From the NCBI GenBank assembly GCA_022823365.1, contig JAJDXG010000036.1, positions 1-54,873 of the forward strand: a stretch of 54,873 nucleotides of DNA, read 5' to 3'. Under the pieces are notes generated by a model. It was not told the origin of the DNA, searched no databases, and worked only from the letters and a program-made list of their open reading frames with translations. Below, piece by piece: positions 1 through 54,873 of this stretch (positions within the stretch are counted from its first letter, which is position 1; each line of letters starts with the position of its first letter). This stretch comes from Gemmatimonadota bacterium (lineage in GTDB: Bacteria; Gemmatimonadota; Gemmatimonadetes; Longimicrobiales; Gaopeijiaceae). The position numbers were made by a program, and so were the translations under genes.

Positions 1-1
1 C

Positions 2-97
2 ATCGCGGACAAACAGTTCCGGGTGCTGTGCGCCATGGCGCGCCACCGCACCTTCTTCGATCCCAACTTCTCCCAAAACCGGAGCTCCGCTGCCTAG
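2..97 (+). CDS. C-terminal end of a protein cut by the window edge
   Basis: The first 96 bases read as an open frame of 31 codons that enters from outside the window and stops at TAG 95-97. The codons end mostly in G or C and the peptide (ending NFSQNRSSAA) looks protein-like rather than random. No family is recognisable from so short a tail. It could also be a chance open frame. Confidence 0.35.
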   Translation: MADKQFRVLCAMARHRTFFDPNFSQNRSSAA

Positions 98-212
98 CAC
101 TTGCATTCTCCTGGAGAGTCCACCGGGAGAACTGGCCGGCGTTCCAAGCCGGCAGCGCTACTCGTGCGCGCCCGTACACACAAAAGGCCCCGCGCGGCGG
201 CGGGTGCCTGGG

Positions 213-236
213 GGGGAGCGGCGGGCGCCGCTCCCC
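213..236 (-). terminator. Strong hairpin after the small secreted protein gene
   Basis: A 10-bp perfect stem (GGGGAGCGGC with GCCGCTCCCC) around a 4-base loop lies 40 bases beyond the stop of the leftward gene at 276-602. There is no clear T tract on the leftward strand. A degenerate copy of the hairpin and its flanks follows the gene remnant near 29.9 kb, which shows that gene and terminator were duplicated together. Confidence 0.5.
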
Positions 237-275
237 GGGGACTTCCGGCCCTGAACGGCCGGGGTCAGTCAGTCC

Positions 276-602
276 TTACTTGGACGCCTTGATCGAGGTC
301 ACCTTGATGGTGTTGGTCGCCTCGTCGAGGGTGCCCATCACCGTGACCTCCATGCCGAGGTTCTCGATGGCCTTCTCGTTCGTGATGTCGAGCAGGTGGA
401 AACCGGCCTCGCTCACGAGCGCGACGCCGCCGCCCCGGCTCAGACAACCGGTGGCGCAACCCTTGTGCTCGGCGTTGCCGGCCTTGGCGAAGTCCTTCGC
501 GCAGGCTTCGTCGGAGACCCAGCCCGTGTAGGTCATGTCTTCCGCGGCGGCGAACGCGACGGACGCGAACAGCACGAGGGCGAGGATGAGGAGCTTTTTC
601 AT
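276..602 (-). CDS. Small secreted protein, DUF5818-like
   Basis: A 108-residue protein with a clean Sec signal peptide (MKKLLILALVLFASVAFA) and a mature part that begins DMTYTGWVSDEAC. The order of a TGWVSD motif, three Cys around residues 28-47 and a C-terminal TVMGTLDEATNTIKV strand pattern resembles small periplasmic OB-fold proteins of unknown role (DUF5818-type), common in Acidobacteriota. I start it at 602 rather than at the longer frame from 695 because AAGGAGA lies just upstream and the next residues form the signal peptide. Its promoter-side sequence (about 603-680) recurs at 31.2 kb, and its last 47 codons recur at 30.0 kb. No function can be given. Confidence 0.8.
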   Translation of the reverse strand: MKKLLILALVLFASVAFAAAEDMTYTGWVSDEACAKDFAKAGNAEHKGCATGCLSRGGGVALVSEAGFHLLDITNEKAIENLGMEVTVMGTLDEATNTIKVTSIKASK

Positions 603-721
603 TGGGGTTCTCCTTGGTGGCTGGGGCGCGGGATGACCGAGCCCGGAAAGGAAAATGAGACCCGCGATTGTACCCGGACGCGTTGTCGATCGCACGCGCG
701 GATCGGGGGGCGGAGGCGTCA

Positions 722-763
722 GCGGCCCTGCGGGCCGCGTGCCGGTCTGAAGACCGGCGCTCC
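722..763. repeat. Dispersed palindromic repeat (REP-like) copy
   Basis: The sequence GGCCCTGCGGGCCGC followed by GTGCCGGTCTGAAGACCGGC is two adjacent hairpins. Relatives, in both orientations, occur at about 120-155, 4684-4740, 12931-12978, 25741-25910, 29603-29650, 29745-29800 and 29860-29895. All sit between genes, typically near 3' ends. The consensus core is CTTGGAACGCCGGTCTCCGACCGGC. Confidence 0.6.
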
Positions 764-767
764 CCGG

Positions 768-1952
768 CTACCAGGTCTGGGTCTCGTCGGAGTACAGCTT
801 GGGCGGCAGCCGGTACGAGATCAGCGGATCGCGCAACCGCGAGTTGTCCACCAGCGCCTTGAACCGGTCCACCTTCACCCTGGCCTCCCACCGCGGGAAC
901 AGGCTGCGTACCCGCTTCCCCAGGCGGCGCTTCGTCCGCAGGTAGAACAGGAGGCCCCAGGTGGACTGGCGCGGGTAGTTGAGCTGGTCCGCGAGTTCGT
1001 CGCCGATCAGGGCCCGGGAGACGCGATAGACGTAGTCGGCGAGCTTCTGCCGCTCCCGGGGATCCTGAATGCCGACCACCACCGGCGAGGAGTTCACGAG
1101 CGCGTTCCCCATCACGAGGCTTTCGATCTCCGGCCGCGGCTCGCACGCGAAGGCGACCCGGCACAGCTCGAGCGCCTCCACTTCGCTCCTGAACAGGATC
1201 GTCTCCGGAACGCCCATCAGGTAGCCCGAATAGCGCCAGATCTGGACGAACGCCTCGCGCTCCTCCGGCGTCGGTTCGGCGCCGAGCCGCATCGCCGCCT
1301 CGAGCACCCGCGCGGAAAAGTTGGCTGCGGCGAGCCCCACGTGGCCGGCGTGGATCGGCACCCCGAACTCCGCCTCGTCCCACTCGTCCGACCGGCGCAG
1401 GAAACCGCGGACCTGGGCGTGGATGAGGCGGATGCGGACGCTCAGCTTCCAGCCCTCGCCGTAGCGCTCGAGGCCGCCGGGCATCATGATCTCGATGAGC
1501 TGGCGGATGTTCTGCCGGAGACGGCGCACCCCGTGGTCGGTCAGCCGCCCCGTCGTGAAGAACGACTTGCTGATGAGGGTGGTGAAGCCGCGGACGATGC
1601 TCGAGCCCACCAGCGCCTCGACGTAGAGATCCGAATCGGCGTGGAACGCCCGGCACCCGGGGTACACCGCCCGCGAATCGAACCAGTCCGGTACCTCCGC
1701 ACTGGCTTCGAGAAGCCGCCGGAGTTCGGCGGGCGCGTCGCGGAAGCCGGCCGCGTCCTCGTCCATCCCGGCGGTGATGAGTTGGTGGATCCGCTCCTGC
1801 GGCATGCCGGCCATGGCCTCGACCGCGGCCTCCGCGAGCGGGTCCCCGATCATGGTGTGCTCGCAGTAGCGATCCGCCAGCTCTGGATCCGACCGGCGCG
1901 CCGTCTCGTAGCCCGGCCGGTACGCGGCGGGGACCTCGAGAGCCATCGGCAA
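768..1952 (-). CDS. Oxygenase of the MpaB / latex-clearing protein family (DUF2236)
   Basis: A 394-residue protein without signal peptide or membrane segment, the usual length of the Lcp/MpaB group. The central core holds the family-type motifs KLSVRIRLIHAQVR (about residues 168-181) and WRYSGYLMGVPE (about 240-251), which in characterised members surround the b-type heme. Family members cleave or hydroxylate hydrophobic substrates such as rubber or polyketides using O2; the substrate here is unknown. The gene is flanked by hairpin repeats and stands alone, so it is probably monocistronic. An alternative start two codons later is possible. The family call is confident; a specific activity is not. 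Confidence 0.8.
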   Translation of the reverse strand: MPMALEVPAAYRPGYETARRSDPELADRYCEHTMIGDPLAEAAVEAMAGMPQERIHQLITAGMDEDAAGFRDAPAELRRLLEASAEVPDWFDSRAVYPGCRAFHADSDLYVEALVGSSIVRGFTTLISKSFFTTGRLTDHGVRRLRQNIRQLIEIMMPGGLERYGEGWKLSVRIRLIHAQVRGFLRRSDEWDEAEFGVPIHAGHVGLAAANFSARVLEAAMRLGAEPTPEEREAFVQIWRYSGYLMGVPETILFRSEVEALELCRVAFACEPRPEIESLVMGNALVNSSPVVVGIQDPRERQKLADYVYRVSRALIGDELADQLNYPRQSTWGLLFYLRTKRRLGKRVRSLFPRWEARVKVDRFKALVDNSRLRDPLISYRLPPKLYSDETQTW

Positions 1953-2310
1953 GAGAGCTTACGCGCCCGCCGCGATCATGGTTCCGCCCGACGCACCGGG
2001 TCCAGGCGCGTCAAGCGCGCCGTTGGCGCCGCGGCGTTCCCGTCCGCGACACCTGTAAGTAGGCGGCCGGCGCGCTCGCATCGGGCTGGCACGAACCAGC
2101 GACGGGACGTGCAGGGATGATGAGGAGGAAACAGCCCCGGAGCACCCGGTGCGCCGGCCGCCACTGTTTCCGGGTAACCGTTGAGGCTACCGGCTGCTCG
2201 ACCGCAGTGTCAATCCAGGATTGTGATATCTGAGTGCCAAATTCGCCCGAAAAAGGGATAATATGGCGATTCGCATGCGGCAGTCCGCACAGTCCGGCGG
2301 AGGTGAGCGA
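1953..2310. other. Intergenic region between divergent genes
   Basis: No convincing gene lies between the oxygenase start and the sensor kinase start. Short frames here have poor codon use. It must hold the promoters of both divergent genes. The stretch 2210-2265 is AT-richer than its surroundings, and contains the sequence GATAATATGG just ahead of the kinase, but I see no clean promoter. Confidence 0.5.
2299..2306 (+). promoter_or_regulatory. Ribosome binding site that sets a GTG start
   Basis: GGAGGTGA lies 4 bases before GTG 2311, with ideal spacing from its GGAGG core. It favours this start over ATG 2263, which has no such site and would add 16 residues of low quality (MAIRMRQSAQSGGGER). 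Confidence 0.7.
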
Positions 2311-4668
2311 GTGAACGAACATCCCGACGAGCTAAGGCAACAGATCGAGGCGCTCCAGGAACGCGTTTCCCGGCTGAGCGCCGCCGTCCTGCGCATCAGC
2401 GCGAGCCTCGACCTCGATACCGTCCTCCAGGAGGTCGTCGACAGCGCCCGCGCCCTGACCGGGGCCCGCTACGGGGCGATCGCGACCGTCGACGAGACGG
2501 GAGCACCCGTGGACTTCGTCACCTCCGGCTTCACGCCGGACGAACGCCGGGAACTGGCGAGCTGGCCGGACGGGCCGCGGCTGTTCGAGCACCTCCGGAA
2601 CCTCGAGGCGCCGGTGCGTCTCGCGGATCTCCCCACCTATGTCAGCACCCTTGGCTTCTCGACGGACCTGATGCGCTCGAAGAGCCTCCTGGGTACGCCG
2701 ATGCGCCACCGGGGGGTACAGGTCGGCCACTTCTTTCTCGCGGAAAGGGAGGGCGGAGACGGTTTTACGGCCGCCGACGAGGAAGTCCTGATGCTGTTCG
2801 CGTCCCAGGCGGCCACGGCCATCGCCAACGCCCGGACGCACCGGGACGAGCGGCGGGCCCGCTCCGACCTCGAGACGCTGGTCGAGACCTCACCCGTGGG
2901 TGTCGTGGTCTTCGACGTCAGCACGGGCAAGCTCGTGACGGTCAACCGGGAGGCGAGGCGGATCACCGAGGGGCTCCGTTCGCCGGACGGCCCCATCGAG
3001 GAGTTGTTGCAGACCGTGTGTTGGCGGCGCGCGAACGGGCCGGAAGTCGCGTTGGCGGAGTTCCCGCTCGCGCAGCAACTGGCCATCGGGGAGACGGTGC
3101 GCGCCGAGGAGTTCACGCTCGCGGTGCCGGACCGCCCGGCCGTCAAGGTACTGATCAACGCGACCCCCATCCTTACCTCGGACGGTGAGGTCGAGTCGTA
3201 CGTAATCACGATCCAGGACCTCGCACCCCTGGAGGAAGTCGAGCGGCAGCGGACCGAGTTCCTGAGCCTGGTGAGCCACGAGCTGCGGGCCCCGCTGATC
3301 TCCATCAAGGGCTCCACCGCCACCGTGCTCGGCGCCTCGCCGGCCCCGGACCCCGCCGAGATGCTGCAGTTCTTTCGGGTGATCGATGAGCGGGCCAATC
3401 ACATGCGCGGCCTGATCGCGGATCTTCTGGACCAGGGGCGCATCGAAACCGGCACGCTGTCGGTGTCGCCGGAACCGGCGGAGGTGGCCCGCCTGGTGGA
3501 CCAGGCCAGGAACACCTTCCTGAGCGGCGGGGGCCGGCATACCCTCCGCATCGATCTGCCCGAGGACCTGCCGCGGGTCCTGGTCGATCGGGGACGCATC
3601 GTCCAGGTCCTGAACAACCTGCTTGCGAACGCCGCGACGCACTCGCCCGAGTCCTCCGCGATCGGGGTCACGGCGACTCACAGCGGCGTGCACGTGGCCA
3701 TCTCGGTGTCCGACGAAGGCCGGGGGGTACCGCCCGACCGGCTGCCGCACCTGTTTCGCAAACGCGCCCGCGGTGGGGACGGAGACCCTGGATTCGGGGG
3801 GAACGGCCTGGGGCTCGTGATCTGCAAGGGACTGGTGGAGGCCCACGGGGGGCGCATCTGGGCGGAGAGCGGCGGACTGGGCCGCGGCACGCGGTTCACC
3901 TTCACGGTACCGGTGGCCGAAGAGCCCGGCGGCCGGGCCGTCGCGGCGGCTCCGAGCCGTTCCCGTCCGTCCCGGGACGTGCACGGGCAGACGCGGGTCC
4001 TGGTGGTGGACGACGATCCCCAGACCCTGCGCTACGTTCGCGACGCCCTCACCGAGGCGGGCTACACGGTGTTCGTGACGGGTGACCCGGAAGGGCTCCC
4101 CGATCTCATCCGCAGCCACAAGCCGAGCCTGGTCCTGCTCGACGTCGTGCTCCCCGGTACCGACGGCATCGAACTCATGGAGTCCGTGCCCGAGCTGGCC
4201 GACCTCCCGGTGATCTTCATTTCCGTTTACGGCCGCGACGAGACGATCGTGAGGGCGCTCGACGCGGGAGCCGCCGACTACATCGTCAAGCCGTTCTCGC
4301 CCTCGGAGCTGACCGCGCGGGTGCGGGCCGCGCTCCGCGTGCGGGCCGAGCCGGAGCCCTTCGTGCTCGGGGAGCTGTCCATCGACTACGACGCGCGCCG
4401 GGTCACGGTGGCCGGGCGCCAGGTGGACCTGACGGCAACGGAGTACCAGTTGCTGCGCGTGCTCTCGATGAACGCGGGACGGGTCCTGACGTTCGACTCG
4501 CTCCTCCGCCAGGCGTGGCGCGGACGGAAGAGCGCGGGCGATCCGAAGCTCGTGCGCGCCGTGGTGAAGCGGCTCCGCCGCAAGCTCGGCGACGACGCCA
4601 CGAACCCGGCCTACGTCCGGAACGAGCGCGGCGTCGGCTACCGCATGCCGAAACCCCGCGAGGACTAG
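2311..4668 (+). CDS. Hybrid sensor histidine kinase fused to an OmpR-type response regulator
   Basis: A 785-residue soluble protein holding a complete two-component pathway. In order: a short coiled segment (1-30), a GAF domain (about 30-170), a PAS domain (about 186-305), HisKA with the phospho-accepting His at 323 in SLVSHELRAP, an HATPase_c domain with N box near 434 and G box near 500, a receiver domain (about 560-680) with Asp 611 in LLDVVLP and the conserved Lys in YIVKPFSP near 659, and an OmpR-type winged helix (about 690-785) ending in the wing signature GVGYRMPK. No membrane segment is present, so it senses a cytosolic or diffusible signal. Most kinases pass phosphate to a separate regulator; here phosphorelay and promoter binding can occur in one chain. 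Targets are unknown. Confidence 0.9.
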   Translation: MNEHPDELRQQIEALQERVSRLSAAVLRISASLDLDTVLQEVVDSARALTGARYGAIATVDETGAPVDFVTSGFTPDERRELASWPDGPRLFEHLRNLEAPVRLADLPTYVSTLGFSTDLMRSKSLLGTPMRHRGVQVGHFFLAEREGGDGFTAADEEVLMLFASQAATAIANARTHRDERRARSDLETLVETSPVGVVVFDVSTGKLVTVNREARRITEGLRSPDGPIEELLQTVCWRRANGPEVALAEFPLAQQLAIGETVRAEEFTLAVPDRPAVKVLINATPILTSDGEVESYVITIQDLAPLEEVERQRTEFLSLVSHELRAPLISIKGSTATVLGASPAPDPAEMLQFFRVIDERANHMRGLIADLLDQGRIETGTLSVSPEPAEVARLVDQARNTFLSGGGRHTLRIDLPEDLPRVLVDRGRIVQVLNNLLANAATHSPESSAIGVTATHSGVHVAISVSDEGRGVPPDRLPHLFRKRARGGDGDPGFGGNGLGLVICKGLVEAHGGRIWAESGGLGRGTRFTFTVPVAEEPGGRAVAAAPSRSRPSRDVHGQTRVLVVDDDPQTLRYVRDALTEAGYTVFVTGDPEGLPDLIRSHKPSLVLLDVVLPGTDGIELMESVPELADLPVIFISVYGRDETIVRALDAGAADYIVKPFSPSELTARVRAALRVRAEPEPFVLGELSIDYDARRVTVAGRQVDLTATEYQLLRVLSMNAGRVLTFDSLLRQAWRGRKSAGDPKLVRAVVKRLRRKLGDDATNPAYVRNERGVGYRMPKPRED

Positions 4669-5030
4669 CCGCGCTGGCGCCCCCGGCCTGGACCGCCGGT
4701 CTCCGGCCGGCATCTCGCGGGAGCGCGAAACCCGCGCCCGTAGCGCTGAGCCTGGTCGGCGCGGGCGCCCGCCCCCGCTGACGCCGAGGCGACCGGGCGC
4801 TGCCCCGCGCGGCGATCGCCGTCGTCCCTCCTCCTCTCCCTGAACCCTGGCGGCCCGGTGCTGCATGTCGCCTGAGACGTGACGCCGGTCAGCCGGCCTG
4901 CGGCACGAAATTCGCTGGGGTGAACAGCGGAACGGAAACCGGCGCCGGGCCTCGATTCAGGGGACCACGGTCTGGGCCGATTCTTCTCGTCAACCAGCGG
5001 CGCCTGACCGTCCGGTTCGCGGCCGGCAGG
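4669..5030. other. Intergenic region with dispersed repeat and direct-repeat copy
   Basis: The region contains a REP-like copy (about 4684-4740), then the left member of the 70-bp direct repeat (4849-4918). No gene is supported; all frames here are shadows. Confidence 0.5.
4849..4918. repeat. 70-bp direct repeat, left copy
   Basis: Matches 6732-6801 with only about four mismatches. Both begin GGCGGCCCGGTG and end CACGAAATTCGCTGG. The shared core CCTGAGACGTGACGCCGG is followed by an internal hairpin GCCGG-TCAG-CCGGC. The two copies enclose only the AAA/PD-(D/E)XK gene. Confidence 0.85.
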
Positions 5031-6611
5031 TCAGGCGTCCTCGATTTCGAAGCTCCTGACGTTGCGGTCCGCGGTGCTGAACTCGACGCCGACCAGGTGG
5101 ACCGGCTCGCCCGCCCCCCGATACTTGTCCGCGTAGCGCCGCTCCTTCAACTGCGCCATGGCCGAGCCCGCCCCCGACTGCTCGATCACCTTGAACTCGA
5201 ACAGGTAGAGGCGTCCACCCGCGCGCACCGCCATGTCTAGCCGGCCCCGGTTCGTGCTGTCCTCCACGGTGACGTCCGCCCCGAGTCCCGCGAAGTAGGA
5301 GTAGAAGACGCTCGCGCAGTACCCCTCGTAGATGGCGATGTCGTTCTTCGTATGCCACTGGTGCGGTATCCCCGCGAAGAAGGCGTGGAAGAGCCGTTCC
5401 ATGCCCTCCGTGTCACCGGCTTCCAGCAGTTGGTGGAGCCGCGTCTGGTTCTCCTCGATACGCGCCGGGTCGGGATCAAAGCGGCGCAGCAGGTGTTCGT
5501 TCAGGCTCTGGCGCACCTCCAGGTTCGGGTATCCCAGCCGGTAGCGCATCCGGCTTCCCACGGGGACCTCTTCCGCGATCGTCAGATACCCGGCCTGGAA
5601 CAGGAGCGCCTCGAGGCCGATGTGCTCGACATCGAACGAGGACAGCAGTTCCGTGCTTGTCACCAGGCCATCGAGCCGCGGCGTGGCGATCCGCTTCTCG
5701 AACAGCCGCTCGATCAGGAAACGCGGGGAACCCGTCTCGAACCAGTGGGCCGCGAACTCGCGCGTGTCGAACAGCAGCAGCACCCCGAACGGGTTGTACA
5801 TGCGTTCCTCGCCACGCCAGCAGTAGCCGTTGTACCACTCCCGGACCTTCTTTCGGTCGAGTCCCGGCAGCTCCGGGGCGAACACCGTGTCGAGGTCCGT
5901 TTCCGAATACCCACAGATCGCGGCATAGCGACGGTCGAGGGTGATGTCCTTGAGATTGTTCAGGCCCGAGAACAGGCTCACCTTCGAGAACTTGCTGACT
6001 CCGGTCAGGAAGCTGAAGCGGATGTGGGCGTCGGCTTCCTTGATGACGGCGTAGAAGCCGCGCAGGAAGTCGCGGTTCGCGCGCGCCTCGTCGCTCCGGA
6101 TCGGACCGCCGTCCTGGTGGAGCGGTCCGGTGAACAGCGGGTCCAGGATCGGCTTGTCATACTCGTCCACCAGGATCGCTGCCTGCTGCCCGCTCCGCTC
6201 GTGGAGGACTTCGAGGATGCGGAACAGGCGCTCGGGCGCCGTGTCATATCCGGTGCGGATCCCGTGCGCCCGCTCCACGCCGTCGAGCAACGCGGACACC
6301 TTCTTCGTCAGATACCCCGGTTCGTTGAAATCGCCGCTGCCGAAGCTCAGCCGAACCACCGGATGGCGCACCGACCAGTCCCAGCGGTCATGGATCGCGA
6401 GGCCCCGAAAGAGCGCTTCGTTCCCCTCGAAGAGCTCCTTCATGGTATCGAGCAGCAGGCTCTTCCCAAATCGCCGCGGCCGGGACAGGAAGTAGTGACC
6501 GCCCTCGTCCAGCAGGCGCCCGATCCAGGGGGTCTTGTCCACGTAGTAGGAATCCGTGTCCCGGATCGTCCGGAAGGTCTGGACTCCGATGGGCAGCCGC
6601 CGCCGCGTCAT
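5031..6611 (-). CDS. AAA-ATPase-like protein with PD-(D/E)XK nuclease-like C-terminus
   Basis: A 526-residue protein of the AAA-ATPase_like plus DUF1703/PDDEXK_9 architecture. The P-loop variant RPRRFGKS is at residues 44-51 with Lys 50, and Walker B AAILVDEYDKP at about 144-153. The C-terminal part has the PD-(D/E)XK pattern GRLDMAV followed by LYLFEFKV (about 455-475), so both the catalytic Asp and the ExK are present. Length and order are typical and complete. The family is abundant in Bacteroidota and many uncultured genomes; its role is not known, though a nuclease or defence role is often suspected. The gene lies alone between two 70-bp direct repeats, suggesting acquisition as a unit. 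Confidence 0.85.
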   Translation of the reverse strand: MTRRRLPIGVQTFRTIRDTDSYYVDKTPWIGRLLDEGGHYFLSRPRRFGKSLLLDTMKELFEGNEALFRGLAIHDRWDWSVRHPVVRLSFGSGDFNEPGYLTKKVSALLDGVERAHGIRTGYDTAPERLFRILEVLHERSGQQAAILVDEYDKPILDPLFTGPLHQDGGPIRSDEARANRDFLRGFYAVIKEADAHIRFSFLTGVSKFSKVSLFSGLNNLKDITLDRRYAAICGYSETDLDTVFAPELPGLDRKKVREWYNGYCWRGEERMYNPFGVLLLFDTREFAAHWFETGSPRFLIERLFEKRIATPRLDGLVTSTELLSSFDVEHIGLEALLFQAGYLTIAEEVPVGSRMRYRLGYPNLEVRQSLNEHLLRRFDPDPARIEENQTRLHQLLEAGDTEGMERLFHAFFAGIPHQWHTKNDIAIYEGYCASVFYSYFAGLGADVTVEDSTNRGRLDMAVRAGGRLYLFEFKVIEQSGAGSAMAQLKERRYADKYRGAGEPVHLVGVEFSTADRNVRSFEIEDA

Positions 6612-6976
6612 GCGGACACCTTACCCGAACGGCCCCCGCGCGGCACTGTCCCGACCCCGACGCCCGGGGGCCTCCGGCGTGACCTCCGCGCCCATGCTTG
6701 CGAACGCAAGCTGGAGACGGACCGACCCCGGGGCGGCCCGGTGTTGGATGCCGCCTGAGACGTGACGCCGGTCAGCCGGCCTGCCGCACGAAATTCGCTG
6801 GAAGTCCTCCACCATGTACAGACGAGAATCGGCGCAGTCTTTTCCCACCCTGCGGCCAATTGTGGAAAAGTCGGCGTGAAGCTGCGGGCGGGCTTGCTGA
6901 CGTAGAGATGGCGCGACGCCGCCCGTCGGCGCCATCCGTCCCGGGGACGGCGCGTGGTTCACCACCTGTCGCGGTG
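6612..6976. other. Intergenic region with right direct-repeat copy
   Basis: Holds the right direct repeat (6732-6801) and otherwise no supported gene. The stretch 6802-6976 separates the repeat from the stop of the AraC gene. Confidence 0.5.
6732..6801. repeat. 70-bp direct repeat, right copy
   Basis: The partner of 4849-4918, in the same orientation and 1,883 bp away start to start. It lies upstream of the enclosed leftward gene. Confidence 0.85.
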
Positions 6977-7957
6977 CTAGCGCCGGTCTTTCCGCCTGCG
7001 CTCGCACGGCGTCTCGTCGAACTGCTCCCGATAGAGCCGATTGAAGTGACTCTGGTCGAAGAAGCCGCTCTCCGCGGCCAGGTCGCTGATGGGCCGGTTG
7101 CGAGTGTCCGTCGAAAGAAGCCGCCGGACGCGCGCCAGCTTGAGCGCGTTGAGGCAGCGCGAAGGCGTGATGCCCGCGTGACGGGCAAATGCCTGCTGGA
7201 TCGATCGGATACTGCGGCCCGTCAGTCGCGCCAGCGCCGCCAGATCGAGCTTCTCCGTCGGGTTCGACACCATCGCATGGATGCCCCTGCGGTACGTCTG
7301 GTAGCTGCCCGGACGATTGACGCGCGCGAGATGGCCGATCCGCTCCTGGAGCGCGAGTTCCCACTTGATCGTGGTCACGATGCCGTCGCCGAGCTCCTGG
7401 TAAGCCAGCCTGTCGTCGCCGGTCGCCACGGCCGCCCAGAGTGCGGCGGTGCGCGTCCTGAGCACCGTGACGAACCCGGGGGCCTCGAGGACATGGGAGC
7501 CGCCATGATCGGCACGGAGGACACGGGGAATTGGCCCCGGCGTGCTCTCGAGCGTCGCTACGTCCAACACGAGCACCATCCGCGTGCTGCCGGGGGGAGC
7601 ATGAAGGTGCGCGGTGCAGGAGGGCGGGCAGACGAAAAAGCGGTCGCGGCCCAGGGGCACTCCGTCCATCTGGGTTTCGTTCTCGTCCAAATCGCAGCCG
7701 ATTCCGATGCGGTTCGGTGGGCTCGTGATCCACTGCAACAGCCTGCGGTTGGCCGTCTCCCGGTGCAGGAGCACACGGCCGATGCGAATGGAGGCCGCGC
7801 GGCCACGAAACCGGCCCTCCGACGTCTGCACGTAGATCCCTGCGTACTCGCGGAGGTGCTGCGCCTGGGTGTCACAGTCGTCAAAGACAGCGCTATGCGC
7901 TCTCGTCGAACGTACGGAGGACGTACCCAAGGTCTCGGTGGCGGCCACGCCGAGCAA
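6977..7957 (-). CDS. AraC-family transcriptional regulator 1
   Basis: A 326-residue regulator with a C-terminal AraC DNA-binding domain of two helix-turn-helix units (about residues 225-318), including the signature SGFFDQSHFNRLYREQF. The N-terminal ligand-sensing half is close in sequence to that of the regulator at 11560-12618 (shared runs such as RFRGRAAS and NRIGIG.DL..NET). The two paralogs point away from each other and bracket the Cache-like lipoprotein and TonB receptor genes. In the family, such regulators control uptake or efflux genes in response to a small molecule; control of this receptor is inferred. The divergent lipoprotein gene starts 139 bp away, sharing a promoter region. 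Confidence 0.88.
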   Translation of the reverse strand: MLGVAATETLGTSSVRSTRAHSAVFDDCDTQAQHLREYAGIYVQTSEGRFRGRAASIRIGRVLLHRETANRRLLQWITSPPNRIGIGCDLDENETQMDGVPLGRDRFFVCPPSCTAHLHAPPGSTRMVLVLDVATLESTPGPIPRVLRADHGGSHVLEAPGFVTVLRTRTAALWAAVATGDDRLAYQELGDGIVTTIKWELALQERIGHLARVNRPGSYQTYRRGIHAMVSNPTEKLDLAALARLTGRSIRSIQQAFARHAGITPSRCLNALKLARVRRLLSTDTRNRPISDLAAESGFFDQSHFNRLYREQFDETPCERRRKDRR

Positions 7958-8096
7958 TGAGAACTGGAATTTACATGCGTCAATTCCTCAAGAAGGATCC
8001 CTTGTCCTAGCCGCCCGGCCCTTCGCTCGTGGCCTAACGGAATTCGGCTGGCCGGCCCTATGGTGCCGCTCCCAGGCGGGACCTCCCGTCGGAACC

Positions 8097-8714
8097 ATGC
8101 GCAACCTGATGCGTCTCTTCCCGCGGACCCGGTTCGGCGCCATGGCGTTCGCCCTGACGGTGCTGTCGCTGGCGCCCGCCGGTTGCGGCGAGGACACGAG
8201 TCCGATCACCCCGGCTCCGCCCGTGCCGCCCCCGCCCCCGTCCACACCCCCCGCGCCACCCCCGGTCCAGGCGCGCGACGTCGTGGATCGCGAGACCCTG
8301 AAGGTCTTCGTGGAACGCGCGGCGGCGGTCCTGTCCGGACACGCGAGCGACTGGGACGCCGCCTACGCCTTCCTCGACGCCAACTTCCGATCCGAGGGCG
8401 AGTGGCGCCACGGCGAGATCTACGTGTTCGTCCTGACCATGGAGGGCATCAACCGTTTCGCGGCCCCCAACCGCGACTGGGAGGGGACGGACTTTTCCCA
8501 GACCGTGGACCGGGACGGCGTGCACCTGTTCGAGGGAATCCTCGCGGCCGCGCTCGCCGGCGGCGGGTTCACGGAGTACCAATGGGACAACCCGGCGATC
8601 GAGGGCGACGAAGAACACGGGTCGCCCAAACTGGCGTACGTGGTTCCGGTCACCGTCGGCGGGACTCCGATGATCCTCGGGTCGGGGATCTACCCTCGAG
8701 CGGCGGCCCCGTAG
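8097..8714 (+). CDS. Lipoprotein with a single-Cache-like sensory domain
   Basis: A 205-residue lipoprotein. The signal ends in a lipobox LAPAGC with Cys 30, then a Pro-rich spacer (about 40-58). The mature domain matches the single-Cache pattern: GEIYVFVLTMEGINRFAAPN, then DRDGVHLFEGIL, GGGFTEYQWDNP and a final SGIY. Cache domains normally bind small ligands as part of kinases or chemoreceptors; here the domain is free and membrane-anchored. I chose ATG 8097 because it gives the complete signal peptide; the frame upstream is not protein-like. It converges on the TonB receptor gene with a 19-bp gap and diverges from AraC 1, so it may be a binding partner of that uptake system. Confidence 0.75.
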   Translation: MRNLMRLFPRTRFGAMAFALTVLSLAPAGCGEDTSPITPAPPVPPPPPSTPPAPPPVQARDVVDRETLKVFVERAAAVLSGHASDWDAAYAFLDANFRSEGEWRHGEIYVFVLTMEGINRFAAPNRDWEGTDFSQTVDRDGVHLFEGILAAALAGGGFTEYQWDNPAIEGDEEHGSPKLAYVVPVTVGGTPMILGSGIYPRAAAP

Positions 8715-8733
8715 CCGGCGTCTCCCGCCGCCC

Positions 8734-11346
8734 TCAGAACGACGCCGTCACGTTCAGCGAGACGGTGCGCGGGGCGCCGAGGAAAGCGCCCTGGCCGCTG
8801 ATCGTGGCGAGATAGGTCCGGTCGGACAGGTTGTTGCCGATCAGGGCGACTTCGAGTCCCTGCAGGCGCTCGCTGATCCGGCCCGCCGACCAGCGGAAGT
8901 AGGCGTCCACGAGCCAGTAGGGATCGGCACTCCAGGAGCCGTCCAGCGTGATGCCGCGCGCCGCCGTGTACTTCGCGGAGAGCCCGGCGGCGACCGGCTC
9001 CCCGCCGTGGTCGGCGGAGATCACCACCAGCGTTCGCGGCACCCCGACGACCTGACTCCCGGGCGTGATGCCCTGGGCCGCGGAGACCAGCGGATCGCCG
9101 GTCCCGACATAGGTCGCGTCGTTTCGGGTCCAGGCGGTGTAGAGCGAAGAGGAATCCGTCACTCGCAGGGTCGCCGACAGCTCCACGCCCCGGGAGTCGA
9201 TGCCGCCCGCGTTGAAGTACGAGCCGCCCCCCGCCACCAGGTAGTTCGGACCGGCGGCCGTCTGGGGCGAAAGGAAGAAGATGCGGTCCTGGAAATCGAT
9301 CCGGTAGTAGGTGGCGGTGGCCGCGACCCGATCCCCGGTGTAGCGGAATCCGACGTCCAGGTTGTCCGCGGTCTCCGGTTCGAGCCCCTCGAGACTCCGG
9401 CCCGGGACCTCGAGGAGGCGGTCCGAGAGCGACTTGAAGTTCTGCGCGTACCCGGCGAAGAGCTCGAGCCCGGCGACGGGCGCGGTGTAGGTGAGGCCCC
9501 CGGAAAGGAGGAGGTCCGAATCGGACGACACCGACAGCTCGGCCGTGTCGCCGAAGTGGTCCCTCCGGCCCACCTCGACCAGGTACTGCCGGACGCCCGC
9601 GTTGATCGCCAGCGAGCCGGCGAAGAGCGTGTCTTCGACGTACCACTTGATCACCGACTGGGGGAACTCCCAGTCGTACTGCCGCCAGTAGGGAGTCTCG
9701 TCGTAGTGGTGCGAGACGCGCGCGTCAACAACCTTGTGCCAGTCCCGTCCCAGGTCGCGGCGGCCGTCTTCGGCCCAGAGGCCCGCGCGGAACCGGTTGC
9801 CACCCCAGGCGAGTTCCCCGAACCAGTCCCCGTCGAGGGTGAGGCCGGCCCGCTCCTTCCCGTAGTGGCTGTGCCGATAGGACTGCACCGGAACCGCATC
9901 CGCCGGATGGCAGCCGGGGTCGAACTCCGGGCCGGCGCCGCCGTAGGGAAACTGAAGCGACGAGACGCATCCCGGCCGCGGCGCCAGGGGCGCGCCGGTC
10001 GGGTCCACGAACCGGACCTGGCCCAGCGGATCGCCGCCGCGGGCCGTGAACCCGGATGTGAGTTCGGACTCGGGACCGCCGTCGTCCGCGGTGAGATCGA
10101 CGACATAGGGAGGCAGCCAGTCACCACGGCCCCACTGCCGGTGGTAGTAGACGCCGCCGATGATGGAGAACACGTCCGTGGCGGCGAAGTCGGCCTTCAG
10201 GTAGCCGAACGTGTTCTGCCGGGGAATGGACCAGCCGGGGCGGTACAACTGGTTCACCCACGGCGTATCCGTCCAGGCGTCGAGCAGCCGGTCCCAGCGC
10301 GGGTCGCTCCGGTACTCGCAATCCGAAGACAGCCGCTGGTACGAAGCGTTGTCGGTGTCGTCGTACGAGAAGTACGCCGACAGGTGCAGCCGGCCGGCCG
10401 TGGCCCGGATCTTCGCGGCCAGGTGGTCCCGCTCGTTCCGGGCGAACTCCTGGACCCAGTCCCGGCTCTCCTGGCGCACCGCCGAAAACCAGGCGCGGAC
10501 CTCCCGGTCGAACAGGTGCCCGGTGTCCAGGCGCAGGTAGAAGCGCTGGCCGTCGTTGGCCCCGAGGCCCACCGCCGCCGTGAACTTCCGCTCGTGCTCC
10601 GGTTCGTCGGTGGTGAAATCGAGCGTTCCGCCGAGCGCTTCGATGGAGCGCGAAGCGATGTCCGCGGTCCCCTGGGACACCGTCACCCCGCCCATGTTCG
10701 CCGGATCCACGAATCGGTTGGCCTTGGAGCCGCTCCAGTAGTCCGAGGTGCCGTTCGGCATCCCGTCGATCGTCGTCCCGATCTGGGCTTCGTCGAGGTT
10801 CACCTGAAAGCCGCGCATCGAGATGCTCGTGGACCAGTCGTCCGTCCCGTAGGCGTCCCCTTCCTGGATGGAGACCCCCGGAAGGTTGTCCACCACGGCG
10901 AGGACGCTCGTGATCGGAGACTGCTGGGCGACCATGGGCTCCGCAACGATGTTCGTAGCGAAGCTGCGGGGCTCCTCGGCGACGACGGTGATGGATTCCA
11001 TGACCCGGCTGATCGCGAGGACCAGATCGAGCCGCGTCGCCGCGTCGGCCGCGACCGAGACCGGTTCGCTCCCCGTTTCGAAACCGGACAGCGAGGCTTC
11101 GATCAGGTAATCGCCAGCGGGGACGTGCCCGAAGGCGAAGCCGCCGTCGGCCGCGGTGACCTGCGGCCCTGGGGGCGGCTCCGTCCCGATCAGGGACACG
11201 GTGGCGCCCGGAAGCGCGCTCCCGGTCGAATCCAGGACGCGGCCCTCGATGGAACCGGTCGGCTGGGCCGCCAGCAGCGCGGGCAGGAGCAGCGGCAGCG
11301 CTGCGAGGACTGCGTTGCACAAACGTCGTTCGGTTCTCTGGATCAT
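8734..11346 (-). CDS. TonB-dependent outer-membrane receptor
   Basis: An 870-residue receptor. A signal peptide ending in LLAAQP is followed by a carboxypeptidase-regulatory-like domain (about 25-110, with GRVLDSTGSALPGATV), a plug domain (LPGVSIQEGDAYGTDDWSTS, RGFQ), and a 22-strand-type barrel rich in aromatic and charged residues that ends in the usual C-terminal Phe (LNVTASF). The start at 11346 gives the signal peptide; the open frame continues upstream only as the shadow of the divergent AraC gene. It takes up a substrate such as a siderophore or glycan fragment with energy from TonB/ExbBD, which are not in the window. The divergent AraC 2 gene lies 213 bp away and probably controls it. 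Confidence 0.9.
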   Translation of the reverse strand: MIQRTERRLCNAVLAALPLLLPALLAAQPTGSIEGRVLDSTGSALPGATVSLIGTEPPPGPQVTAADGGFAFGHVPAGDYLIEASLSGFETGSEPVSVAADAATRLDLVLAISRVMESITVVAEEPRSFATNIVAEPMVAQQSPITSVLAVVDNLPGVSIQEGDAYGTDDWSTSISMRGFQVNLDEAQIGTTIDGMPNGTSDYWSGSKANRFVDPANMGGVTVSQGTADIASRSIEALGGTLDFTTDEPEHERKFTAAVGLGANDGQRFYLRLDTGHLFDREVRAWFSAVRQESRDWVQEFARNERDHLAAKIRATAGRLHLSAYFSYDDTDNASYQRLSSDCEYRSDPRWDRLLDAWTDTPWVNQLYRPGWSIPRQNTFGYLKADFAATDVFSIIGGVYYHRQWGRGDWLPPYVVDLTADDGGPESELTSGFTARGGDPLGQVRFVDPTGAPLAPRPGCVSSLQFPYGGAGPEFDPGCHPADAVPVQSYRHSHYGKERAGLTLDGDWFGELAWGGNRFRAGLWAEDGRRDLGRDWHKVVDARVSHHYDETPYWRQYDWEFPQSVIKWYVEDTLFAGSLAINAGVRQYLVEVGRRDHFGDTAELSVSSDSDLLLSGGLTYTAPVAGLELFAGYAQNFKSLSDRLLEVPGRSLEGLEPETADNLDVGFRYTGDRVAATATYYRIDFQDRIFFLSPQTAAGPNYLVAGGGSYFNAGGIDSRGVELSATLRVTDSSSLYTAWTRNDATYVGTGDPLVSAAQGITPGSQVVGVPRTLVVISADHGGEPVAAGLSAKYTAARGITLDGSWSADPYWLVDAYFRWSAGRISERLQGLEVALIGNNLSDRTYLATISGQGAFLGAPRTVSLNVTASF

Positions 11347-11559
11347 GGCATCCGCTCGTTCAGGAGCAGCGGCGGCCGAGAGAGCAGCTCGGCTGCCGAT
11401 CCTCGGTCGTTTCCGCGATTTCGCGCCGGTGGATCCATGAGCCGTCGAGTCTGCTGCGCGAGTGGATGGACGGATCACGCCGGCGGGAACAAAGGAGCGG
11501 CACACGACGTTGTGCTGCGGTGGAGAGGCGATGATGGGGCCCACCGACGGACGTTCGTT

Positions 11560-12618
11560 ATGCCCAGAGCGAAGGCCCGTGACGGGAGAATCGCCCCGCC
11601 ACCGGAGTTGAGAGTGGGGCGAGACCGTCCGGAGCGGGAGCTCCCGCGCGGCCGCGTTCCAGGCGGCCGATCGCCGCTTCGATCCGTCCTTGCGAACGAC
11701 GCGCCCGTCTATGACGACTACGGCGTTCAGGCGCGGTATCTCACCGAGTACGCACAGACTTACGTGCAGACTTCGTGCGGTCCGTTTCGCGGCCGCGCCG
11801 CCTCGATGGACCTGGGCGGGGGCGTGCGCCTGCACTGCGAGACGGCCAACCGGGGGCTCCTGCAGTGGATCCGGTACCCGGCGAACCGGATCGGAATCGG
11901 TTTCGATCTGGGCAGGAACGAAACTCAGGTCGATGGCGTGCCGCTCGGTCCGGGCCGGTTCGTGGTTGGCCTTCCCGAGTGCCGGGTGCACATGCACTGT
12001 CCATCCGGAAGCGTGCGCGCGGTGATTCTGATCGACCTGGCCACGCTCGAGGCTACGGCGGGCCCCATGCCCCGAACCCTCCGTCCCGATCTTCGAGTCT
12101 CCAGCGTCCGTGACGCTCCCCGACTGGTCGCGGCGCTCAGGACCCGCACGGCAGCGCTGTGGCAAGCCGTCGTGATCGGGGGCGAGCGTCTGGTTCAGGG
12201 AGACCTGGGCCATCACGTCGTCGCCACGATCAAGTCCGAAATCGCGCTGCAGGAGCAGATCGGCCATCTCCCGCGAGTGGACCGTCCGGGAAGCTACCGG
12301 ACCTACGGACGGGCCATCCGTGAGATGGCGGCGGATCCGGCGGAGAAGCTCGATCTGCCGGCGCTGGCCCGGAAAACGGGCCGCTCGGCCCGATCGATCC
12401 AGGCGGCTTTTGCCCGGCACGCGGGCTCCACGCCTTCGCGCTGCGCCAACGCGCTCAGGTTGGCCCGCGCGCGATCGCTCCTTTCGACGGACGACCGGGC
12501 GCTGATCGGCGAAGTGGCGGCGGGCTGCGGCTTCTTCGACCAGAGCCACTTCAACCGGCTCTATCGGGCGCAGTTCGGCGAGGTCCCCTCCAGCCGGAGA
12601 CCGAGGAGCGAGCACTAG
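11560..12618 (+). CDS. AraC-family transcriptional regulator 2
   Basis: A 352-residue paralog of the regulator at 6977-7957, with the same N-terminal sensing half (YVQTS, GRAAS, NRIGIGFDL) and a C-terminal two-unit AraC domain ending in CGFFDQSHFNRLYRAQFGE. The first 50 residues are Arg/Pro-rich and not shared, so the true start may lie near codon 45; no better start codon with a ribosome binding site is evident. It faces away from the TonB receptor gene across a 213-bp gap. Duplicate AraC genes around one receptor suggest an inverted duplication. Confidence 0.85.
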   Translation: MPRAKARDGRIAPPPELRVGRDRPERELPRGRVPGGRSPLRSVLANDAPVYDDYGVQARYLTEYAQTYVQTSCGPFRGRAASMDLGGGVRLHCETANRGLLQWIRYPANRIGIGFDLGRNETQVDGVPLGPGRFVVGLPECRVHMHCPSGSVRAVILIDLATLEATAGPMPRTLRPDLRVSSVRDAPRLVAALRTRTAALWQAVVIGGERLVQGDLGHHVVATIKSEIALQEQIGHLPRVDRPGSYRTYGRAIREMAADPAEKLDLPALARKTGRSARSIQAAFARHAGSTPSRCANALRLARARSLLSTDDRALIGEVAAGCGFFDQSHFNRLYRAQFGEVPSSRRPRSEH

Positions 12619-13024
12619 CACCCGGCCGACATTGGATCCATGCCGGGGCGCTCGCCCGAGCCTGCCTGCACCGGGAGAGCCTGGATTCCGAACCCCCAGT
12701 GAGACATCACATATATGTCGTCTTCGAACCCGGACTTGTCATGACCATGTCGCTGGCCGTGCTGTTAGTTTCACCCTCGGTGTTGCTGCGGCCAATAGCA
12801 CACCGGGGTACTGGACTCCTGAAGACTTCCGTCGCCCCTGGCGGTCCAGCGGGCCGGAAGGCTCCCGTCAGCGGCACTCGGGGCGCACTGTCCATCGCAA
12901 GTGGAAATCGCTCGTCACGAGGGCGCGAGGGCTTGGAACGCCGGTCTCCAGACCGGCTCGCGCGGCGCGACAGCGCGCCGGGGCGCCGACCTGCGACCCT
13001 TCGAGAGGATCGCGTGAACACGAT
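12619..13024. other. Intergenic region with one dispersed repeat
   Basis: Contains a REP-like copy at 12931-12978 (GCTTGGAACGCCGGTCTCCA then GACCGGC and a GCGCGGCGCGACAGCGCGCC hairpin). The open frames across it have no protein-like features, so I call no gene. Confidence 0.5.
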
Positions 13025-13534
13025 TCAGAGACGACGCACGCCGATCACATCGGCACGAGGGTATTTGGCGCGGCTCACGCTGTCGTTCTGGTTGCCGCCG
13101 AGGACTTCCACGTGCTCCCCGTCAAGCGCCAGAAACCACGCCACATGCCCCTTCGCGTCGATGACCTTGGGGTCGTGAGTTCCGCCGTCGCGCGTGAACA
13201 CGACCAGGTCGAATCCGGGTTCGGCCTCCTCGAGTTCGATGGGGTCGCCCACGGTCAACCAACTCCGCGCGCGCAAGCTGTTCGTACGCGGAAGTCTGAG
13301 AGGCCGGGTACAGGCATGGATGAACGCGGAGCACCAGGGGACGTGATCACCTTCCGGCCAATCGTCAACACGCCGCAACATGCTGAGCACGGTTGGATCG
13401 CTCTTCACCGAGCCAGGAACTTCCGCAACACCAAGGTACGTCTCGGCCACCATGAGCGGTGTCATGAGAATTGGCGGCCGGGGCATGAGATCTTGACCCT
13501 CCACTGCCGAATACTTGCTCCACCGTACTGCCAT
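13025..13534 (-). CDS. TIGR02594-type NlpC/P60-like (CHAP-like) peptidase
   Basis: A 169-residue protein with the features of the TIGR02594 group of small cysteine peptidases: VAETYLGVAEVPGS near the N-terminus, WCSAFIHA carrying the nucleophile Cys, a KGHVAWF motif carrying the His, and VLGGNQNDSV with YPRADVIGVRRL at the end. In the family these are often phage or mobile-element proteins that cut peptidoglycan stem peptides. No signal peptide is seen; the start may be at either Met near codon 17 or 24. It lies between the AraC gene and the first integrase, at the left edge of the accessory region. Confidence 0.75.
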   Translation of the reverse strand: MAVRWSKYSAVEGQDLMPRPPILMTPLMVAETYLGVAEVPGSVKSDPTVLSMLRRVDDWPEGDHVPWCSAFIHACTRPLRLPRTNSLRARSWLTVGDPIELEEAEPGFDLVVFTRDGGTHDPKVIDAKGHVAWFLALDGEHVEVLGGNQNDSVSRAKYPRADVIGVRRL

Positions 13535-13700
13535 TGCAAATCCGGAGGCCGCTACCGCGAGAACCGGCCGGCGCTCCCAGCTGCATGCACACGGTCACGA
13601 TCACTTTCCTGGCGGACGGATTCTCGGTCCTGTCGTCTATCTTTCCTAAGTTCCAGCTAAACGATAGGAAAGAATGCTGTTCTTGGCACGAACTACGACG

Positions 13701-13723
13701 CGTCAACACGGTACCAACACCCG
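13701..13723 (+). repeat. Degenerate TCAAC-N6-TCAAC site (site 1)
   Basis: CGTCAACACGG TACCAACACCCG has the same 11-bp-spaced repeat as the site before integrase 1, with one mismatch in the second unit. It lies 90 bp beyond the integrase 1 stop codon and has the same orientation as site 2. One 9-of-10 match could be chance; its position is the argument. Confidence 0.4.
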
Positions 13724-13813
13724 TATATCGAACATTTTGTGCTGTTGCGCCAGTCGGGAACGACGGGCAGGAGCCGGAGGGGCACCACGGCGGCCCCTCT
13801 CAACCTCACCGCG

Positions 13814-15091
13814 TCACGCCGCCGAGGACGCATCCTCGTCGGGGCGGACCGCCTCCGGGACGGCTAGCGCCAGCGTCTCGATACGGTCCGCGACCCGCTG
13901 TGCCGGGTCGCGAAGCTGCTCGATGGACCAGTCAGCGGCGTAGCCTTCGGTCACATCGTCCCGGCGCGCGTGGTTCACAAGGCGCTTCGTGAGCGAGCGG
14001 GGGAGCATGAGCTCGCGTTCGGCCACCGTGATGAAGGCGTTGCGGAGACCGTGGAACCAGAACTTCGTTCCGCCCGCACGTCCGATGCGTGCATACAGGT
14101 GTTGCAGTTCCTCCACGTGTCCCGAGGCGCTGGTCGAGGACGGGAAGACCCACGGAACGGACGGACCGGTTCCGTTGCCGGCCTCCCCACGCCGGCGGGC
14201 GAGGATCTCGGAGAGCTGGCGCGTGATGGGAAGCTCCAGGGGAACGCCACTCTTGGTCTCCTCGATCCGGAAGGTCCCGCGTTCCAGATCCACCTGGTCC
14301 CAGCGCAGGCCGAAGATCTCGCCCAGGCGCATTCCGGTGTAGAACCCGAACCAGAAGATGTCCCGGGTCGCCGGGACGATGACTTCCGACTCGATTCCAG
14401 TCCGCCACCGCGGCAGAATCTCCGCGGGCGCTGAGATACGCCGCCGCACGCTGCGGTGGTAGCGCCCTCCCCCGTCGAGCCACAGGTCCACCGGGTTGCG
14501 GAGGCCCTCATGGTCCACACAGGGACGCCGGTACGCCGACCGCAGCAGCGATGTCGCGTGGTTGGCGATGGCCCAGCCGTGCCGCTCGGTGAGAACGTGG
14601 AACCGACCCTCCACATCCCGGCGCGTGATGGTGTCGAGCGGCCGCGACATCCAGTCGCCGAAGCAGTAGCGGATCTGGCCGCGGTACAGCCTGAGAGTGG
14701 TCGGCTTGCGATTCGGGTTGGCGGCGAGGAATTCCGCGAACGCCTCCCGCAGGAGCGGCATCCGGCGGGCGGCGTGGCGCTCCGCTGCGGGGTCGTCGCC
14801 CACCGCGACCCGGCCCAGCACCTCCTGCGCGACCCGCCGCGCCCGGTCGGGCGTCATCGCTCCGTAGCGTCCGATCACCACGCGCCGGTTGGGCGCCCTC
14901 CGCCCCCCGTTTCCCGACCGGTAGTTGACGACGAACGCCTTCGTCCCGCTGGGCTGAACCCGCACGCCGAAGCCTGTCAGCCGGTCATCCCAGGCGATCC
15001 AGGGTCTGGCCCCGGGTTCCAGGGACTCGACGGTTCGCTTGGTGAGGGTCAGTTTGACCTTCGCGATGCGCTTACGCGACGGTTGTGACAT
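13814..15091 (-). CDS. Tyrosine recombinase (integrase 1)
   Basis: A 425-residue phage-type integrase. The N-terminal arm-binding domain contains LTLTKRTVESLEPGARPWIAW, then a SAM-like core-binding domain (about 115-205) and a catalytic domain with the RHRHY set: Arg in TGMRLGEI, His-x-x-Arg in FHGLRNAF, His in VNHARRDD, and the nucleophilic Tyr in TEGYAADW. All catalytic residues are present. It is a close paralog of integrase 2 (18037-19356). Its start faces the lipoprotein A gene across 162 bp, and a paired TCAAC site lies 33 bp before its start codon. Length is normal and the gene is intact. Confidence 0.92.
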   Translation of the reverse strand: MSQPSRKRIAKVKLTLTKRTVESLEPGARPWIAWDDRLTGFGVRVQPSGTKAFVVNYRSGNGGRRAPNRRVVIGRYGAMTPDRARRVAQEVLGRVAVGDDPAAERHAARRMPLLREAFAEFLAANPNRKPTTLRLYRGQIRYCFGDWMSRPLDTITRRDVEGRFHVLTERHGWAIANHATSLLRSAYRRPCVDHEGLRNPVDLWLDGGGRYHRSVRRRISAPAEILPRWRTGIESEVIVPATRDIFWFGFYTGMRLGEIFGLRWDQVDLERGTFRIEETKSGVPLELPITRQLSEILARRRGEAGNGTGPSVPWVFPSSTSASGHVEELQHLYARIGRAGGTKFWFHGLRNAFITVAERELMLPRSLTKRLVNHARRDDVTEGYAADWSIEQLRDPAQRVADRIETLALAVPEAVRPDEDASSAA

Positions 15092-15124
15092 GAAGGTACA
15101 GCTCCGGGGGGATTGGCGCGCCGG

Positions 15125-15148
15125 CGATCAACCCGCGATCAACACCCG
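15125..15148 (+). repeat. TCAAC-N6-TCAAC site 2, before integrase 1
   Basis: CGATCAACCCG repeated as CGATCAACACC with an 11-bp period, one helical turn. It begins 33 bp upstream of the integrase 1 start codon. Integrase 2 has the equivalent site 30 bp upstream of its own start in the same orientation relative to the gene. This conservation suggests an integrase arm site or an autoregulatory operator. Confidence 0.7.
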
Positions 15149-15253
15149 AGAAAGCAATCCCATTTGATCGGCGGCGTAAGGCGAGAGTGGGAACGGCAAT
15201 TCGGGCGGAAAAGTATATGTCAGGTGTGACACGGACTCCTTCTCCTTCTTGCC

Positions 15254-17401
15254 ATGTTCCTGGGTGCCGGTCTCGTGCTCACAGGTTGTGGCGACGACGA
15301 GACGGCGACGACGCCGGCACCGGCTCCGCCGCCGCCACCCGCGCCAGCTCCGGAGCCTGAGCCGGAACCCGAGCCTGAGCCGGAGCCGACCCCGTTCCAC
15401 GCCCACTTCGAAATCGAGGATGACGCGGACTCACCGTATCCGATGATTCCGGACAAGGACGACGACGAGGAAACGGCCATGGCGCACGTGAACCCGGAAA
15501 TGATCGTTGACGTGCACGGGCCGGCCATCCTCACGGCGCTGTTCGTTGAGGGCGCCAGCCCGATCGGTCTCGTTCCGGGCGAGAACATGCCGTTCACCTA
15601 CGTGGACTGGCAGGCCATGCAGAGCATGGTGGTCACGACCGGCGTCACCTTCGCCGTGCAGCCGGTGGAGATCGGGGCGAACCAGGTTCCGCTGCCGATC
15701 GGTGACGCGACGCTCGTGACCTGCGGTCCGTTCGAGTGCGCCGAGGGCGCGACTGCCCCGATGCTCTCGATCGCCAATTCGGCGGTGTGCGCGGCTTGGG
15801 ATCCCTCGGTGGAGATCATGGTCGGCAAGGTGGACAACGACGTCATTCCGCCCGAAGAAGCGACCGACGACGCCACCGCCTCCGCCACCGGCGTTGACAC
15901 GAACGACGGCGTTGACCTCGGCATCGTGACCAGTTCCAGCCTCGAGATGAACGTCAAGCACGTCTTCTCCGGCGTTGCCGGCGGCACGAACACCTCCAGG
16001 ACCGTCAAGGCCGCGAAGGGCAGCAACAAGACGCTCGAAATGGCCGCGGTCGCATCGATCCATGTTGATGCGGACGTCGACGTCACTGGCGCCGGGACGG
16101 CGGCCGCTCCCTACGGTGTCGATGAGAGCGAGGTCTGCGACAACACCTACGACGCCGGCAGTCTCACGGACAAGCCCAAGGGCTGCTTCCGGCTGCGCGG
16201 GCCGGGCGCCGGCAGGGGCGACAACGACCCCGGCAAGGGCGCCAACTACCTGTCCGGCTGGAGCATCGAGTTGTCCCCGGTCGGTGGCGACGTGGGTTGG
16301 GGCAATGTCGATTGGGAAGACAACCCGTTCGAGGATCTCGAGTGTGGCGCCGCGGAGCCGATCATGGTGGCCGACCACGTGGACATCTGCGAGATGTTCG
16401 ACGCCGAAGTCGACCTCGCCACCGGCAAGGGCTGGGAGCCGACCGTCGTGTTCCGTTCGGAGACTCCGGGATTCACGGAAACCACCCCTCCGACCGGCAA
16501 TCAGGTGGTCATGTGGAAGGCCGACGCCAGCGCTGCCAGCGGGACCAAGATGTTCAAGACGATCTGGTTCGACGACAACCTGGACGGAAAGATCCTCAGG
16601 GACACCAAGACTCGTCCGATGCAGCGCAACTCCGACAACAGCGACAACGTCGCCGGCGACAAGTTCAACGACCTCTACAACCACAACGGCCGAGACCAGA
16701 ACATCGAGCAGATCTGGGAGTGGCTCACCGATGACGATAACGACCTGACTTCGGGCGACCTCGGCTTGGTGGATCTGGTGAGTTCCAAGGACGACCGGAA
16801 GACGGCCGACGACGAGCGGACCATTGCGGTCGAGGAGTGCCCGTCTGGCACCAGTTGGGCTCCGAGAGACGGTTATTCCGCGGACGGAACCGGCACCACC
16901 AGGACCGCCACCGCTCTGGATGGCACCGGGTGCAAGACCTCAGCTCAGAGAACAGGCCGTCTGGCGGGCGTCGCGCGGACGCGGTCCGCCACCGCGACCG
17001 CGGCTCATCCCGACGGCAACGCGGACAACTACGAGGAACTCGATAGCAGCGCCACCGTCACCGCCACTGCCTTCGCAGAAGCTACCACCACTGCTGCGAA
17101 CAATCTGAACAACCGCAAGGTCATGGCCAACGCGGGTGACTTCTACAAGTGCACCGAGGATGACGGCGGCGACGACCCCGGTGCCGATTCCGATGAGCCC
17201 AACACTATCTGCGACACGGAATGGACGCGGGACGTGACGATTACGTTCGCGGACGGCACCTTCGGGTGCTCGACCACCCGTGACATCACCGTCACCTGCA
17301 CATGGGATGCGGACGGCAGCATGGCGCAGGGCCGCAACGCGCTGCCCTCTGCGTTCAGCGCAGCCGACAAGAAGTTCTTCCTGAAGTGCACGGCGAGTTG
17401 A
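15254..17401 (+). CDS. Large surface lipoprotein A, start region lost
   Basis: A 715-codon frame paralogous to lipoproteins B, D and, in part, F. It has a lipobox LVLTGC, a Pro-rich spacer with repeated Glu-Pro pairs (about residues 22-45), a conserved domain with GANQVPLPIGDATLVTCGPFEC (about 135-160) and a long acidic Cys-containing region ending in FFLKCTAS. Motifs such as FDDNLDGKI resemble calcium loops. No known family is recognised. The only possible start, ATG 15254, leaves 11 residues before the Cys, with no positive charge and no ribosome binding site; the hydrophobic stretch continues upstream in frame for eight codons to a TGA with no start codon. B and D have complete signal peptides there. 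A is thus probably silent or 5'-truncated, although the remaining frame is intact. Confidence 0.8.
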   Translation: MFLGAGLVLTGCGDDETATTPAPAPPPPPAPAPEPEPEPEPEPEPTPFHAHFEIEDDADSPYPMIPDKDDDEETAMAHVNPEMIVDVHGPAILTALFVEGASPIGLVPGENMPFTYVDWQAMQSMVVTTGVTFAVQPVEIGANQVPLPIGDATLVTCGPFECAEGATAPMLSIANSAVCAAWDPSVEIMVGKVDNDVIPPEEATDDATASATGVDTNDGVDLGIVTSSSLEMNVKHVFSGVAGGTNTSRTVKAAKGSNKTLEMAAVASIHVDADVDVTGAGTAAAPYGVDESEVCDNTYDAGSLTDKPKGCFRLRGPGAGRGDNDPGKGANYLSGWSIELSPVGGDVGWGNVDWEDNPFEDLECGAAEPIMVADHVDICEMFDAEVDLATGKGWEPTVVFRSETPGFTETTPPTGNQVVMWKADASAASGTKMFKTIWFDDNLDGKILRDTKTRPMQRNSDNSDNVAGDKFNDLYNHNGRDQNIEQIWEWLTDDDNDLTSGDLGLVDLVSSKDDRKTADDERTIAVEECPSGTSWAPRDGYSADGTGTTRTATALDGTGCKTSAQRTGRLAGVARTRSATATAAHPDGNADNYEELDSSATVTATAFAEATTTAANNLNNRKVMANAGDFYKCTEDDGGDDPGADSDEPNTICDTEWTRDVTITFADGTFGCSTTRDITVTCTWDADGSMAQGRNALPSAFSAADKKFFLKCTAS

Positions 17402-17480
17402 GGATCTGCGTCTCCTGAACTCCGTCTGATCTGAATCAAACGGGAACCCCGGGGCCATCCGGCCCCGGGGTTTTCCTCTG
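17402..17480 (+). terminator. Conserved 3' block and terminator of lipoprotein A
   Basis: Begins GGATCTGCGTCTCCTGA right after the stop codon and ends with a 12-bp stem AACCCCGGGGCC / GGCCCCGGGGTT at 17445-17472, followed by TTTT. The same block, nearly base for base, follows lipoproteins B and D. In B and D the first 22 bases can form GGATCT/AGATCC, which in A is broken by two changes. Confidence 0.85.
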
Positions 17481-17526
17481 TACGCGACCCTTTTTCGGCG
17501 GTTGCGGGAGCCTGCGGGAAGACCCG

Positions 17527-17545
17527 GGATCAACACAGGATCAAC
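17527..17545 (+). repeat. TCAAC-N6-TCAAC site 3, after lipoprotein A
   Basis: GGATCAACACA GGATCAAC, the same 11-bp-spaced pair as site 2 and in the same orientation. Sites 2 and 3 are 2.4 kb apart and enclose the lipoprotein A gene with its terminator. Confidence 0.65.
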
Positions 17546-17985
17546 TGATTCTCGGATCCCGGGCGATCTGAGGGAGGGAAGGACGCCGTTCCGCTACCCC
17601 CGGCACCGTTGCCGGGGACCCCGTGAGGTGCATCTTCGCCCCTCTCGGTCGGCCAATTCCGCCCCTTCTCGGGCGAAAACGGGCGAAAACGGGCCGTAAT
17701 CCACCGCAGCCCCCCGAATTCCCCACCCAAACCGCCGGGCGCAGAGGTGCCGTCGGCTCCCTGGGACGGCGCGGGAACGGCGGAACGGGCGTCGGCGAGC
17801 GCGTCCGTGGTCGAGGCGGCGAACCGCGTACCGCAAGAGTGATAAGGGAGGTGATACACGGATTTCGGCGGTGTGCGGCATCGGCCCCTGAATCCGCGAC
17901 TTAGGGCCGGTTCGGGCCGGTTTTCGGCGGCTCTTTCGGACACCGGTTCTCCCGTGTTCCCGACCGCGGGGCCATTCCGCGGCAT

Positions 17986-18006
17986 GTGTTGACACCGGGT
18001 TGAACC
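17986..18006 (-). repeat. TCAAC-N6-TCAAC site 4, before integrase 2
   Basis: On the minus strand it reads GGTTCAACCCGGTGTCAACAC. It ends 30 bp before the integrase 2 start codon and has the same orientation relative to that gene as site 2 has to integrase 1. The plus strand contains TTGACA, so part may also be a -35 box; I see no good -10. Confidence 0.65.
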
Positions 18007-18036
18007 GTTCTTCCGGCTCTGGCCAAGACTCGACGC

Positions 18037-19356
18037 ATGACGAACACCGCCAACGGCAAACGGACCGCCAAGGTCAAGCTCACCCTCACCAAACGGACGG
18101 TCGACAACCTCCAGCCCGCCGACAGGCCCTGGATCGCCTGGGACGACCGGCTCGTCGGCTTCGGGGTCCGCGTCCAACCCTCGGGGGCGAAGTCGTTCCT
18201 CATCAACTACCGCATCGGCAGCGGCGGCCGGAGGGCGCGGAACCGCCGCATCGCCATCGGGCGCTGTGGCCTCCTGGCCCCCGAGGAGGCCCGCCGCCTC
18301 GCCCAGGAGCTGCTGGGACGCGTCGCCCGCGGCGAGGACCCCGCCCAGGAGCGCGCCGACAGCCGAGGCATGCCCACCCTCCGGGAGGCGTTCGCGGAGT
18401 ACCTGACCGCGAACCCCAACCGGAAGACGAGTACCGAGGCGCTCTACCAGAGCCAGATGCGCTACTGCCTCGGCGACTGGCTGGCCCGGCCCCTGGACAC
18501 GATCACGCGCCGGGACGTGGAAGCGCGGTTCCATCGCGTCTCCCAGCGGAACGGGTGGGCGGTGGCGAACCACGTCATCGCGCTGCTGCGCTCCGTGTAC
18601 CGGCGGCCGTGCGTGGACCACGGGACGCTCCGCAACCCGGTGGACCTGTGGCTCGCGGGCGGCGGGCGGTACCACCGGGCCGTGCGTCGCCGGATCTCGA
18701 CGCCCGCCGAGACGCTGCCCCGCTGGTGGGCGGCCATCGAGGCCGAGGTGACGGTTCCCGCGACGCGGGACATCTTCTGGTTCGGGATGTATACCGGGAT
18801 GCGGCGGGGCGAGATCATGGGACTGCACTGGGACCGGGTGGACCTGGAGCGGCGGATGTTCCGGGTCGAGGCGACGAAGACGGGCGAGCCGCTGGAGCTG
18901 CCGATCACCCGGCAGTTGGCCGCGCTTGTCGAGCGCCGCCGCCTGGCCGCCAGCGCCGGCAACGGCGGCGCGCCGGCGTGGGTCTTCCCCTCGAGCGGCG
19001 GGTCGGGCCACGTCGTGGAGCTGCAGCATCTCTACCACCGGATCAGCCGGGCGGCAGGGACGAAGTTCTGGTTCCACGGGCTGCGGAACGTGTTCATCAC
19101 GGTTGCGGAGCGTGAGCTGATGCTGCCGCGTTCGCTGACGAAGCGGCTGGTGAACCACGCGCGCGGGAGCGACGTGACGGAGAGCTACGCGGCGGACTGG
19201 AGCGTTGAGCAGTTGCGGGAGCCGGCCCAGCGGATCGCGGACCGGATCGACGAGCTGGCGCACGGCGCTGCAACGGTTCCGGTCGGGTCCGGCTACCCGT
19301 GGCCGGCGCCCGCCGTTCCCGTCGCGACGGGAACGCGGTTCGGGATCGCTCACTGA
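18037..19356 (+). CDS. Tyrosine recombinase (integrase 2)
   Basis: A 439-residue integrase, clearly the paralog of integrase 1 over its whole length (shared KVKLTLTKRTV, RPWIAWDDRL.GFGVRVQPSG, RRPCVDH, NPVDLWL.GGGRYHR). Catalytic residues are intact: Arg in TGMRRGEI, His and Arg in FHGLRNVF, His in VNHARGSD, Tyr in TESYAADW. It points toward the mobilisation genes 380 bp downstream, so it may belong to the same mobile unit. The last 30 residues are a Gly/Pro-rich tail not shared with integrase 1. Confidence 0.92.
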   Translation: MTNTANGKRTAKVKLTLTKRTVDNLQPADRPWIAWDDRLVGFGVRVQPSGAKSFLINYRIGSGGRRARNRRIAIGRCGLLAPEEARRLAQELLGRVARGEDPAQERADSRGMPTLREAFAEYLTANPNRKTSTEALYQSQMRYCLGDWLARPLDTITRRDVEARFHRVSQRNGWAVANHVIALLRSVYRRPCVDHGTLRNPVDLWLAGGGRYHRAVRRRISTPAETLPRWWAAIEAEVTVPATRDIFWFGMYTGMRRGEIMGLHWDRVDLERRMFRVEATKTGEPLELPITRQLAALVERRRLAASAGNGGAPAWVFPSSGGSGHVVELQHLYHRISRAAGTKFWFHGLRNVFITVAERELMLPRSLTKRLVNHARGSDVTESYAADWSVEQLREPAQRIADRIDELAHGAATVPVGSGYPWPAPAVPVATGTRFGIAH

Positions 19357-19582
19357 TCCAGGCGATGCACCCGGCCGGAATCTCCCAGCCCCCGCAGGGG
19401 CTGTCGGCTGTGGCTGGCTGCGGGGCCGTTCGCGGGCAGGCTGTCTCTCGACAGGCGGGATGACGCTCGCCGCCCGGCTCGCGTCCCCGTTCGGGGGTTC
19501 CGCGTAGGCAGCGGCATGGCCACTACGGTACGAGAGCCAGCAGACCCAATGTGCGTACATTGGTGCTGGCGAGGGGATGCTG
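19357..19582. other. Gap between integrase 2 and mobilisation genes
   Basis: No gene is supported. Together with the adjoining tandem repeat, this non-coding stretch in front of mobC is where an origin of transfer would be expected. Confidence 0.4.
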
Positions 19583-19722
19583 CGCCCCCCTTCGAACCCC
19601 CGGCCCGCCGCGCCGCTGCCGGAGCAGCGCACGGACGGGGAGCGCCGCCCCCCGAACCCCCGGCCTGCCGCGTCGCTGCGAGAGCAGCGCACGGACGGGG
19701 GCATCACCCCCCGAACCCCCGG
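19583..19722. repeat. 60-bp tandem repeat, about 2.3 copies, candidate oriT region
   Basis: Units align with exactly 60-bp spacing. The shared parts are CGAACCCCCGGCC, then a CGCTGC segment, then GAGCAGCGCACGGACGGGG. The third unit stops after CGAACCCCCGG, 12 bp before the mobC start. Its place directly upstream of the mob genes makes it a candidate transfer origin; no nick site can be identified. Confidence 0.6.
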
Positions 19723-19734
19723 AACGGTGCGCGC

Positions 19735-20073
19735 ATGGCTGAGCGCCGCACCGTGAGAGCCCACGTCCGCCTGTCGCCCGTGGAGCTCGCCGCCTGGCGC
19801 GCCAAGGCGGCGGCCGTCGGCGTGCCGCTGTCCGACCTGCTGCGGCAGGCCATGGCCCGGACTCGGCCGTGGACGCCAGCAGCCGCCGCCGTCGAGCGCG
19901 AGCGCACCCGGCAGGTTGCCCGCGTCGGGAACAACCTGAACCAGCTCGCGCGCTGGGCGAACACCCATCCCTCGGAGGCCGAGGCCGTCGAGGTTGTCGC
20001 CCAGCTGGTGTCGGTCGAGCGGGCGCTGCTCGCCCTGGCCCGGCTCGGCGGAGAGGACACCGATGCACATTAG
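19735..20073 (+). CDS. mobC: Relaxosome accessory protein, MobC-like
   Basis: A 112-residue basic protein. The N-terminus (RTVRAHVRLSPVELAAWRAKAAAVG) looks like a ribbon-helix-helix DNA-binding domain, and GNNLNQLARWAN (about residues 65-76) is the signature found in bacterial mobilisation protein MobC. MobC helps the relaxase open DNA at oriT. I place the start at ATG 19735 because the preceding codons are the tandem repeat. Its last 11 bases overlap the relaxase start, so the two are translationally coupled. Confidence 0.85.
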   Translation: MAERRTVRAHVRLSPVELAAWRAKAAAVGVPLSDLLRQAMARTRPWTPAAAAVERERTRQVARVGNNLNQLARWANTHPSEAEAVEVVAQLVSVERALLALARLGGEDTDAH

Positions 20074-21628
20074 GTTCTTCGGTGGCGGGAAGGGCTCGGC
20101 CCAGGCAGCCGCCAACTATCTCGTCGGCGAACGCGACGCTGCGGGGACCGTGCGTCCGGGTGTCGAGGTCCTGCGCGGGAACCCGGGCCTGGTGGCCGCC
20201 GTCGCCGACTCGCTGGAGTTCGAGCACAGGTTCCGGTCGGGCCTGATCACCTGGGCGCCGGACGACCGGCCGACCGACGAACAGGTCGGGGCTGTTCTCG
20301 ACGAGTTCGAGAAGACGGCCTGGGCGGGACTGGAGCCCGACCGCTACGCCTGGACGGCGGTGCTCCACCGCGAGCACGGCACCGGGGTCCATGTCCACAT
20401 CCTCACTGCCCGCTGCGACCTGGAGACGGGCCGCAGCCTGAACATCGCTCCCCCCGGTTGGGAGAAGACGTTCGGCACGCTGCGCGACGCGTTCAACCAC
20501 CAGCACGGCTGGAGCCGGCCGGACGACCCGGCGCGCGCCAGGGCGCACCAGCCGGGCCATCGCGCCTACCTCGAGGCGGCGAAGCTGCGGACCGGCCTCG
20601 AGCACGAAGCCGGCCCGCGCGAACTGATCCGCGACTACCTGCTGCAGCGGGTCGAGCACGGCCTGGTGCGGAGCCGCGCCGACGTGGTCGCCGCCCTGGA
20701 GGAGGCCGGCTTCGAGGTGCCCCGGCAGGGCAAGGACTACCTGACCGCCCGCGATCCGGACAGCGGGAAGCGGCTGCGGCTGAGAGGAGCGCTGTATGAG
20801 CACGACTTCCAACCCGAACGACTTGAGCGCCCGGCTGCGGAGCCGGACGGAAGCCGACCGCCGTCAGATCGAGGAGACGATGGCGAGCGAGCAGCGGCGG
20901 CTTGGCGAGAGGTTGCGCGCCGTCGTGAACGACGCGCTGCGTACCACCGAAGCCGATACGGCGGTGACGGTCGCACGGGTGCGCGTGATGCTGCTGAACG
21001 CGTGGCTGCGTCCCCTGGTGGTCGGGGTGATCATCTTCCTCGGAATCAGCGGTGGGAGCTGGGGGCTGATGCAATGGCTCTCGGCGGGCATCCAGAGCCG
21101 GATCGAGACCCTGGCGGCGCTGGACGTTCAGATCGAGGACGCACGCGAAACCCTCGCCGGGATCGAGGAGACGACGTGGGGCGTGACGCTGTTGGACATC
21201 GACGGGGACCGGTTCGTGGTGCTGCCGGTCGGGACAATAGCCCATCCGCCCTGGACCGTGGGCGGGCGGCCTGCCTTGAAGCTGTCGAGCGAGTGAGGGA
21301 TTTCTTTGACCGAACTAGAAACACAGTTGATGACCGCCTTGCGGAGGTTGTCCGCGCAGTTCGAGACGGAACGGCGGCAGCACGCCGAGGAGCGGCGGCA
21401 GGACTCCGAGGAGCTCGAAGCCTTGCGGCAGCGCGTCGAGCGGCTGACCGCGGGCAACGAAGCCTTGCAGCAGCGAGTCGAGCAGCTCAGCGGGCAAGTG
21501 ACGTACTTGGCCCAGGACTACAGGACGCTCGCCGAGAGGTTGCGCGAGCCCTGGAGCTGATGCGCCAGCGCAGGTCGAGGCGGGACCGGGACTACGGTCC
21601 GAGCCGCGATTACGGTCCGAGCCGCTGA
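20063..21628 (+). CDS. mobA: Relaxase, MobA/VirD2-type
   Basis: A 521-residue mobilisation nuclease. The N-terminal relaxase domain (about 1-240) contains the metal-binding motif GTGVHVHILTARCD near residues 112-125, with a conserved AWTAVLHREH ahead of it, and a Tyr near the N-terminus (NYLVGE) that could be the nicking residue. The C-terminal half is Arg/Asp/Gly-rich and repetitive, ending in a duplicated YGPSR. That half is low in complexity because it overlaps two other genes in the +1 frame. The relaxase nicks one strand at oriT and leads it to a recipient. There are no type IV secretion genes here, so the element would need a helper. Confidence 0.88.
   Translation: MHIRFFGGGKGSAQAAANYLVGERDAAGTVRPGVEVLRGNPGLVAAVADSLEFEHRFRSGLITWAPDDRPTDEQVGAVLDEFEKTAWAGLEPDRYAWTAVLHREHGTGVHVHILTARCDLETGRSLNIAPPGWEKTFGTLRDAFNHQHGWSRPDDPARARAHQPGHRAYLEAAKLRTGLEHEAGPRELIRDYLLQRVEHGLVRSRADVVAALEEAGFEVPRQGKDYLTARDPDSGKRLRLRGALYEHDFQPERLERPAAEPDGSRPPSDRGDDGERAAAAWREVARRRERRAAYHRSRYGGDGRTGARDAAERVAASPGGRGDHLPRNQRWELGADAMALGGHPEPDRDPGGAGRSDRGRTRNPRRDRGDDVGRDAVGHRRGPVRGAAGRDNSPSALDRGRAACLEAVERVRDFFDRTRNTVDDRLAEVVRAVRDGTAAARRGAAAGLRGARSLAAARRAADRGQRSLAAASRAAQRASDVLGPGLQDARREVARALELMRQRRSRRDRDYGPSRDYGPSR
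20796..21296 (+). CDS. MbeB-like mobilisation protein nested in the relaxase gene
   Basis: A 166-residue protein read entirely within the relaxase gene in another frame. The first 65 residues are a charged helix (LSARLRSRTEADRRQIEETM), then one membrane segment LVVGVIIFLGISGGSWGLM (about 74-92), a second coiled segment and a short C-terminal domain. ColE1-type plasmids have mbeB in exactly this position inside mbeA. The membrane helix argues that the frame is real, since a shadow of an Arg/Asp-rich domain would not make one. It probably anchors the relaxosome to the membrane. Confidence 0.75.
   Translation: MSTTSNPNDLSARLRSRTEADRRQIEETMASEQRRLGERLRAVVNDALRTTEADTAVTVARVRVMLLNAWLRPLVVGVIIFLGISGGSWGLMQWLSAGIQSRIETLAALDVQIEDARETLAGIEETTWGVTLLDIDGDRFVVLPVGTIAHPPWTVGGRPALKLSSE
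21306..21560 (+). CDS. MbeD-like coiled-coil mobilisation protein nested in the relaxase gene
   Basis: An 84-residue coiled-coil protein starting at TTG 21306, nine bases after the mbeB-like stop and in its own frame within the relaxase gene. TELETQLMTALRRL and later QQRVEQLSGQVTYLAQ closely match the pattern of MbeD/MobD (TELE.QLL.AL.QL ... QVQ.LSGQ). GTGAGGG before the start can serve as ribosome binding site. MbeD proteins help mobilisation or entry exclusion in ColE1 relatives. Confidence 0.75.
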   Translation: MTELETQLMTALRRLSAQFETERRQHAEERRQDSEELEALRQRVERLTAGNEALQQRVEQLSGQVTYLAQDYRTLAERLREPWS

Positions 21629-21656
21629 AGCGTCTCGGCGGCGAGCCTCCCGCCTT

Positions 21657-21920
21657 TTACGGGCCTCCGTTGCCAGACTGAGCTGGGGGCTGCTGAATGT
21701 CGATCTTGGCCTCCAGCGTGGCCAGACGTTCACCGATTTCACCCAAGCGCTGCTCGACGACCAGGAACCGGTCGAGCATCTCCGCCCGGAGACCCCCCAT
21801 TTCGGCGCGCAGAGTCCCCATTTGCCAATAGATGCCGAAGACGGCAGTGACCAAGGCCACCAATAGGAGCGTCTCCAGCGTGACCGGGCGCCGTGGTGCG
21901 GTATCTCCGCCGTCGCTCAT
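21657..21920 (-). CDS. Small membrane-anchored coiled-coil protein
   Basis: An 87-residue protein with one N-terminal membrane helix (LETLLLVALVTAVFGIYWQM, about 15-34), then a heptad-rich coil (LRAEMGGLRAEMLDRF to LATLEAK) and a Pro/Gln tail. AAGGAGAG lies upstream of two adjacent ATG codons; spacing favours the second, at 21920. Such proteins are common beside mobile elements and have no assigned role. It sits between the mob module and integrase B, facing both on the opposite strand to mob. Confidence 0.7.
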   Translation of the reverse strand: MSDGGDTAPRRPVTLETLLLVALVTAVFGIYWQMGTLRAEMGGLRAEMLDRFLVVEQRLGEIGERLATLEAKIDIQQPPAQSGNGGP

Positions 21921-22030
21921 CATCTCTCCTTTGGCGAGCAGAGAATCCGGAGCCACCCTTCAGGGTGTCTTTCGCTTCCGCTCTGAGACACAGTCTATAC
22001 GCACGATTCCGCGTTTTACGAACCTTGCTG

Positions 22031-23206
22031 TCAAGATCGATCCAGAAACGCCGCCCACTCCTCCATGAGTTCGCGCCGACGCTCGAACAGGTCCGTCCGG
22101 CGGTAGGCGGCCTCCACCCGGTCCGAGTTCACATGAGCCAGGGCGAGTTCGCACACCTCGCGGGGGGCGTCGGAACATTCCGCCGCCCAGTCACGGAAGC
22201 TCGACCGGAAACCGTGCGGCACCGCCCCGATCCCGAGCTCGCGCACCATCTTCGAGATCGTCGCGTCGGAGAGGCGACGGCCCCGCACTGACGGGAACAC
22301 CAGCTCCGAGCCTTCCACGACTCTCCGCGCCTCCCGCAGCACGGACAGCGCCCCCGTGGACAACGGGACCCGGTGCTCCCGGTTCGCCTTCATCCGCTCC
22401 CCCGGGATCCGCCACTCCCGCGCCTCGAGGTCCATCTCCTCCCACCGCGCGCCACGAACCTCCCCGCTCCGGCACGCCGTCAGCACCAGGAACTCGAACG
22501 CCAGCACCGTCGTGGGGTAAGCCCTCGACGCTCGCACCCGCTCCATCGCTCCCCGGACCTCCCGATACGGCAGCGCCGGCTGATGCCGGGTCCGGACCCC
22601 CGTCTTCGGAAGCGCCGCCCCGATGGCCTCCCCGGCCGGGTTGTCCTCCCGGTAACCCTGCGCCACCGCCCAGCGCATCACCGCCGAGATCCGCTGCCGC
22701 ACCCGACGCGCCGTCTCCCGCTTCTCCCCCCAGATCGGCAACAGGACCGCCATCACGTCCGCCGTCCCGATCCGGTTCACCGGCAACTCTTCGAGCCTCC
22801 ACATGGCGTAGTCCCGGAGGCTCGCCCGCCACTGCTTCTCCGACCTGCCGTCGTCCGTCCACCCCGCCGCGTGGATCGCGATCACCCGGTCGAGCGCCTC
22901 ACCGAAGGTGGGAACGGTGCGCTTGCGGCCGGGCAGGACCAGATCGCCGCGGCGGCGGGCCACCCGGTTCAGAACGCACTTCTCTCGGGCCTGGGACAGG
23001 CTGACGTGGGGCCAGGTGCCGAGCCCGAGGTTGCGGGCCCGTCCGTCCACGATGATGCGCTGCGCCCAGGACTTGGACAGGTCCCCGCCCGTGGTCCTCC
23101 TGACCAACAGTGAGAGCCCGCCGGAGCCGCGCCCGTCGCCGTAGCGGCCCGGCACCTTGACGGTGGCGACGAACCGGGCGGAGAGTCGGTAGGGTCGGCG
23201 AGTCAT
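22031..23206 (-). CDS. Tyrosine recombinase with DUF4102 arm domain (integrase B)
   Basis: A 391-residue P4-type integrase, a different subfamily from integrases 1 and 2. The N-terminal arm-binding domain (about 1-95) carries RNLGLGTWPHVSLSQAR; the catalytic residues are Arg in TACRSGEVRG, His and Arg in PHGFRSSFRDW, His in LAHVNSDR and Tyr in EAAYRRTD. It is a close paralog of integrase C (33699-34880). Its start lies 228 bp from the TTG start of lipoprotein B in head-to-head arrangement, repeating the pattern at 15.1 and 35.0 kb. Codon use is like that of its neighbours, so any transfer was from a similar GC-rich genome. Confidence 0.92.
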   Translation of the reverse strand: MTRRPYRLSARFVATVKVPGRYGDGRGSGGLSLLVRRTTGGDLSKSWAQRIIVDGRARNLGLGTWPHVSLSQAREKCVLNRVARRRGDLVLPGRKRTVPTFGEALDRVIAIHAAGWTDDGRSEKQWRASLRDYAMWRLEELPVNRIGTADVMAVLLPIWGEKRETARRVRQRISAVMRWAVAQGYREDNPAGEAIGAALPKTGVRTRHQPALPYREVRGAMERVRASRAYPTTVLAFEFLVLTACRSGEVRGARWEEMDLEAREWRIPGERMKANREHRVPLSTGALSVLREARRVVEGSELVFPSVRGRRLSDATISKMVRELGIGAVPHGFRSSFRDWAAECSDAPREVCELALAHVNSDRVEAAYRRTDLFERRRELMEEWAAFLDRS

Positions 23207-23433
23207 GGTGAACGGAGCGCCGTGTCGGTCATCTATGTATCACTTCATGCCAGTGCATTCATGGGCCTGAGCCGGAACGCAATGACACTCTAGGGCATTC
23301 TAAACCGTTGATAATCAGCTGACAAACGGGACTTCGGCGCGTCTTCTCGGAACAGTTGGCAGCGTAATGGCAGATGGTGGCGGACGAAAGAGAACCGCAA
23401 CTATACACGGTTTTCGGAGCTCTGGAGGGGGTT

Positions 23434-25620
23434 TTGAGCCCTTTTCGGGGGGGTGGCGCTCTTCTCCTTCTTGCCATGTTCCTGGGTGCCGGTCTCGTGC
23501 TCACAGGCTGTGGCGACGACGAAACGGCGACGACGCCCGCACCGGCGCCGCCACCGCCACCGCCGCCAGCTCCGGAGCCGGAGCCGGAGCCGGAGCCCGA
23601 GCCGGAACCCGAGCCTGAGCCCGAGCCCGAGCCGACTCCGTTCCTGGTGATGTTCTCGGTACCCGACGAGGCCAAGGTCCCGTATCCGCTGATTCCGGAC
23701 ATGGACGACGACGAGGCCACGGCCATGGCGACGGTCAACCCGCAGATGTTGGTGCAGGTGAACATGCCGGCCATCGTGACGGCGACCTTCGTCGAGCACG
23801 CCGCTCCCATCGGCCTGATCCCGGGCGACAACGTGCCGTTCCTCTACGTGGAATGGGAAGCCATGCAGAGCATGGTGGTCACCACCGGCGTCACCTTCGC
23901 GGTCCAGGCCGTCGAAATCGGGGCCAACCAGGTTCCGCTGCCGATCGGGGACGCGACGCTCGTGACCTGCGGTCCCTTCGAGTGCGGGATGGGCCCGATG
24001 CCGCCGGAACTCTCGATCGCCAACTCGTCGGTGTGCACCGACTGGGACCCTGAAGTGGAAATCCAGGTCGGCAAGGTGGACAACGACGTGATCCAGGCTG
24101 ACGACATCACCGACGTCGCCGCGGATGGCTCCGTGGAGACCGACGGCGTCAACGGCAACGACGGTATCGACCTCGGCATCGTGACCAGCTCCAGCCTCCC
24201 GATGATGGTCAAGCACATCTTCTCCGGCGTTGACGGCGGCACGAACACCGACAAGAGCGTCGAAGCCGCGAAGGGCAGCGACAAGACGCTCGCCATGGCG
24301 GCGGTCGCTTCGATCTACGTCGATGTGGAGGACGACGACGCCGACACCGTCGGTATTGACGAGACCGCCGTCTGCGACAACGAGTACGACGCGGGCGATC
24401 TCACCGACAAGCCCGAGGGTTGCTTCCGGCTGCGCGGTCCGGGCGCCGGTGGCGCCGACGCCAGCAAGGGCGCCGACTACCTGGGCGGCTGGAGCATCGA
24501 GCTGTCCCCGGTGGGCGCCGACGTGATGTGGGGCCGTGTGGACTGGGACGACAACCCGTTCGAGGACCTCACCTGCGACGCCACGGATCCCATCATGGTC
24601 GCCGACCACGTGGACATCTGCGCGATGTTCGAGGATGAAGTGGACCTCGCTACCGGGAAGGGCTGGAAGCCGACCGTCGTGTTCCAGTCGGAGGTCCCGG
24701 GCGATACTGCGGGCGACGCCAACGACGACTATGTGGTCATGTGGAAGGCCACGGCCAGCGCGGGCACCGGCGACTCGATGTTCAAGACGGTCTGGTTCGA
24801 CGACAACCTGAACGGCAAGATCAAGAAGGACAAGACCGCCGACCTGACGCGCGGGCGTCCCGGGCAGGGCGCCGATGGCTCCGTGACGGCCGACGACATG
24901 CACGACCTCTACAACCAGAACGACCGCGACGGCAACATCGACGCGATCTGGGAGTGGCTCACCGATTCCAACGCCGACCTGACCGCGGGCGACCTCGGCA
25001 AGGTGGACCTGGTGAGTTCCAAGGACGACCGGAAGACGGCCGACGACGAGCGGACCATTCGGGTCGAGTCGTGCCCGTCCGGCACGAGTTGGGCTCCGAG
25101 AGACGGTTATTCCGCGGACGGCACCGGCACCACCAGGGACGCCACCGCTCTGGATGGCACGGGGTGCAAGACCGCAGCTCAAAGGACCGGCCGCCTGGCC
25201 GGCGTCGCGCGGGAGGCGTCCACCACCGCCACCGCGGCGCACCCGGACGGCAACGCGGACAACTACGAGGTGGTCGACGCCAGCGCCACCGTCACCGACA
25301 CGGCCTTCGCAGAAGCGACCACCACTGCTGCGAACACGTTGAACAACCGTACGGTCAGCGACGCCCATAGGGACTTCTACAAGTGCAGCGAGGACGACGG
25401 CGGCGACGACGACGACAATTCCCTCTGCGACACGGAGTGGGTCCGCGATGCCGAGATCCTGTTCGCCGATGGCACCTTCGACTGCTCGACCACCCGCATG
25501 GTCACGGTCACCTGCAAGTGGGACGCCGACGGCGGGATGGCGCAGGGCCGGAACGCTCTGCCGTCCAATTTCGACGCGGCCACGAACAAGAAGTTCTTCT
25601 TGGACTGCGTGGCGGAGTAG
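23434..25620 (+). CDS. Large surface lipoprotein B
   Basis: A 728-residue lipoprotein, nearly identical in parts to A at DNA level from CTTCTCCTTCTTGCCATG in the signal peptide to the end of the 3' block. The signal LSPFRGGGALLLLAMFLGAG ends in the lipobox LVLTGC; then comes a Pro-rich stretch and a long Glu-Pro repeat (about 40-70), the conserved N-domain, and the acidic C-terminal region with FDDNLNGKI. I prefer TTG 23434 because GGAGGGG lies five bases before it; ATG 23374 is the alternative with 20 more residues and a poor site. The protein is likely an outer-membrane surface protein on a stiff spacer. No known domain is recognised. Confidence 0.82.
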   Translation: MSPFRGGGALLLLAMFLGAGLVLTGCGDDETATTPAPAPPPPPPPAPEPEPEPEPEPEPEPEPEPEPTPFLVMFSVPDEAKVPYPLIPDMDDDEATAMATVNPQMLVQVNMPAIVTATFVEHAAPIGLIPGDNVPFLYVEWEAMQSMVVTTGVTFAVQAVEIGANQVPLPIGDATLVTCGPFECGMGPMPPELSIANSSVCTDWDPEVEIQVGKVDNDVIQADDITDVAADGSVETDGVNGNDGIDLGIVTSSSLPMMVKHIFSGVDGGTNTDKSVEAAKGSDKTLAMAAVASIYVDVEDDDADTVGIDETAVCDNEYDAGDLTDKPEGCFRLRGPGAGGADASKGADYLGGWSIELSPVGADVMWGRVDWDDNPFEDLTCDATDPIMVADHVDICAMFEDEVDLATGKGWKPTVVFQSEVPGDTAGDANDDYVVMWKATASAGTGDSMFKTVWFDDNLNGKIKKDKTADLTRGRPGQGADGSVTADDMHDLYNQNDRDGNIDAIWEWLTDSNADLTAGDLGKVDLVSSKDDRKTADDERTIRVESCPSGTSWAPRDGYSADGTGTTRDATALDGTGCKTAAQRTGRLAGVAREASTTATAAHPDGNADNYEVVDASATVTDTAFAEATTTAANTLNNRTVSDAHRDFYKCSEDDGGDDDDNSLCDTEWVRDAEILFADGTFDCSTTRMVTVTCKWDADGGMAQGRNALPSNFDAATNKKFFLDCVAE

Positions 25621-25697
25621 GGATCTGCGTCTCCTGAGATCCGTCTGATCTGAATCAAACGGGAACCCCGGGGCCAACCGGCCCCGGGGTTTTCCTC
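25621..25697 (+). terminator. Conserved 3' block and terminator of lipoprotein B
   Basis: GGATCTGCGTCTCCTGAGATCC (a possible 6-bp stem) follows the stop directly, then the stem AACCCCGGGGCC / GGCCCCGGGGTT at 25664-25691 with TTTT. It is the same block as after A and D, down to the CCTCTGTACG end in A and B, after which the flanks are unrelated. Confidence 0.85.
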
Positions 25698-25740
25698 TGT
25701 ACGGCGCCACCGCCTGGAACGCGAGCATGGCGCGTACGGC

Positions 25741-25910
25741 TTGGAACGCCGGTCTCCGACCCAATACTGTTGCTTTAAGACCTCACGCACCACTTGAAGT
25801 GTCCCGAAGGGCGGCCCGAGAGGGCCGCAGCCGGTGTTCTTGCCCGTGTTCCGAGCTAAAGGCAACAGTATTGGGTCTCCGACCGGCACGCGCGGCGCTC
25901 GGCGCCGCGC
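25741..25910. repeat. Dispersed REP-like repeat split by a MITE
   Basis: The left part ends GGAACGCCGGTCTCCGAC and the right part resumes GTCTCCGACCGGCACGCG. Removing 25761-25874 and one 9-bp duplicate restores the consensus repeat seen at 29603. Confidence 0.8.
25761..25874. mobile_element. 114-bp MITE with terminal inverted repeats and 9-bp target duplication
   Basis: The element starts CCAATACTGTTGC and ends GCAACAGTATTGG, a 13-bp perfect inverted repeat that extends to about 17 bp with one indel. It is flanked on both sides by GTCTCCGAC (25752-25760 and 25875-25883), a perfect 9-bp target-site duplication inside a dispersed repeat. It encodes nothing and holds an internal GGCGGCCC-GAGA-GGGCCGC hairpin. 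It would have been moved by a transposase in trans; its IS family is not clear. Confidence 0.85.
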
Positions 25911-26019
25911 ACGTCGCAACCGCACTCACCCTCACGGCGTCAACGCCGGGGAGCCACGCTGCGGGTTCCTCCTCCCATGGCCGCGTTGGGCCGGCGCGGC
26001 CCCGGCTAGACTCGACGGC

Positions 26020-27036
26020 GTGAAGCGGCTGACAGCGAAGGGCGCGGGGCTGGCCGAACGGCGGTCCAGCGTCGCCCCGCCTCCCCAGCCGGAAGGTGTC
26101 CGCCGGCAGTCACGCGACCGCGGCGCCCCCCGCTCAGCCCTCGAGTTCCCCGGCTGCTACTCGAGGCCGATGACCCGCGCCCAATACGAGGCGCACGAGG
26201 GCCGGGTCGAGTTCTTCGACTCCCGCGCGGAGATCGCCTGGATGGTCCGCGAGCCGACGCACGCGCCGCACGAGGAGCCCCGGTACCGACTGGTGGAGCT
26301 TCTGGCGCGAATCGCCCAACTGCGGGGATCGCCGATCAAGGGCCTCGGCGAGACCCGGATCCGGTGGATGGAGGCCGGGTCCGGGGAACATCGCTCCATC
26401 CACCCCGACCAGATGCTGTTCCTGCATCCGGGCCGGACCGAGGGAAAGATCTCCCAGTATCTCGAAGTTGGGGAGGACCCGTATCCGGACGTGGTGCTGG
26501 AGGTGGACAGCACGACCGACGTGCGGCGAAACCGGCTGACGCTGTACGAGGAGTGGGGGTTTCCGGAGCTGTGGGTGGAGGTTCCGGACGCGTATGCGCC
26601 GGGCCGCCCGGCGGGGTTGCGTTCCGGCCTGCGGATCTATGTGCTGGAGGCGGGCCGGTATCTACGGTCCGAGGAGAGCCTGGCCTTCCCAGGCTGGCGG
26701 GCGGTGGAGATCCACCGGGCGCTGAACGAGCCGGCCCTCTCGGAGGAGACATCGGCGGTGCTGTCGCGGGTAGGCCGGGCGCTCGGGGAGCGGGAGGGCA
26801 CGGGTCCCGACGATGACCCCCTGCTCCGCGAGCAGCGCGCCGCGGGCCGCGCCGACCTGATCCGGGCGCTCCTCGGCCAGCGGGGCGTTGCCGTCCCGCC
26901 GGACTTCCCCGAAGGTCTCGCCCCGCCGCACCTCGACACCCTCCGCACCGCGTCTGCGGAACAGCTCCTCGCCGCCGCGTCCGCGGCCGACAGCGTGGCT
27001 GACTTCCTGGCCCGTCTCGACGACCCGAATCCCTGA
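26020..27036 (+). CDS. Uma2-family (DUF820) PD-(D/E)XK nuclease-like protein
   Basis: A 338-residue protein. The Uma2 core has MTRAQYEAHEGRVEFFD, PDVVLEVDSTTDVRRNR (catalytic-type Asp and Glu) and LYEEWGFPELWVEVPD (Glu-x-x-Glu-like strand), followed by IYVLEAGRY and a C-terminal helical tail typical of the long Uma2 subgroup. These proteins are widespread, often in many copies, with a predicted nuclease fold and unknown role. I place the start at GTG 26020, since the family has about 50 residues before the MTR motif; ATG 26170 is the alternative. A 48-bp copy of its 3'-middle part is found at 27285. Confidence 0.82.
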   Translation: MKRLTAKGAGLAERRSSVAPPPQPEGVRRQSRDRGAPRSALEFPGCYSRPMTRAQYEAHEGRVEFFDSRAEIAWMVREPTHAPHEEPRYRLVELLARIAQLRGSPIKGLGETRIRWMEAGSGEHRSIHPDQMLFLHPGRTEGKISQYLEVGEDPYPDVVLEVDSTTDVRRNRLTLYEEWGFPELWVEVPDAYAPGRPAGLRSGLRIYVLEAGRYLRSEESLAFPGWRAVEIHRALNEPALSEETSAVLSRVGRALGEREGTGPDDDPLLREQRAAGRADLIRALLGQRGVAVPPDFPEGLAPPHLDTLRTASAEQLLAAASAADSVADFLARLDDPNP

Positions 27037-27284
27037 CCGCGGCGGCGACCCTCACGCGACTCTCGCCGGAGGAACCGTTGATCTCCAGCGTCCTGCAGAA
27101 GGCGCTGGTCGAGATGACGGAAGGGGCACCGAAGCCGCGGCCACAACGGTGGTCACGGTCGTACCTCCGCCCTCGGCCCCCCTCCGCCCGTCATCGTCCG
27201 GGCGGACCGTTCCTCCTCTTCTTCATTCGGGAGCGCTCACGGCCGCGATCCTCTTCGTCCGCAAGCTCGCACGCCCACCGGAAG

Positions 27285-27331
27285 CCTGGCGGATCGATCT
27301 GCTGGAGGCGGGCCGGTATGTGCTGTCCGAG
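27285..27331 (+). pseudogene. Short remnant of a second Uma2-type gene
   Basis: TGGCGGATCGATCTGCTGGA continues to a segment coding IDLLEAGRYVLSE and matches 26632-26678 (IYVLEAGRYLRSE) at about four bases in five. Nothing around it continues the gene. It is probably the scar of a lost tandem copy. Confidence 0.4.
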
Positions 27332-27354
27332 CTCAATTCGGGAACCCGTCTGAC

Positions 27355-28554
27355 ATGATGGCTGCTCTGAAGCCGAAACCGCCACGCCGTTCCAGCCTTG
27401 GGACCGTCGCTCCCGAAACGACTGCCCGGAGACGAAGCGCTCCTGGCAGGAGCGCGAGACACCGGGTCCGGTTCGCTCTTCCGGGATGGAACCCGATCAC
27501 TCTTCGTCTGGCCGTAGTGTGTTTCATCGCAACGTTCGGAGCGGCAGGGAATCCGGACAGGGTGGAGGCATATCGGTTCTACTCGTTGCGGGAGGCAAAC
27601 CCGATCCTCTCGGCGGCCGAGGCGAGCCGTTGGGACATCGCGGACTTCCCCTTGCGCTACCACCTGCAGGACAACACTCCGGACTACCTCGAGAAAGGCC
27701 AGTGGCGGGGCATTGTGGAGGATGGGCTTGCCGAGTGGACGGCGATTCGCACTGCCGACATTCGACTCTCGCTCGAACCGGACCTGGTTGAAGGAGACGG
27801 GGCGGACAGTGGAGACGAACGGCTCACGATCGGCTGGGTCTCGTCCGAAGGCGAAACGTGGAGCGGGCGAGCGCATCCAGTGTTCCGGGTTTCGACACAC
27901 CAGCTCGTGCATTGCGACATAACGATGAACGCAGATCGGTTCCGCGAGTGGCTGGACGATGGACTGGACCCGGACGTCGTCTACGATCTCGTGCGCGACA
28001 CGGTTGTCCACGAGGTGGGGCACTGCCTGGGTCTTCGACACACGGAGCCGCATCCGATCCCGGGCTGGCTGGAAGTCATCGAGGACCCGCCGCCGATTCC
28101 GGCGGGTTTTCTGCCCGAAACGGTCATGTCCTACGGTTTCGGCACCCGGGCGGCCGTCACCGAGGACGAAGCGACCGCCGTTTCCCTCCTGTACCCGGCA
28201 ACGGGTTTCAACGCAGCGCGCGGCGCCGTCTCCGGACGGCTTGTCCGAGACTCCGCGCCGGTGCCGTTCGCGTACGTCCAGGCCGTATACCTCGGTTCCC
28301 GGCCCCGGATGGGGCCTGGCGCCTTTGCGGACCAGGAGGGCTATTTCCACCTGCAGGGACTGGAGGCTGGACCCACACTGCTCTGGGTGCATCCGATCCT
28401 GATCCACTACTCGAATGCGCACGGCTCCCTGCTCACGATGGCGTTTGAGGGCGGCGGACTGGATGTACTTGACCAGTGGCAGTGGGTCAGCGTGAGGCCA
28501 GGCGAGACCGTGGGCGTGCCCGACCTCGTGTTGGCTGCTGGGCGGCTGCCTTGA
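27355..28554 (+). CDS. Secreted metzincin-type zinc metalloprotease
   Basis: A 399-residue protein with a basic N-terminus and one hydrophobic segment (LRLAVVCFIATFGAAG, about 51-66) acting as signal or anchor. The zinc-binding HExGHxxGxxH motif is HEVGHCLGLRH, with His 219, Glu 220, His 223 and His 229, and the Met-turn is VMSYG about 30 residues on. After the protease comes a carboxypeptidase-regulatory-like beta domain (about 285-345). It resembles matrixin-like secreted proteases, and its paralog is at 50369-51472. Its stop overlaps the start of the following lipoprotein gene (TTGA), so the two are coupled. Confidence 0.85.
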   Translation: MMAALKPKPPRRSSLGTVAPETTARRRSAPGRSARHRVRFALPGWNPITLRLAVVCFIATFGAAGNPDRVEAYRFYSLREANPILSAAEASRWDIADFPLRYHLQDNTPDYLEKGQWRGIVEDGLAEWTAIRTADIRLSLEPDLVEGDGADSGDERLTIGWVSSEGETWSGRAHPVFRVSTHQLVHCDITMNADRFREWLDDGLDPDVVYDLVRDTVVHEVGHCLGLRHTEPHPIPGWLEVIEDPPPIPAGFLPETVMSYGFGTRAAVTEDEATAVSLLYPATGFNAARGAVSGRLVRDSAPVPFAYVQAVYLGSRPRMGPGAFADQEGYFHLQGLEAGPTLLWVHPILIHYSNAHGSLLTMAFEGGGLDVLDQWQWVSVRPGETVGVPDLVLAAGRLP

Positions 28555-29426
28555 GATTCAGGACCAGTCTGGGCGCTCTCCTGGTTGCGCTGCTGGCCAT
28601 GGTGTCCGCCGGTTGCGATGGTGGTGACGGGTCGGCCGCATCGCCCGCGGCCCCGCCGCCGTCCGCTCCTCCGTCACCCGCTCCGCCGCCGCCCGCTCCG
28701 CCGGAGCCGGAAACCTGGATCGGATTCGCGGATCCGGCTCGCGCCAGCCTGTTCGCAGGAGGCCGGGTACGGGCGGTGATCGTCGTTTCCGGAGAACCGC
28801 TCACGTCGCCTGTTCGCCTGACGGTGGACCGCAGCGCTCCGGCCGATCATCTCGTCGTTCCGGAAGAGATCGAGATCGATGCCTACGCGCATGGAGCCGT
28901 AGAAATCGTCGGGATTGGCGATCGGGGATCGGAAGGGCAGGCCACCTATCAGATCACCTTGCTTCCACCACCGGAGGGACTTCCGGCCCGCATTGCCTTG
29001 ACCGAGGCGGCGACGACGTACCACGTAACGCTGAACGGCGGGAACCGGGAGCCGGACTGCGCGCGGCTGGAACTCGACGCCACGCGCGAGCGTTTCGACT
29101 CCCGCGGGGAGTTCTCGACGGCGCGCATCACTCTCGAAGGGCCGCAGAACGTGGCACTCCGGCTCTCGGAGCCGTATTGGACCGAACGGCTCGAGGAACG
29201 GGAGAACCCTCCCGAGCTGTCCATCGACCTGTCCGCAGCGCCGCCGATCACCCTTGCGATCCCGAGCAGCCTGCCGTATCGGCCACTCGCCGCGGGTGGG
29301 CACCGGCAACAGGTTTCGCTCAGTTGGTACGGGGATCTCCGGCTGGCCGCGGTGGTTCCAGGTTGCAAGCCCGTCCAGGTACGCTGCGAGCGAGTATCCC
29401 GCCGGACGACCCGGTGCTTTCCCTGA
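28551..29426 (+). CDS. Lipoprotein paired with the metalloprotease
   Basis: A 291-residue lipoprotein: signal LGALLVALLAMVSAGC with lipobox VSAGC, a Pro/Ala-rich spacer (about 28-52), then beta-rich regions with no recognised family (a Calx-beta-like look around VTLNGG and ITLEGPQNV). The frame is open from 28476, but TTG 28551 overlaps the protease stop and starts the signal directly; GTG 28530 is an alternative. The same protease-then-lipoprotein order recurs at 51472-49480. It may be an inhibitor, chaperone or surface partner of the protease; that is inference. Confidence 0.75.
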   Translation: MRFRTSLGALLVALLAMVSAGCDGGDGSAASPAAPPPSAPPSPAPPPPAPPEPETWIGFADPARASLFAGGRVRAVIVVSGEPLTSPVRLTVDRSAPADHLVVPEEIEIDAYAHGAVEIVGIGDRGSEGQATYQITLLPPPEGLPARIALTEAATTYHVTLNGGNREPDCARLELDATRERFDSRGEFSTARITLEGPQNVALRLSEPYWTERLEERENPPELSIDLSAAPPITLAIPSSLPYRPLAAGGHRQQVSLSWYGDLRLAAVVPGCKPVQVRCERVSRRTTRCFP

Positions 29427-29987
29427 GGCGACGGTCGGCTCCGGCCAGAGGCCCGTGACCGGTCGCTGAGAACGCAACCGGGCCACCACCGCGAACCCCG
29501 ATGGAGCACGAGGGCGCCGCGGCCTGGAACCCCCACCGGGAGAAACGCCCATGATCGGGTCCTCCTGCACACCCCGCCCATCATGAAAACGGCGGAAACG
29601 GCTTGGAACGCCGGTCTCCGACCGGCACGCGGCCCGGAGGGCCGCAGGCGCCGTGTCGCGGTTTGCCCCCAAGGGACGCGGGACAAGCACGTCCCTCAGT
29701 TCCGGTCGGCTTCGACGGAGAGCAACATCCCGCCGGTCGGCGTCACGACGCGCGCGGTGCCGAGCACCGCGCGTGCCGGTCGGAGAGCGGCGTTCCAAGC
29801 CGGCGGCGCCACCAAGGCGCTCGACCGATCCACCGGTCTGCATTTTCGCAGCAACTGGAGCGCGTGCCGGCTGAAGCCGGCGCTCCAAGCCGTACACACA
29901 AATCCCGCCGCGCGGCGGGTGTCACGGGAGGCGGCGGGGCCGCTCCCCGTGGAATCCCGGTCCTGAACGACCGGGGTGAGACCTCTT
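29427..29987. other. Repeat-rich non-coding stretch
   Basis: Three REP-like copies (about 29603-29650, 29745-29800 and 29860-29895) and, at 29890-29985, a degenerate copy of the terminator region found at 165-275. No gene is supported; long frames here are repeat shadows. Confidence 0.55.
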
Positions 29988-30230
29988 CTAGCTGGAGGCC
30001 TTGATCGAGGTCACCTTGATCGTGTTGGTCGCCTCGTCGAGGGTGCCCATCACCGTGACCTCCATGCCCAGGTGCTCGAGGGCCTTCTCGCCGGTGATGT
30101 CGAGCAGGTGGAACCCGTCCGGGCTCGCGCCCCACCTCTTCGCCGCTGGGCCGTAATCGGTGGGCAGCGGGTCATCGAGATGGGCCAGGCGGTCGGCGAA
30201 GCGGTCCGTGGCCGCGCGGACCAGCCGAAC
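29988..30230 (-). pseudogene. 3' remnant of a copy of the 276-602 gene, fused to foreign sequence
   Basis: The last 44 codons (about 29988-30125) code GFHLLDITGEKALEHLGMEV and on to TVMGTLDEATNTIKVTSIKA, almost identical to the end of the gene at 276-602. Upstream the frame stays open but becomes unrelated (RLAHLDDPLPTDYGPAAKRW), with no signal peptide or start. The matching 5' leader lies about 1 kb away at 31173-31255, so the copy was broken up by insertion or rearrangement. Confidence 0.75.
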
Positions 30231-30277
30231 GCGACGATATCGCCTCTACGAAACGAGCCCGGCCCCGCTACCGGCCG

Positions 30278-30889
30278 TCAGTCGAAATAAATTCCGATCA
30301 GGACCCGCAAGGAGCGGTTCCGGCCGGGAGCTCCGGGATTCACGACGTTTCGCAGCCCTTCCGAGTAGATCGCGTTGGCGAAAATGCGGTTCCACTCGGG
30401 TGTTCCGATGCCCGCCAGGAGCCCGAAATCCACCGCACTCAGGTTGCCGGATTCCGTTCTCAGACAGTCCGTCGTCCGGTCGAAACCCTGAGACTGACCC
30501 TTGATGGAACAGCCCCACGCAACCCCTGTGCTCACTCCGACGAGGCCGTGAAACAGTCCGTTTCCGAGCCGCGTCAGGGCGCTGAACTCGAAGTAGTCGA
30601 ACTCCCACCAGGCGTTCATTCCCACCTCGCCGGAGGTGAGATCGGCTCCGTTCTGGTTGTAGCCCGCCCGGAGTTGAAGGCCAATCAGGTTCGTCAGTGC
30701 GTGTTCGAAACCGACGGCGCCGCTCAGGCCCTTCCGGTAGTGGACGGAGAAGGCGTCTTCGCCGTTATCGTCGGTCACCGTGCTCATGGACCCGCCGAAG
30801 ACGGCAAAGACACGGGAATCTTCGTCCGCTCCGGCGACTGGAGCTGCCGCGAAGATGACGGTGAGGGCCAACGCTGCGATTCGCCCCAT
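30278..30889 (-). CDS. Outer-membrane beta-barrel protein
   Basis: A 203-residue protein with a signal peptide (MGRIAALALTVIFAAAPVAGA) and a mature part of alternating-hydrophobicity strands with GYNQNGADLTSGEVGMNAWW and the typical C-terminal VLIGIYFD barrel signal, although the last residue is Asp, not Phe. Size and pattern fit eight-stranded OmpA/OmpX-like barrels. The frame runs on to 31087, but 30889 gives the signal peptide. It sits between the 3' remnant and the 5' leader remnant of the 276-602-type gene, so it may be the inserted piece. Confidence 0.72.
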   Translation of the reverse strand: MGRIAALALTVIFAAAPVAGADEDSRVFAVFGGSMSTVTDDNGEDAFSVHYRKGLSGAVGFEHALTNLIGLQLRAGYNQNGADLTSGEVGMNAWWEFDYFEFSALTRLGNGLFHGLVGVSTGVAWGCSIKGQSQGFDRTTDCLRTESGNLSAVDFGLLAGIGTPEWNRIFANAIYSEGLRNVVNPGAPGRNRSLRVLIGIYFD

Positions 30890-31172
30890 AGCCGGGACCA
30901 CACGCAGACGCAACAGGTCTCCCGGGTGCGGAAAGATGGAGCGGTTGGCCGCGGAGGCCGGCTCCGATTGGGAGCGCCGGTTCAACCCGACGCGGTGCGC
31001 AATCCGCCCCACGGCACTCGGTGCCGTGCCGAGCGTGCGGCTGATGTCAGCGCGTGGGGTGCGTCGGGCATGCTTGTAGATGTCCATACGGGTTCCTCCG
31101 GTGCTCTACGGATTGGTCGTACCCATTCCTTTCTGGCATCGGAGCCTCAGCCACCCGCGAGAGTGAAACTCT

Positions 31173-31255
31173 TTCATCTCGGTTCTCCCTCCTGGTTGGG
31201 GCGCCAGGTGGCTGAGCCCGGAAAGGCACGTCGAGGGCACGGGTTGTGCCCGGAT
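31173..31255 (-). pseudogene. 5' leader remnant of a copy of the 276-602 gene
   Basis: On the minus strand it keeps GCCTTTCCGGGCTC, GGCGCCCC, GGAGGGAGAACC and an ATGAAA start, matching 596-650 upstream of the small secreted protein gene. After six codons the frame no longer resembles the gene. Together with the 3' remnant at 30.0 kb it brackets the beta-barrel gene. Confidence 0.6.
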
Positions 31256-31301
31256 GGGCTTCCGTTAGGACCTGCGTTTCACGACGCACGTCCACGGCAA
31301 G

Positions 31302-31329
31302 CGCGGGGGCGGCCCAGGCCGCCCCCGCG
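31302..31329 (-). terminator. Terminator hairpin of lipoprotein E1
   Basis: A 12-bp stem CGCGGGGGCGGC / GCCGCCCCCGCG with a 4-base loop, 55 bases after the E1 stop. The E2 terminator (37089-37119) has nearly the same stem, GCGGGGGCGGC / GCCGCCCCCGC. Confidence 0.75.
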
Positions 31330-31383
31330 TGTTGTGGCATCGGGCGCCTTCGTGCGACCGAAGCCCTCGGGCTGTAGAGCCTC

Positions 31384-33435
31384 CTACGGTTTGCGGAACA
31401 CCTGTCTCGCGCTGATGGCCCACGCGCCCGTCAAGTCCGGGCTGCCTGTTCGACCCGCCGCACCGTCCGCGCTAATCAGCTTCGACCGGACACATGCGTA
31501 GATGTTGTGCTGCGACCCGGTTGCTGCTGAAGCGACTACCGCCGCGAGAAGATCCCCGCCGGTATCGTTAGCGCTAATCGTGATACCGGAGATTGCGTTG
31601 TTTGACCCAACAGTGACGGTACCAGTCGCTGCGTCATCGGTGCCTGAAGCGGTTGCCTCGCAGACGGCCTTTACCTCGGCAGCCGTAACACTGTTGTCAT
31701 CCGATACGACGACCATCTCGTCGTATCCGGACCCAAGACGGGGCTGGTCGGTGCGCTCGGAGACGGTCCATACGAGTTTCGTGATCGCGTGAGTCGCGCT
31801 ATTGCCCGTGCCCGTCGTGGTGATGCTGCTCTCGGCTGCCACGTATTGGGGCCGCGGGGGGGTACCCGGTAGCGTGGCAACTGCCGGCAATTCCGCCCAT
31901 GCGGATTCGCCATCGTCGTTCGTGGCCCGGAAACAGAGCTTGTACTTGGTATACCTGGTGGGGCTCCGCACCGTGTATTGGAACGACACGTTGTCCGCAG
32001 TCGAGTCCAGATTCCTGCCAGGGCTGCCGTCGTCGCACTTCGCTGGCAGATCATCTCCGATTCCCGCGGAAAGGATGCGGACCTCGTAGTCGAACCCCTT
32101 GTCCAACATCACGGGCCAACTCAAAGACGTCGTGAGTCGGTCGTCGGTATCGTCGGTGACGACCGGGGGATCATCGGTACCGTCGCTGTTAGCGTCTCCT
32201 CGCTTCGGCTGAGTAGCGGCCCAAGTCCACGAGAGGTTCCCGTACTGCCGAACATCCCGGTCATCCATCCATGTCGTCTGCACACAGAGCAGGGCGACCT
32301 TCCCGGCCACCAAGGCCGGGGTCTGGGTGAGCCTGCCGGCGGTGTCTGCGGTGCTCCCCTCCACCTTTATGCGCGTATTGAAGGTTCTAGCTCCCCACAG
32401 AGAGTTGTTGCTGCCATCGACAGCTGTCGGCTTCGGGCACGGATCCTCATCAGATATACCGGGAGCGTTAGCCGTATCCGACTCAATGTAGTAGAGCTGG
32501 TACTCATGTGACCGATCCGCGACCTGATCCCAGATCCAAGTGATTGAGTGAGTGCTTCCGTCAACCTCCGACTCCCAGATCATGTTCAGGTCGTCGTCGC
32601 CACCGGTGACGGTCGTACGGGGCGGAGTCCCCGTTGTGGAAACCGCGTCGTCGAGCTCGGCCCACTCGCTAACGGTCAGCGTGTCGTCGTCGTTGGCCGG
32701 CACCGCCCGGACCCGGAAGTTGTACGACGTGGCCTCGTCGAGCCCCGTGGCCTCGCATGCCGCGCTGTCCACTTCGTTGTCGTTACCGCCACAACTGGCG
32801 TCCGTCCAGGCACCACCCGACGCTCGCTGCTCGACCTCGTAATGGTCCGCGTCCCTGACGCTGTTCCACTCCAGGGCAATGTCGTTGTCCCCTCGATCCC
32901 TCACGCTCAAACCCGTCGGGGCGGACAGCGCGGTCGCCGGTGGCGGGGTCGGCGGCGCGGCGGTCGAACCCGACACGCCGTCGCTCCAGTCGCTGAAAGT
33001 GAGATCGGTCAGGGAAGTGCCGGCGCCTGAACGGACTCGGAAATATCCAGTCATGTTGCCCGACAGGTTCTCGACCGTATACGACGTTTGCGGAGCGACG
33101 ATCGGGCCGAACGTCTGGTCCTCGTCCGTGAACGCGGAATCCGGGCTGAACTGGCCCACGTAGCCGAGCGCACCTTCCACGGCATCCCACGTCCAGGTGA
33201 TGGAGCTGGACGTCGTCGCCGTCACCCGGAGGTTCCCGGGAGTCGCCGGGCCGGTTGGCTCCGGCTCGGGGGTCGGCTCCGGGGCCGGCGGAGGTGGCGG
33301 TGGCGGCGCCGGGGTGGTCGGCGCCGGCGTCTCTTCCTCCCCGCACGCCGAAATCAACATGCCCGCGCCGAGCAGCAGCGCAAGCAACAGAGCCCACCCG
33401 CGAGCGGATGAGAACTTGCCAGTAAACGACTTCAT
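31384..33435 (-). CDS. Fibronectin type III lipoprotein E1
   Basis: A 683-residue lipoprotein. Signal with lipobox LISAC (Cys 31), a Pro/Glu spacer (about 38-62), then two FN3-like domains (about 64-165: ITWTWDAVEGALGYVGQFS, and 172-265: IALEWNSVRDADHYEVEQ), followed by several less regular beta regions, also FN3-like, to the C-terminus. The first 270 residues are close to E2; the rest differs. GGGAGGTAGGTGGT before the ATG is the ribosome binding site and is shared with E2. The 3' half is visibly poorer in GC than the 5' half. FN3 modules suggest adhesion or glycan-associated binding on the surface. Confidence 0.85.
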   Translation of the reverse strand: MKSFTGKFSSARGWALLLALLLGAGMLISACGEEETPAPTTPAPPPPPPPAPEPTPEPEPTGPATPGNLRVTATTSSSITWTWDAVEGALGYVGQFSPDSAFTDEDQTFGPIVAPQTSYTVENLSGNMTGYFRVRSGAGTSLTDLTFSDWSDGVSGSTAAPPTPPPATALSAPTGLSVRDRGDNDIALEWNSVRDADHYEVEQRASGGAWTDASCGGNDNEVDSAACEATGLDEATSYNFRVRAVPANDDDTLTVSEWAELDDAVSTTGTPPRTTVTGGDDDLNMIWESEVDGSTHSITWIWDQVADRSHEYQLYYIESDTANAPGISDEDPCPKPTAVDGSNNSLWGARTFNTRIKVEGSTADTAGRLTQTPALVAGKVALLCVQTTWMDDRDVRQYGNLSWTWAATQPKRGDANSDGTDDPPVVTDDTDDRLTTSLSWPVMLDKGFDYEVRILSAGIGDDLPAKCDDGSPGRNLDSTADNVSFQYTVRSPTRYTKYKLCFRATNDDGESAWAELPAVATLPGTPPRPQYVAAESSITTTGTGNSATHAITKLVWTVSERTDQPRLGSGYDEMVVVSDDNSVTAAEVKAVCEATASGTDDAATGTVTVGSNNAISGITISANDTGGDLLAAVVASAATGSQHNIYACVRSKLISADGAAGRTGSPDLTGAWAISARQVFRKP

Positions 33436-33698
33436 ACCACCTACCTCCCGGTGCGGTGCTGGAGGGTCAAGTAATGCTTGAACCTTCGGACATAAGGTCG
33501 TGGGCAGCCTAACACACTTTGCCGGCCGACTTCTAGCGCAACGCCAGCAGGCCCCGGAGAGTTCGGAGGCGCGCTACCCAGAGCCTCCGTCTCCCGCAGA
33601 ACCCCCATTCTATACGCACTTGGAGAGGGGTCGCCGTCGTGAAATCGGTGTGATTTACAACCCGCGGTTCGCGCGCGACACCGCCAGGTGACGGGACG
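33436..33698. other. Spacer between E1 and integrase C
   Basis: No gene. It contains TCTATACGCAC at 33609-33619, which recurs at 21994-22004 beyond the 3' end of integrase B, and the E1 promoter region. Confidence 0.4.
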
Positions 33699-34880
33699 TT
33701 ACGAACCGGCGGATCCGGTCAGGAACGCGGCCCACTGCTCCATGAGTTCGCGTCGGCGCTCGAACAGGTCGCTGCGGCGGTAGGCCGCCTCGACGGCGTT
33801 CGTGTTCACGTGCGCGAGCGCCAGCTCGCACACCTCCCGCGGCGCGTCCGTGCACTCGGCCGCCCAGTCCCGGAAGCTCGACCGGAACCCGTGCGGCACG
33901 GCCTCGATGCCGAGCTGCTGGATCAGCCTCGAGATCGCTGCCCGGGAGTGCAGCCGGCCGGTCGGGGATGGAAACACGAGTCCCGAGCGGCCCGTCGCCG
34001 CGCTCGCCTCGGCGAGCACGGCGAGCGCCCGTGCGGAAAGCGGCACCCGGTGCTCCCGGTTCGTCTTCATCCGCTGCGCCGGAATCCGCCACTCGCGCTC
34101 CTCGAGGCGGATCTCCTCCCACCGCGCGCCGCGCACCTCGCCGCTCCGGCACGCAGTCAGCACCAGGAACTCGAACGCCCACACGGTCGCGGGATGGGCC
34201 CTGGACGCGCGCACGGCGGCGATCGCGCCGGCGACCTCACCGTACGGAAGCGCAGCGAGATGCCGTGGCCGGACTCCCTTCTTTGGCAGCGCCGCGCCGA
34301 TGGCATCGCCGGCCGGGTTGTCCTCCCGGTAGCCCTGCGCCACCGCCCAGCGCATCACCGCCCCGATGCGCTGCCGCACCTTCCGCGCCGTGACCCGCTT
34401 CTCGTTCCAGATCGGAACGAGAACCGCCATCACGTCCGTGGTGCTGATCCGGTCCACCGGCCGCGCCCCGAGTTTCGGCATGGCGTAGTTGCGGAGGGTC
34501 CACCGCCAGTCCTTCTCGGATCTGCCGCCTTTCTTCCATCCCGCCGCATGAATGGCAAGGACGGTCTCCGTCGCTTCCTCGAAGCTGGGGACGGTCCGCT
34601 GGCGGCCCGTCACCAGTTCGCCCCGGCTGCGGGCCACGAGGTTGAGGACGCACTTCTGGCGCGCATCGGCCAGGCTGACGTGGGGCCAGACCCCGAGGCC
34701 GAGGTTGCGGGCGCGCCCGTCCACCTGGATGCGCTGCGCCCAGGACTTCGCGAGGTGGCCGCGGGCGGTGCGCTTGACGAGCAAGGAAAGCCCCCCGGAG
34801 CCGCGTCCGTCCCCGTAGCGGCCCGGCTCCCGGACGGTGGCGACGAAGCGTGCGGAGAGGCGATAGGGGCGGCTGGTCAT
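33699..34880 (-). CDS. Tyrosine recombinase with DUF4102 arm domain (integrase C)
   Basis: A 393-residue P4-type integrase, paralogous throughout to integrase B (shared PYRLSARFVATV, GRYGDGRGSGGLSLLV, RNLGLG.WPHVSL). Catalytic residues are Arg in TACRSGEVRG, His and Arg in PHGFRSSFRDW, His in LAHVNTNA and Tyr in EAAYRRSD. I start it at ATG 34880, matching integrase B; the frame continues upstream without conservation. It lies exactly between two FN3 lipoprotein genes that point away from it on both sides, in the same head-to-head relation to E2 that the other integrases have to A and B. Confidence 0.92.
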   Translation of the reverse strand: MTSRPYRLSARFVATVREPGRYGDGRGSGGLSLLVKRTARGHLAKSWAQRIQVDGRARNLGLGVWPHVSLADARQKCVLNLVARSRGELVTGRQRTVPSFEEATETVLAIHAAGWKKGGRSEKDWRWTLRNYAMPKLGARPVDRISTTDVMAVLVPIWNEKRVTARKVRQRIGAVMRWAVAQGYREDNPAGDAIGAALPKKGVRPRHLAALPYGEVAGAIAAVRASRAHPATVWAFEFLVLTACRSGEVRGARWEEIRLEEREWRIPAQRMKTNREHRVPLSARALAVLAEASAATGRSGLVFPSPTGRLHSRAAISRLIQQLGIEAVPHGFRSSFRDWAAECTDAPREVCELALAHVNTNAVEAAYRRSDLFERRRELMEQWAAFLTGSAGS

Positions 34881-35065
34881 GGCATTTGCGGTGCCGGTTT
34901 TCAATGTTAGATGGGTATCAGATATCGGGCAACGTGGGCCCGAAACCGGTGATCCGGCGGCAAACGTGTCTCCCCGTAGAAGATTGACAACAGGTGAGTA
35001 ACGCGACACTCGAACGAGTCGACGCGAGAAGAAACGCCCGGGCACCGCACCGGGAGGTAGGTGGT

Positions 35066-37063
35066 ATGAAGTCGTTCACTGGCAAGTTCGCATCCGCTCG
35101 CGGGTGGGCTCTGTTGCTTGCGCTGCTGCTCGGCGCCGGCATGATGGTCTCGGCCTGCGGGGACGAAGAGGTGCCGGCTCCGACCACCCCGACGCCGCCG
35201 CCAGCGCCGCCGCCGGCACCGGCGCCGGAACCGGAGCCGACCGGTCCGGGCACGCCTGAGAATCTTCGGGTAACCGGCACTACTTCCAACTCTATTACGT
35301 GGTCGTGGAATGCGGTTGAGGGCGCGCTGGGCTACCAGGGCCAGTTCAGCACGGACGCCACCTTCACGGACACCGACCCGACGTTCATCGTCGTGGCCCC
35401 GGCAACCTCCCACACGGTTTCCAACCTGTCGGGCAGCACCACCGGGCATTTCCGGGTCCGCTCCGGAACGGGGACTTCGCTCACCGACCTGACCTACAGC
35501 GAGTGGACCGACGGGGTCTCCGGGACGACGGCCCCGCCGCCCGCCGCGGTGGCGCTCGACGCTCCCGACGACGTTCGCAGCACCGATCGGACCGAGGATT
35601 CGATCACCCTCGAGTGGGACAGCGTTGCCAACGCCGAAACCTACGAAGTCGAACAGCGCGAACCGGGTGACGACTGGTCCGACGCGAGTTGCGGGTCTGC
35701 GACCGCGGACAACGAGGTCGAGGACGAAGAGTGCGTGGCGAGCGGCCTCGACGAAGGGACCGACTACGACTTTCGGGTGCGAGGCGTGCCGGCGGATGAC
35801 GACGAGGCGTATACCGTGGGCGCCTGGAGCGACGTCGCGGAAACCCGCACGGAAGGCGACGCCCCTCCGGAGCCGACGGCGCCGGTTGGTGGCGGGATGG
35901 GCAACCTCAACGTCCGCTGGGAGAGCACGGGCACCGGCATCACCTGGATCTGGGACCGGATGCCGGACGCAACGTACGACATCGACGCCGAAGTGGTTGC
36001 CTACAACGACAGTACCAATCCGTGCGAGGGTGCGGACTACGGCCAGGGCACTGCCTCATCGGCGACGTCTTACCTGCTTACAGCGACACCGGGCCAGGTC
36101 GCTCTGCTCTGCGTTCGCACCAACAACCCGGACAACCTCTCCGAAAACCTGTCTTTCGCATGGGCCGCCGCGACTCCCGTTGCGCCTGCGCTGGCCTCAA
36201 CCCCCACTAGGGCAAGGGACACCGACAAGGACGACGCAGACGACATGACGACCGCTCTGCTGTGGGAGACTTTCGCTGTCAAGGGCGGCTTCAACTATGC
36301 GTACCGGGTGGTGGCGGACTCGCACACACCCGAGGCAACCAGGCAAATCATCAATGGCACCAATACAAGTGCTGACGACGTGCAGGCTGCCTGTGATGCC
36401 GGAACGCCCCTCGACGACGGTGAGAGCGATGTGGACTTCACCGATGACAACATCGTCATGGATAGCGGCCTGAAGACCTTTACCGGGTATCTCCTCTGCG
36501 CGCGCTACAGCAACAGTGCCGGTACGTCCGGCTGGGCCGTGCCGGCCAACAACGCCGAGAACTACACGCGACCGGCAAGGCCGTCCAGCCCGACGGTCTA
36601 CACATCCCTCGTGGATGAGATGACAACCGAGACAACCGTGGTTTGGCGCGTTGCCACGAGGGGACGGAACGGGTTGCCAAGGCTCAACACCGGTTACAAC
36701 GTCCGGACGATCCAGCATCTGGAAAGGAAGGCGAATACTGACAACGACGGCACGGTTGCCATCAAGACGCCGACGGCGGCCAACTGCGGACTCACCGCGG
36801 CAGGCGCCGACTACACCCGGAGCGCGAACCTTTCGGCCGCTGAGGTCGACAATGATGGGGACGGAATCGTGATCAGCCCCTCCGCTGCCTTTGCCCGCCC
36901 GGCCGCTTACAGCACCGACACAAATAACCCGACTCCAGCTCAGGATAGAACGGGAAACCGGAAGGTGTATGTCTGCGTCCAGGCAATGAGCACCGCGACG
37001 TCGGAGGGACCGTGGGTGCTGAGCTCCGCCTATACGGTAAAGCAGCAGGCGGCGTCGAACTAG
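35066..37063 (+). CDS. Fibronectin type III lipoprotein E2
   Basis: A 665-residue lipoprotein with lipobox MVSAC (Cys 31), Pro/Glu spacer and two FN3-like domains (about 62-160: ITWSWNAVEGALGYQGQFS, and 168-262: ITLEWDSVANAETYEVEQ), then further weak beta repeats and a C-terminal AYTVKQQAASN. Start ATG 35066 follows CGGGAGGTAGGTGG, identical to the E1 site; the upstream ATG at 34994 is less good. E1 and E2 are inverted paralogs around integrase C. The C-terminal halves differ and the 3' half is GC-poorer, as in E1. Confidence 0.86.
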   Translation: MKSFTGKFASARGWALLLALLLGAGMMVSACGDEEVPAPTTPTPPPAPPPAPAPEPEPTGPGTPENLRVTGTTSNSITWSWNAVEGALGYQGQFSTDATFTDTDPTFIVVAPATSHTVSNLSGSTTGHFRVRSGTGTSLTDLTYSEWTDGVSGTTAPPPAAVALDAPDDVRSTDRTEDSITLEWDSVANAETYEVEQREPGDDWSDASCGSATADNEVEDEECVASGLDEGTDYDFRVRGVPADDDEAYTVGAWSDVAETRTEGDAPPEPTAPVGGGMGNLNVRWESTGTGITWIWDRMPDATYDIDAEVVAYNDSTNPCEGADYGQGTASSATSYLLTATPGQVALLCVRTNNPDNLSENLSFAWAAATPVAPALASTPTRARDTDKDDADDMTTALLWETFAVKGGFNYAYRVVADSHTPEATRQIINGTNTSADDVQAACDAGTPLDDGESDVDFTDDNIVMDSGLKTFTGYLLCARYSNSAGTSGWAVPANNAENYTRPARPSSPTVYTSLVDEMTTETTVVWRVATRGRNGLPRLNTGYNVRTIQHLERKANTDNDGTVAIKTPTAANCGLTAAGADYTRSANLSAAEVDNDGDGIVISPSAAFARPAAYSTDTNNPTPAQDRTGNRKVYVCVQAMSTATSEGPWVLSSAYTVKQQAASN

Positions 37064-37088
37064 CGCTTACTCGCAACGAAGAACCCGG

Positions 37089-37119
37089 CGGGGGCGGCTT
37101 GAGCCGCCCCCGCTTTTTT
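37089..37119 (+). terminator. Rho-independent terminator of lipoprotein E2
   Basis: An 11-bp perfect stem GCGGGGGCGGC-TTGA-GCCGCCCCCGC followed by six T. It separates E2 from lipoprotein D. Confidence 0.9.
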
Positions 37120-37169
37120 CGTGTACCGCGTTCCCCGGAACCACCTCGACATGGAGGTCAGGGTGATGG

Positions 37170-39329
37170 ATGCCCCTGAAGAGGCGACCAACACCATGCT
37201 TCAGCGGTGGCGGACGCCTTCTCCTTCTTACCGTGACCCTGGGCGCCGGTCTCGTGCTCGCGGGTTGCGGCGACGACGAAACGGCGACCACGCCGGCCCC
37301 GGCGCCGCCGCCGCCACCGCCGCCGGCCCCTGAACCTGAGCCTGAGCCCGAGCCGGAACCTGAGCCCGAGCCGGAACCCGAGCCCGAGCCGACTCCGTTC
37401 CTGGTCGAGTTTTCCGTGCCGGACGACGCGAAGGCCCCGTACCCGATGATCCCGGACATGGACGACGACGAAGCTACGGCCATGGCCTCGGTCAACCCGC
37501 AAATGATGGTCATGACGAACATGCACGGCATCGTGACCCCGCTCTTCGTAGAGGGCGCGGCGCCGATTGGACTGGTCGCGGGCGTTCCCAACGTGCCTTT
37601 CGCCTATGTGAGTTGGGCGACCATGCAGAGCGCCGTGGTCAGCCCTACCGGCGCGCAGTTCTCGGTCGTCCCGGTAGAGCTCGGAGCCAACCAGGGCCCG
37701 ATTCCGATCGGCGCTGGGGTCCTCGTGTCCTGTGGTCCGTTCGAGTGCGCCATGGGCCCGATGGCTCCCGAGCTCTCGATCGCCAACTCGCCGATGTGCA
37801 CCGACTGGGATCCCAGCGTGGAGATCCAGGTCGGCAAGGTGGATAACGACGTTGTGGACGCGACGGCGGCGCAGATCACCGCCGACCCCAAAAATGCATG
37901 GCTGGAAGCCGACGACAACGACGGTGTGGACCTCGGCATCGTGACCAGTTCCTCCCTTGAGATGAACGTCAAGCACGTCTTCTCCGGGGTCGACGGCGGC
38001 ACGAACACCGACACGACCATCAAGGCGGCCAAGGGCAGCGGCAAGACGCTCGCCATGAAGGCGGTCGCCTCGATCCATGTCGATGCGGAAACGAACGACG
38101 CCACGACCGCAAACGTCAACGAGATGGACGTGTGCGACAACCCCTACGACGCCGGCGATCTCACCGACGAACCCGAGGGTTGCTTCCGGCTGCGCGGTCC
38201 CGGCGCCGGCAGGGGCGACAACAACCCCGGCAAGGGCGCCGACTACCTGGCCGGCTGGACCATCGAGCTCTCCCCCCTCGGCGCCGACGTGGCCTGGGGC
38301 CGGGTCGACTGGGAGAACAATCCGTTCGAGGATCTCGAGTGTGGAGGCATGGATCCGATCGTGGTGGCCGACCATGTGGACATCTGCGCAATGTTCGAGG
38401 ATGAAGTGGACCTCGCCACCGGCAAGGGTTGGGACCCGACTGTCGTGTTCGAATCGGAGACCTTCGGCAACACCGCTGGCGACGCCACGGACAACACGGT
38501 GGTCATGTGGAAGGCCTCGGCCAAGAAGGGCACGGGAGATCCGATGTTCAAGACCATCTGGTTCGACGACAACCTGGACGGCAAGATCCTCGACGACAAA
38601 GAGGACCGCCCGATGGTGGACGACGGCACTGGTACCGCTGCTATGGCGAGCAAATTCAACGACCTCCTTAACGACAACGGAGACCCCCTCAACCTCAACG
38701 TGATCTGGGAATTCCTCACCGACGCCGATGGCGACCTGACCTCCGGCGACCTCGGCAAGGTGGACTTGGTGAGTTCTACGGACGACCGGAGCACGGTCGA
38801 CGACGAGCGCACCATCCTCGTTGAGAGTTGCCCATCCGGTTCCAGTTACGATCCTGACGAGACGGCCACCACGTGGGACACCGCGCCGTGCAAGGGTGGC
38901 ACCGCCGCCGCGCCGACGACGGCCATACGGACTTCATCCAGCGCTACCGCGACTCATCCCGACGGTCGTGCGGACAACTACGAGTCCACCGGTTTCACTC
39001 TCGAGGTAGCCGGTTCCTTCACCGAACCCGGCGACCGGGCCGGCAATACGGCACGGAACTACACGGTTCTCACCAACCGTGATGACGTTATCAAGTGCAA
39101 CGAGGATGACGGCGGTGACGACGACGACAACACCCTGTGCGACACGGAATGGACCCGGGACGCCGAGGTCACGTTCGCGGACGGCACCTTCGGTTGCTCC
39201 ACGACCCGCATGGTCACGATCACCTGCACGTGGGACGCCGATGGCGGAATGGCCCAAGGTCGCAACGCGCTGCCCTCCGCGTTCACCGCTGGCGACAAGG
39301 ATTTCTTCCTGAAGTGCGAGGCGGAGTAA
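37170..39329 (+). CDS. Large surface lipoprotein D
   Basis: A 719-residue paralog of A and B. Signal RRPTPCFSGGGRLLLLTVTL with lipobox LVLAGC, long Glu-Pro spacer, conserved N-domain with GPFECAMGPMAPELSIANS, the acidic region with FDDNLDGKI and DADGDLTSGDLGKVDLVSS, and the end FFLKCEAE. GGAGGT lies 11 bases before ATG 37170. It is shorter than A and B in the region where they have WAPRDGYSADGTGTTR. Unlike A and B it has no integrase next to it; E2 and its terminator lie immediately upstream in the same direction. Confidence 0.85.
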   Translation: MPLKRRPTPCFSGGGRLLLLTVTLGAGLVLAGCGDDETATTPAPAPPPPPPPAPEPEPEPEPEPEPEPEPEPEPTPFLVEFSVPDDAKAPYPMIPDMDDDEATAMASVNPQMMVMTNMHGIVTPLFVEGAAPIGLVAGVPNVPFAYVSWATMQSAVVSPTGAQFSVVPVELGANQGPIPIGAGVLVSCGPFECAMGPMAPELSIANSPMCTDWDPSVEIQVGKVDNDVVDATAAQITADPKNAWLEADDNDGVDLGIVTSSSLEMNVKHVFSGVDGGTNTDTTIKAAKGSGKTLAMKAVASIHVDAETNDATTANVNEMDVCDNPYDAGDLTDEPEGCFRLRGPGAGRGDNNPGKGADYLAGWTIELSPLGADVAWGRVDWENNPFEDLECGGMDPIVVADHVDICAMFEDEVDLATGKGWDPTVVFESETFGNTAGDATDNTVVMWKASAKKGTGDPMFKTIWFDDNLDGKILDDKEDRPMVDDGTGTAAMASKFNDLLNDNGDPLNLNVIWEFLTDADGDLTSGDLGKVDLVSSTDDRSTVDDERTILVESCPSGSSYDPDETATTWDTAPCKGGTAAAPTTAIRTSSSATATHPDGRADNYESTGFTLEVAGSFTEPGDRAGNTARNYTVLTNRDDVIKCNEDDGGDDDDNTLCDTEWTRDAEVTFADGTFGCSTTRMVTITCTWDADGGMAQGRNALPSAFTAGDKDFFLKCEAE

Positions 39330-39400
39330 GGATCTGCGTCTCCTGAGATCCGTCTGATCTGAATCAAACGGGAACCCCGGGGCCAGCCGGTCCCGGGGTT
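39330..39400 (+). terminator. Conserved 3' block and terminator of lipoprotein D
   Basis: GGATCTGCGTCTCCTGAGATCC right after the stop, then the stem at 39373-39400 (one mismatch), without the T tract that A and B have. The sequence diverges from A and B right after the stem. Confidence 0.75.
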
Positions 39401-39481
39401 CACTTGTATCTACCGGCGACTCGGACCCGGACAGCCATATGAGAAACCGGGCCGCGCCGGCTGGACGACAAAGGAAACGCA

Positions 39482-40657
39482 ATGAACGTTCACGAAGTCG
39501 AACGCGCCATTCTCGTCAAGCTCTTCGATTCCCTGGGAGGGGCGAGTTGGGACTCGAATGAGAACTGGCTCACCAGGGAACCGGTCGGCGAGTGGTACGG
39601 AATCCGGACCAACGACGCCGGTCGGGTGGTCGCGATCGAGTTGGGCAAGAACGGGCTGCGTGGCTCGATTCCACCGGAACTGGGCGGGTTGAGCGTTCTG
39701 GAGTTGCTCCAGCTATTCGAGAACGAGATCACGGGCGAAATCCCGCCGGCGCTTGGCCGCCTGCCCCGGCTCCGTGCCCTGAGCCTTTACCGCAACAAAC
39801 TGCGCGGGCCGCTTCCGGCCGAGCTGGGTGACCTGTCGGCTCTGCGCGAACTGATGGTCCACGACAACGCCCTGGACGGCCGCATTCCCGATCGGATTGG
39901 CTGCTTGCCGGCGTTGCGTTGGATATCGCTCAGCAACAATTGCTTCCACGGTCCCCTTCCCGAGCTGGCGGAGCTCAAGATGCTCAACGCGTTCTTCATG
40001 TCCGGGAACGCGGGCCTATGTGGAGAACTGCCCATGGCGCTGAGCAGTTTTTCCAGCCTCCAATACATCAGCTTCGATCGTACCCAGTTGCAGATTCCGG
40101 CTGGCGCAGGATTCCGCCAGTGGCTCGACGGCATCACGAACTACTCCGGGGCCGAGTGGAACGCCGCTTCCGACCGCGAGGCCCTGATCGCACTCTACGA
40201 AGCCACCGGCGGGCCGGCATGGAAGAACCGGACTAGGTGGTTGAGTGACGCGCCGCTTGGAGAGTGGCACGGAGTGCGGACCAATGCGGCCGGCCGCGTC
40301 GAGCGCCTCCTGCTGGGCGACAACAACCTCGTCGGCGCGGGGCTCTGCGAACTCGGGAGGCTCTCCGAACTCAAGGAGTTGCGACTCGATCACAACCGTC
40401 TGAGCGGCCAGATTCCTCCCTCTCTCGGCAGCCTCGTGCGGTTGAACGCCTTGGACCTCAGTCACAACCGCCTGACCGGTACGGTCCCACCCGAGCTCGG
40501 CGAACTTCACGAACTGACCGTGCTCGCGCTCGGGAACAACCCCTTGAGCGGCGCGACTGCGGCCTCGGACGGCAGTTTTCCCAAACTGCGCGAACTCTGG
40601 CTGGGAAACAGCAGCGTGTCGGTCTTGCCTCGCCTGTCAGGAGTCCGCCGGGCCTGA
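39482..40657 (+). CDS. Plant-type leucine-rich-repeat protein
   Basis: A 391-residue protein made of two arrays. Each begins with an N-cap typical of plant-type LRRs (ILVKLFDSLGGASWDSNENW at about 10-29; LIALYEATGGPAWKNRTRW at about 235-253, then EWHGV) followed by 24-residue repeats of the form LxxLxLxxNxLxGxIPxxLG (about 55-190 and 275-375). There is no signal peptide or membrane segment, so it may be cytosolic or exported by a non-Sec route. Plant-type LRR proteins occur in host-associated bacteria and may bind other proteins. The start has no strong ribosome binding site but the N-cap follows directly. Confidence 0.85.
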   Translation: MNVHEVERAILVKLFDSLGGASWDSNENWLTREPVGEWYGIRTNDAGRVVAIELGKNGLRGSIPPELGGLSVLELLQLFENEITGEIPPALGRLPRLRALSLYRNKLRGPLPAELGDLSALRELMVHDNALDGRIPDRIGCLPALRWISLSNNCFHGPLPELAELKMLNAFFMSGNAGLCGELPMALSSFSSLQYISFDRTQLQIPAGAGFRQWLDGITNYSGAEWNAASDREALIALYEATGGPAWKNRTRWLSDAPLGEWHGVRTNAAGRVERLLLGDNNLVGAGLCELGRLSELKELRLDHNRLSGQIPPSLGSLVRLNALDLSHNRLTGTVPPELGELHELTVLALGNNPLSGATAASDGSFPKLRELWLGNSSVSVLPRLSGVRRA

Positions 40658-40846
40658 GCCGCACGCTGGATGGCCCGATACTCCCAACGCCCCGTTGCAG
40701 CGGGTCATGAACAGCGGGGGCTGCCTGGAGCGGGAGTACGGGCTCGGCCGTGGCCGGACGGACCTGATGATCGCGTGGCCCCGGGGGGACCGGACGGACC
40801 GACCGTGGCCGGTCGCGGCTCCAGATGCCGCCCGCTAGAGCTACCC

Positions 40847-41050
40847 TCAGACGGTGACGGTCCCGCCGTCGAACGCCTCCTCGCGCCGCCAGCAGGATGG
40901 TCGTTTCCCCGTCTGCCGTGGAGCGTACAGGACGAAATAGTGCTCGTCCCCGATCAGGGTCAGAACCTCATCGAGGTCCACCCGCTCGAGCGGCGGGATG
41001 AGGTAGTGCCTGTCCCGCTTGACCGGGCCGGTCTGCGCGAACTTCTTCAC
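40847..41050 (-). pseudogene. AAA-like ATPase gene with internal deletion
   Basis: From GTG 41050 it codes MKKFAQTGPVKRDRHYLIPP, then LERVDLDEVLTLI and the P-loop APRQTGK, the typical N-terminus of a common ~500-residue AAA-like family. Eleven residues later it jumps to REEAFDGGTVTV and stops, which is the usual C-terminal tail of the same family. The body of the gene has been deleted in frame. Confidence 0.75.
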
Positions 41051-41106
41051 GCCTCAAAGTGTGGCACCCGCCGACCGCGGCCGGCCCGAACTCCGGACGC
41101 CGCCGG

Positions 41107-41232
41107 TCACATCCTCCAGACGTTTACCGTCCGGCCCTCGAACGCTTCCTCACCACAGTAGGTCCTCTCCTCCCGGGACCGCTCGGCGTGGCGGTCGACG
41201 ACCATCATCGGACGATCCACCCTGCCCAACCG
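41107..41232 (-). pseudogene. C-terminal remnant of the same AAA-like family
   Basis: Codes RPMMVVDRHAERSREERTY and ends GEEAFEGRTVNVWRM, the family's final strand and tail. No ATPase domain remains upstream. It and the 40847 remnant are two scars of once tandem genes. Confidence 0.6.
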
Positions 41233-41431
41233 GGCCCTGAAGCTCAAACCCGGCCCGCTTCGCGGCGCCGCCGTTGAACACTCCCGCAGAAACTTGCGAG
41301 GACGAATTCCCGCCTCAACTCCACTGGGTCCGGCCCCATCCATCACCCATCCGTCCGGTGGAAACCGGATGCTTCACCGAGACCATCTCAACCGCGGCGT
41401 GCCGGGGAGCCGTCCCGAGGCGGCCCCGGCG

Positions 41432-42991
41432 TCAGTTGGACGCCGAAACCAAAGTTTCGTCCTCGTAGTCGTGCGTGTAGTGGAAAAGCGGAGTCGTCCC
41501 GACCTTGACCTTTCGCGGCCAGAAACGGACTTCGAGCCGGTCCGGACGAAACTCGATTTCGGCGAAATTGTCGGTGGCGATGACAGGCGAACACTCATAC
41601 CGGAATCCCCGAGTGAGTTCGCCGTCCATGTGGAAATCCACCGCTGAACCGTGTGGGTACGGCCAGTAGACGGGACTGGACACGATGTTGTGAAACATCG
41701 AGGCATCGCCCATCACCGTGCCAACAGTGCTCACATGAATGTCTCCCGACAGGACGACCAGGCGCTGCCGGACCCTCTCGGTTGCGCTGAGAAAGCTGTC
41801 CCGTTGCTTCGGCGACACATCCCACTTGTCCGGGGCGTCTCCCGCCAATCCGCCGAAGCCGTGGAGCGTGCCCTTGGACAGGGGTACCAGTGGAACGGCA
41901 GCAAGAACCACCTTGTAAGCGCAGTCCGAATCGTCCGTCATCCACTTCACCAGGGCGGAGAGTTGCGCCGCCGAGAAAAGCCGCGATTCGCGGCCGTCCG
42001 TGCGGAGGACCCGTTCGGTCCGTGTGTCGGTTACGAAGTACTCAACGATCCCATCCCGAAAGGCATACCAGTACCGATTCGGCCTCCCCACGATCCGGCC
42101 GTCGGACGCCTCGTACAACGGCGAGTACGACATCTGGAAGACGTCAAAGGCGTGGAGCGCCGCCGGCACCTTGGTCAGCAGCTTCGTGCGATCCGCTTTG
42201 GCCGGATAGTTGTCTTCGATCTCGTGATCATCAAGGAGATTGACGGTCGGTACGACACTGCTCAGCATTCGGAACCATCGAGTCCCGAAGAGGGACTCAT
42301 AGCGGCCCGCGTACTGCTGGAAGCTGACGTCGTTGCGGAAGTCGTTGAGGTCGTCTGCGTAGATCTGGTCTCCGACGAAGACCAGGTTGTCGAGCGGCCT
42401 TGCCTGATGCACGCGGAGTATGGAGCCATAGGCCTTGTCCGATCGGTCGTCAAAAAGAAAGGAGTCCGAGTCACCGGCCCCAAGCCTCAGCGCGTAGCGG
42501 CAGGAACCCAATGCGATGCGATGGCGGTCCGGAACGGATTCGCGGGTCCGGAAGACAGGGGCGTCATGGCTCCATCTGAGCGGGTGCGCCCGGGCCCACG
42601 CGCAGGCCTCGTCGTAGGCGGCGGCGGTAAAGACCCCGACGCGGTAAGCGTGCGGCCGTCCCGCAGCCAGTCCTTCGACGACGAACACTCCCGAGTGCGC
42701 GAAATTGGGATTCAGGCGGATCACTTTCGTCGTGCCTGCCTCAGGCCGACCGGTATCGTCGAGCGGCCACAGAGTCAACTGCGCGTAGCCGAGACCGGCC
42801 GCTGGCCGCCATTGGCAGAAGACTCGGACGCCGGTTTCGGTGAGTGCGCCAAGGATCGGGCCGACGGCCGGTGGCCGGCAGTCCTGCGACCTGTGTGAAC
42901 GGCGGAACAGTCGCCCGAACAGGGCAGTCAGAAAGGAGCCCACGCGGACGTCAATACCGGTCGAGGTGCGCCCGAATGAGCGGATAGACAT
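41432..42991 (-). CDS. Alkaline phosphatase D-like metallophosphatase (PhoD family)
   Basis: A 519-residue protein with the PhoD-like motifs: IALGSCRYAL (about 159-168), FVGDQIYADDLND (metal-binding Asp), NLLDDHEIEDNY and VLSGDIHVSTVG. No Tat or Sec signal is evident, unlike secreted PhoD; the N-terminus has a short hydrophobic bit (SFLTALFGRLF). It would hydrolyse phosphate mono- or diesters. Its first 41 bases overlap the end of the preceding hydrolase gene, so it is the last gene of a three-gene leftward operon. Confidence 0.85.
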   Translation of the reverse strand: MSIRSFGRTSTGIDVRVGSFLTALFGRLFRRSHRSQDCRPPAVGPILGALTETGVRVFCQWRPAAGLGYAQLTLWPLDDTGRPEAGTTKVIRLNPNFAHSGVFVVEGLAAGRPHAYRVGVFTAAAYDEACAWARAHPLRWSHDAPVFRTRESVPDRHRIALGSCRYALRLGAGDSDSFLFDDRSDKAYGSILRVHQARPLDNLVFVGDQIYADDLNDFRNDVSFQQYAGRYESLFGTRWFRMLSSVVPTVNLLDDHEIEDNYPAKADRTKLLTKVPAALHAFDVFQMSYSPLYEASDGRIVGRPNRYWYAFRDGIVEYFVTDTRTERVLRTDGRESRLFSAAQLSALVKWMTDDSDCAYKVVLAAVPLVPLSKGTLHGFGGLAGDAPDKWDVSPKQRDSFLSATERVRQRLVVLSGDIHVSTVGTVMGDASMFHNIVSSPVYWPYPHGSAVDFHMDGELTRGFRYECSPVIATDNFAEIEFRPDRLEVRFWPRKVKVGTTPLFHYTHDYEDETLVSASN

Positions 42992-44768
42992 CGCGTTGAG
43001 CGTCCTTCCCGTAGATGCAGTCGATGTGGCCGTACTCCGGGATCACATGGTGCGAGTACTGCGAGGCGCCGAAACGCCGTCTCAGGAGGCGGTACGTTTT
43101 TCGGGTGCTCGTCGGCAAGAAGGTGCGGTTCAGCGCGCCGTGGATGAAACAGACAGGGATGTTGAGACCTCGGAGTTGCGGAAGGTAGGCGTTCCTTCCG
43201 TCCGCGGCCACGATGCGTTTCCGTCTCGCGATGAGGGCCAGCTGAGCCAGCGCCGCCACATTCGCTTCGCCGAACATCTCCGGGAGGGCCTCGAGGAACG
43301 TCGCTTCATTCAACTGGTCGCGCTCGTAGAGCGGGCCGTAGAGCGCGGTGATGCGGTTGCTCGTCGCGCTGTCGGAGCTTGACCGCCCGGAGAGCGGCAG
43401 AAGCCGATACAGCACCCGGTCGAGCGCCCGGAGCCACCGCGGATCGCGTTCGCGAGCCGTCACATCCACGGCGCGAAGCCGCAGCAGGCCGAAGAACCAG
43501 GGGACGCGCAGGTGCGCGAGCAGCCGTTGGGGGAACCACGGAACAAAGACATGCGGTCCGATCTGGGAGATCACCGCCGACCGCACACCCTGGAGCCCGG
43601 AGAGCATCGCCATCGTGAAGGTCGTGGCGCCGAAGCAGTGCGCGACGACCTGCACACCGGGCGCGCCGGTCATCTCGCGGACCTTGTCGATGGCGGCGGG
43701 GTAGTCGTAACGGGCCACATCGTCCGCCGTGTGCAGATCGCCGGAATGGGGAAGGTCGATGCTGGACCGGTAGTCGAAGAGCCAGCAGTCGTAGCCGGCC
43801 TCGAACAGGTACTCCACCAGGTTGGTCGCGATCGTGTCGATCGAGAAGATGAGGCTGGAGACGCCCAACCCGTGGGTGAGCACGACGGGACCCCGGCTGC
43901 CGCCCCGATACCGGGTAAGGCGCAACTGTTTCCCGTCCTCGGTCGTCACCGGAACCGCCTGGCCCACCCCGCAGCGCAGGGGACGCCGCTGGCGCGGCGG
44001 CGCGTTCTCGTCGAACCGCTGCAGCCCACGCCCGAATCCGCCGTAGATCTTGAAGAGCGAGCCGGCGAAGAAGCCGCCAAAGTCGGCCAGCGCCTTCGCC
44101 CGGGCTTTCGCCGAATCGGGCCCCGTCGGCCGCATGGTGGTGAGCTGCCGGACGAAGTCGGTAACCGCAATCCGTAGCACGCCGCGCAACGGTGGGGAAG
44201 CGTCCGGAGAGTCACAGCGACGCAGTTCGATGTACAGCGTGGTGGTGTCCGGCCAGAGATCGAACCCGGGGTCGTCGCGGATGACCTTGTGGCCGCGGAA
44301 CTCGTAGCTCGCGCCGTCCTCGGCGGTCAGCGTCGCCCGGTACTCCATCCGCTTCGACTTGGGATCGTCGGGGTCGTCGCTGAAGAGGTTGAAACGCCCT
44401 CCGCAGGCGATCAGGCGGCTCTCCGAAAGCGCCGGCGCCTCCACCGTCCCGAAAAGGTCCGCCTCGTGCGCCGGGTCAGCGAGCATCCCTTCCACGTCGT
44501 CCACCGAGATGGAGAAGACGAACGCGAAGGACGATCCGGCCGCACGCCCCGCTTCGGCGCCCTCCCAGTAGTCCTCGCCCTCTCCGACGAAGCCCGCCAT
44601 CCTCTCCGTGAAATGGACGCCCGCCGGTACAGGAATCGTGGAGGACGCCGTCGGCCCCCCCGGCGCGGCCTCCGCTGCCGCCCGGCCGGACATCGCGCCA
44701 GGTTTCACCAGGTTTGTTTCGGGGCGGACATTGGCTGCTGACGCGTCAAACCGGAACCTGAACGGCAC
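42951..44768 (-). CDS. Alpha/beta hydrolase, duplicate of the GMC fusion's C-terminal half
   Basis: A 605-residue protein almost collinear with residues ~590-1156 of the next upstream gene. The first ~45 residues are a unique linker. Then comes a region of unknown fold (HFTERMAGFVGEGEDYWEGA), and an alpha/beta hydrolase with HGLGVSS oxyanion motif, nucleophile elbow VVAHCFGATTF in which Cys takes the usual Ser place, and the catalytic His in EYGHIDC near the end. The same Cys is in the fusion, so it is ancestral rather than a mutation. The gene starts 18 bp after the fusion's stop and likely arose by tandem duplication. Confidence 0.85.
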   Translation of the reverse strand: MPFRFRFDASAANVRPETNLVKPGAMSGRAAAEAAPGGPTASSTIPVPAGVHFTERMAGFVGEGEDYWEGAEAGRAAGSSFAFVFSISVDDVEGMLADPAHEADLFGTVEAPALSESRLIACGGRFNLFSDDPDDPKSKRMEYRATLTAEDGASYEFRGHKVIRDDPGFDLWPDTTTLYIELRRCDSPDASPPLRGVLRIAVTDFVRQLTTMRPTGPDSAKARAKALADFGGFFAGSLFKIYGGFGRGLQRFDENAPPRQRRPLRCGVGQAVPVTTEDGKQLRLTRYRGGSRGPVVLTHGLGVSSLIFSIDTIATNLVEYLFEAGYDCWLFDYRSSIDLPHSGDLHTADDVARYDYPAAIDKVREMTGAPGVQVVAHCFGATTFTMAMLSGLQGVRSAVISQIGPHVFVPWFPQRLLAHLRVPWFFGLLRLRAVDVTARERDPRWLRALDRVLYRLLPLSGRSSSDSATSNRITALYGPLYERDQLNEATFLEALPEMFGEANVAALAQLALIARRKRIVAADGRNAYLPQLRGLNIPVCFIHGALNRTFLPTSTRKTYRLLRRRFGASQYSHHVIPEYGHIDCIYGKDAQRDVYPLIRAHLDRY

Positions 44769-44786
44769 ATGATGCGGGCCGCAGCA

Positions 44787-47700
44787 TCACGTACCGTCAA
44801 GATGGGCGCGCATGAGGGGAAAAACGTCGCGCGCGGCATCCTTTCCGAAGACGCAGTCGACGTGCCCGTAGTTCGGGATCACGTGGCGCGTGTACTGCGC
44901 GGCGCCGAACCGCCGCCTGAGGAGGCGGTACGTCTTCCGGGTGCTCTTCGGCAGATAGGTCCTATTCTGCGCGCCGTGGATGAAACAGACAGGCAGGTTG
45001 AGCCCCTCCAGTTTCGGGAGATAGACATTCCGGCCGTCCGAGTCCACGACCCGGCAGCGGCGGGCGATCAAACCCAATTGCGCCAGAGCGGCGACGTTCG
45101 CCTCGCCGAACATTTCCGGAAGCGCGTCGTTGAAGGTCGCGTCGTTCAACTGGTCCCGTTCGTAGAGCGCACCGTAGAGCGCGGTGATGCGATTGGCTAC
45201 AGGATTCTCACTGCTCGCCCGCCCGGATAGTGGAAGCAGCCAGTAAAGGATCCGATCCAGGGCCCTGAGCCAGCGCGGATCGCGTCCCGAAGACGTGACG
45301 TCCATGGCCCGCACCCGCAGCAGGCCGAGAAACCAGGGAAGACGCATGTACGCCAGCAGACGCTGCGGGAACCACGGGACATACACATGGGGCCCGATCT
45401 GGCACATGACGGCGGACCGCACGCCCTGCAATCCGGAGAGCATCGCCATCGTGAACGTTGTCGCGCCGAAGCAGTGGGCGACCATCTGCACATCGGCGGC
45501 GCCAGTCTCTTCGCGCACCTTGGCGATCGCGGCGGGATAGTCGTAGCGAGCGATCTCGTCCGCGGTGTGCAACTCGCCGGAATAGGCCAGGTCCACGCTC
45601 GACCGATAGTCGAAAAGCCAGCAGTCGTAGCCGGCCTCGAACAGATACTCCAGCATGTTCGTGTCGATCGTGTCGATCGCGAACATGAGGCTCGAGACCC
45701 CGAGGCCGGGCGCCAGGATGACCGGACCGCGGCCGCCGCCCCGGTACCGGGTAAGGCGCAACTGTTTCCCATCCTCCGTCGTCACGGGGACGACCTGTCC
45801 GACGCCGCAGCGCAGGGGACGCCGCTTGCGTGGCGGCGCCTTCTCGTCGAACCGCCGCAGGGCGCCGCCGACCCGACCGTAGATCTTGAAGAGCGAACCG
45901 GCAAAGAAGCCGCCGAAGTCAGCCAGCGCCTTGGCCCGGGCCGTCGCGGAATCGCGCCCCGTGGGCCGCATGGTGGTGAGCTGCCGGATGAAGTCGGTGA
46001 CCGCAATCCGCAGCACGCCGCGCAACGGCTCGTCCGCGGCTTCAGCGTCCCGGCGGCGCAGCTCGATGTACAGGGTGGTCGTGTCGGCCCAGAGGTCGAA
46101 GCCCGGGTCGTCGCGGACGACTTTGTGCCCCCGGAACTCGTACTGCGCGCCGTCCTCGGCGGTGAGCGTCGCCCGATACTCCATGCGCTTCGTGGCGGGG
46201 TCATCGGGGTCGTCGCTGAAGAGGTTGAAGCGCCCGCCGGAGGCGATGAGGCGGTTCTCCGAGAGCGCTGGTGCGTCCACGCTCCCGAAAAGATCCGCCT
46301 CGTGCGCCGGATCGGCGAGCATGCGGTCCACGTCCTCCACCGAAATGGAGAAGACGAACGCGAACGACGACCCGGCCGTGCGTCCCGCTTCCGCGCCCGC
46401 CCAGTAGTCCGCTCCCTCCCCGAAGAAGCCGGCCATGCGCTCGGTGAAGCGGACGCCTGCGGGCCGTGCGGTGATGGACGGTCCCGCGCGCCGTACCGGC
46501 GCGTCCGTCTTCGACTGCACGTCGAAGCTCCAGCCGCGGTCACGCGCGAGGTGGATCGCCGCCCGCTCGGCGACCGCCGAGATGGTCAGGAGCGGATTCA
46601 CTCCCACCGGGGAGGGGAGGGCCGCTCCGTCGCACACGTAGAGACCGTCGTGGACTGCCTCCGGATCGTCAGCGGAGCCGTCGAACACGCGGCACTTGTG
46701 GTCCACCACTCCCGAGGCCCGGTCCGTCCCGATGTTGCAGCCGCCGAGGGGATGGACCGTGATGAGGTTCTCGCCGAGCAGGCGGCGGGAGATGGGGTTC
46801 TCGATCCAGGTCGCTCCGAGCGCCTGTGCCAGTTCCTCTCCCCGCCGCGCGATATCGGCGAAGATCTGCTGGCGCGCGACCCCCGGCCAGTGGACCCGCG
46901 GCCGGCCGTGGCCGTCCAGCCGGATCTCGCCCGCTCCATCGTCGTGCGCCATCGTGAGCAGCACCTGGGTGTGGTGGACCGCCCCCTCGTAGGAACCCTG
47001 GATCAGGCTCTCGATCCGGTCCTTGTGTTCACTCAGCCACGCGGCGGCGCCGCCGTCGCCGTTCTTCCCGGATACGGAGGCCACCGCCTTGAGCGCGACG
47101 GGCATCAGTGGTGCGAGGGGACTCGGAATCGCGCCCTCCTGAATGATCATCCCGTCGCGGAAGGCGTCGGTGTTCCGGAGGTCCACCGCGCCCGTGATGG
47201 TGGGCCCGGGTGGGTCCACGTCCAGATCGCGCTGGCCGATTCCGACGCTGCCGACCGGCAGCTTGCCGTTGTAGGTGAAGCCCAGGACGTCGCCGTTCCC
47301 GGTGAAGCCCTTGCCCAATCTCCCCGACAGCGGGAGACCGCGGTCCCGCGAGCGCAGCAGGATGCCGGTGGAGCCGAGACTGCCGGCCCCCAGCACCACG
47401 ACCGACGCCGTGACGAACAGCGGGGCCTCGTCGAACCGCCCGCGGGCGAAACCGACGGGTGTGTAGTAGATCCTCCAGCCACCGTTCGGCGCCCGTTCCA
47501 GGTGCGAGACGCTCGCCCTCGTGAACACCTCCGCGCCGTGGTTCACCGCGTCGGGCAGCCAAGTCAGCATCGTCGTCTTCTTCGCGCCGATGTTGCAGCC
47601 GGAACAGCAGTCGCCGCAGAAGGTGCACGCCTCGAGCGCGACACCGGCGGCGTTCGTTCCCGCTTCGAACGCGACGTTGATCGGGACCCGCGCGTAGGGA

Positions 47701-48257
47701 GCCTTCATCGCGCTCGCAGCGGCGCGCAACGCTTCCGCCTTCGCCACGGGCCGGTCCTCGGGGAGCGTCTGCGGCTCCAGCATCGCCAGGGCGCGCTCGT
47801 AGCCGAGCTCGAACGCGGAATCCCGCGTCAGCGCGTCCGGCCAGGCGGGGTCGCGCAGCACCCGATCGTCCGCCTTGAGGGCCACGTTGGCGTTGATCAG
47901 CGAGGTCCCGCCGAGCCCGCAGCCGACGAGGACGTGCAGGTCGTCGTTCAGGGAGAGATCGAAGAGCCCGGTCCGCGATCCGGTGCGCAGCCGGGAGGAG
48001 TTGAGTTGCAACTCTCCCTGCGCGTCGAAGATCGTGCGTGGGAACTCGCCGGTGGAGATCTCGCGCCCGCGTTCGAGAACGCAGACGCTCTTCCCGCAGC
48101 GGGCCATGCGCGACGCGGCCACCGACCCGCCGTAACCGGAGCCCACCACGACAACGTCGTAGACGGGGCGCACCCGCGAGAGCGGGAGAGAGACGGTCCA
48201 TGTTCCTGTTCTCCTCAGTGGATGTCTGGTGCGGTCGTTCGGAACCGCCGGTCGCAA
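44787..48257 (-). CDS. GMC-family oxidoreductase fused to an alpha/beta hydrolase
   Basis: A 1156-residue fusion. The N-terminal half is a GMC/cholesterol-oxidase-like flavoprotein: the FAD dinucleotide motif VVVGSGYGGSVAA (about 34-46), GCGLGGTSLINAN, a Cys-rich CTFCGDCCSGCNIG, and the HPLGGCNIG and NPLLTISA active-site regions near 500-560. The C-terminal half (about 590-1156) is the hydrolase with AHCFGATTF and NYGHVDC. GMC members oxidise alcohols, and this long type is related to sterol oxidases; a sterol or terpenoid-type ester substrate is likely but unproven. A GTG start at 48173 would drop 28 weak N-terminal residues. Confidence 0.88.
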   Translation of the reverse strand: MRPAVPNDRTRHPLRRTGTWTVSLPLSRVRPVYDVVVVGSGYGGSVAASRMARCGKSVCVLERGREISTGEFPRTIFDAQGELQLNSSRLRTGSRTGLFDLSLNDDLHVLVGCGLGGTSLINANVALKADDRVLRDPAWPDALTRDSAFELGYERALAMLEPQTLPEDRPVAKAEALRAAASAMKAPYARVPINVAFEAGTNAAGVALEACTFCGDCCSGCNIGAKKTTMLTWLPDAVNHGAEVFTRASVSHLERAPNGGWRIYYTPVGFARGRFDEAPLFVTASVVVLGAGSLGSTGILLRSRDRGLPLSGRLGKGFTGNGDVLGFTYNGKLPVGSVGIGQRDLDVDPPGPTITGAVDLRNTDAFRDGMIIQEGAIPSPLAPLMPVALKAVASVSGKNGDGGAAAWLSEHKDRIESLIQGSYEGAVHHTQVLLTMAHDDGAGEIRLDGHGRPRVHWPGVARQQIFADIARRGEELAQALGATWIENPISRRLLGENLITVHPLGGCNIGTDRASGVVDHKCRVFDGSADDPEAVHDGLYVCDGAALPSPVGVNPLLTISAVAERAAIHLARDRGWSFDVQSKTDAPVRRAGPSITARPAGVRFTERMAGFFGEGADYWAGAEAGRTAGSSFAFVFSISVEDVDRMLADPAHEADLFGSVDAPALSENRLIASGGRFNLFSDDPDDPATKRMEYRATLTAEDGAQYEFRGHKVVRDDPGFDLWADTTTLYIELRRRDAEAADEPLRGVLRIAVTDFIRQLTTMRPTGRDSATARAKALADFGGFFAGSLFKIYGRVGGALRRFDEKAPPRKRRPLRCGVGQVVPVTTEDGKQLRLTRYRGGGRGPVILAPGLGVSSLMFAIDTIDTNMLEYLFEAGYDCWLFDYRSSVDLAYSGELHTADEIARYDYPAAIAKVREETGAADVQMVAHCFGATTFTMAMLSGLQGVRSAVMCQIGPHVYVPWFPQRLLAYMRLPWFLGLLRVRAMDVTSSGRDPRWLRALDRILYWLLPLSGRASSENPVANRITALYGALYERDQLNDATFNDALPEMFGEANVAALAQLGLIARRCRVVDSDGRNVYLPKLEGLNLPVCFIHGAQNRTYLPKSTRKTYRLLRRRFGAAQYTRHVIPNYGHVDCVFGKDAARDVFPLMRAHLDGT

Positions 48258-48288
48258 ACTCCTACGCGAAGGTGCCGCTCCACTACGA

Positions 48289-49413
48289 CTACGGCGAGGG
48301 AAGGTGCTTCGGCCTATGCCACGCCTCGGGCCTGGAGTACGGCTTCATGCGCGCGCGAAGACGCCGGAGCGTCGGCTCCGGCGTGGGTGTCGCGTTCTCC
48401 GGAAACGCGCATCCGAGCTCGGCGATGTCCTGCCAGTCGGCGTAGTGGTAGTACCGGACCTGACGCTCCTGCGTGCTGTACATACTCTCGTAGTTCATGG
48501 CGATGCCGTTCGGGTCCGGATTGTCGGGATGCCGGTAACCGAGCAGGTGGAAGACCTCGTGGTTCAGGACTCCCCAACTGAGGTTGTGATCGGCCTCCGC
48601 CAGCGCCAATGGGAACCAGAAGGTCAGTCCATCCCAAACCTGCGCCCACATCGCGATGATGGAACCGTCCTCCCGCTTGGGGTCCTGATCCGCATAGATC
48701 GCGACGGCCGTTCGCGGCTCCCGTTCCCAGCCCTCCACGACGACGCTGCAGTTGTCGCACTCACTCCGCACGGCGAACCCTTCCGGCTCGGAAATCACCT
48801 CCCCACGCTCGATCACCGGGTAGCCGAGCTGCCACTCGATGTCCTCCGCCATCCGTTCGATGAACCCCAGTTGCGCTTCGAGGTTCGAGAGCGGTATTCC
48901 ATGCGGAGGCATGTTGTCGATGATGTCCACCCGAATCGGGGATCCGTCCCACTCGTGAGGGACAATTGCGAAGTCCCTTGCCAGGTCATACTCGGATCCG
49001 CAGGTGTACTCCGGAATCAGCGTGTGCGTCTCGACCTCGGGCCCCCACTCGCTTTCCTCGGCGTTGCGCAGCGACACCACACCCGCGAGGTAGCGCGTAC
49101 CGCGATGTAGATCGTCGACCGTGAGAGTCGTCTCCGATGTCCGTTCCGCGATCGCCGCCTCGATTCCGCGCACTGTCCACACGTGGACCTCATACGCCGT
49201 GGCAGTCGCCACGGGCTCCCATTCCAGCGTGAGCGCCGTCTCCGTTTGCTCCACCACGGTCAAACCCTCGGGCGGTGTCAGGGGAGGCGGTGGCGGAGGA
49301 GCAGGCGTCGTGGGAGCCGGGGACGGGCCGCTGGTCGACCCGCTGTCCGAGCCGCACGCGCCAAGCGACAGCGCGATGCCGACGGCCGCGAGCATCCTGG
49401 TAACGATCTTCAT
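48289..49413 (-). CDS. Lipoprotein with FN3 and metzincin-like domain
   Basis: A 374-residue lipoprotein: lipobox LSLGAC (Cys 20), Pro/Thr spacer, one FN3 domain (about 48-130), then a metzincin-like catalytic domain with LNHEVFHLLGYRHP (HExxHxxGxxH) and the Met-turn IAMNYE. AAGGAGGG lies before ATG 49413. The end is a basic tail. It combines in one chain what the neighbouring pair divides between two genes: surface anchor and protease. It lies 32 bp upstream of the GMC gene in the same direction and may be cotranscribed. Confidence 0.85.
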   Translation of the reverse strand: MKIVTRMLAAVGIALSLGACGSDSGSTSGPSPAPTTPAPPPPPPLTPPEGLTVVEQTETALTLEWEPVATATAYEVHVWTVRGIEAAIAERTSETTLTVDDLHRGTRYLAGVVSLRNAEESEWGPEVETHTLIPEYTCGSEYDLARDFAIVPHEWDGSPIRVDIIDNMPPHGIPLSNLEAQLGFIERMAEDIEWQLGYPVIERGEVISEPEGFAVRSECDNCSVVVEGWEREPRTAVAIYADQDPKREDGSIIAMWAQVWDGLTFWFPLALAEADHNLSWGVLNHEVFHLLGYRHPDNPDPNGIAMNYESMYSTQERQVRYYHYADWQDIAELGCAFPENATPTPEPTLRRLRARMKPYSRPEAWHRPKHLPSP

Positions 49414-49479
49414 GAGGAACCCTCCTTGGGTTTCAGCGCGATCCGCAATAGAGCCGGTCTTGTGGACCCCGCGGGCGGT

Positions 49480-50397
49480 TTACGGGACGGTTTCGAGCCC
49501 ACAGGTCTCGGTGGAGCAGACGACTCCGGCGGCATCGCAGCCTTCTCCGTGAAACGCCAGCTCGAGATCCGGGTCCTGGAACGCGTCGTGCCGCATCTGA
49601 ATGTCCACCGTGTGTTCGACGTGCTGGCCTTCGGCCCTCACGTCCCAGGCCTCGATGTGGAGCGCGAAGTTGGTGTTGGAGTGCGGGAGGCCGTCCACCG
49701 CGTCCTGCGAAAGCTCCAGGTACGGCGCCGCGAACTCCATGACCGGCCCCTGGTCTCCCTCCATGACCCGGAAGGCGAAGGTCCGCTGGACGTAGACGTC
49801 GGCCGGCCCGCCCGGCTCGGGCCGCGTGGCGACGACGCTCAACTCCGGACAAGGGGAGACGCCGCCATCCGCTATGCGCACCTGGAGGTCAGCACCGAGC
49901 CTGGCATTCACCCCGCCGCCGGGAACGAAACGCACCGCCACGGTTTCGGGTCCCTCGTCGAACTGGTCGTCGGGCAACGCTGCGAGTGCGATGGACGACT
50001 CTCCGGAGACTCCCTGTCCCGCGGGAATCTCGATCGTGGCCTCGGCGAGTTCGAAGTCCGCGGCCGACGCTGTGACCGGCAGGGTCGAAACGGACAAGGT
50101 CCAGGGCGCGTCCAGGGTGCGTACCTGGTAAGTGACCCGAATCTCCGCGGTCTCGCCTTCACCGACTTCAATCGGTCCGGGCTCGAACGCGACGGTCACC
50201 GTCGGGGGCGGGGGCGGTGGAGGCGCGGTCGGTCCATCGCTTCCGCATCCGGCGAGTCCGAGGCAAACGACGAGCCCGATGACGGGCCCGTTGCGCGTTC
50301 GAACCGCCAGGGCCCGTCCGGCGCGGAGCCACAGCCTCGCGCGGCGCCTCGTCCCGTGCCTTGACACGTTACGGTTTCCGTGTGGCGCGGGCGCCAA
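49480..50397 (-). CDS. Lipoprotein paired with the second metalloprotease
   Basis: A 305-residue protein whose lipobox CLGLAGC lies about 50 residues in, after an Arg-rich start; a start closer to the lipobox may be used. A Pro-rich spacer and Thr-Val-rich Calx-beta-like region follow (VGEGETAEIRVTYQV), then a domain without known family that contains four Cys. It overlaps the end of the metalloprotease gene by 29 bp, like the pair at 28.5 kb. Confidence 0.75.
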   Translation of the reverse strand: MAPAPHGNRNVSRHGTRRRARLWLRAGRALAVRTRNGPVIGLVVCLGLAGCGSDGPTAPPPPPPPTVTVAFEPGPIEVGEGETAEIRVTYQVRTLDAPWTLSVSTLPVTASAADFELAEATIEIPAGQGVSGESSIALAALPDDQFDEGPETVAVRFVPGGGVNARLGADLQVRIADGGVSPCPELSVVATRPEPGGPADVYVQRTFAFRVMEGDQGPVMEFAAPYLELSQDAVDGLPHSNTNFALHIEAWDVRAEGQHVEHTVDIQMRHDAFQDPDLELAFHGEGCDAAGVVCSTETCGLETVP

Positions 50398-51472
50398 TCC
50401 GGATGCCCTCGGTTACCGCGCCGCGGGTCACCGTGACGGGCACAAGCAAGGCTTGGTCCGAGGCATCAAGGACCGGCGACGGCCGGTGGCTGAGGAGTTC
50501 CCCGTGGGCGTAGAGAATGTTGAGTGGACCGGTCCAGAGCACGTACCGTCCCGGTTCGAGCCCGTCGACGACGAACTCGCCGTCCGCGTTCGTGAAGCTG
50601 CCGACGGCGCCGGTCGTCACGCCGCCCGAAACCGGGATCGCGAACACCTGAACGAAGGGCGCGGGGTCCTCGCCGACAGTGACGAGGCCGCTGATGCCGC
50701 CCATGGAAGCCTTCCACCCGGCAGCGGGGCGGAGCAGCGAAGCGCCGAGGCGGTCGTCGGCCGCGAGAAACGCCAAGTCCCCGTAGAAGTCGCCGTAGGA
50801 CATGAGCGGGTCAACTCCGAAGGCGCCGCGGAGGTCAAGTTGCCGGCCCTCATTGATGCGCGGAAACGCGCCGGAGTGATCGAGACCGATGCAGTGGCCG
50901 AACTCGTGGACCAGCACATGGGTCCACCAGATGTCGTCGCGCAAGGCCGCGGCCGCAAACGGGGCCAGCGGTACGTCGCAATCCACCAGCGTCCATGCGC
51001 CGTCAACCCGGTCGAACCAGATCGCGGCATAGGAACCTCGGTCCGCTTCCGGGTCCACGAAAACCGTCGGGCGTCCGTCCTTCGATTCCGCATGATCGAG
51101 CGCCGGATCGACGCCCGAGACTTCCCAGAGCGTGTCTGCGGTCCCGACATCCGACCACGCTTGCAGCGCGGTCCTCACGAAGGGGACGACCTCGTCCGGA
51201 CTCCCGAGCGGCGGTTGCCGCCGCGCTCCGGTTGAATCGGTCCAGGCGGCAGTCCAACCGGGATCGTCCGCGACAACCCAGGTAAGCGTCTCGCCGGGAC
51301 CCCAGACCGATTCGTCCCAGTGCACCGCCTCCGCTGCGAGCGGAATCCCGCGCTCCACGTTGTACAGGTAGAACCGGTATCCCGGCACTTCCGTCCCGGA
51401 GAACGCGACCGCGAGCCACGCGAGGATTCCAGTTCGAATCCAGCGGGAACGCGCCAAACCTCCGGTTCCCAT
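50369..51472 (-). CDS. Secreted metzincin-type zinc metalloprotease
   Basis: A 367-residue paralog of the protease at 27355-28554. N-terminal signal or anchor GILAWLAVAFSGTEVPGYRFY, zinc motif HEFGHCIGLDH (about residues 196-206), Met-turn LMSYGD, and a C-terminal carboxypeptidase-regulatory-like domain with GSFTNADGEFVVDGLEPGRYVL. The same YRFY motif after the signal is found in both paralogs. It is the first gene of a leftward run that continues with its lipoprotein partner and the FN3-metzincin lipoprotein. Confidence 0.86.
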   Translation of the reverse strand: MGTGGLARSRWIRTGILAWLAVAFSGTEVPGYRFYLYNVERGIPLAAEAVHWDESVWGPGETLTWVVADDPGWTAAWTDSTGARRQPPLGSPDEVVPFVRTALQAWSDVGTADTLWEVSGVDPALDHAESKDGRPTVFVDPEADRGSYAAIWFDRVDGAWTLVDCDVPLAPFAAAALRDDIWWTHVLVHEFGHCIGLDHSGAFPRINEGRQLDLRGAFGVDPLMSYGDFYGDLAFLAADDRLGASLLRPAAGWKASMGGISGLVTVGEDPAPFVQVFAIPVSGGVTTGAVGSFTNADGEFVVDGLEPGRYVLWTGPLNILYAHGELLSHRPSPVLDASDQALLVPVTVTRGAVTEGIRIGARATRKP

Positions 51473-51546
51473 TCAGAGTCCACCCCGCGAGTCCCTCTAG
51501 CGGTGTTGGGTTCCGGGTTCCCGGATCAACTCCGCCGAGACTTGAA

Positions 51547-51574
51547 ACGCCCCAGGGTCGAAACCCCGGGGCGT
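51547..51574. terminator. Near-perfect hairpin between the protease and lipoprotein F
   Basis: ACGCCCC-A-GGGT-CGAA-ACCC-C-GGGGCGT pairs almost completely around a CGAA tetraloop. It could terminate lipoprotein F transcripts. Confidence 0.6.
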
Positions 51575-51595
51575 CCAACATGTGCCTTCCCGCAT

Positions 51596-51622
51596 GGGGC
51601 GGCCCGATGAACGGGCTGCCCC
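51596..51622 (-). terminator. Hairpin just after lipoprotein F
   Basis: GGGGC-GGCCCG-ATGAA-CGGGCTGCCCC, an 11-bp stem with one mismatch, 22 bases beyond the F stop. Confidence 0.55.
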
Positions 51623-51643
51623 ACTTGGGACTGCGTCAGATGG

Positions 51644-53974
51644 TCAGCTGCTCACCTTGCAGCTCACGAAGCTGCTTGCCGTGGCTTCGGTGAACGCGGT
51701 GGCGGCACTTGCCGTGTGGCCTCCGCTGGCATCCCACTGACAGGTCAGCGTGTAGTCCACGGTGGTCGAGCACCCAAGGTTCATCCCGTCCACGAACGTC
51801 ACGGACGTGGAGAGTTCCACATCGGCTGCGTCACAGAGAGTGCTGTCGCCGTTGCCCACGTGATCACTGAATGAACCCGGCGGGCGCCCGGTCTGCGGCG
51901 AACCACCGTCGGCGGCGGAGCAGGTGTCGTCCGACGTCCGAGTGCCGGTGCCGTGGTTGTCCGGGAAGCTGTTGCCATTGAAATCGGTCTTGCCCAGATC
52001 ACCGTAATCCGGGTTCGGGAAGGTCCGGAGCAGGGTCTTGATCCAGGTCTCCTTCTCGATGTCCGCCGTGTCCGACTTGCGCACGGCCGGGACCTGACTG
52101 TCGGTCGCCACCATTGCCAGGGTCTGCACGTGCTTGTCGCCGGCACCCGGGCTGGACGCCGTGGCCGCGTCGTACGGGTTGTAACTGCTCGTTGTCCCGG
52201 CGGTCGGATGAATGCGGTGATTCTGGTCGTACAGGTTCCCGTTCGGGTTCACACGTCCACCGGGATGGTCGTACCAGAGCGCCCGGAAGTTGTCGCCGGG
52301 GCCGCCGATGCCGCCGTAGGTGAGATTGAACCCGATGAGCGCTTCCTTGCCTGCGTCACCCTGAACCACGGGGTCCGCGTTGGGCATCGGAAGGTTCTCG
52401 ACCTCGGCCTCGAGCAAGGAGCAGACGTCCACGCTGTCCGCCACCATCATCTCGTAGCTGTCGCAGGTCAGGTCCTCGAACGCTTCCCAGGCGATGGCGC
52501 CCCAGGCGACGTCGGCGCCCTGCGGATCCGCGGTGAAGGAATAGGGATCCAGGTAGTTCTGCCGGAGCCTGCCATCAACCATCAGGCGGAAGCACTCCTT
52601 GGGCCGGCTCTGGCCGGTCCGGTCGTAGTCCGCCACCGTTTCGCACGACCCACGAGCTCCCGTAGGGTCGTCCCCACCAAACGTCGTCCGATCGATGAAG
52701 CTCACGTCCGCTTCGGCGGCAAGCGCCGCGTACCTCGGGAAGCCGGACTGGACGAGGTCACCTGTGGTGGTATCAACGGTGTCGCTCGGATCCCTCCTCA
52801 AGTCCACCACACCGATGCTGGCGATGGAGAGTGGCGTGGAGCGTGACTGCTTCTTGGTGGTTGGCGGCCTCGGACCGGAGTTCACCGATCCCAGATCGTG
52901 GGTCACCTTGAAGTCGAGATTGGATGAGAACCGCCAGCCGAGATCCAAGCCGTCAAAGATCGTTGTTGGACGCAAGTCCAGGCACCTGACAACGTATCCG
53001 GCGGCGGAACCGTCAGGATTCTTGGCTTGGGTGTACTTGACGCCGTCAGCGCCCTGCTCTAGGGAGCCTCCCCCGCTGCAGGTGGTCGGCGCTGTCACAC
53101 CGGTATCAGCCGTAATGTCATAGTTCGGATTGAATGAACACTGGGTCAGATCAGCGGTGCCGGTGCCGTCGTCGGCACAGTGGAACGGATTGGTTGTATC
53201 GGTAGTGGGGTCGTCTGGCGTAATGACGGCGCTACCGCTAGCGGGACTGCCCACGAGCGACACGTCCTCCACGCCCGTGACGTACTTGGTACGTTCGCTG
53301 GCGTGGGTCATACGATCGTTGTCCACGATTCCGATCTCCAACTCGAAGTCCGGATCCCAGGCGTCGCACGCCGCGGAACTCATCATGATGTCGGGCGCGT
53401 CCATGCCCTCCATGCACTCGAACGGACCGCAGGTCACCAGGGCGGCTTCCCCGATCGGGAGCGGCACCTGGTTGGCGCCGATTTCCACCGGCTGAACCGC
53501 GAAAGTGACACCCGTCTCGACCACCATGGCCTGGAGGGCTTCCCACTTCACGTAGGCGAACGGCCACTGGTCGCCCGGGATCAGTCCGATCGGGTTCGCG
53601 CCCTCGACGAAGGTCGCCGAAACGATGGCCGGCATGTTCACCGTGACCGTCATCTGAGGATTGACCACCGCCATGGCGGTCTCCATGTCGGTGCCGCCGT
53701 CCGGAATCATCGGATACATGACCTCGGCGTCCTCCGGCATGGAGAACTCCACCACGAACGGAGTCGGCATGGGCTCCGGCTCGGGCTCAGGCTCGGGTTC
53801 CGGCTCGGGCTCCGGTTCAGGGGCCGGCGGCGGTGGCGGCGGCGGCGCCGGTGCCGGCGTCGTCGTCGTGTCGTCGTCCCCGCAACCCGCGAGCACGAGA
53901 CCAGCGCCCAGGGTCACGGTAAGAAGGAGAATCAGCCCGCGCATGGGGACTGACTTCCTCGTGATCTGCGTCAT
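51644..53974 (-). CDS. Large surface lipoprotein F
   Basis: A 776-residue relative of A, B and D. Signal MRGLILLLTVTLGAGLVLAGC, Pro stretch and Glu-Pro spacer (about 45-75), and the same N-domain (AMVVETGVTFAVQPVEIGAN, then LPIG.AALVTCGPFEC). The middle (about 220-600) is quite different from A/B/D, while the last part again shares DLGKTDFNGN, a Cys-rich DLCDAAD-like motif and LGCSTTVDYTLTCQWDASGG. It thus looks like a mosaic. AGGAGGT lies seven bases before ATG 53974. It is the only member with no shared 3' block and no integrase nearby. Confidence 0.84.
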   Translation of the reverse strand: MTQITRKSVPMRGLILLLTVTLGAGLVLAGCGDDDTTTTPAPAPPPPPPPAPEPEPEPEPEPEPEPEPMPTPFVVEFSMPEDAEVMYPMIPDGGTDMETAMAVVNPQMTVTVNMPAIVSATFVEGANPIGLIPGDQWPFAYVKWEALQAMVVETGVTFAVQPVEIGANQVPLPIGEAALVTCGPFECMEGMDAPDIMMSSAACDAWDPDFELEIGIVDNDRMTHASERTKYVTGVEDVSLVGSPASGSAVITPDDPTTDTTNPFHCADDGTGTADLTQCSFNPNYDITADTGVTAPTTCSGGGSLEQGADGVKYTQAKNPDGSAAGYVVRCLDLRPTTIFDGLDLGWRFSSNLDFKVTHDLGSVNSGPRPPTTKKQSRSTPLSIASIGVVDLRRDPSDTVDTTTGDLVQSGFPRYAALAAEADVSFIDRTTFGGDDPTGARGSCETVADYDRTGQSRPKECFRLMVDGRLRQNYLDPYSFTADPQGADVAWGAIAWEAFEDLTCDSYEMMVADSVDVCSLLEAEVENLPMPNADPVVQGDAGKEALIGFNLTYGGIGGPGDNFRALWYDHPGGRVNPNGNLYDQNHRIHPTAGTTSSYNPYDAATASSPGAGDKHVQTLAMVATDSQVPAVRKSDTADIEKETWIKTLLRTFPNPDYGDLGKTDFNGNSFPDNHGTGTRTSDDTCSAADGGSPQTGRPPGSFSDHVGNGDSTLCDAADVELSTSVTFVDGMNLGCSTTVDYTLTCQWDASGGHTASAATAFTEATASSFVSCKVSS

Positions 53975-53978
53975 TTCG

Positions 53979-54069
53979 CCTACCTCCTGTAGGGCGTTAT
54001 TGGGACAGGTTCGGCGCCCCTTGGGGGGGCCAAGCGCCGTCTCGTGTGATTCTTCCTACCTCCAGTAGG
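53979..54069 (-). promoter_or_regulatory. Structured leader of lipoprotein F with duplicated SD hairpin
   Basis: CCTACCTCCTGTAGG (53979-53993) and CCTACCTCCAGTAGG (54055-54069), on the plus strand, are 76 bp apart. On the transcript each is a 5-bp hairpin CCTAC/GTAGG whose loop holds the AGGAG of the Shine-Dalgarno site; only the first serves the start. Between them is another hairpin (GGCG...CTTGG/CCAAG...CGCC, 54013-54038). This could regulate translation. Confidence 0.4.
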
Positions 54070-54454
54070 ACAGGGATTACCGATGCGTTCCCGCACCCGC
54101 CATCCGGGCGGCAAGTATATGCGCCTCCGTGGCAAGGGGCAAGAACCCAACGTCGAAAACCTTCGAACTCACCCTGACCGTGGAGCGGGCAGAGGTGGCC
54201 GGGGCGAACATGCGCGCTAACTCCATCACATCCAATTCGGGAATGTCAAGGAGCAAGAGCATGAAAAAGGGCGCCCGCCGGGACAACACGTGCCCGGCAG
54301 GCGCGCCGGAATATACACGTTTTTGCCCATGGGTGAGTGCCGTCAGGTAAGCGCCCGGTCCCCGGGGGGAAGGGGCGGAAGGAAGGTGCGTCCGGAGGAG
54401 CCGGATGCCACGGCCGCCTCAGGGCCCGGAACCCGTCCGGAAGGACGGGCCGCG
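54070..54454. other. Region between lipoprotein F and the tRNA gene
   Basis: No gene is convincing: two 70-73-codon frames lie here but lack family features and a good start. A hairpin GGCGCC-C-GCCGGG ... CCCGGC-A-GGCGCGCC at about 54267-54306 and a smaller one, CCCGTCC-GGAA-GGACGGG at 54432-54449, can end the leftward tRNA transcript. Confidence 0.5.
54432..54449 (-). terminator. Hairpin immediately after tRNA-Pro
   Basis: CCCGTCC-GGAA-GGACGGG, a 7-bp perfect stem, starts five bases past the tRNA 3' end on the minus strand. A T tract is missing. Confidence 0.5.
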
Positions 54455-54528
54455 TCGGGGCGGCAGGATTTGAACCTGCGACCCCCTGATCCCGAACCAG
54501 GTGCTCTGCCAGACTGAGCCACGCCCCG
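54455..54528 (-). tRNA. tRNA-Pro (anticodon CGG)
   Basis: The minus strand folds completely: acceptor CGGGGCG / CGCCCCG, D arm GCTC / GAGC, anticodon arm CCTGG-TTCGGGA-TCAGG giving anticodon CGG (Pro codon CCG), T arm GCAGG-TTCAAAT-CCTGC, discriminator A. No CCA is encoded. Length is 74 nt. No integrase is nearby, so it is not evidently used as an attachment site here. Confidence 0.95.
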
Positions 54529-54873
54529 GCGGCCGGGTGGCATTGTAGCCGGGGAACCCCGCCGGGAACGCCGGGCCGGAGAACCGGGCGGCGCATGCCG
54601 GCCGCGGGCCGAAGCATGCCGCTCGTGACGGCGTCAACGGTACATACGGACAAGAGCGGAACCACGGATCCCGGGACCGGGGACTACAGACAACAACGAA
54701 CCCGGCGTCCGCCGGTTCTCGGATGTCGGCGTCAGGAGCCGAAGAACCACCTTTTTCCTGCCGTGAGGCTGGGTGGGGTCACGACGTGCGCGGTGCGGAG
54801 CACCGCGGTGGCGGGGGGGAGACCCGCGGTGCAGGCCCCGGCCCCCGCCGGGCGGGGGGGGGGGCGGGACGCC
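54529..54873. other. Right end, repeat-rich and G-run-rich
   Basis: No gene is supported. From about 54775 it resembles a dispersed REP-like copy (GTCACGACGTGCGCGGTGC, compare 29743-29765) and then runs into long G tracts (such as ten G near 54855), which may be sequencing or assembly noise at a contig end. Confidence 0.5.

Follow-up and report, generated by a model that had tools for sequence, protein, structure and literature searches.

Tyrosine recombinases lie beside families of surface-lipoprotein genes in the Vpma/Xer1, Vsa/HvsR and Vsp loci of Mycoplasma, where the genes have a common recombination site at their 5' ends and some copies lack expression signals of their own (PMC2268961). 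In Mycoplasma agalactiae, the recombination sites precede the start codon by 1-72 bp (PMC2268961). The tyrosine integrases of streptococcal ICEs also insert in the 5' ends of genes, for example ftsK and rbgA, and leave the N-terminus of the target protein unchanged (PMC4701971). The locus described here shares features with both. As in the Vpma and Vsa loci, recombinases are adjacent to a lipoprotein family with an apparent shared 5' site, but several different integrases are involved, each with its own conserved leader, the putative core lies within signal-peptide codons, a relaxase is present, and the system is spread over many genomes. With the streptococcal ICEs (PMC4701971) it has in common an integrase adjoining its putative attachment site, a protein-gene 5' end as target, direct repeats (12-54 bp; here candidate ones) and a relaxase; it differs in that the N-terminus or start would be replaced, in that a lipoprotein family with multiple copies is targeted, and in that another body from this family lies in the neighbourhood. 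In layout the locus appears most like the Vpma/Vsa loci and in genetics most like the 5'-end-targeting ICEs, and the same arrangement was not found in the literature searched. With slightly better than even confidence, we favour a reading in which the integrase-lipoprotein pairs form the termini of mobile and probably mobilizable elements with their attachment core at the 5' ends of surface-lipoprotein genes, where recombination reassorts leader and body.

Integrase and lipoprotein genes of the window

The window, meaning the whole stretch of DNA analysed, is one complete contig of 54.9 kb filed in assembly G000. Its integrases and large lipoproteins (n=6) are as follows.

13814..15091, minus strand: IntA, tyrosine recombinase (Pfam PF13356 and PF00589)
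15254..17401, plus strand: LipA, EP-spacer lipoprotein body with lipobox, without an upstream start codon
18037..19356, plus strand: Int4, sister tyrosine recombinase to IntA, facing the LipA 3' end (Pfam)
22031..23206, minus strand: IntB, P4-type tyrosine recombinase (Pfam, integrase searches)
23374..25620, plus strand: LipB, EP-spacer lipoprotein with lipobox
31384..33435, minus strand: E1, FN3-containing lipoprotein (PF00041)
33699..34883, minus strand: IntC, P4-type tyrosine recombinase (Pfam, integrase searches)
35066..37063, plus strand: E2, FN3-containing lipoprotein with lipobox
37170..39329, plus strand: D, EP-spacer lipoprotein without integrase and behind another leader (core, 37218-37229)
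51644..53974, minus strand: F, EP-spacer lipoprotein, RBS and signal peptide both intact, no integrase

All four integrases carry Arm-DNA-bind_3 and Phage_integrase domains (PF00589 above cut-off in 4/4), and the motifs R, K, HxxR, H and Y are readable in their translations; catalytic domain and R-K-HxxR-H-Y residues together place them in the tyrosine recombinase/integrase family. IntA and Int4 are 73% identical and IntB and IntC 76%, with ~30% identity over ~150 aa between the two subfamilies. The genes are under purifying selection (dN/dS about 0.06-0.18). Integron gene cassettes are marked by an IntI-type integrase and an attC site behind each cassette; the best models for the integrases here are P4-type/PRK09692 or weak generic XerC/XerA. 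P4-type integrases usually target tRNA or tmRNA 3' ends. In domain content, IntB and IntC resemble the P4-type genomic-island integrases from end to end (domain of NCBIfam NF007246, with a score below the curated cut-off; Pfam Arm-DNA-bind_3 and Phage_int_M), whereas their putative site here is the lipoprotein 5' end. A phage origin was considered and rejected, as viral_contigs gave only IntB homologues of 31-43% and no IntA homologue.

The lipoproteins fall into an EP-spacer family (A, B, D and F) and an FN3-containing family (E1 and E2). The called ATG of LipA at 15254 falls within the hydrophobic core of the signal peptide; an in-frame TGA lies four codons ahead of the core and there is no start upstream, so LipA as called has no n-region. 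E2 likely starts at ATG 35066, after GGAGGTAGG, rather than at GTG 34994. The leader of F is of a native type that is also present in G005, and no other native leader was found in the window. A fold model of LipB had a mean pLDDT of 61, and its PDB search at E<=0.001 gave no match.

IntA/LipA, IntB/LipB and IntC/E2 are arranged head to head, with start-to-start gaps of 162, 167 and 182 bp; D, F and E1 have no divergent integrase. A sequence-only reading of this DNA had proposed three such pairs, built from two integrase subfamilies and two lipoprotein families, and Pfam domains, lipoboxes and coordinates bear this out. Of the gap range it gave, 162-230 bp, the lower figure stands and the upper is too wide. 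The reading had further held that the arrangement was assembled more than once, in agreement with the pairing of the sisters IntB and IntC with different lipoprotein families and of the unrelated IntA and IntB with one.

Recurrence of the divergent pairs

A survey of related genomes for divergent pairs, as the sequence-only reading had suggested, revealed their recurrence at fixed spacing. Integrase-only searches were run and the neighbourhoods then read: pairing was seen for 28/30 integrases of the IntA, IntB and IntC types and for 0/38 related integrases, in a sample that is not random, some genomes having entered via lipoprotein searches. The lipoprotein was also present at 9/10 IntB copies (>=90%, intact start) in genomes from the integrase-only search that were not preselected for lipoproteins. 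By type, the lipoprotein core accompanied 6/7 IntA-type integrases and 14 of the 15 IntB copies with >=90% identity and an intact start, and an FN3-family lipoprotein accompanied 8/8 IntC-type integrases. Neither core was found near related integrases at 75-80% (0/27) or at 63% or less (0/11). Homologues of IntA at L037 (97%), L072 (93%) and L190 (90%) each have a divergent lipoprotein beside them.

The distance from integrase start to core was 148-152 bp for IntA (4/4), about 249 bp for IntA' (2/2) and 241-258 bp for IntB (14/15 with intact start). For IntC, the RBS-ATG motif lies at 174-177 bp or the lipoprotein start at about 189 bp (8/8). Because the same divergent pairing and spacing recur in other genomes, the association is more than chance. 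Random placement of integrases, the outcome that the earlier reading had named as counting against it, holds for sister integrase clades only and not for IntA, IntB and IntC.

Leaders and their junction with the lipoprotein body

An integrase and its leader of 150-260 bp form a conserved unit. The leaders and cores in the window are listed below.

15092..15238, plus strand: leader A, the conserved stretch separating IntA from the core (three-genome alignment)
15239..15250, plus strand: core A, CTTCTCCTTCTT, leader/body junction within signal-peptide codons
17495..18036, plus strand: Int4 leader, abutting the LipA terminator
23207..23460, plus strand: leader B, which contributes the start and the N-terminal codons of the LipB fusion (16 homologous leaders aligned)
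23461..23472, plus strand: core B, CTTCTCCTTCTT
33436..33698, minus strand: leader 1, situated before E1 and 3' of IntC (conserved in G002 and G162)
34884..35041, plus strand: leader 2, between IntC and E2

Alignments of paralogues and homologues showed that the EP-spacer leaders are conserved up to the 12-bp core CTTCTCCTTCTT, and that lipoprotein homology starts there, in codons for the hydrophobic core of the signal peptide. The IntB leaders (n=16) can be aligned as far as the core and not past it, and the core is the junction point for at least seven leaders that differ from one another (A, A', B, D, F/G005, a D-type in G162 and a G163 type). The FN3 leaders on both sides of IntC end at CACCGCACCGGGAGGTAGG, directly before the start codon. 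Leader B of G171:C42 likewise stops at the core, and what follows it there is non-lipoprotein DNA from another mobile neighbourhood. The sequence-only reading had placed a recombination site in the gap before each lipoprotein; this was near the mark but off in position, the candidate site lying at the far end of the gap, within signal-peptide codons (EP) or just upstream of the RBS (FN3). The 12-bp stretch CTTCTCCTTCTT of the EP-spacer lipoproteins would serve as attachment core for IntA, IntA' and IntB; for IntC, the core would lie in the RBS/start region that the FN3 lipoproteins have conserved.

A motif scan found paired GATCAAC motifs facing the lipoprotein in leader A (15126 and 15137) and in the Int4 leader (17528 and 17539), possible arm-type sites by resemblance. 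Inspection by eye gave no convincing inverted-repeat arms around the core.

Reassortment of leaders and bodies

A few bases past the core, the EP-spacer genes carry either haplotype GCCATGTTC (MFL) or haplotype ACCGTGACC (VTL), and both are found behind each of the leader types A, B1, B2 and B3. G169 has two almost identical B3 leaders with different haplotypes in one genome. Across ten IntB modules, integrase distances correlated with those of the leader (Mantel r=0.80, p=0.003) and not clearly with those of the body (r=0.22, p=0.11). G170a and G171a have bodies that are 83% alike behind leaders 65% alike, and the window and G169b have 98% identical integrases next to bodies 36% alike. The gene order IntA-lip-Int4-mob-relaxase-IntB-lip is common to the window and G169:C79, with nucleotide identity mostly 85-100% over 13.8-15.4 and 17.5-23.6 kb and about 5-70% in the two lipoprotein bodies; the breaks are at about 15.39 kb (after the EP tract), about 17.50 kb (Int4 leader) and about 23.60 kb. 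Synonymous divergence between the window and the genomes of the group was 0.07-0.08 for Int4, the relaxase and Uma2, 0.18 for IntB and 0.35-0.58 for the lipoproteins (pairs with similar bodies). The earlier idea of an exchange of lipoproteins thus gains support as an evolutionary process, in which leaders and bodies reassort as seen in the haplotypes, the Mantel test and the comparison with G169:C79.

The exchange could be the work of ordinary homologous recombination among similar lipoprotein genes, the gene ends being mere insertion targets and the integrases uninvolved. Sliding comparisons indeed revealed the bodies to be mosaics with breakpoints at many positions, and the common signal/EP tract of the paralogues provides enough homology for RecA. 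E2 in the window is a hybrid, residues 1-130 being like the divergent lipoprotein of G162 and the remainder like the codirectional one; its breakpoint near residue 130, off the core, looks like homologous recombination. As the account of the whole pattern we nevertheless judge this explanation unlikely, since, for four or more leader types, the haplotype already switches in the opening bases of the homology, where a homologous exchange should seldom resolve, since integrases are repeatedly and specifically docked at a fixed distance, and since the leader stays with its integrase while the bodies change. Under the favoured reading, of recombination at an attachment core, we infer that the integrases catalyse the crossover.

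Assignment of the contig and assembly artefacts

Bases 136-12600 of the window are 96-99% identical to G169:C90, and the tetranucleotide profile of its first 13 kb is that of the G169 family; because of this match and the agreeing composition, the contig has probably been mis-binned, and transfer between distant lineages is therefore not claimed. A recent cross-phylum transfer, first suggested by TopA identities of 41-56% against integrase identities of 90-98%, was dropped on these grounds, mis-binning being simpler. Homology to G169:C90 ends at 12962, with other genes beyond in G169; this near-identical relative thus apparently lacks the island there or has a different one, and neither a clean empty site nor a pair of empty and filled sites was found. 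A similar doubt covers G002:C405 and G103:C347.

The compared genomes are apparently fragmented metagenome bins in which contigs often end at these repeats, and contig ends fall inside lipoprotein genes and near the relaxase. Together with the mis-binned look of the window contig, this raises the question of whether the repeated signal/EP sequence led to misjoined leaders and bodies, making their free assortment false. We regard such an assembly or binning artefact as very improbable, given that about ten separate assemblies repeat the pairing, the spacing and the 12-bp end point, that misjoins would not fix the distance from integrase to core, and that the bodies differ over 2 kb, up to the Int4 leader.

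Start codons and the IntC locus

The start codon is present in some leaders and absent from others, which bears on a model with a single expression site. All six IntA-linked lipoproteins lack an in-frame ATG or GTG upstream (one has TTG only), and among 13 readable IntB-linked lipoproteins the leader supplies a start in eight and no start exists in five. The DNA of leader B is conserved even in copies with a broken reading frame, a sign that it is kept as a DNA site. The many joined copies without a start codon may be silent.

IntC lies between the divergent E1 and E2, whose 5' ends form inverted repeats of 198 bp with 88% identity.

33262..33459, minus strand: inverted-repeat arm at the E1 5' end, pairing with 35042-35239
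35042..35239, plus strand: inverted-repeat arm at the E2 5' end, pairing with 33262..33459

The orientation of IntC relative to the E2-D pair differs between the window and G162. These repeats and orientations, and the missing starts, would suit a dedicated within-cell switch like Xer1/Vpma or HvsR/Vsa of the mycoplasmas, in which resident recombinases would place bodies that have no promoter behind an expression leader, or would flip the IntC segment between E1 and E2. We find this improbable, as the E1/E2 exchange that is seen is non-reciprocal and off the core, and as the relaxase beside IntB points to integration of an element and transfer between cells. The locus is not classed as a Vpma-type switch, and switching, which the sequence-only reading had named as an option beside exchange, is treated as hypothetical. 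A simple inversion of IntC between E1 and E2 was tried as an explanation and found no support as a clean event, the breakpoint being near residue 130 and the E1 body not being the partner of the other G162 body.

The mobilization block and a model of exchange

Genes of a mobilization type lie downstream of Int4.

19735..20073, plus strand: small mobilization-protein-like gene, MbpA/MobA-like by a weak match (coordinates from the L191 homologue, L191:2399-2737, and synteny)
20063..21628, plus strand: MobA/VirD2-type relaxase, between Int4 and IntB (PF03432; NF047848 MbeA below cut-off)

The Int4-mob-relaxase-IntB block occurs in the window, G169 and G170, with parts in G166 and G167; Int4 is 98-99% identical in G169 and G170, and the relaxase adjoins IntB in many genomes. 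By gene content, integrase and predicted relaxase stand in one block, and the integrase-lipoprotein units may tentatively be classed as an integrative and mobilizable element (IME). Copies of the core stand in direct orientation at 15239 and 23461, though they also mark homologous genes, and the ends of the Int4-relaxase-IntB block share no core unless the element is taken to include LipA.

The favoured reading can be set out as a model. The two direct cores, in the window as in G169:C79, flank a segment of LipA, Int4, mob, relaxase, IntB and leader B. Recombination of core with core would release an 8.2-kb circle with integrase, relaxase and lipoprotein body, and would join leader A to body B. 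On integrating into another lipoprotein gene, the circle would place the newcomer body behind the resident leader and the resident body behind leader B, so that the displayed lipoprotein is exchanged. The many joined copies lacking a start codon would be stored silent, and homologous recombination would then mix the lipoprotein bodies further. If this is true, a single surface-lipoprotein gene family has become, by convergence, the docking site of several unrelated integrases, and integration of an element directly changes the outer display of the bacterium. Recombinase-driven lipoprotein variation, known mainly from mycoplasmas, would then extend to uncultured Gram-negative-type bacteria and be linked to gene transfer.

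A more far-reaching version, which we consider doubtful, is a cassette-exchange platform in which each lipoprotein body is bracketed by two outward-reading recombinase units, with IntA/IntB on the side of the signal-peptide core and Int4 following the terminator. As cassettes, the bodies would pass from leader to leader and, on mobilizable circles, from cell to cell, and integration itself would change the displayed lipoprotein. The Int4 leader starts just past the lipoprotein terminator in the window and in G170, and short insertions are found in G163 and G166. The orientation of Int4 towards the LipA 3' end and the position of the relaxase between Int4 and IntB had not been noted earlier.

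The contig is probably mis-binned, because window positions 136-12962 match a contig of another genome (G169:C90:20792-34014) at 96-99% identity, and G169 belongs to a different family from that of assembly G000. A local duplication, with copies 82% identical, lies at window 42951-48257: the C-terminal half of a GMC oxidoreductase fusion matches the alpha/beta-hydrolase gene next to it. The duplication is present in G169:C5 too.

Secreted zinc-metalloprotease-like genes (DUF4953/M10, predicted) lie at window 27355-28554 and 50369-51472, and predicted DUF4953/M10 genes recur around the lipoprotein genes of several genomes (loci L037, L040, L141 and L189, and G169:C90). Uma2-family genes (putative nucleases) are found downstream of several EP-spacer lipoproteins, namely B in the window (Uma2 at 25834-27036) and B and D in genome G162, with fragments in G162 C69 and G163 C31. 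REP-like repeats (TTGGAACGCCGGTCTCCGACCGGCACGCG) occur in both orientations close to the lipoprotein island (window 25728-25916 and 29599-29811). The leader of lipoprotein D (37143-37197) is a fragment of a repeat found also at 214-417 and 29926-30129, which is itself a piece of another gene.

Small IHF/HU-like genes lie close to IntC-type and sister integrases (L147:2757-3035; likewise L210, L217 and L224), in line with the expectation for integrases that require IHF. In G167 (L226:1500-1560), an Int4 homologue has lost its first 120 residues, and a lipoprotein core is fused straight into what remains of its coding sequence.
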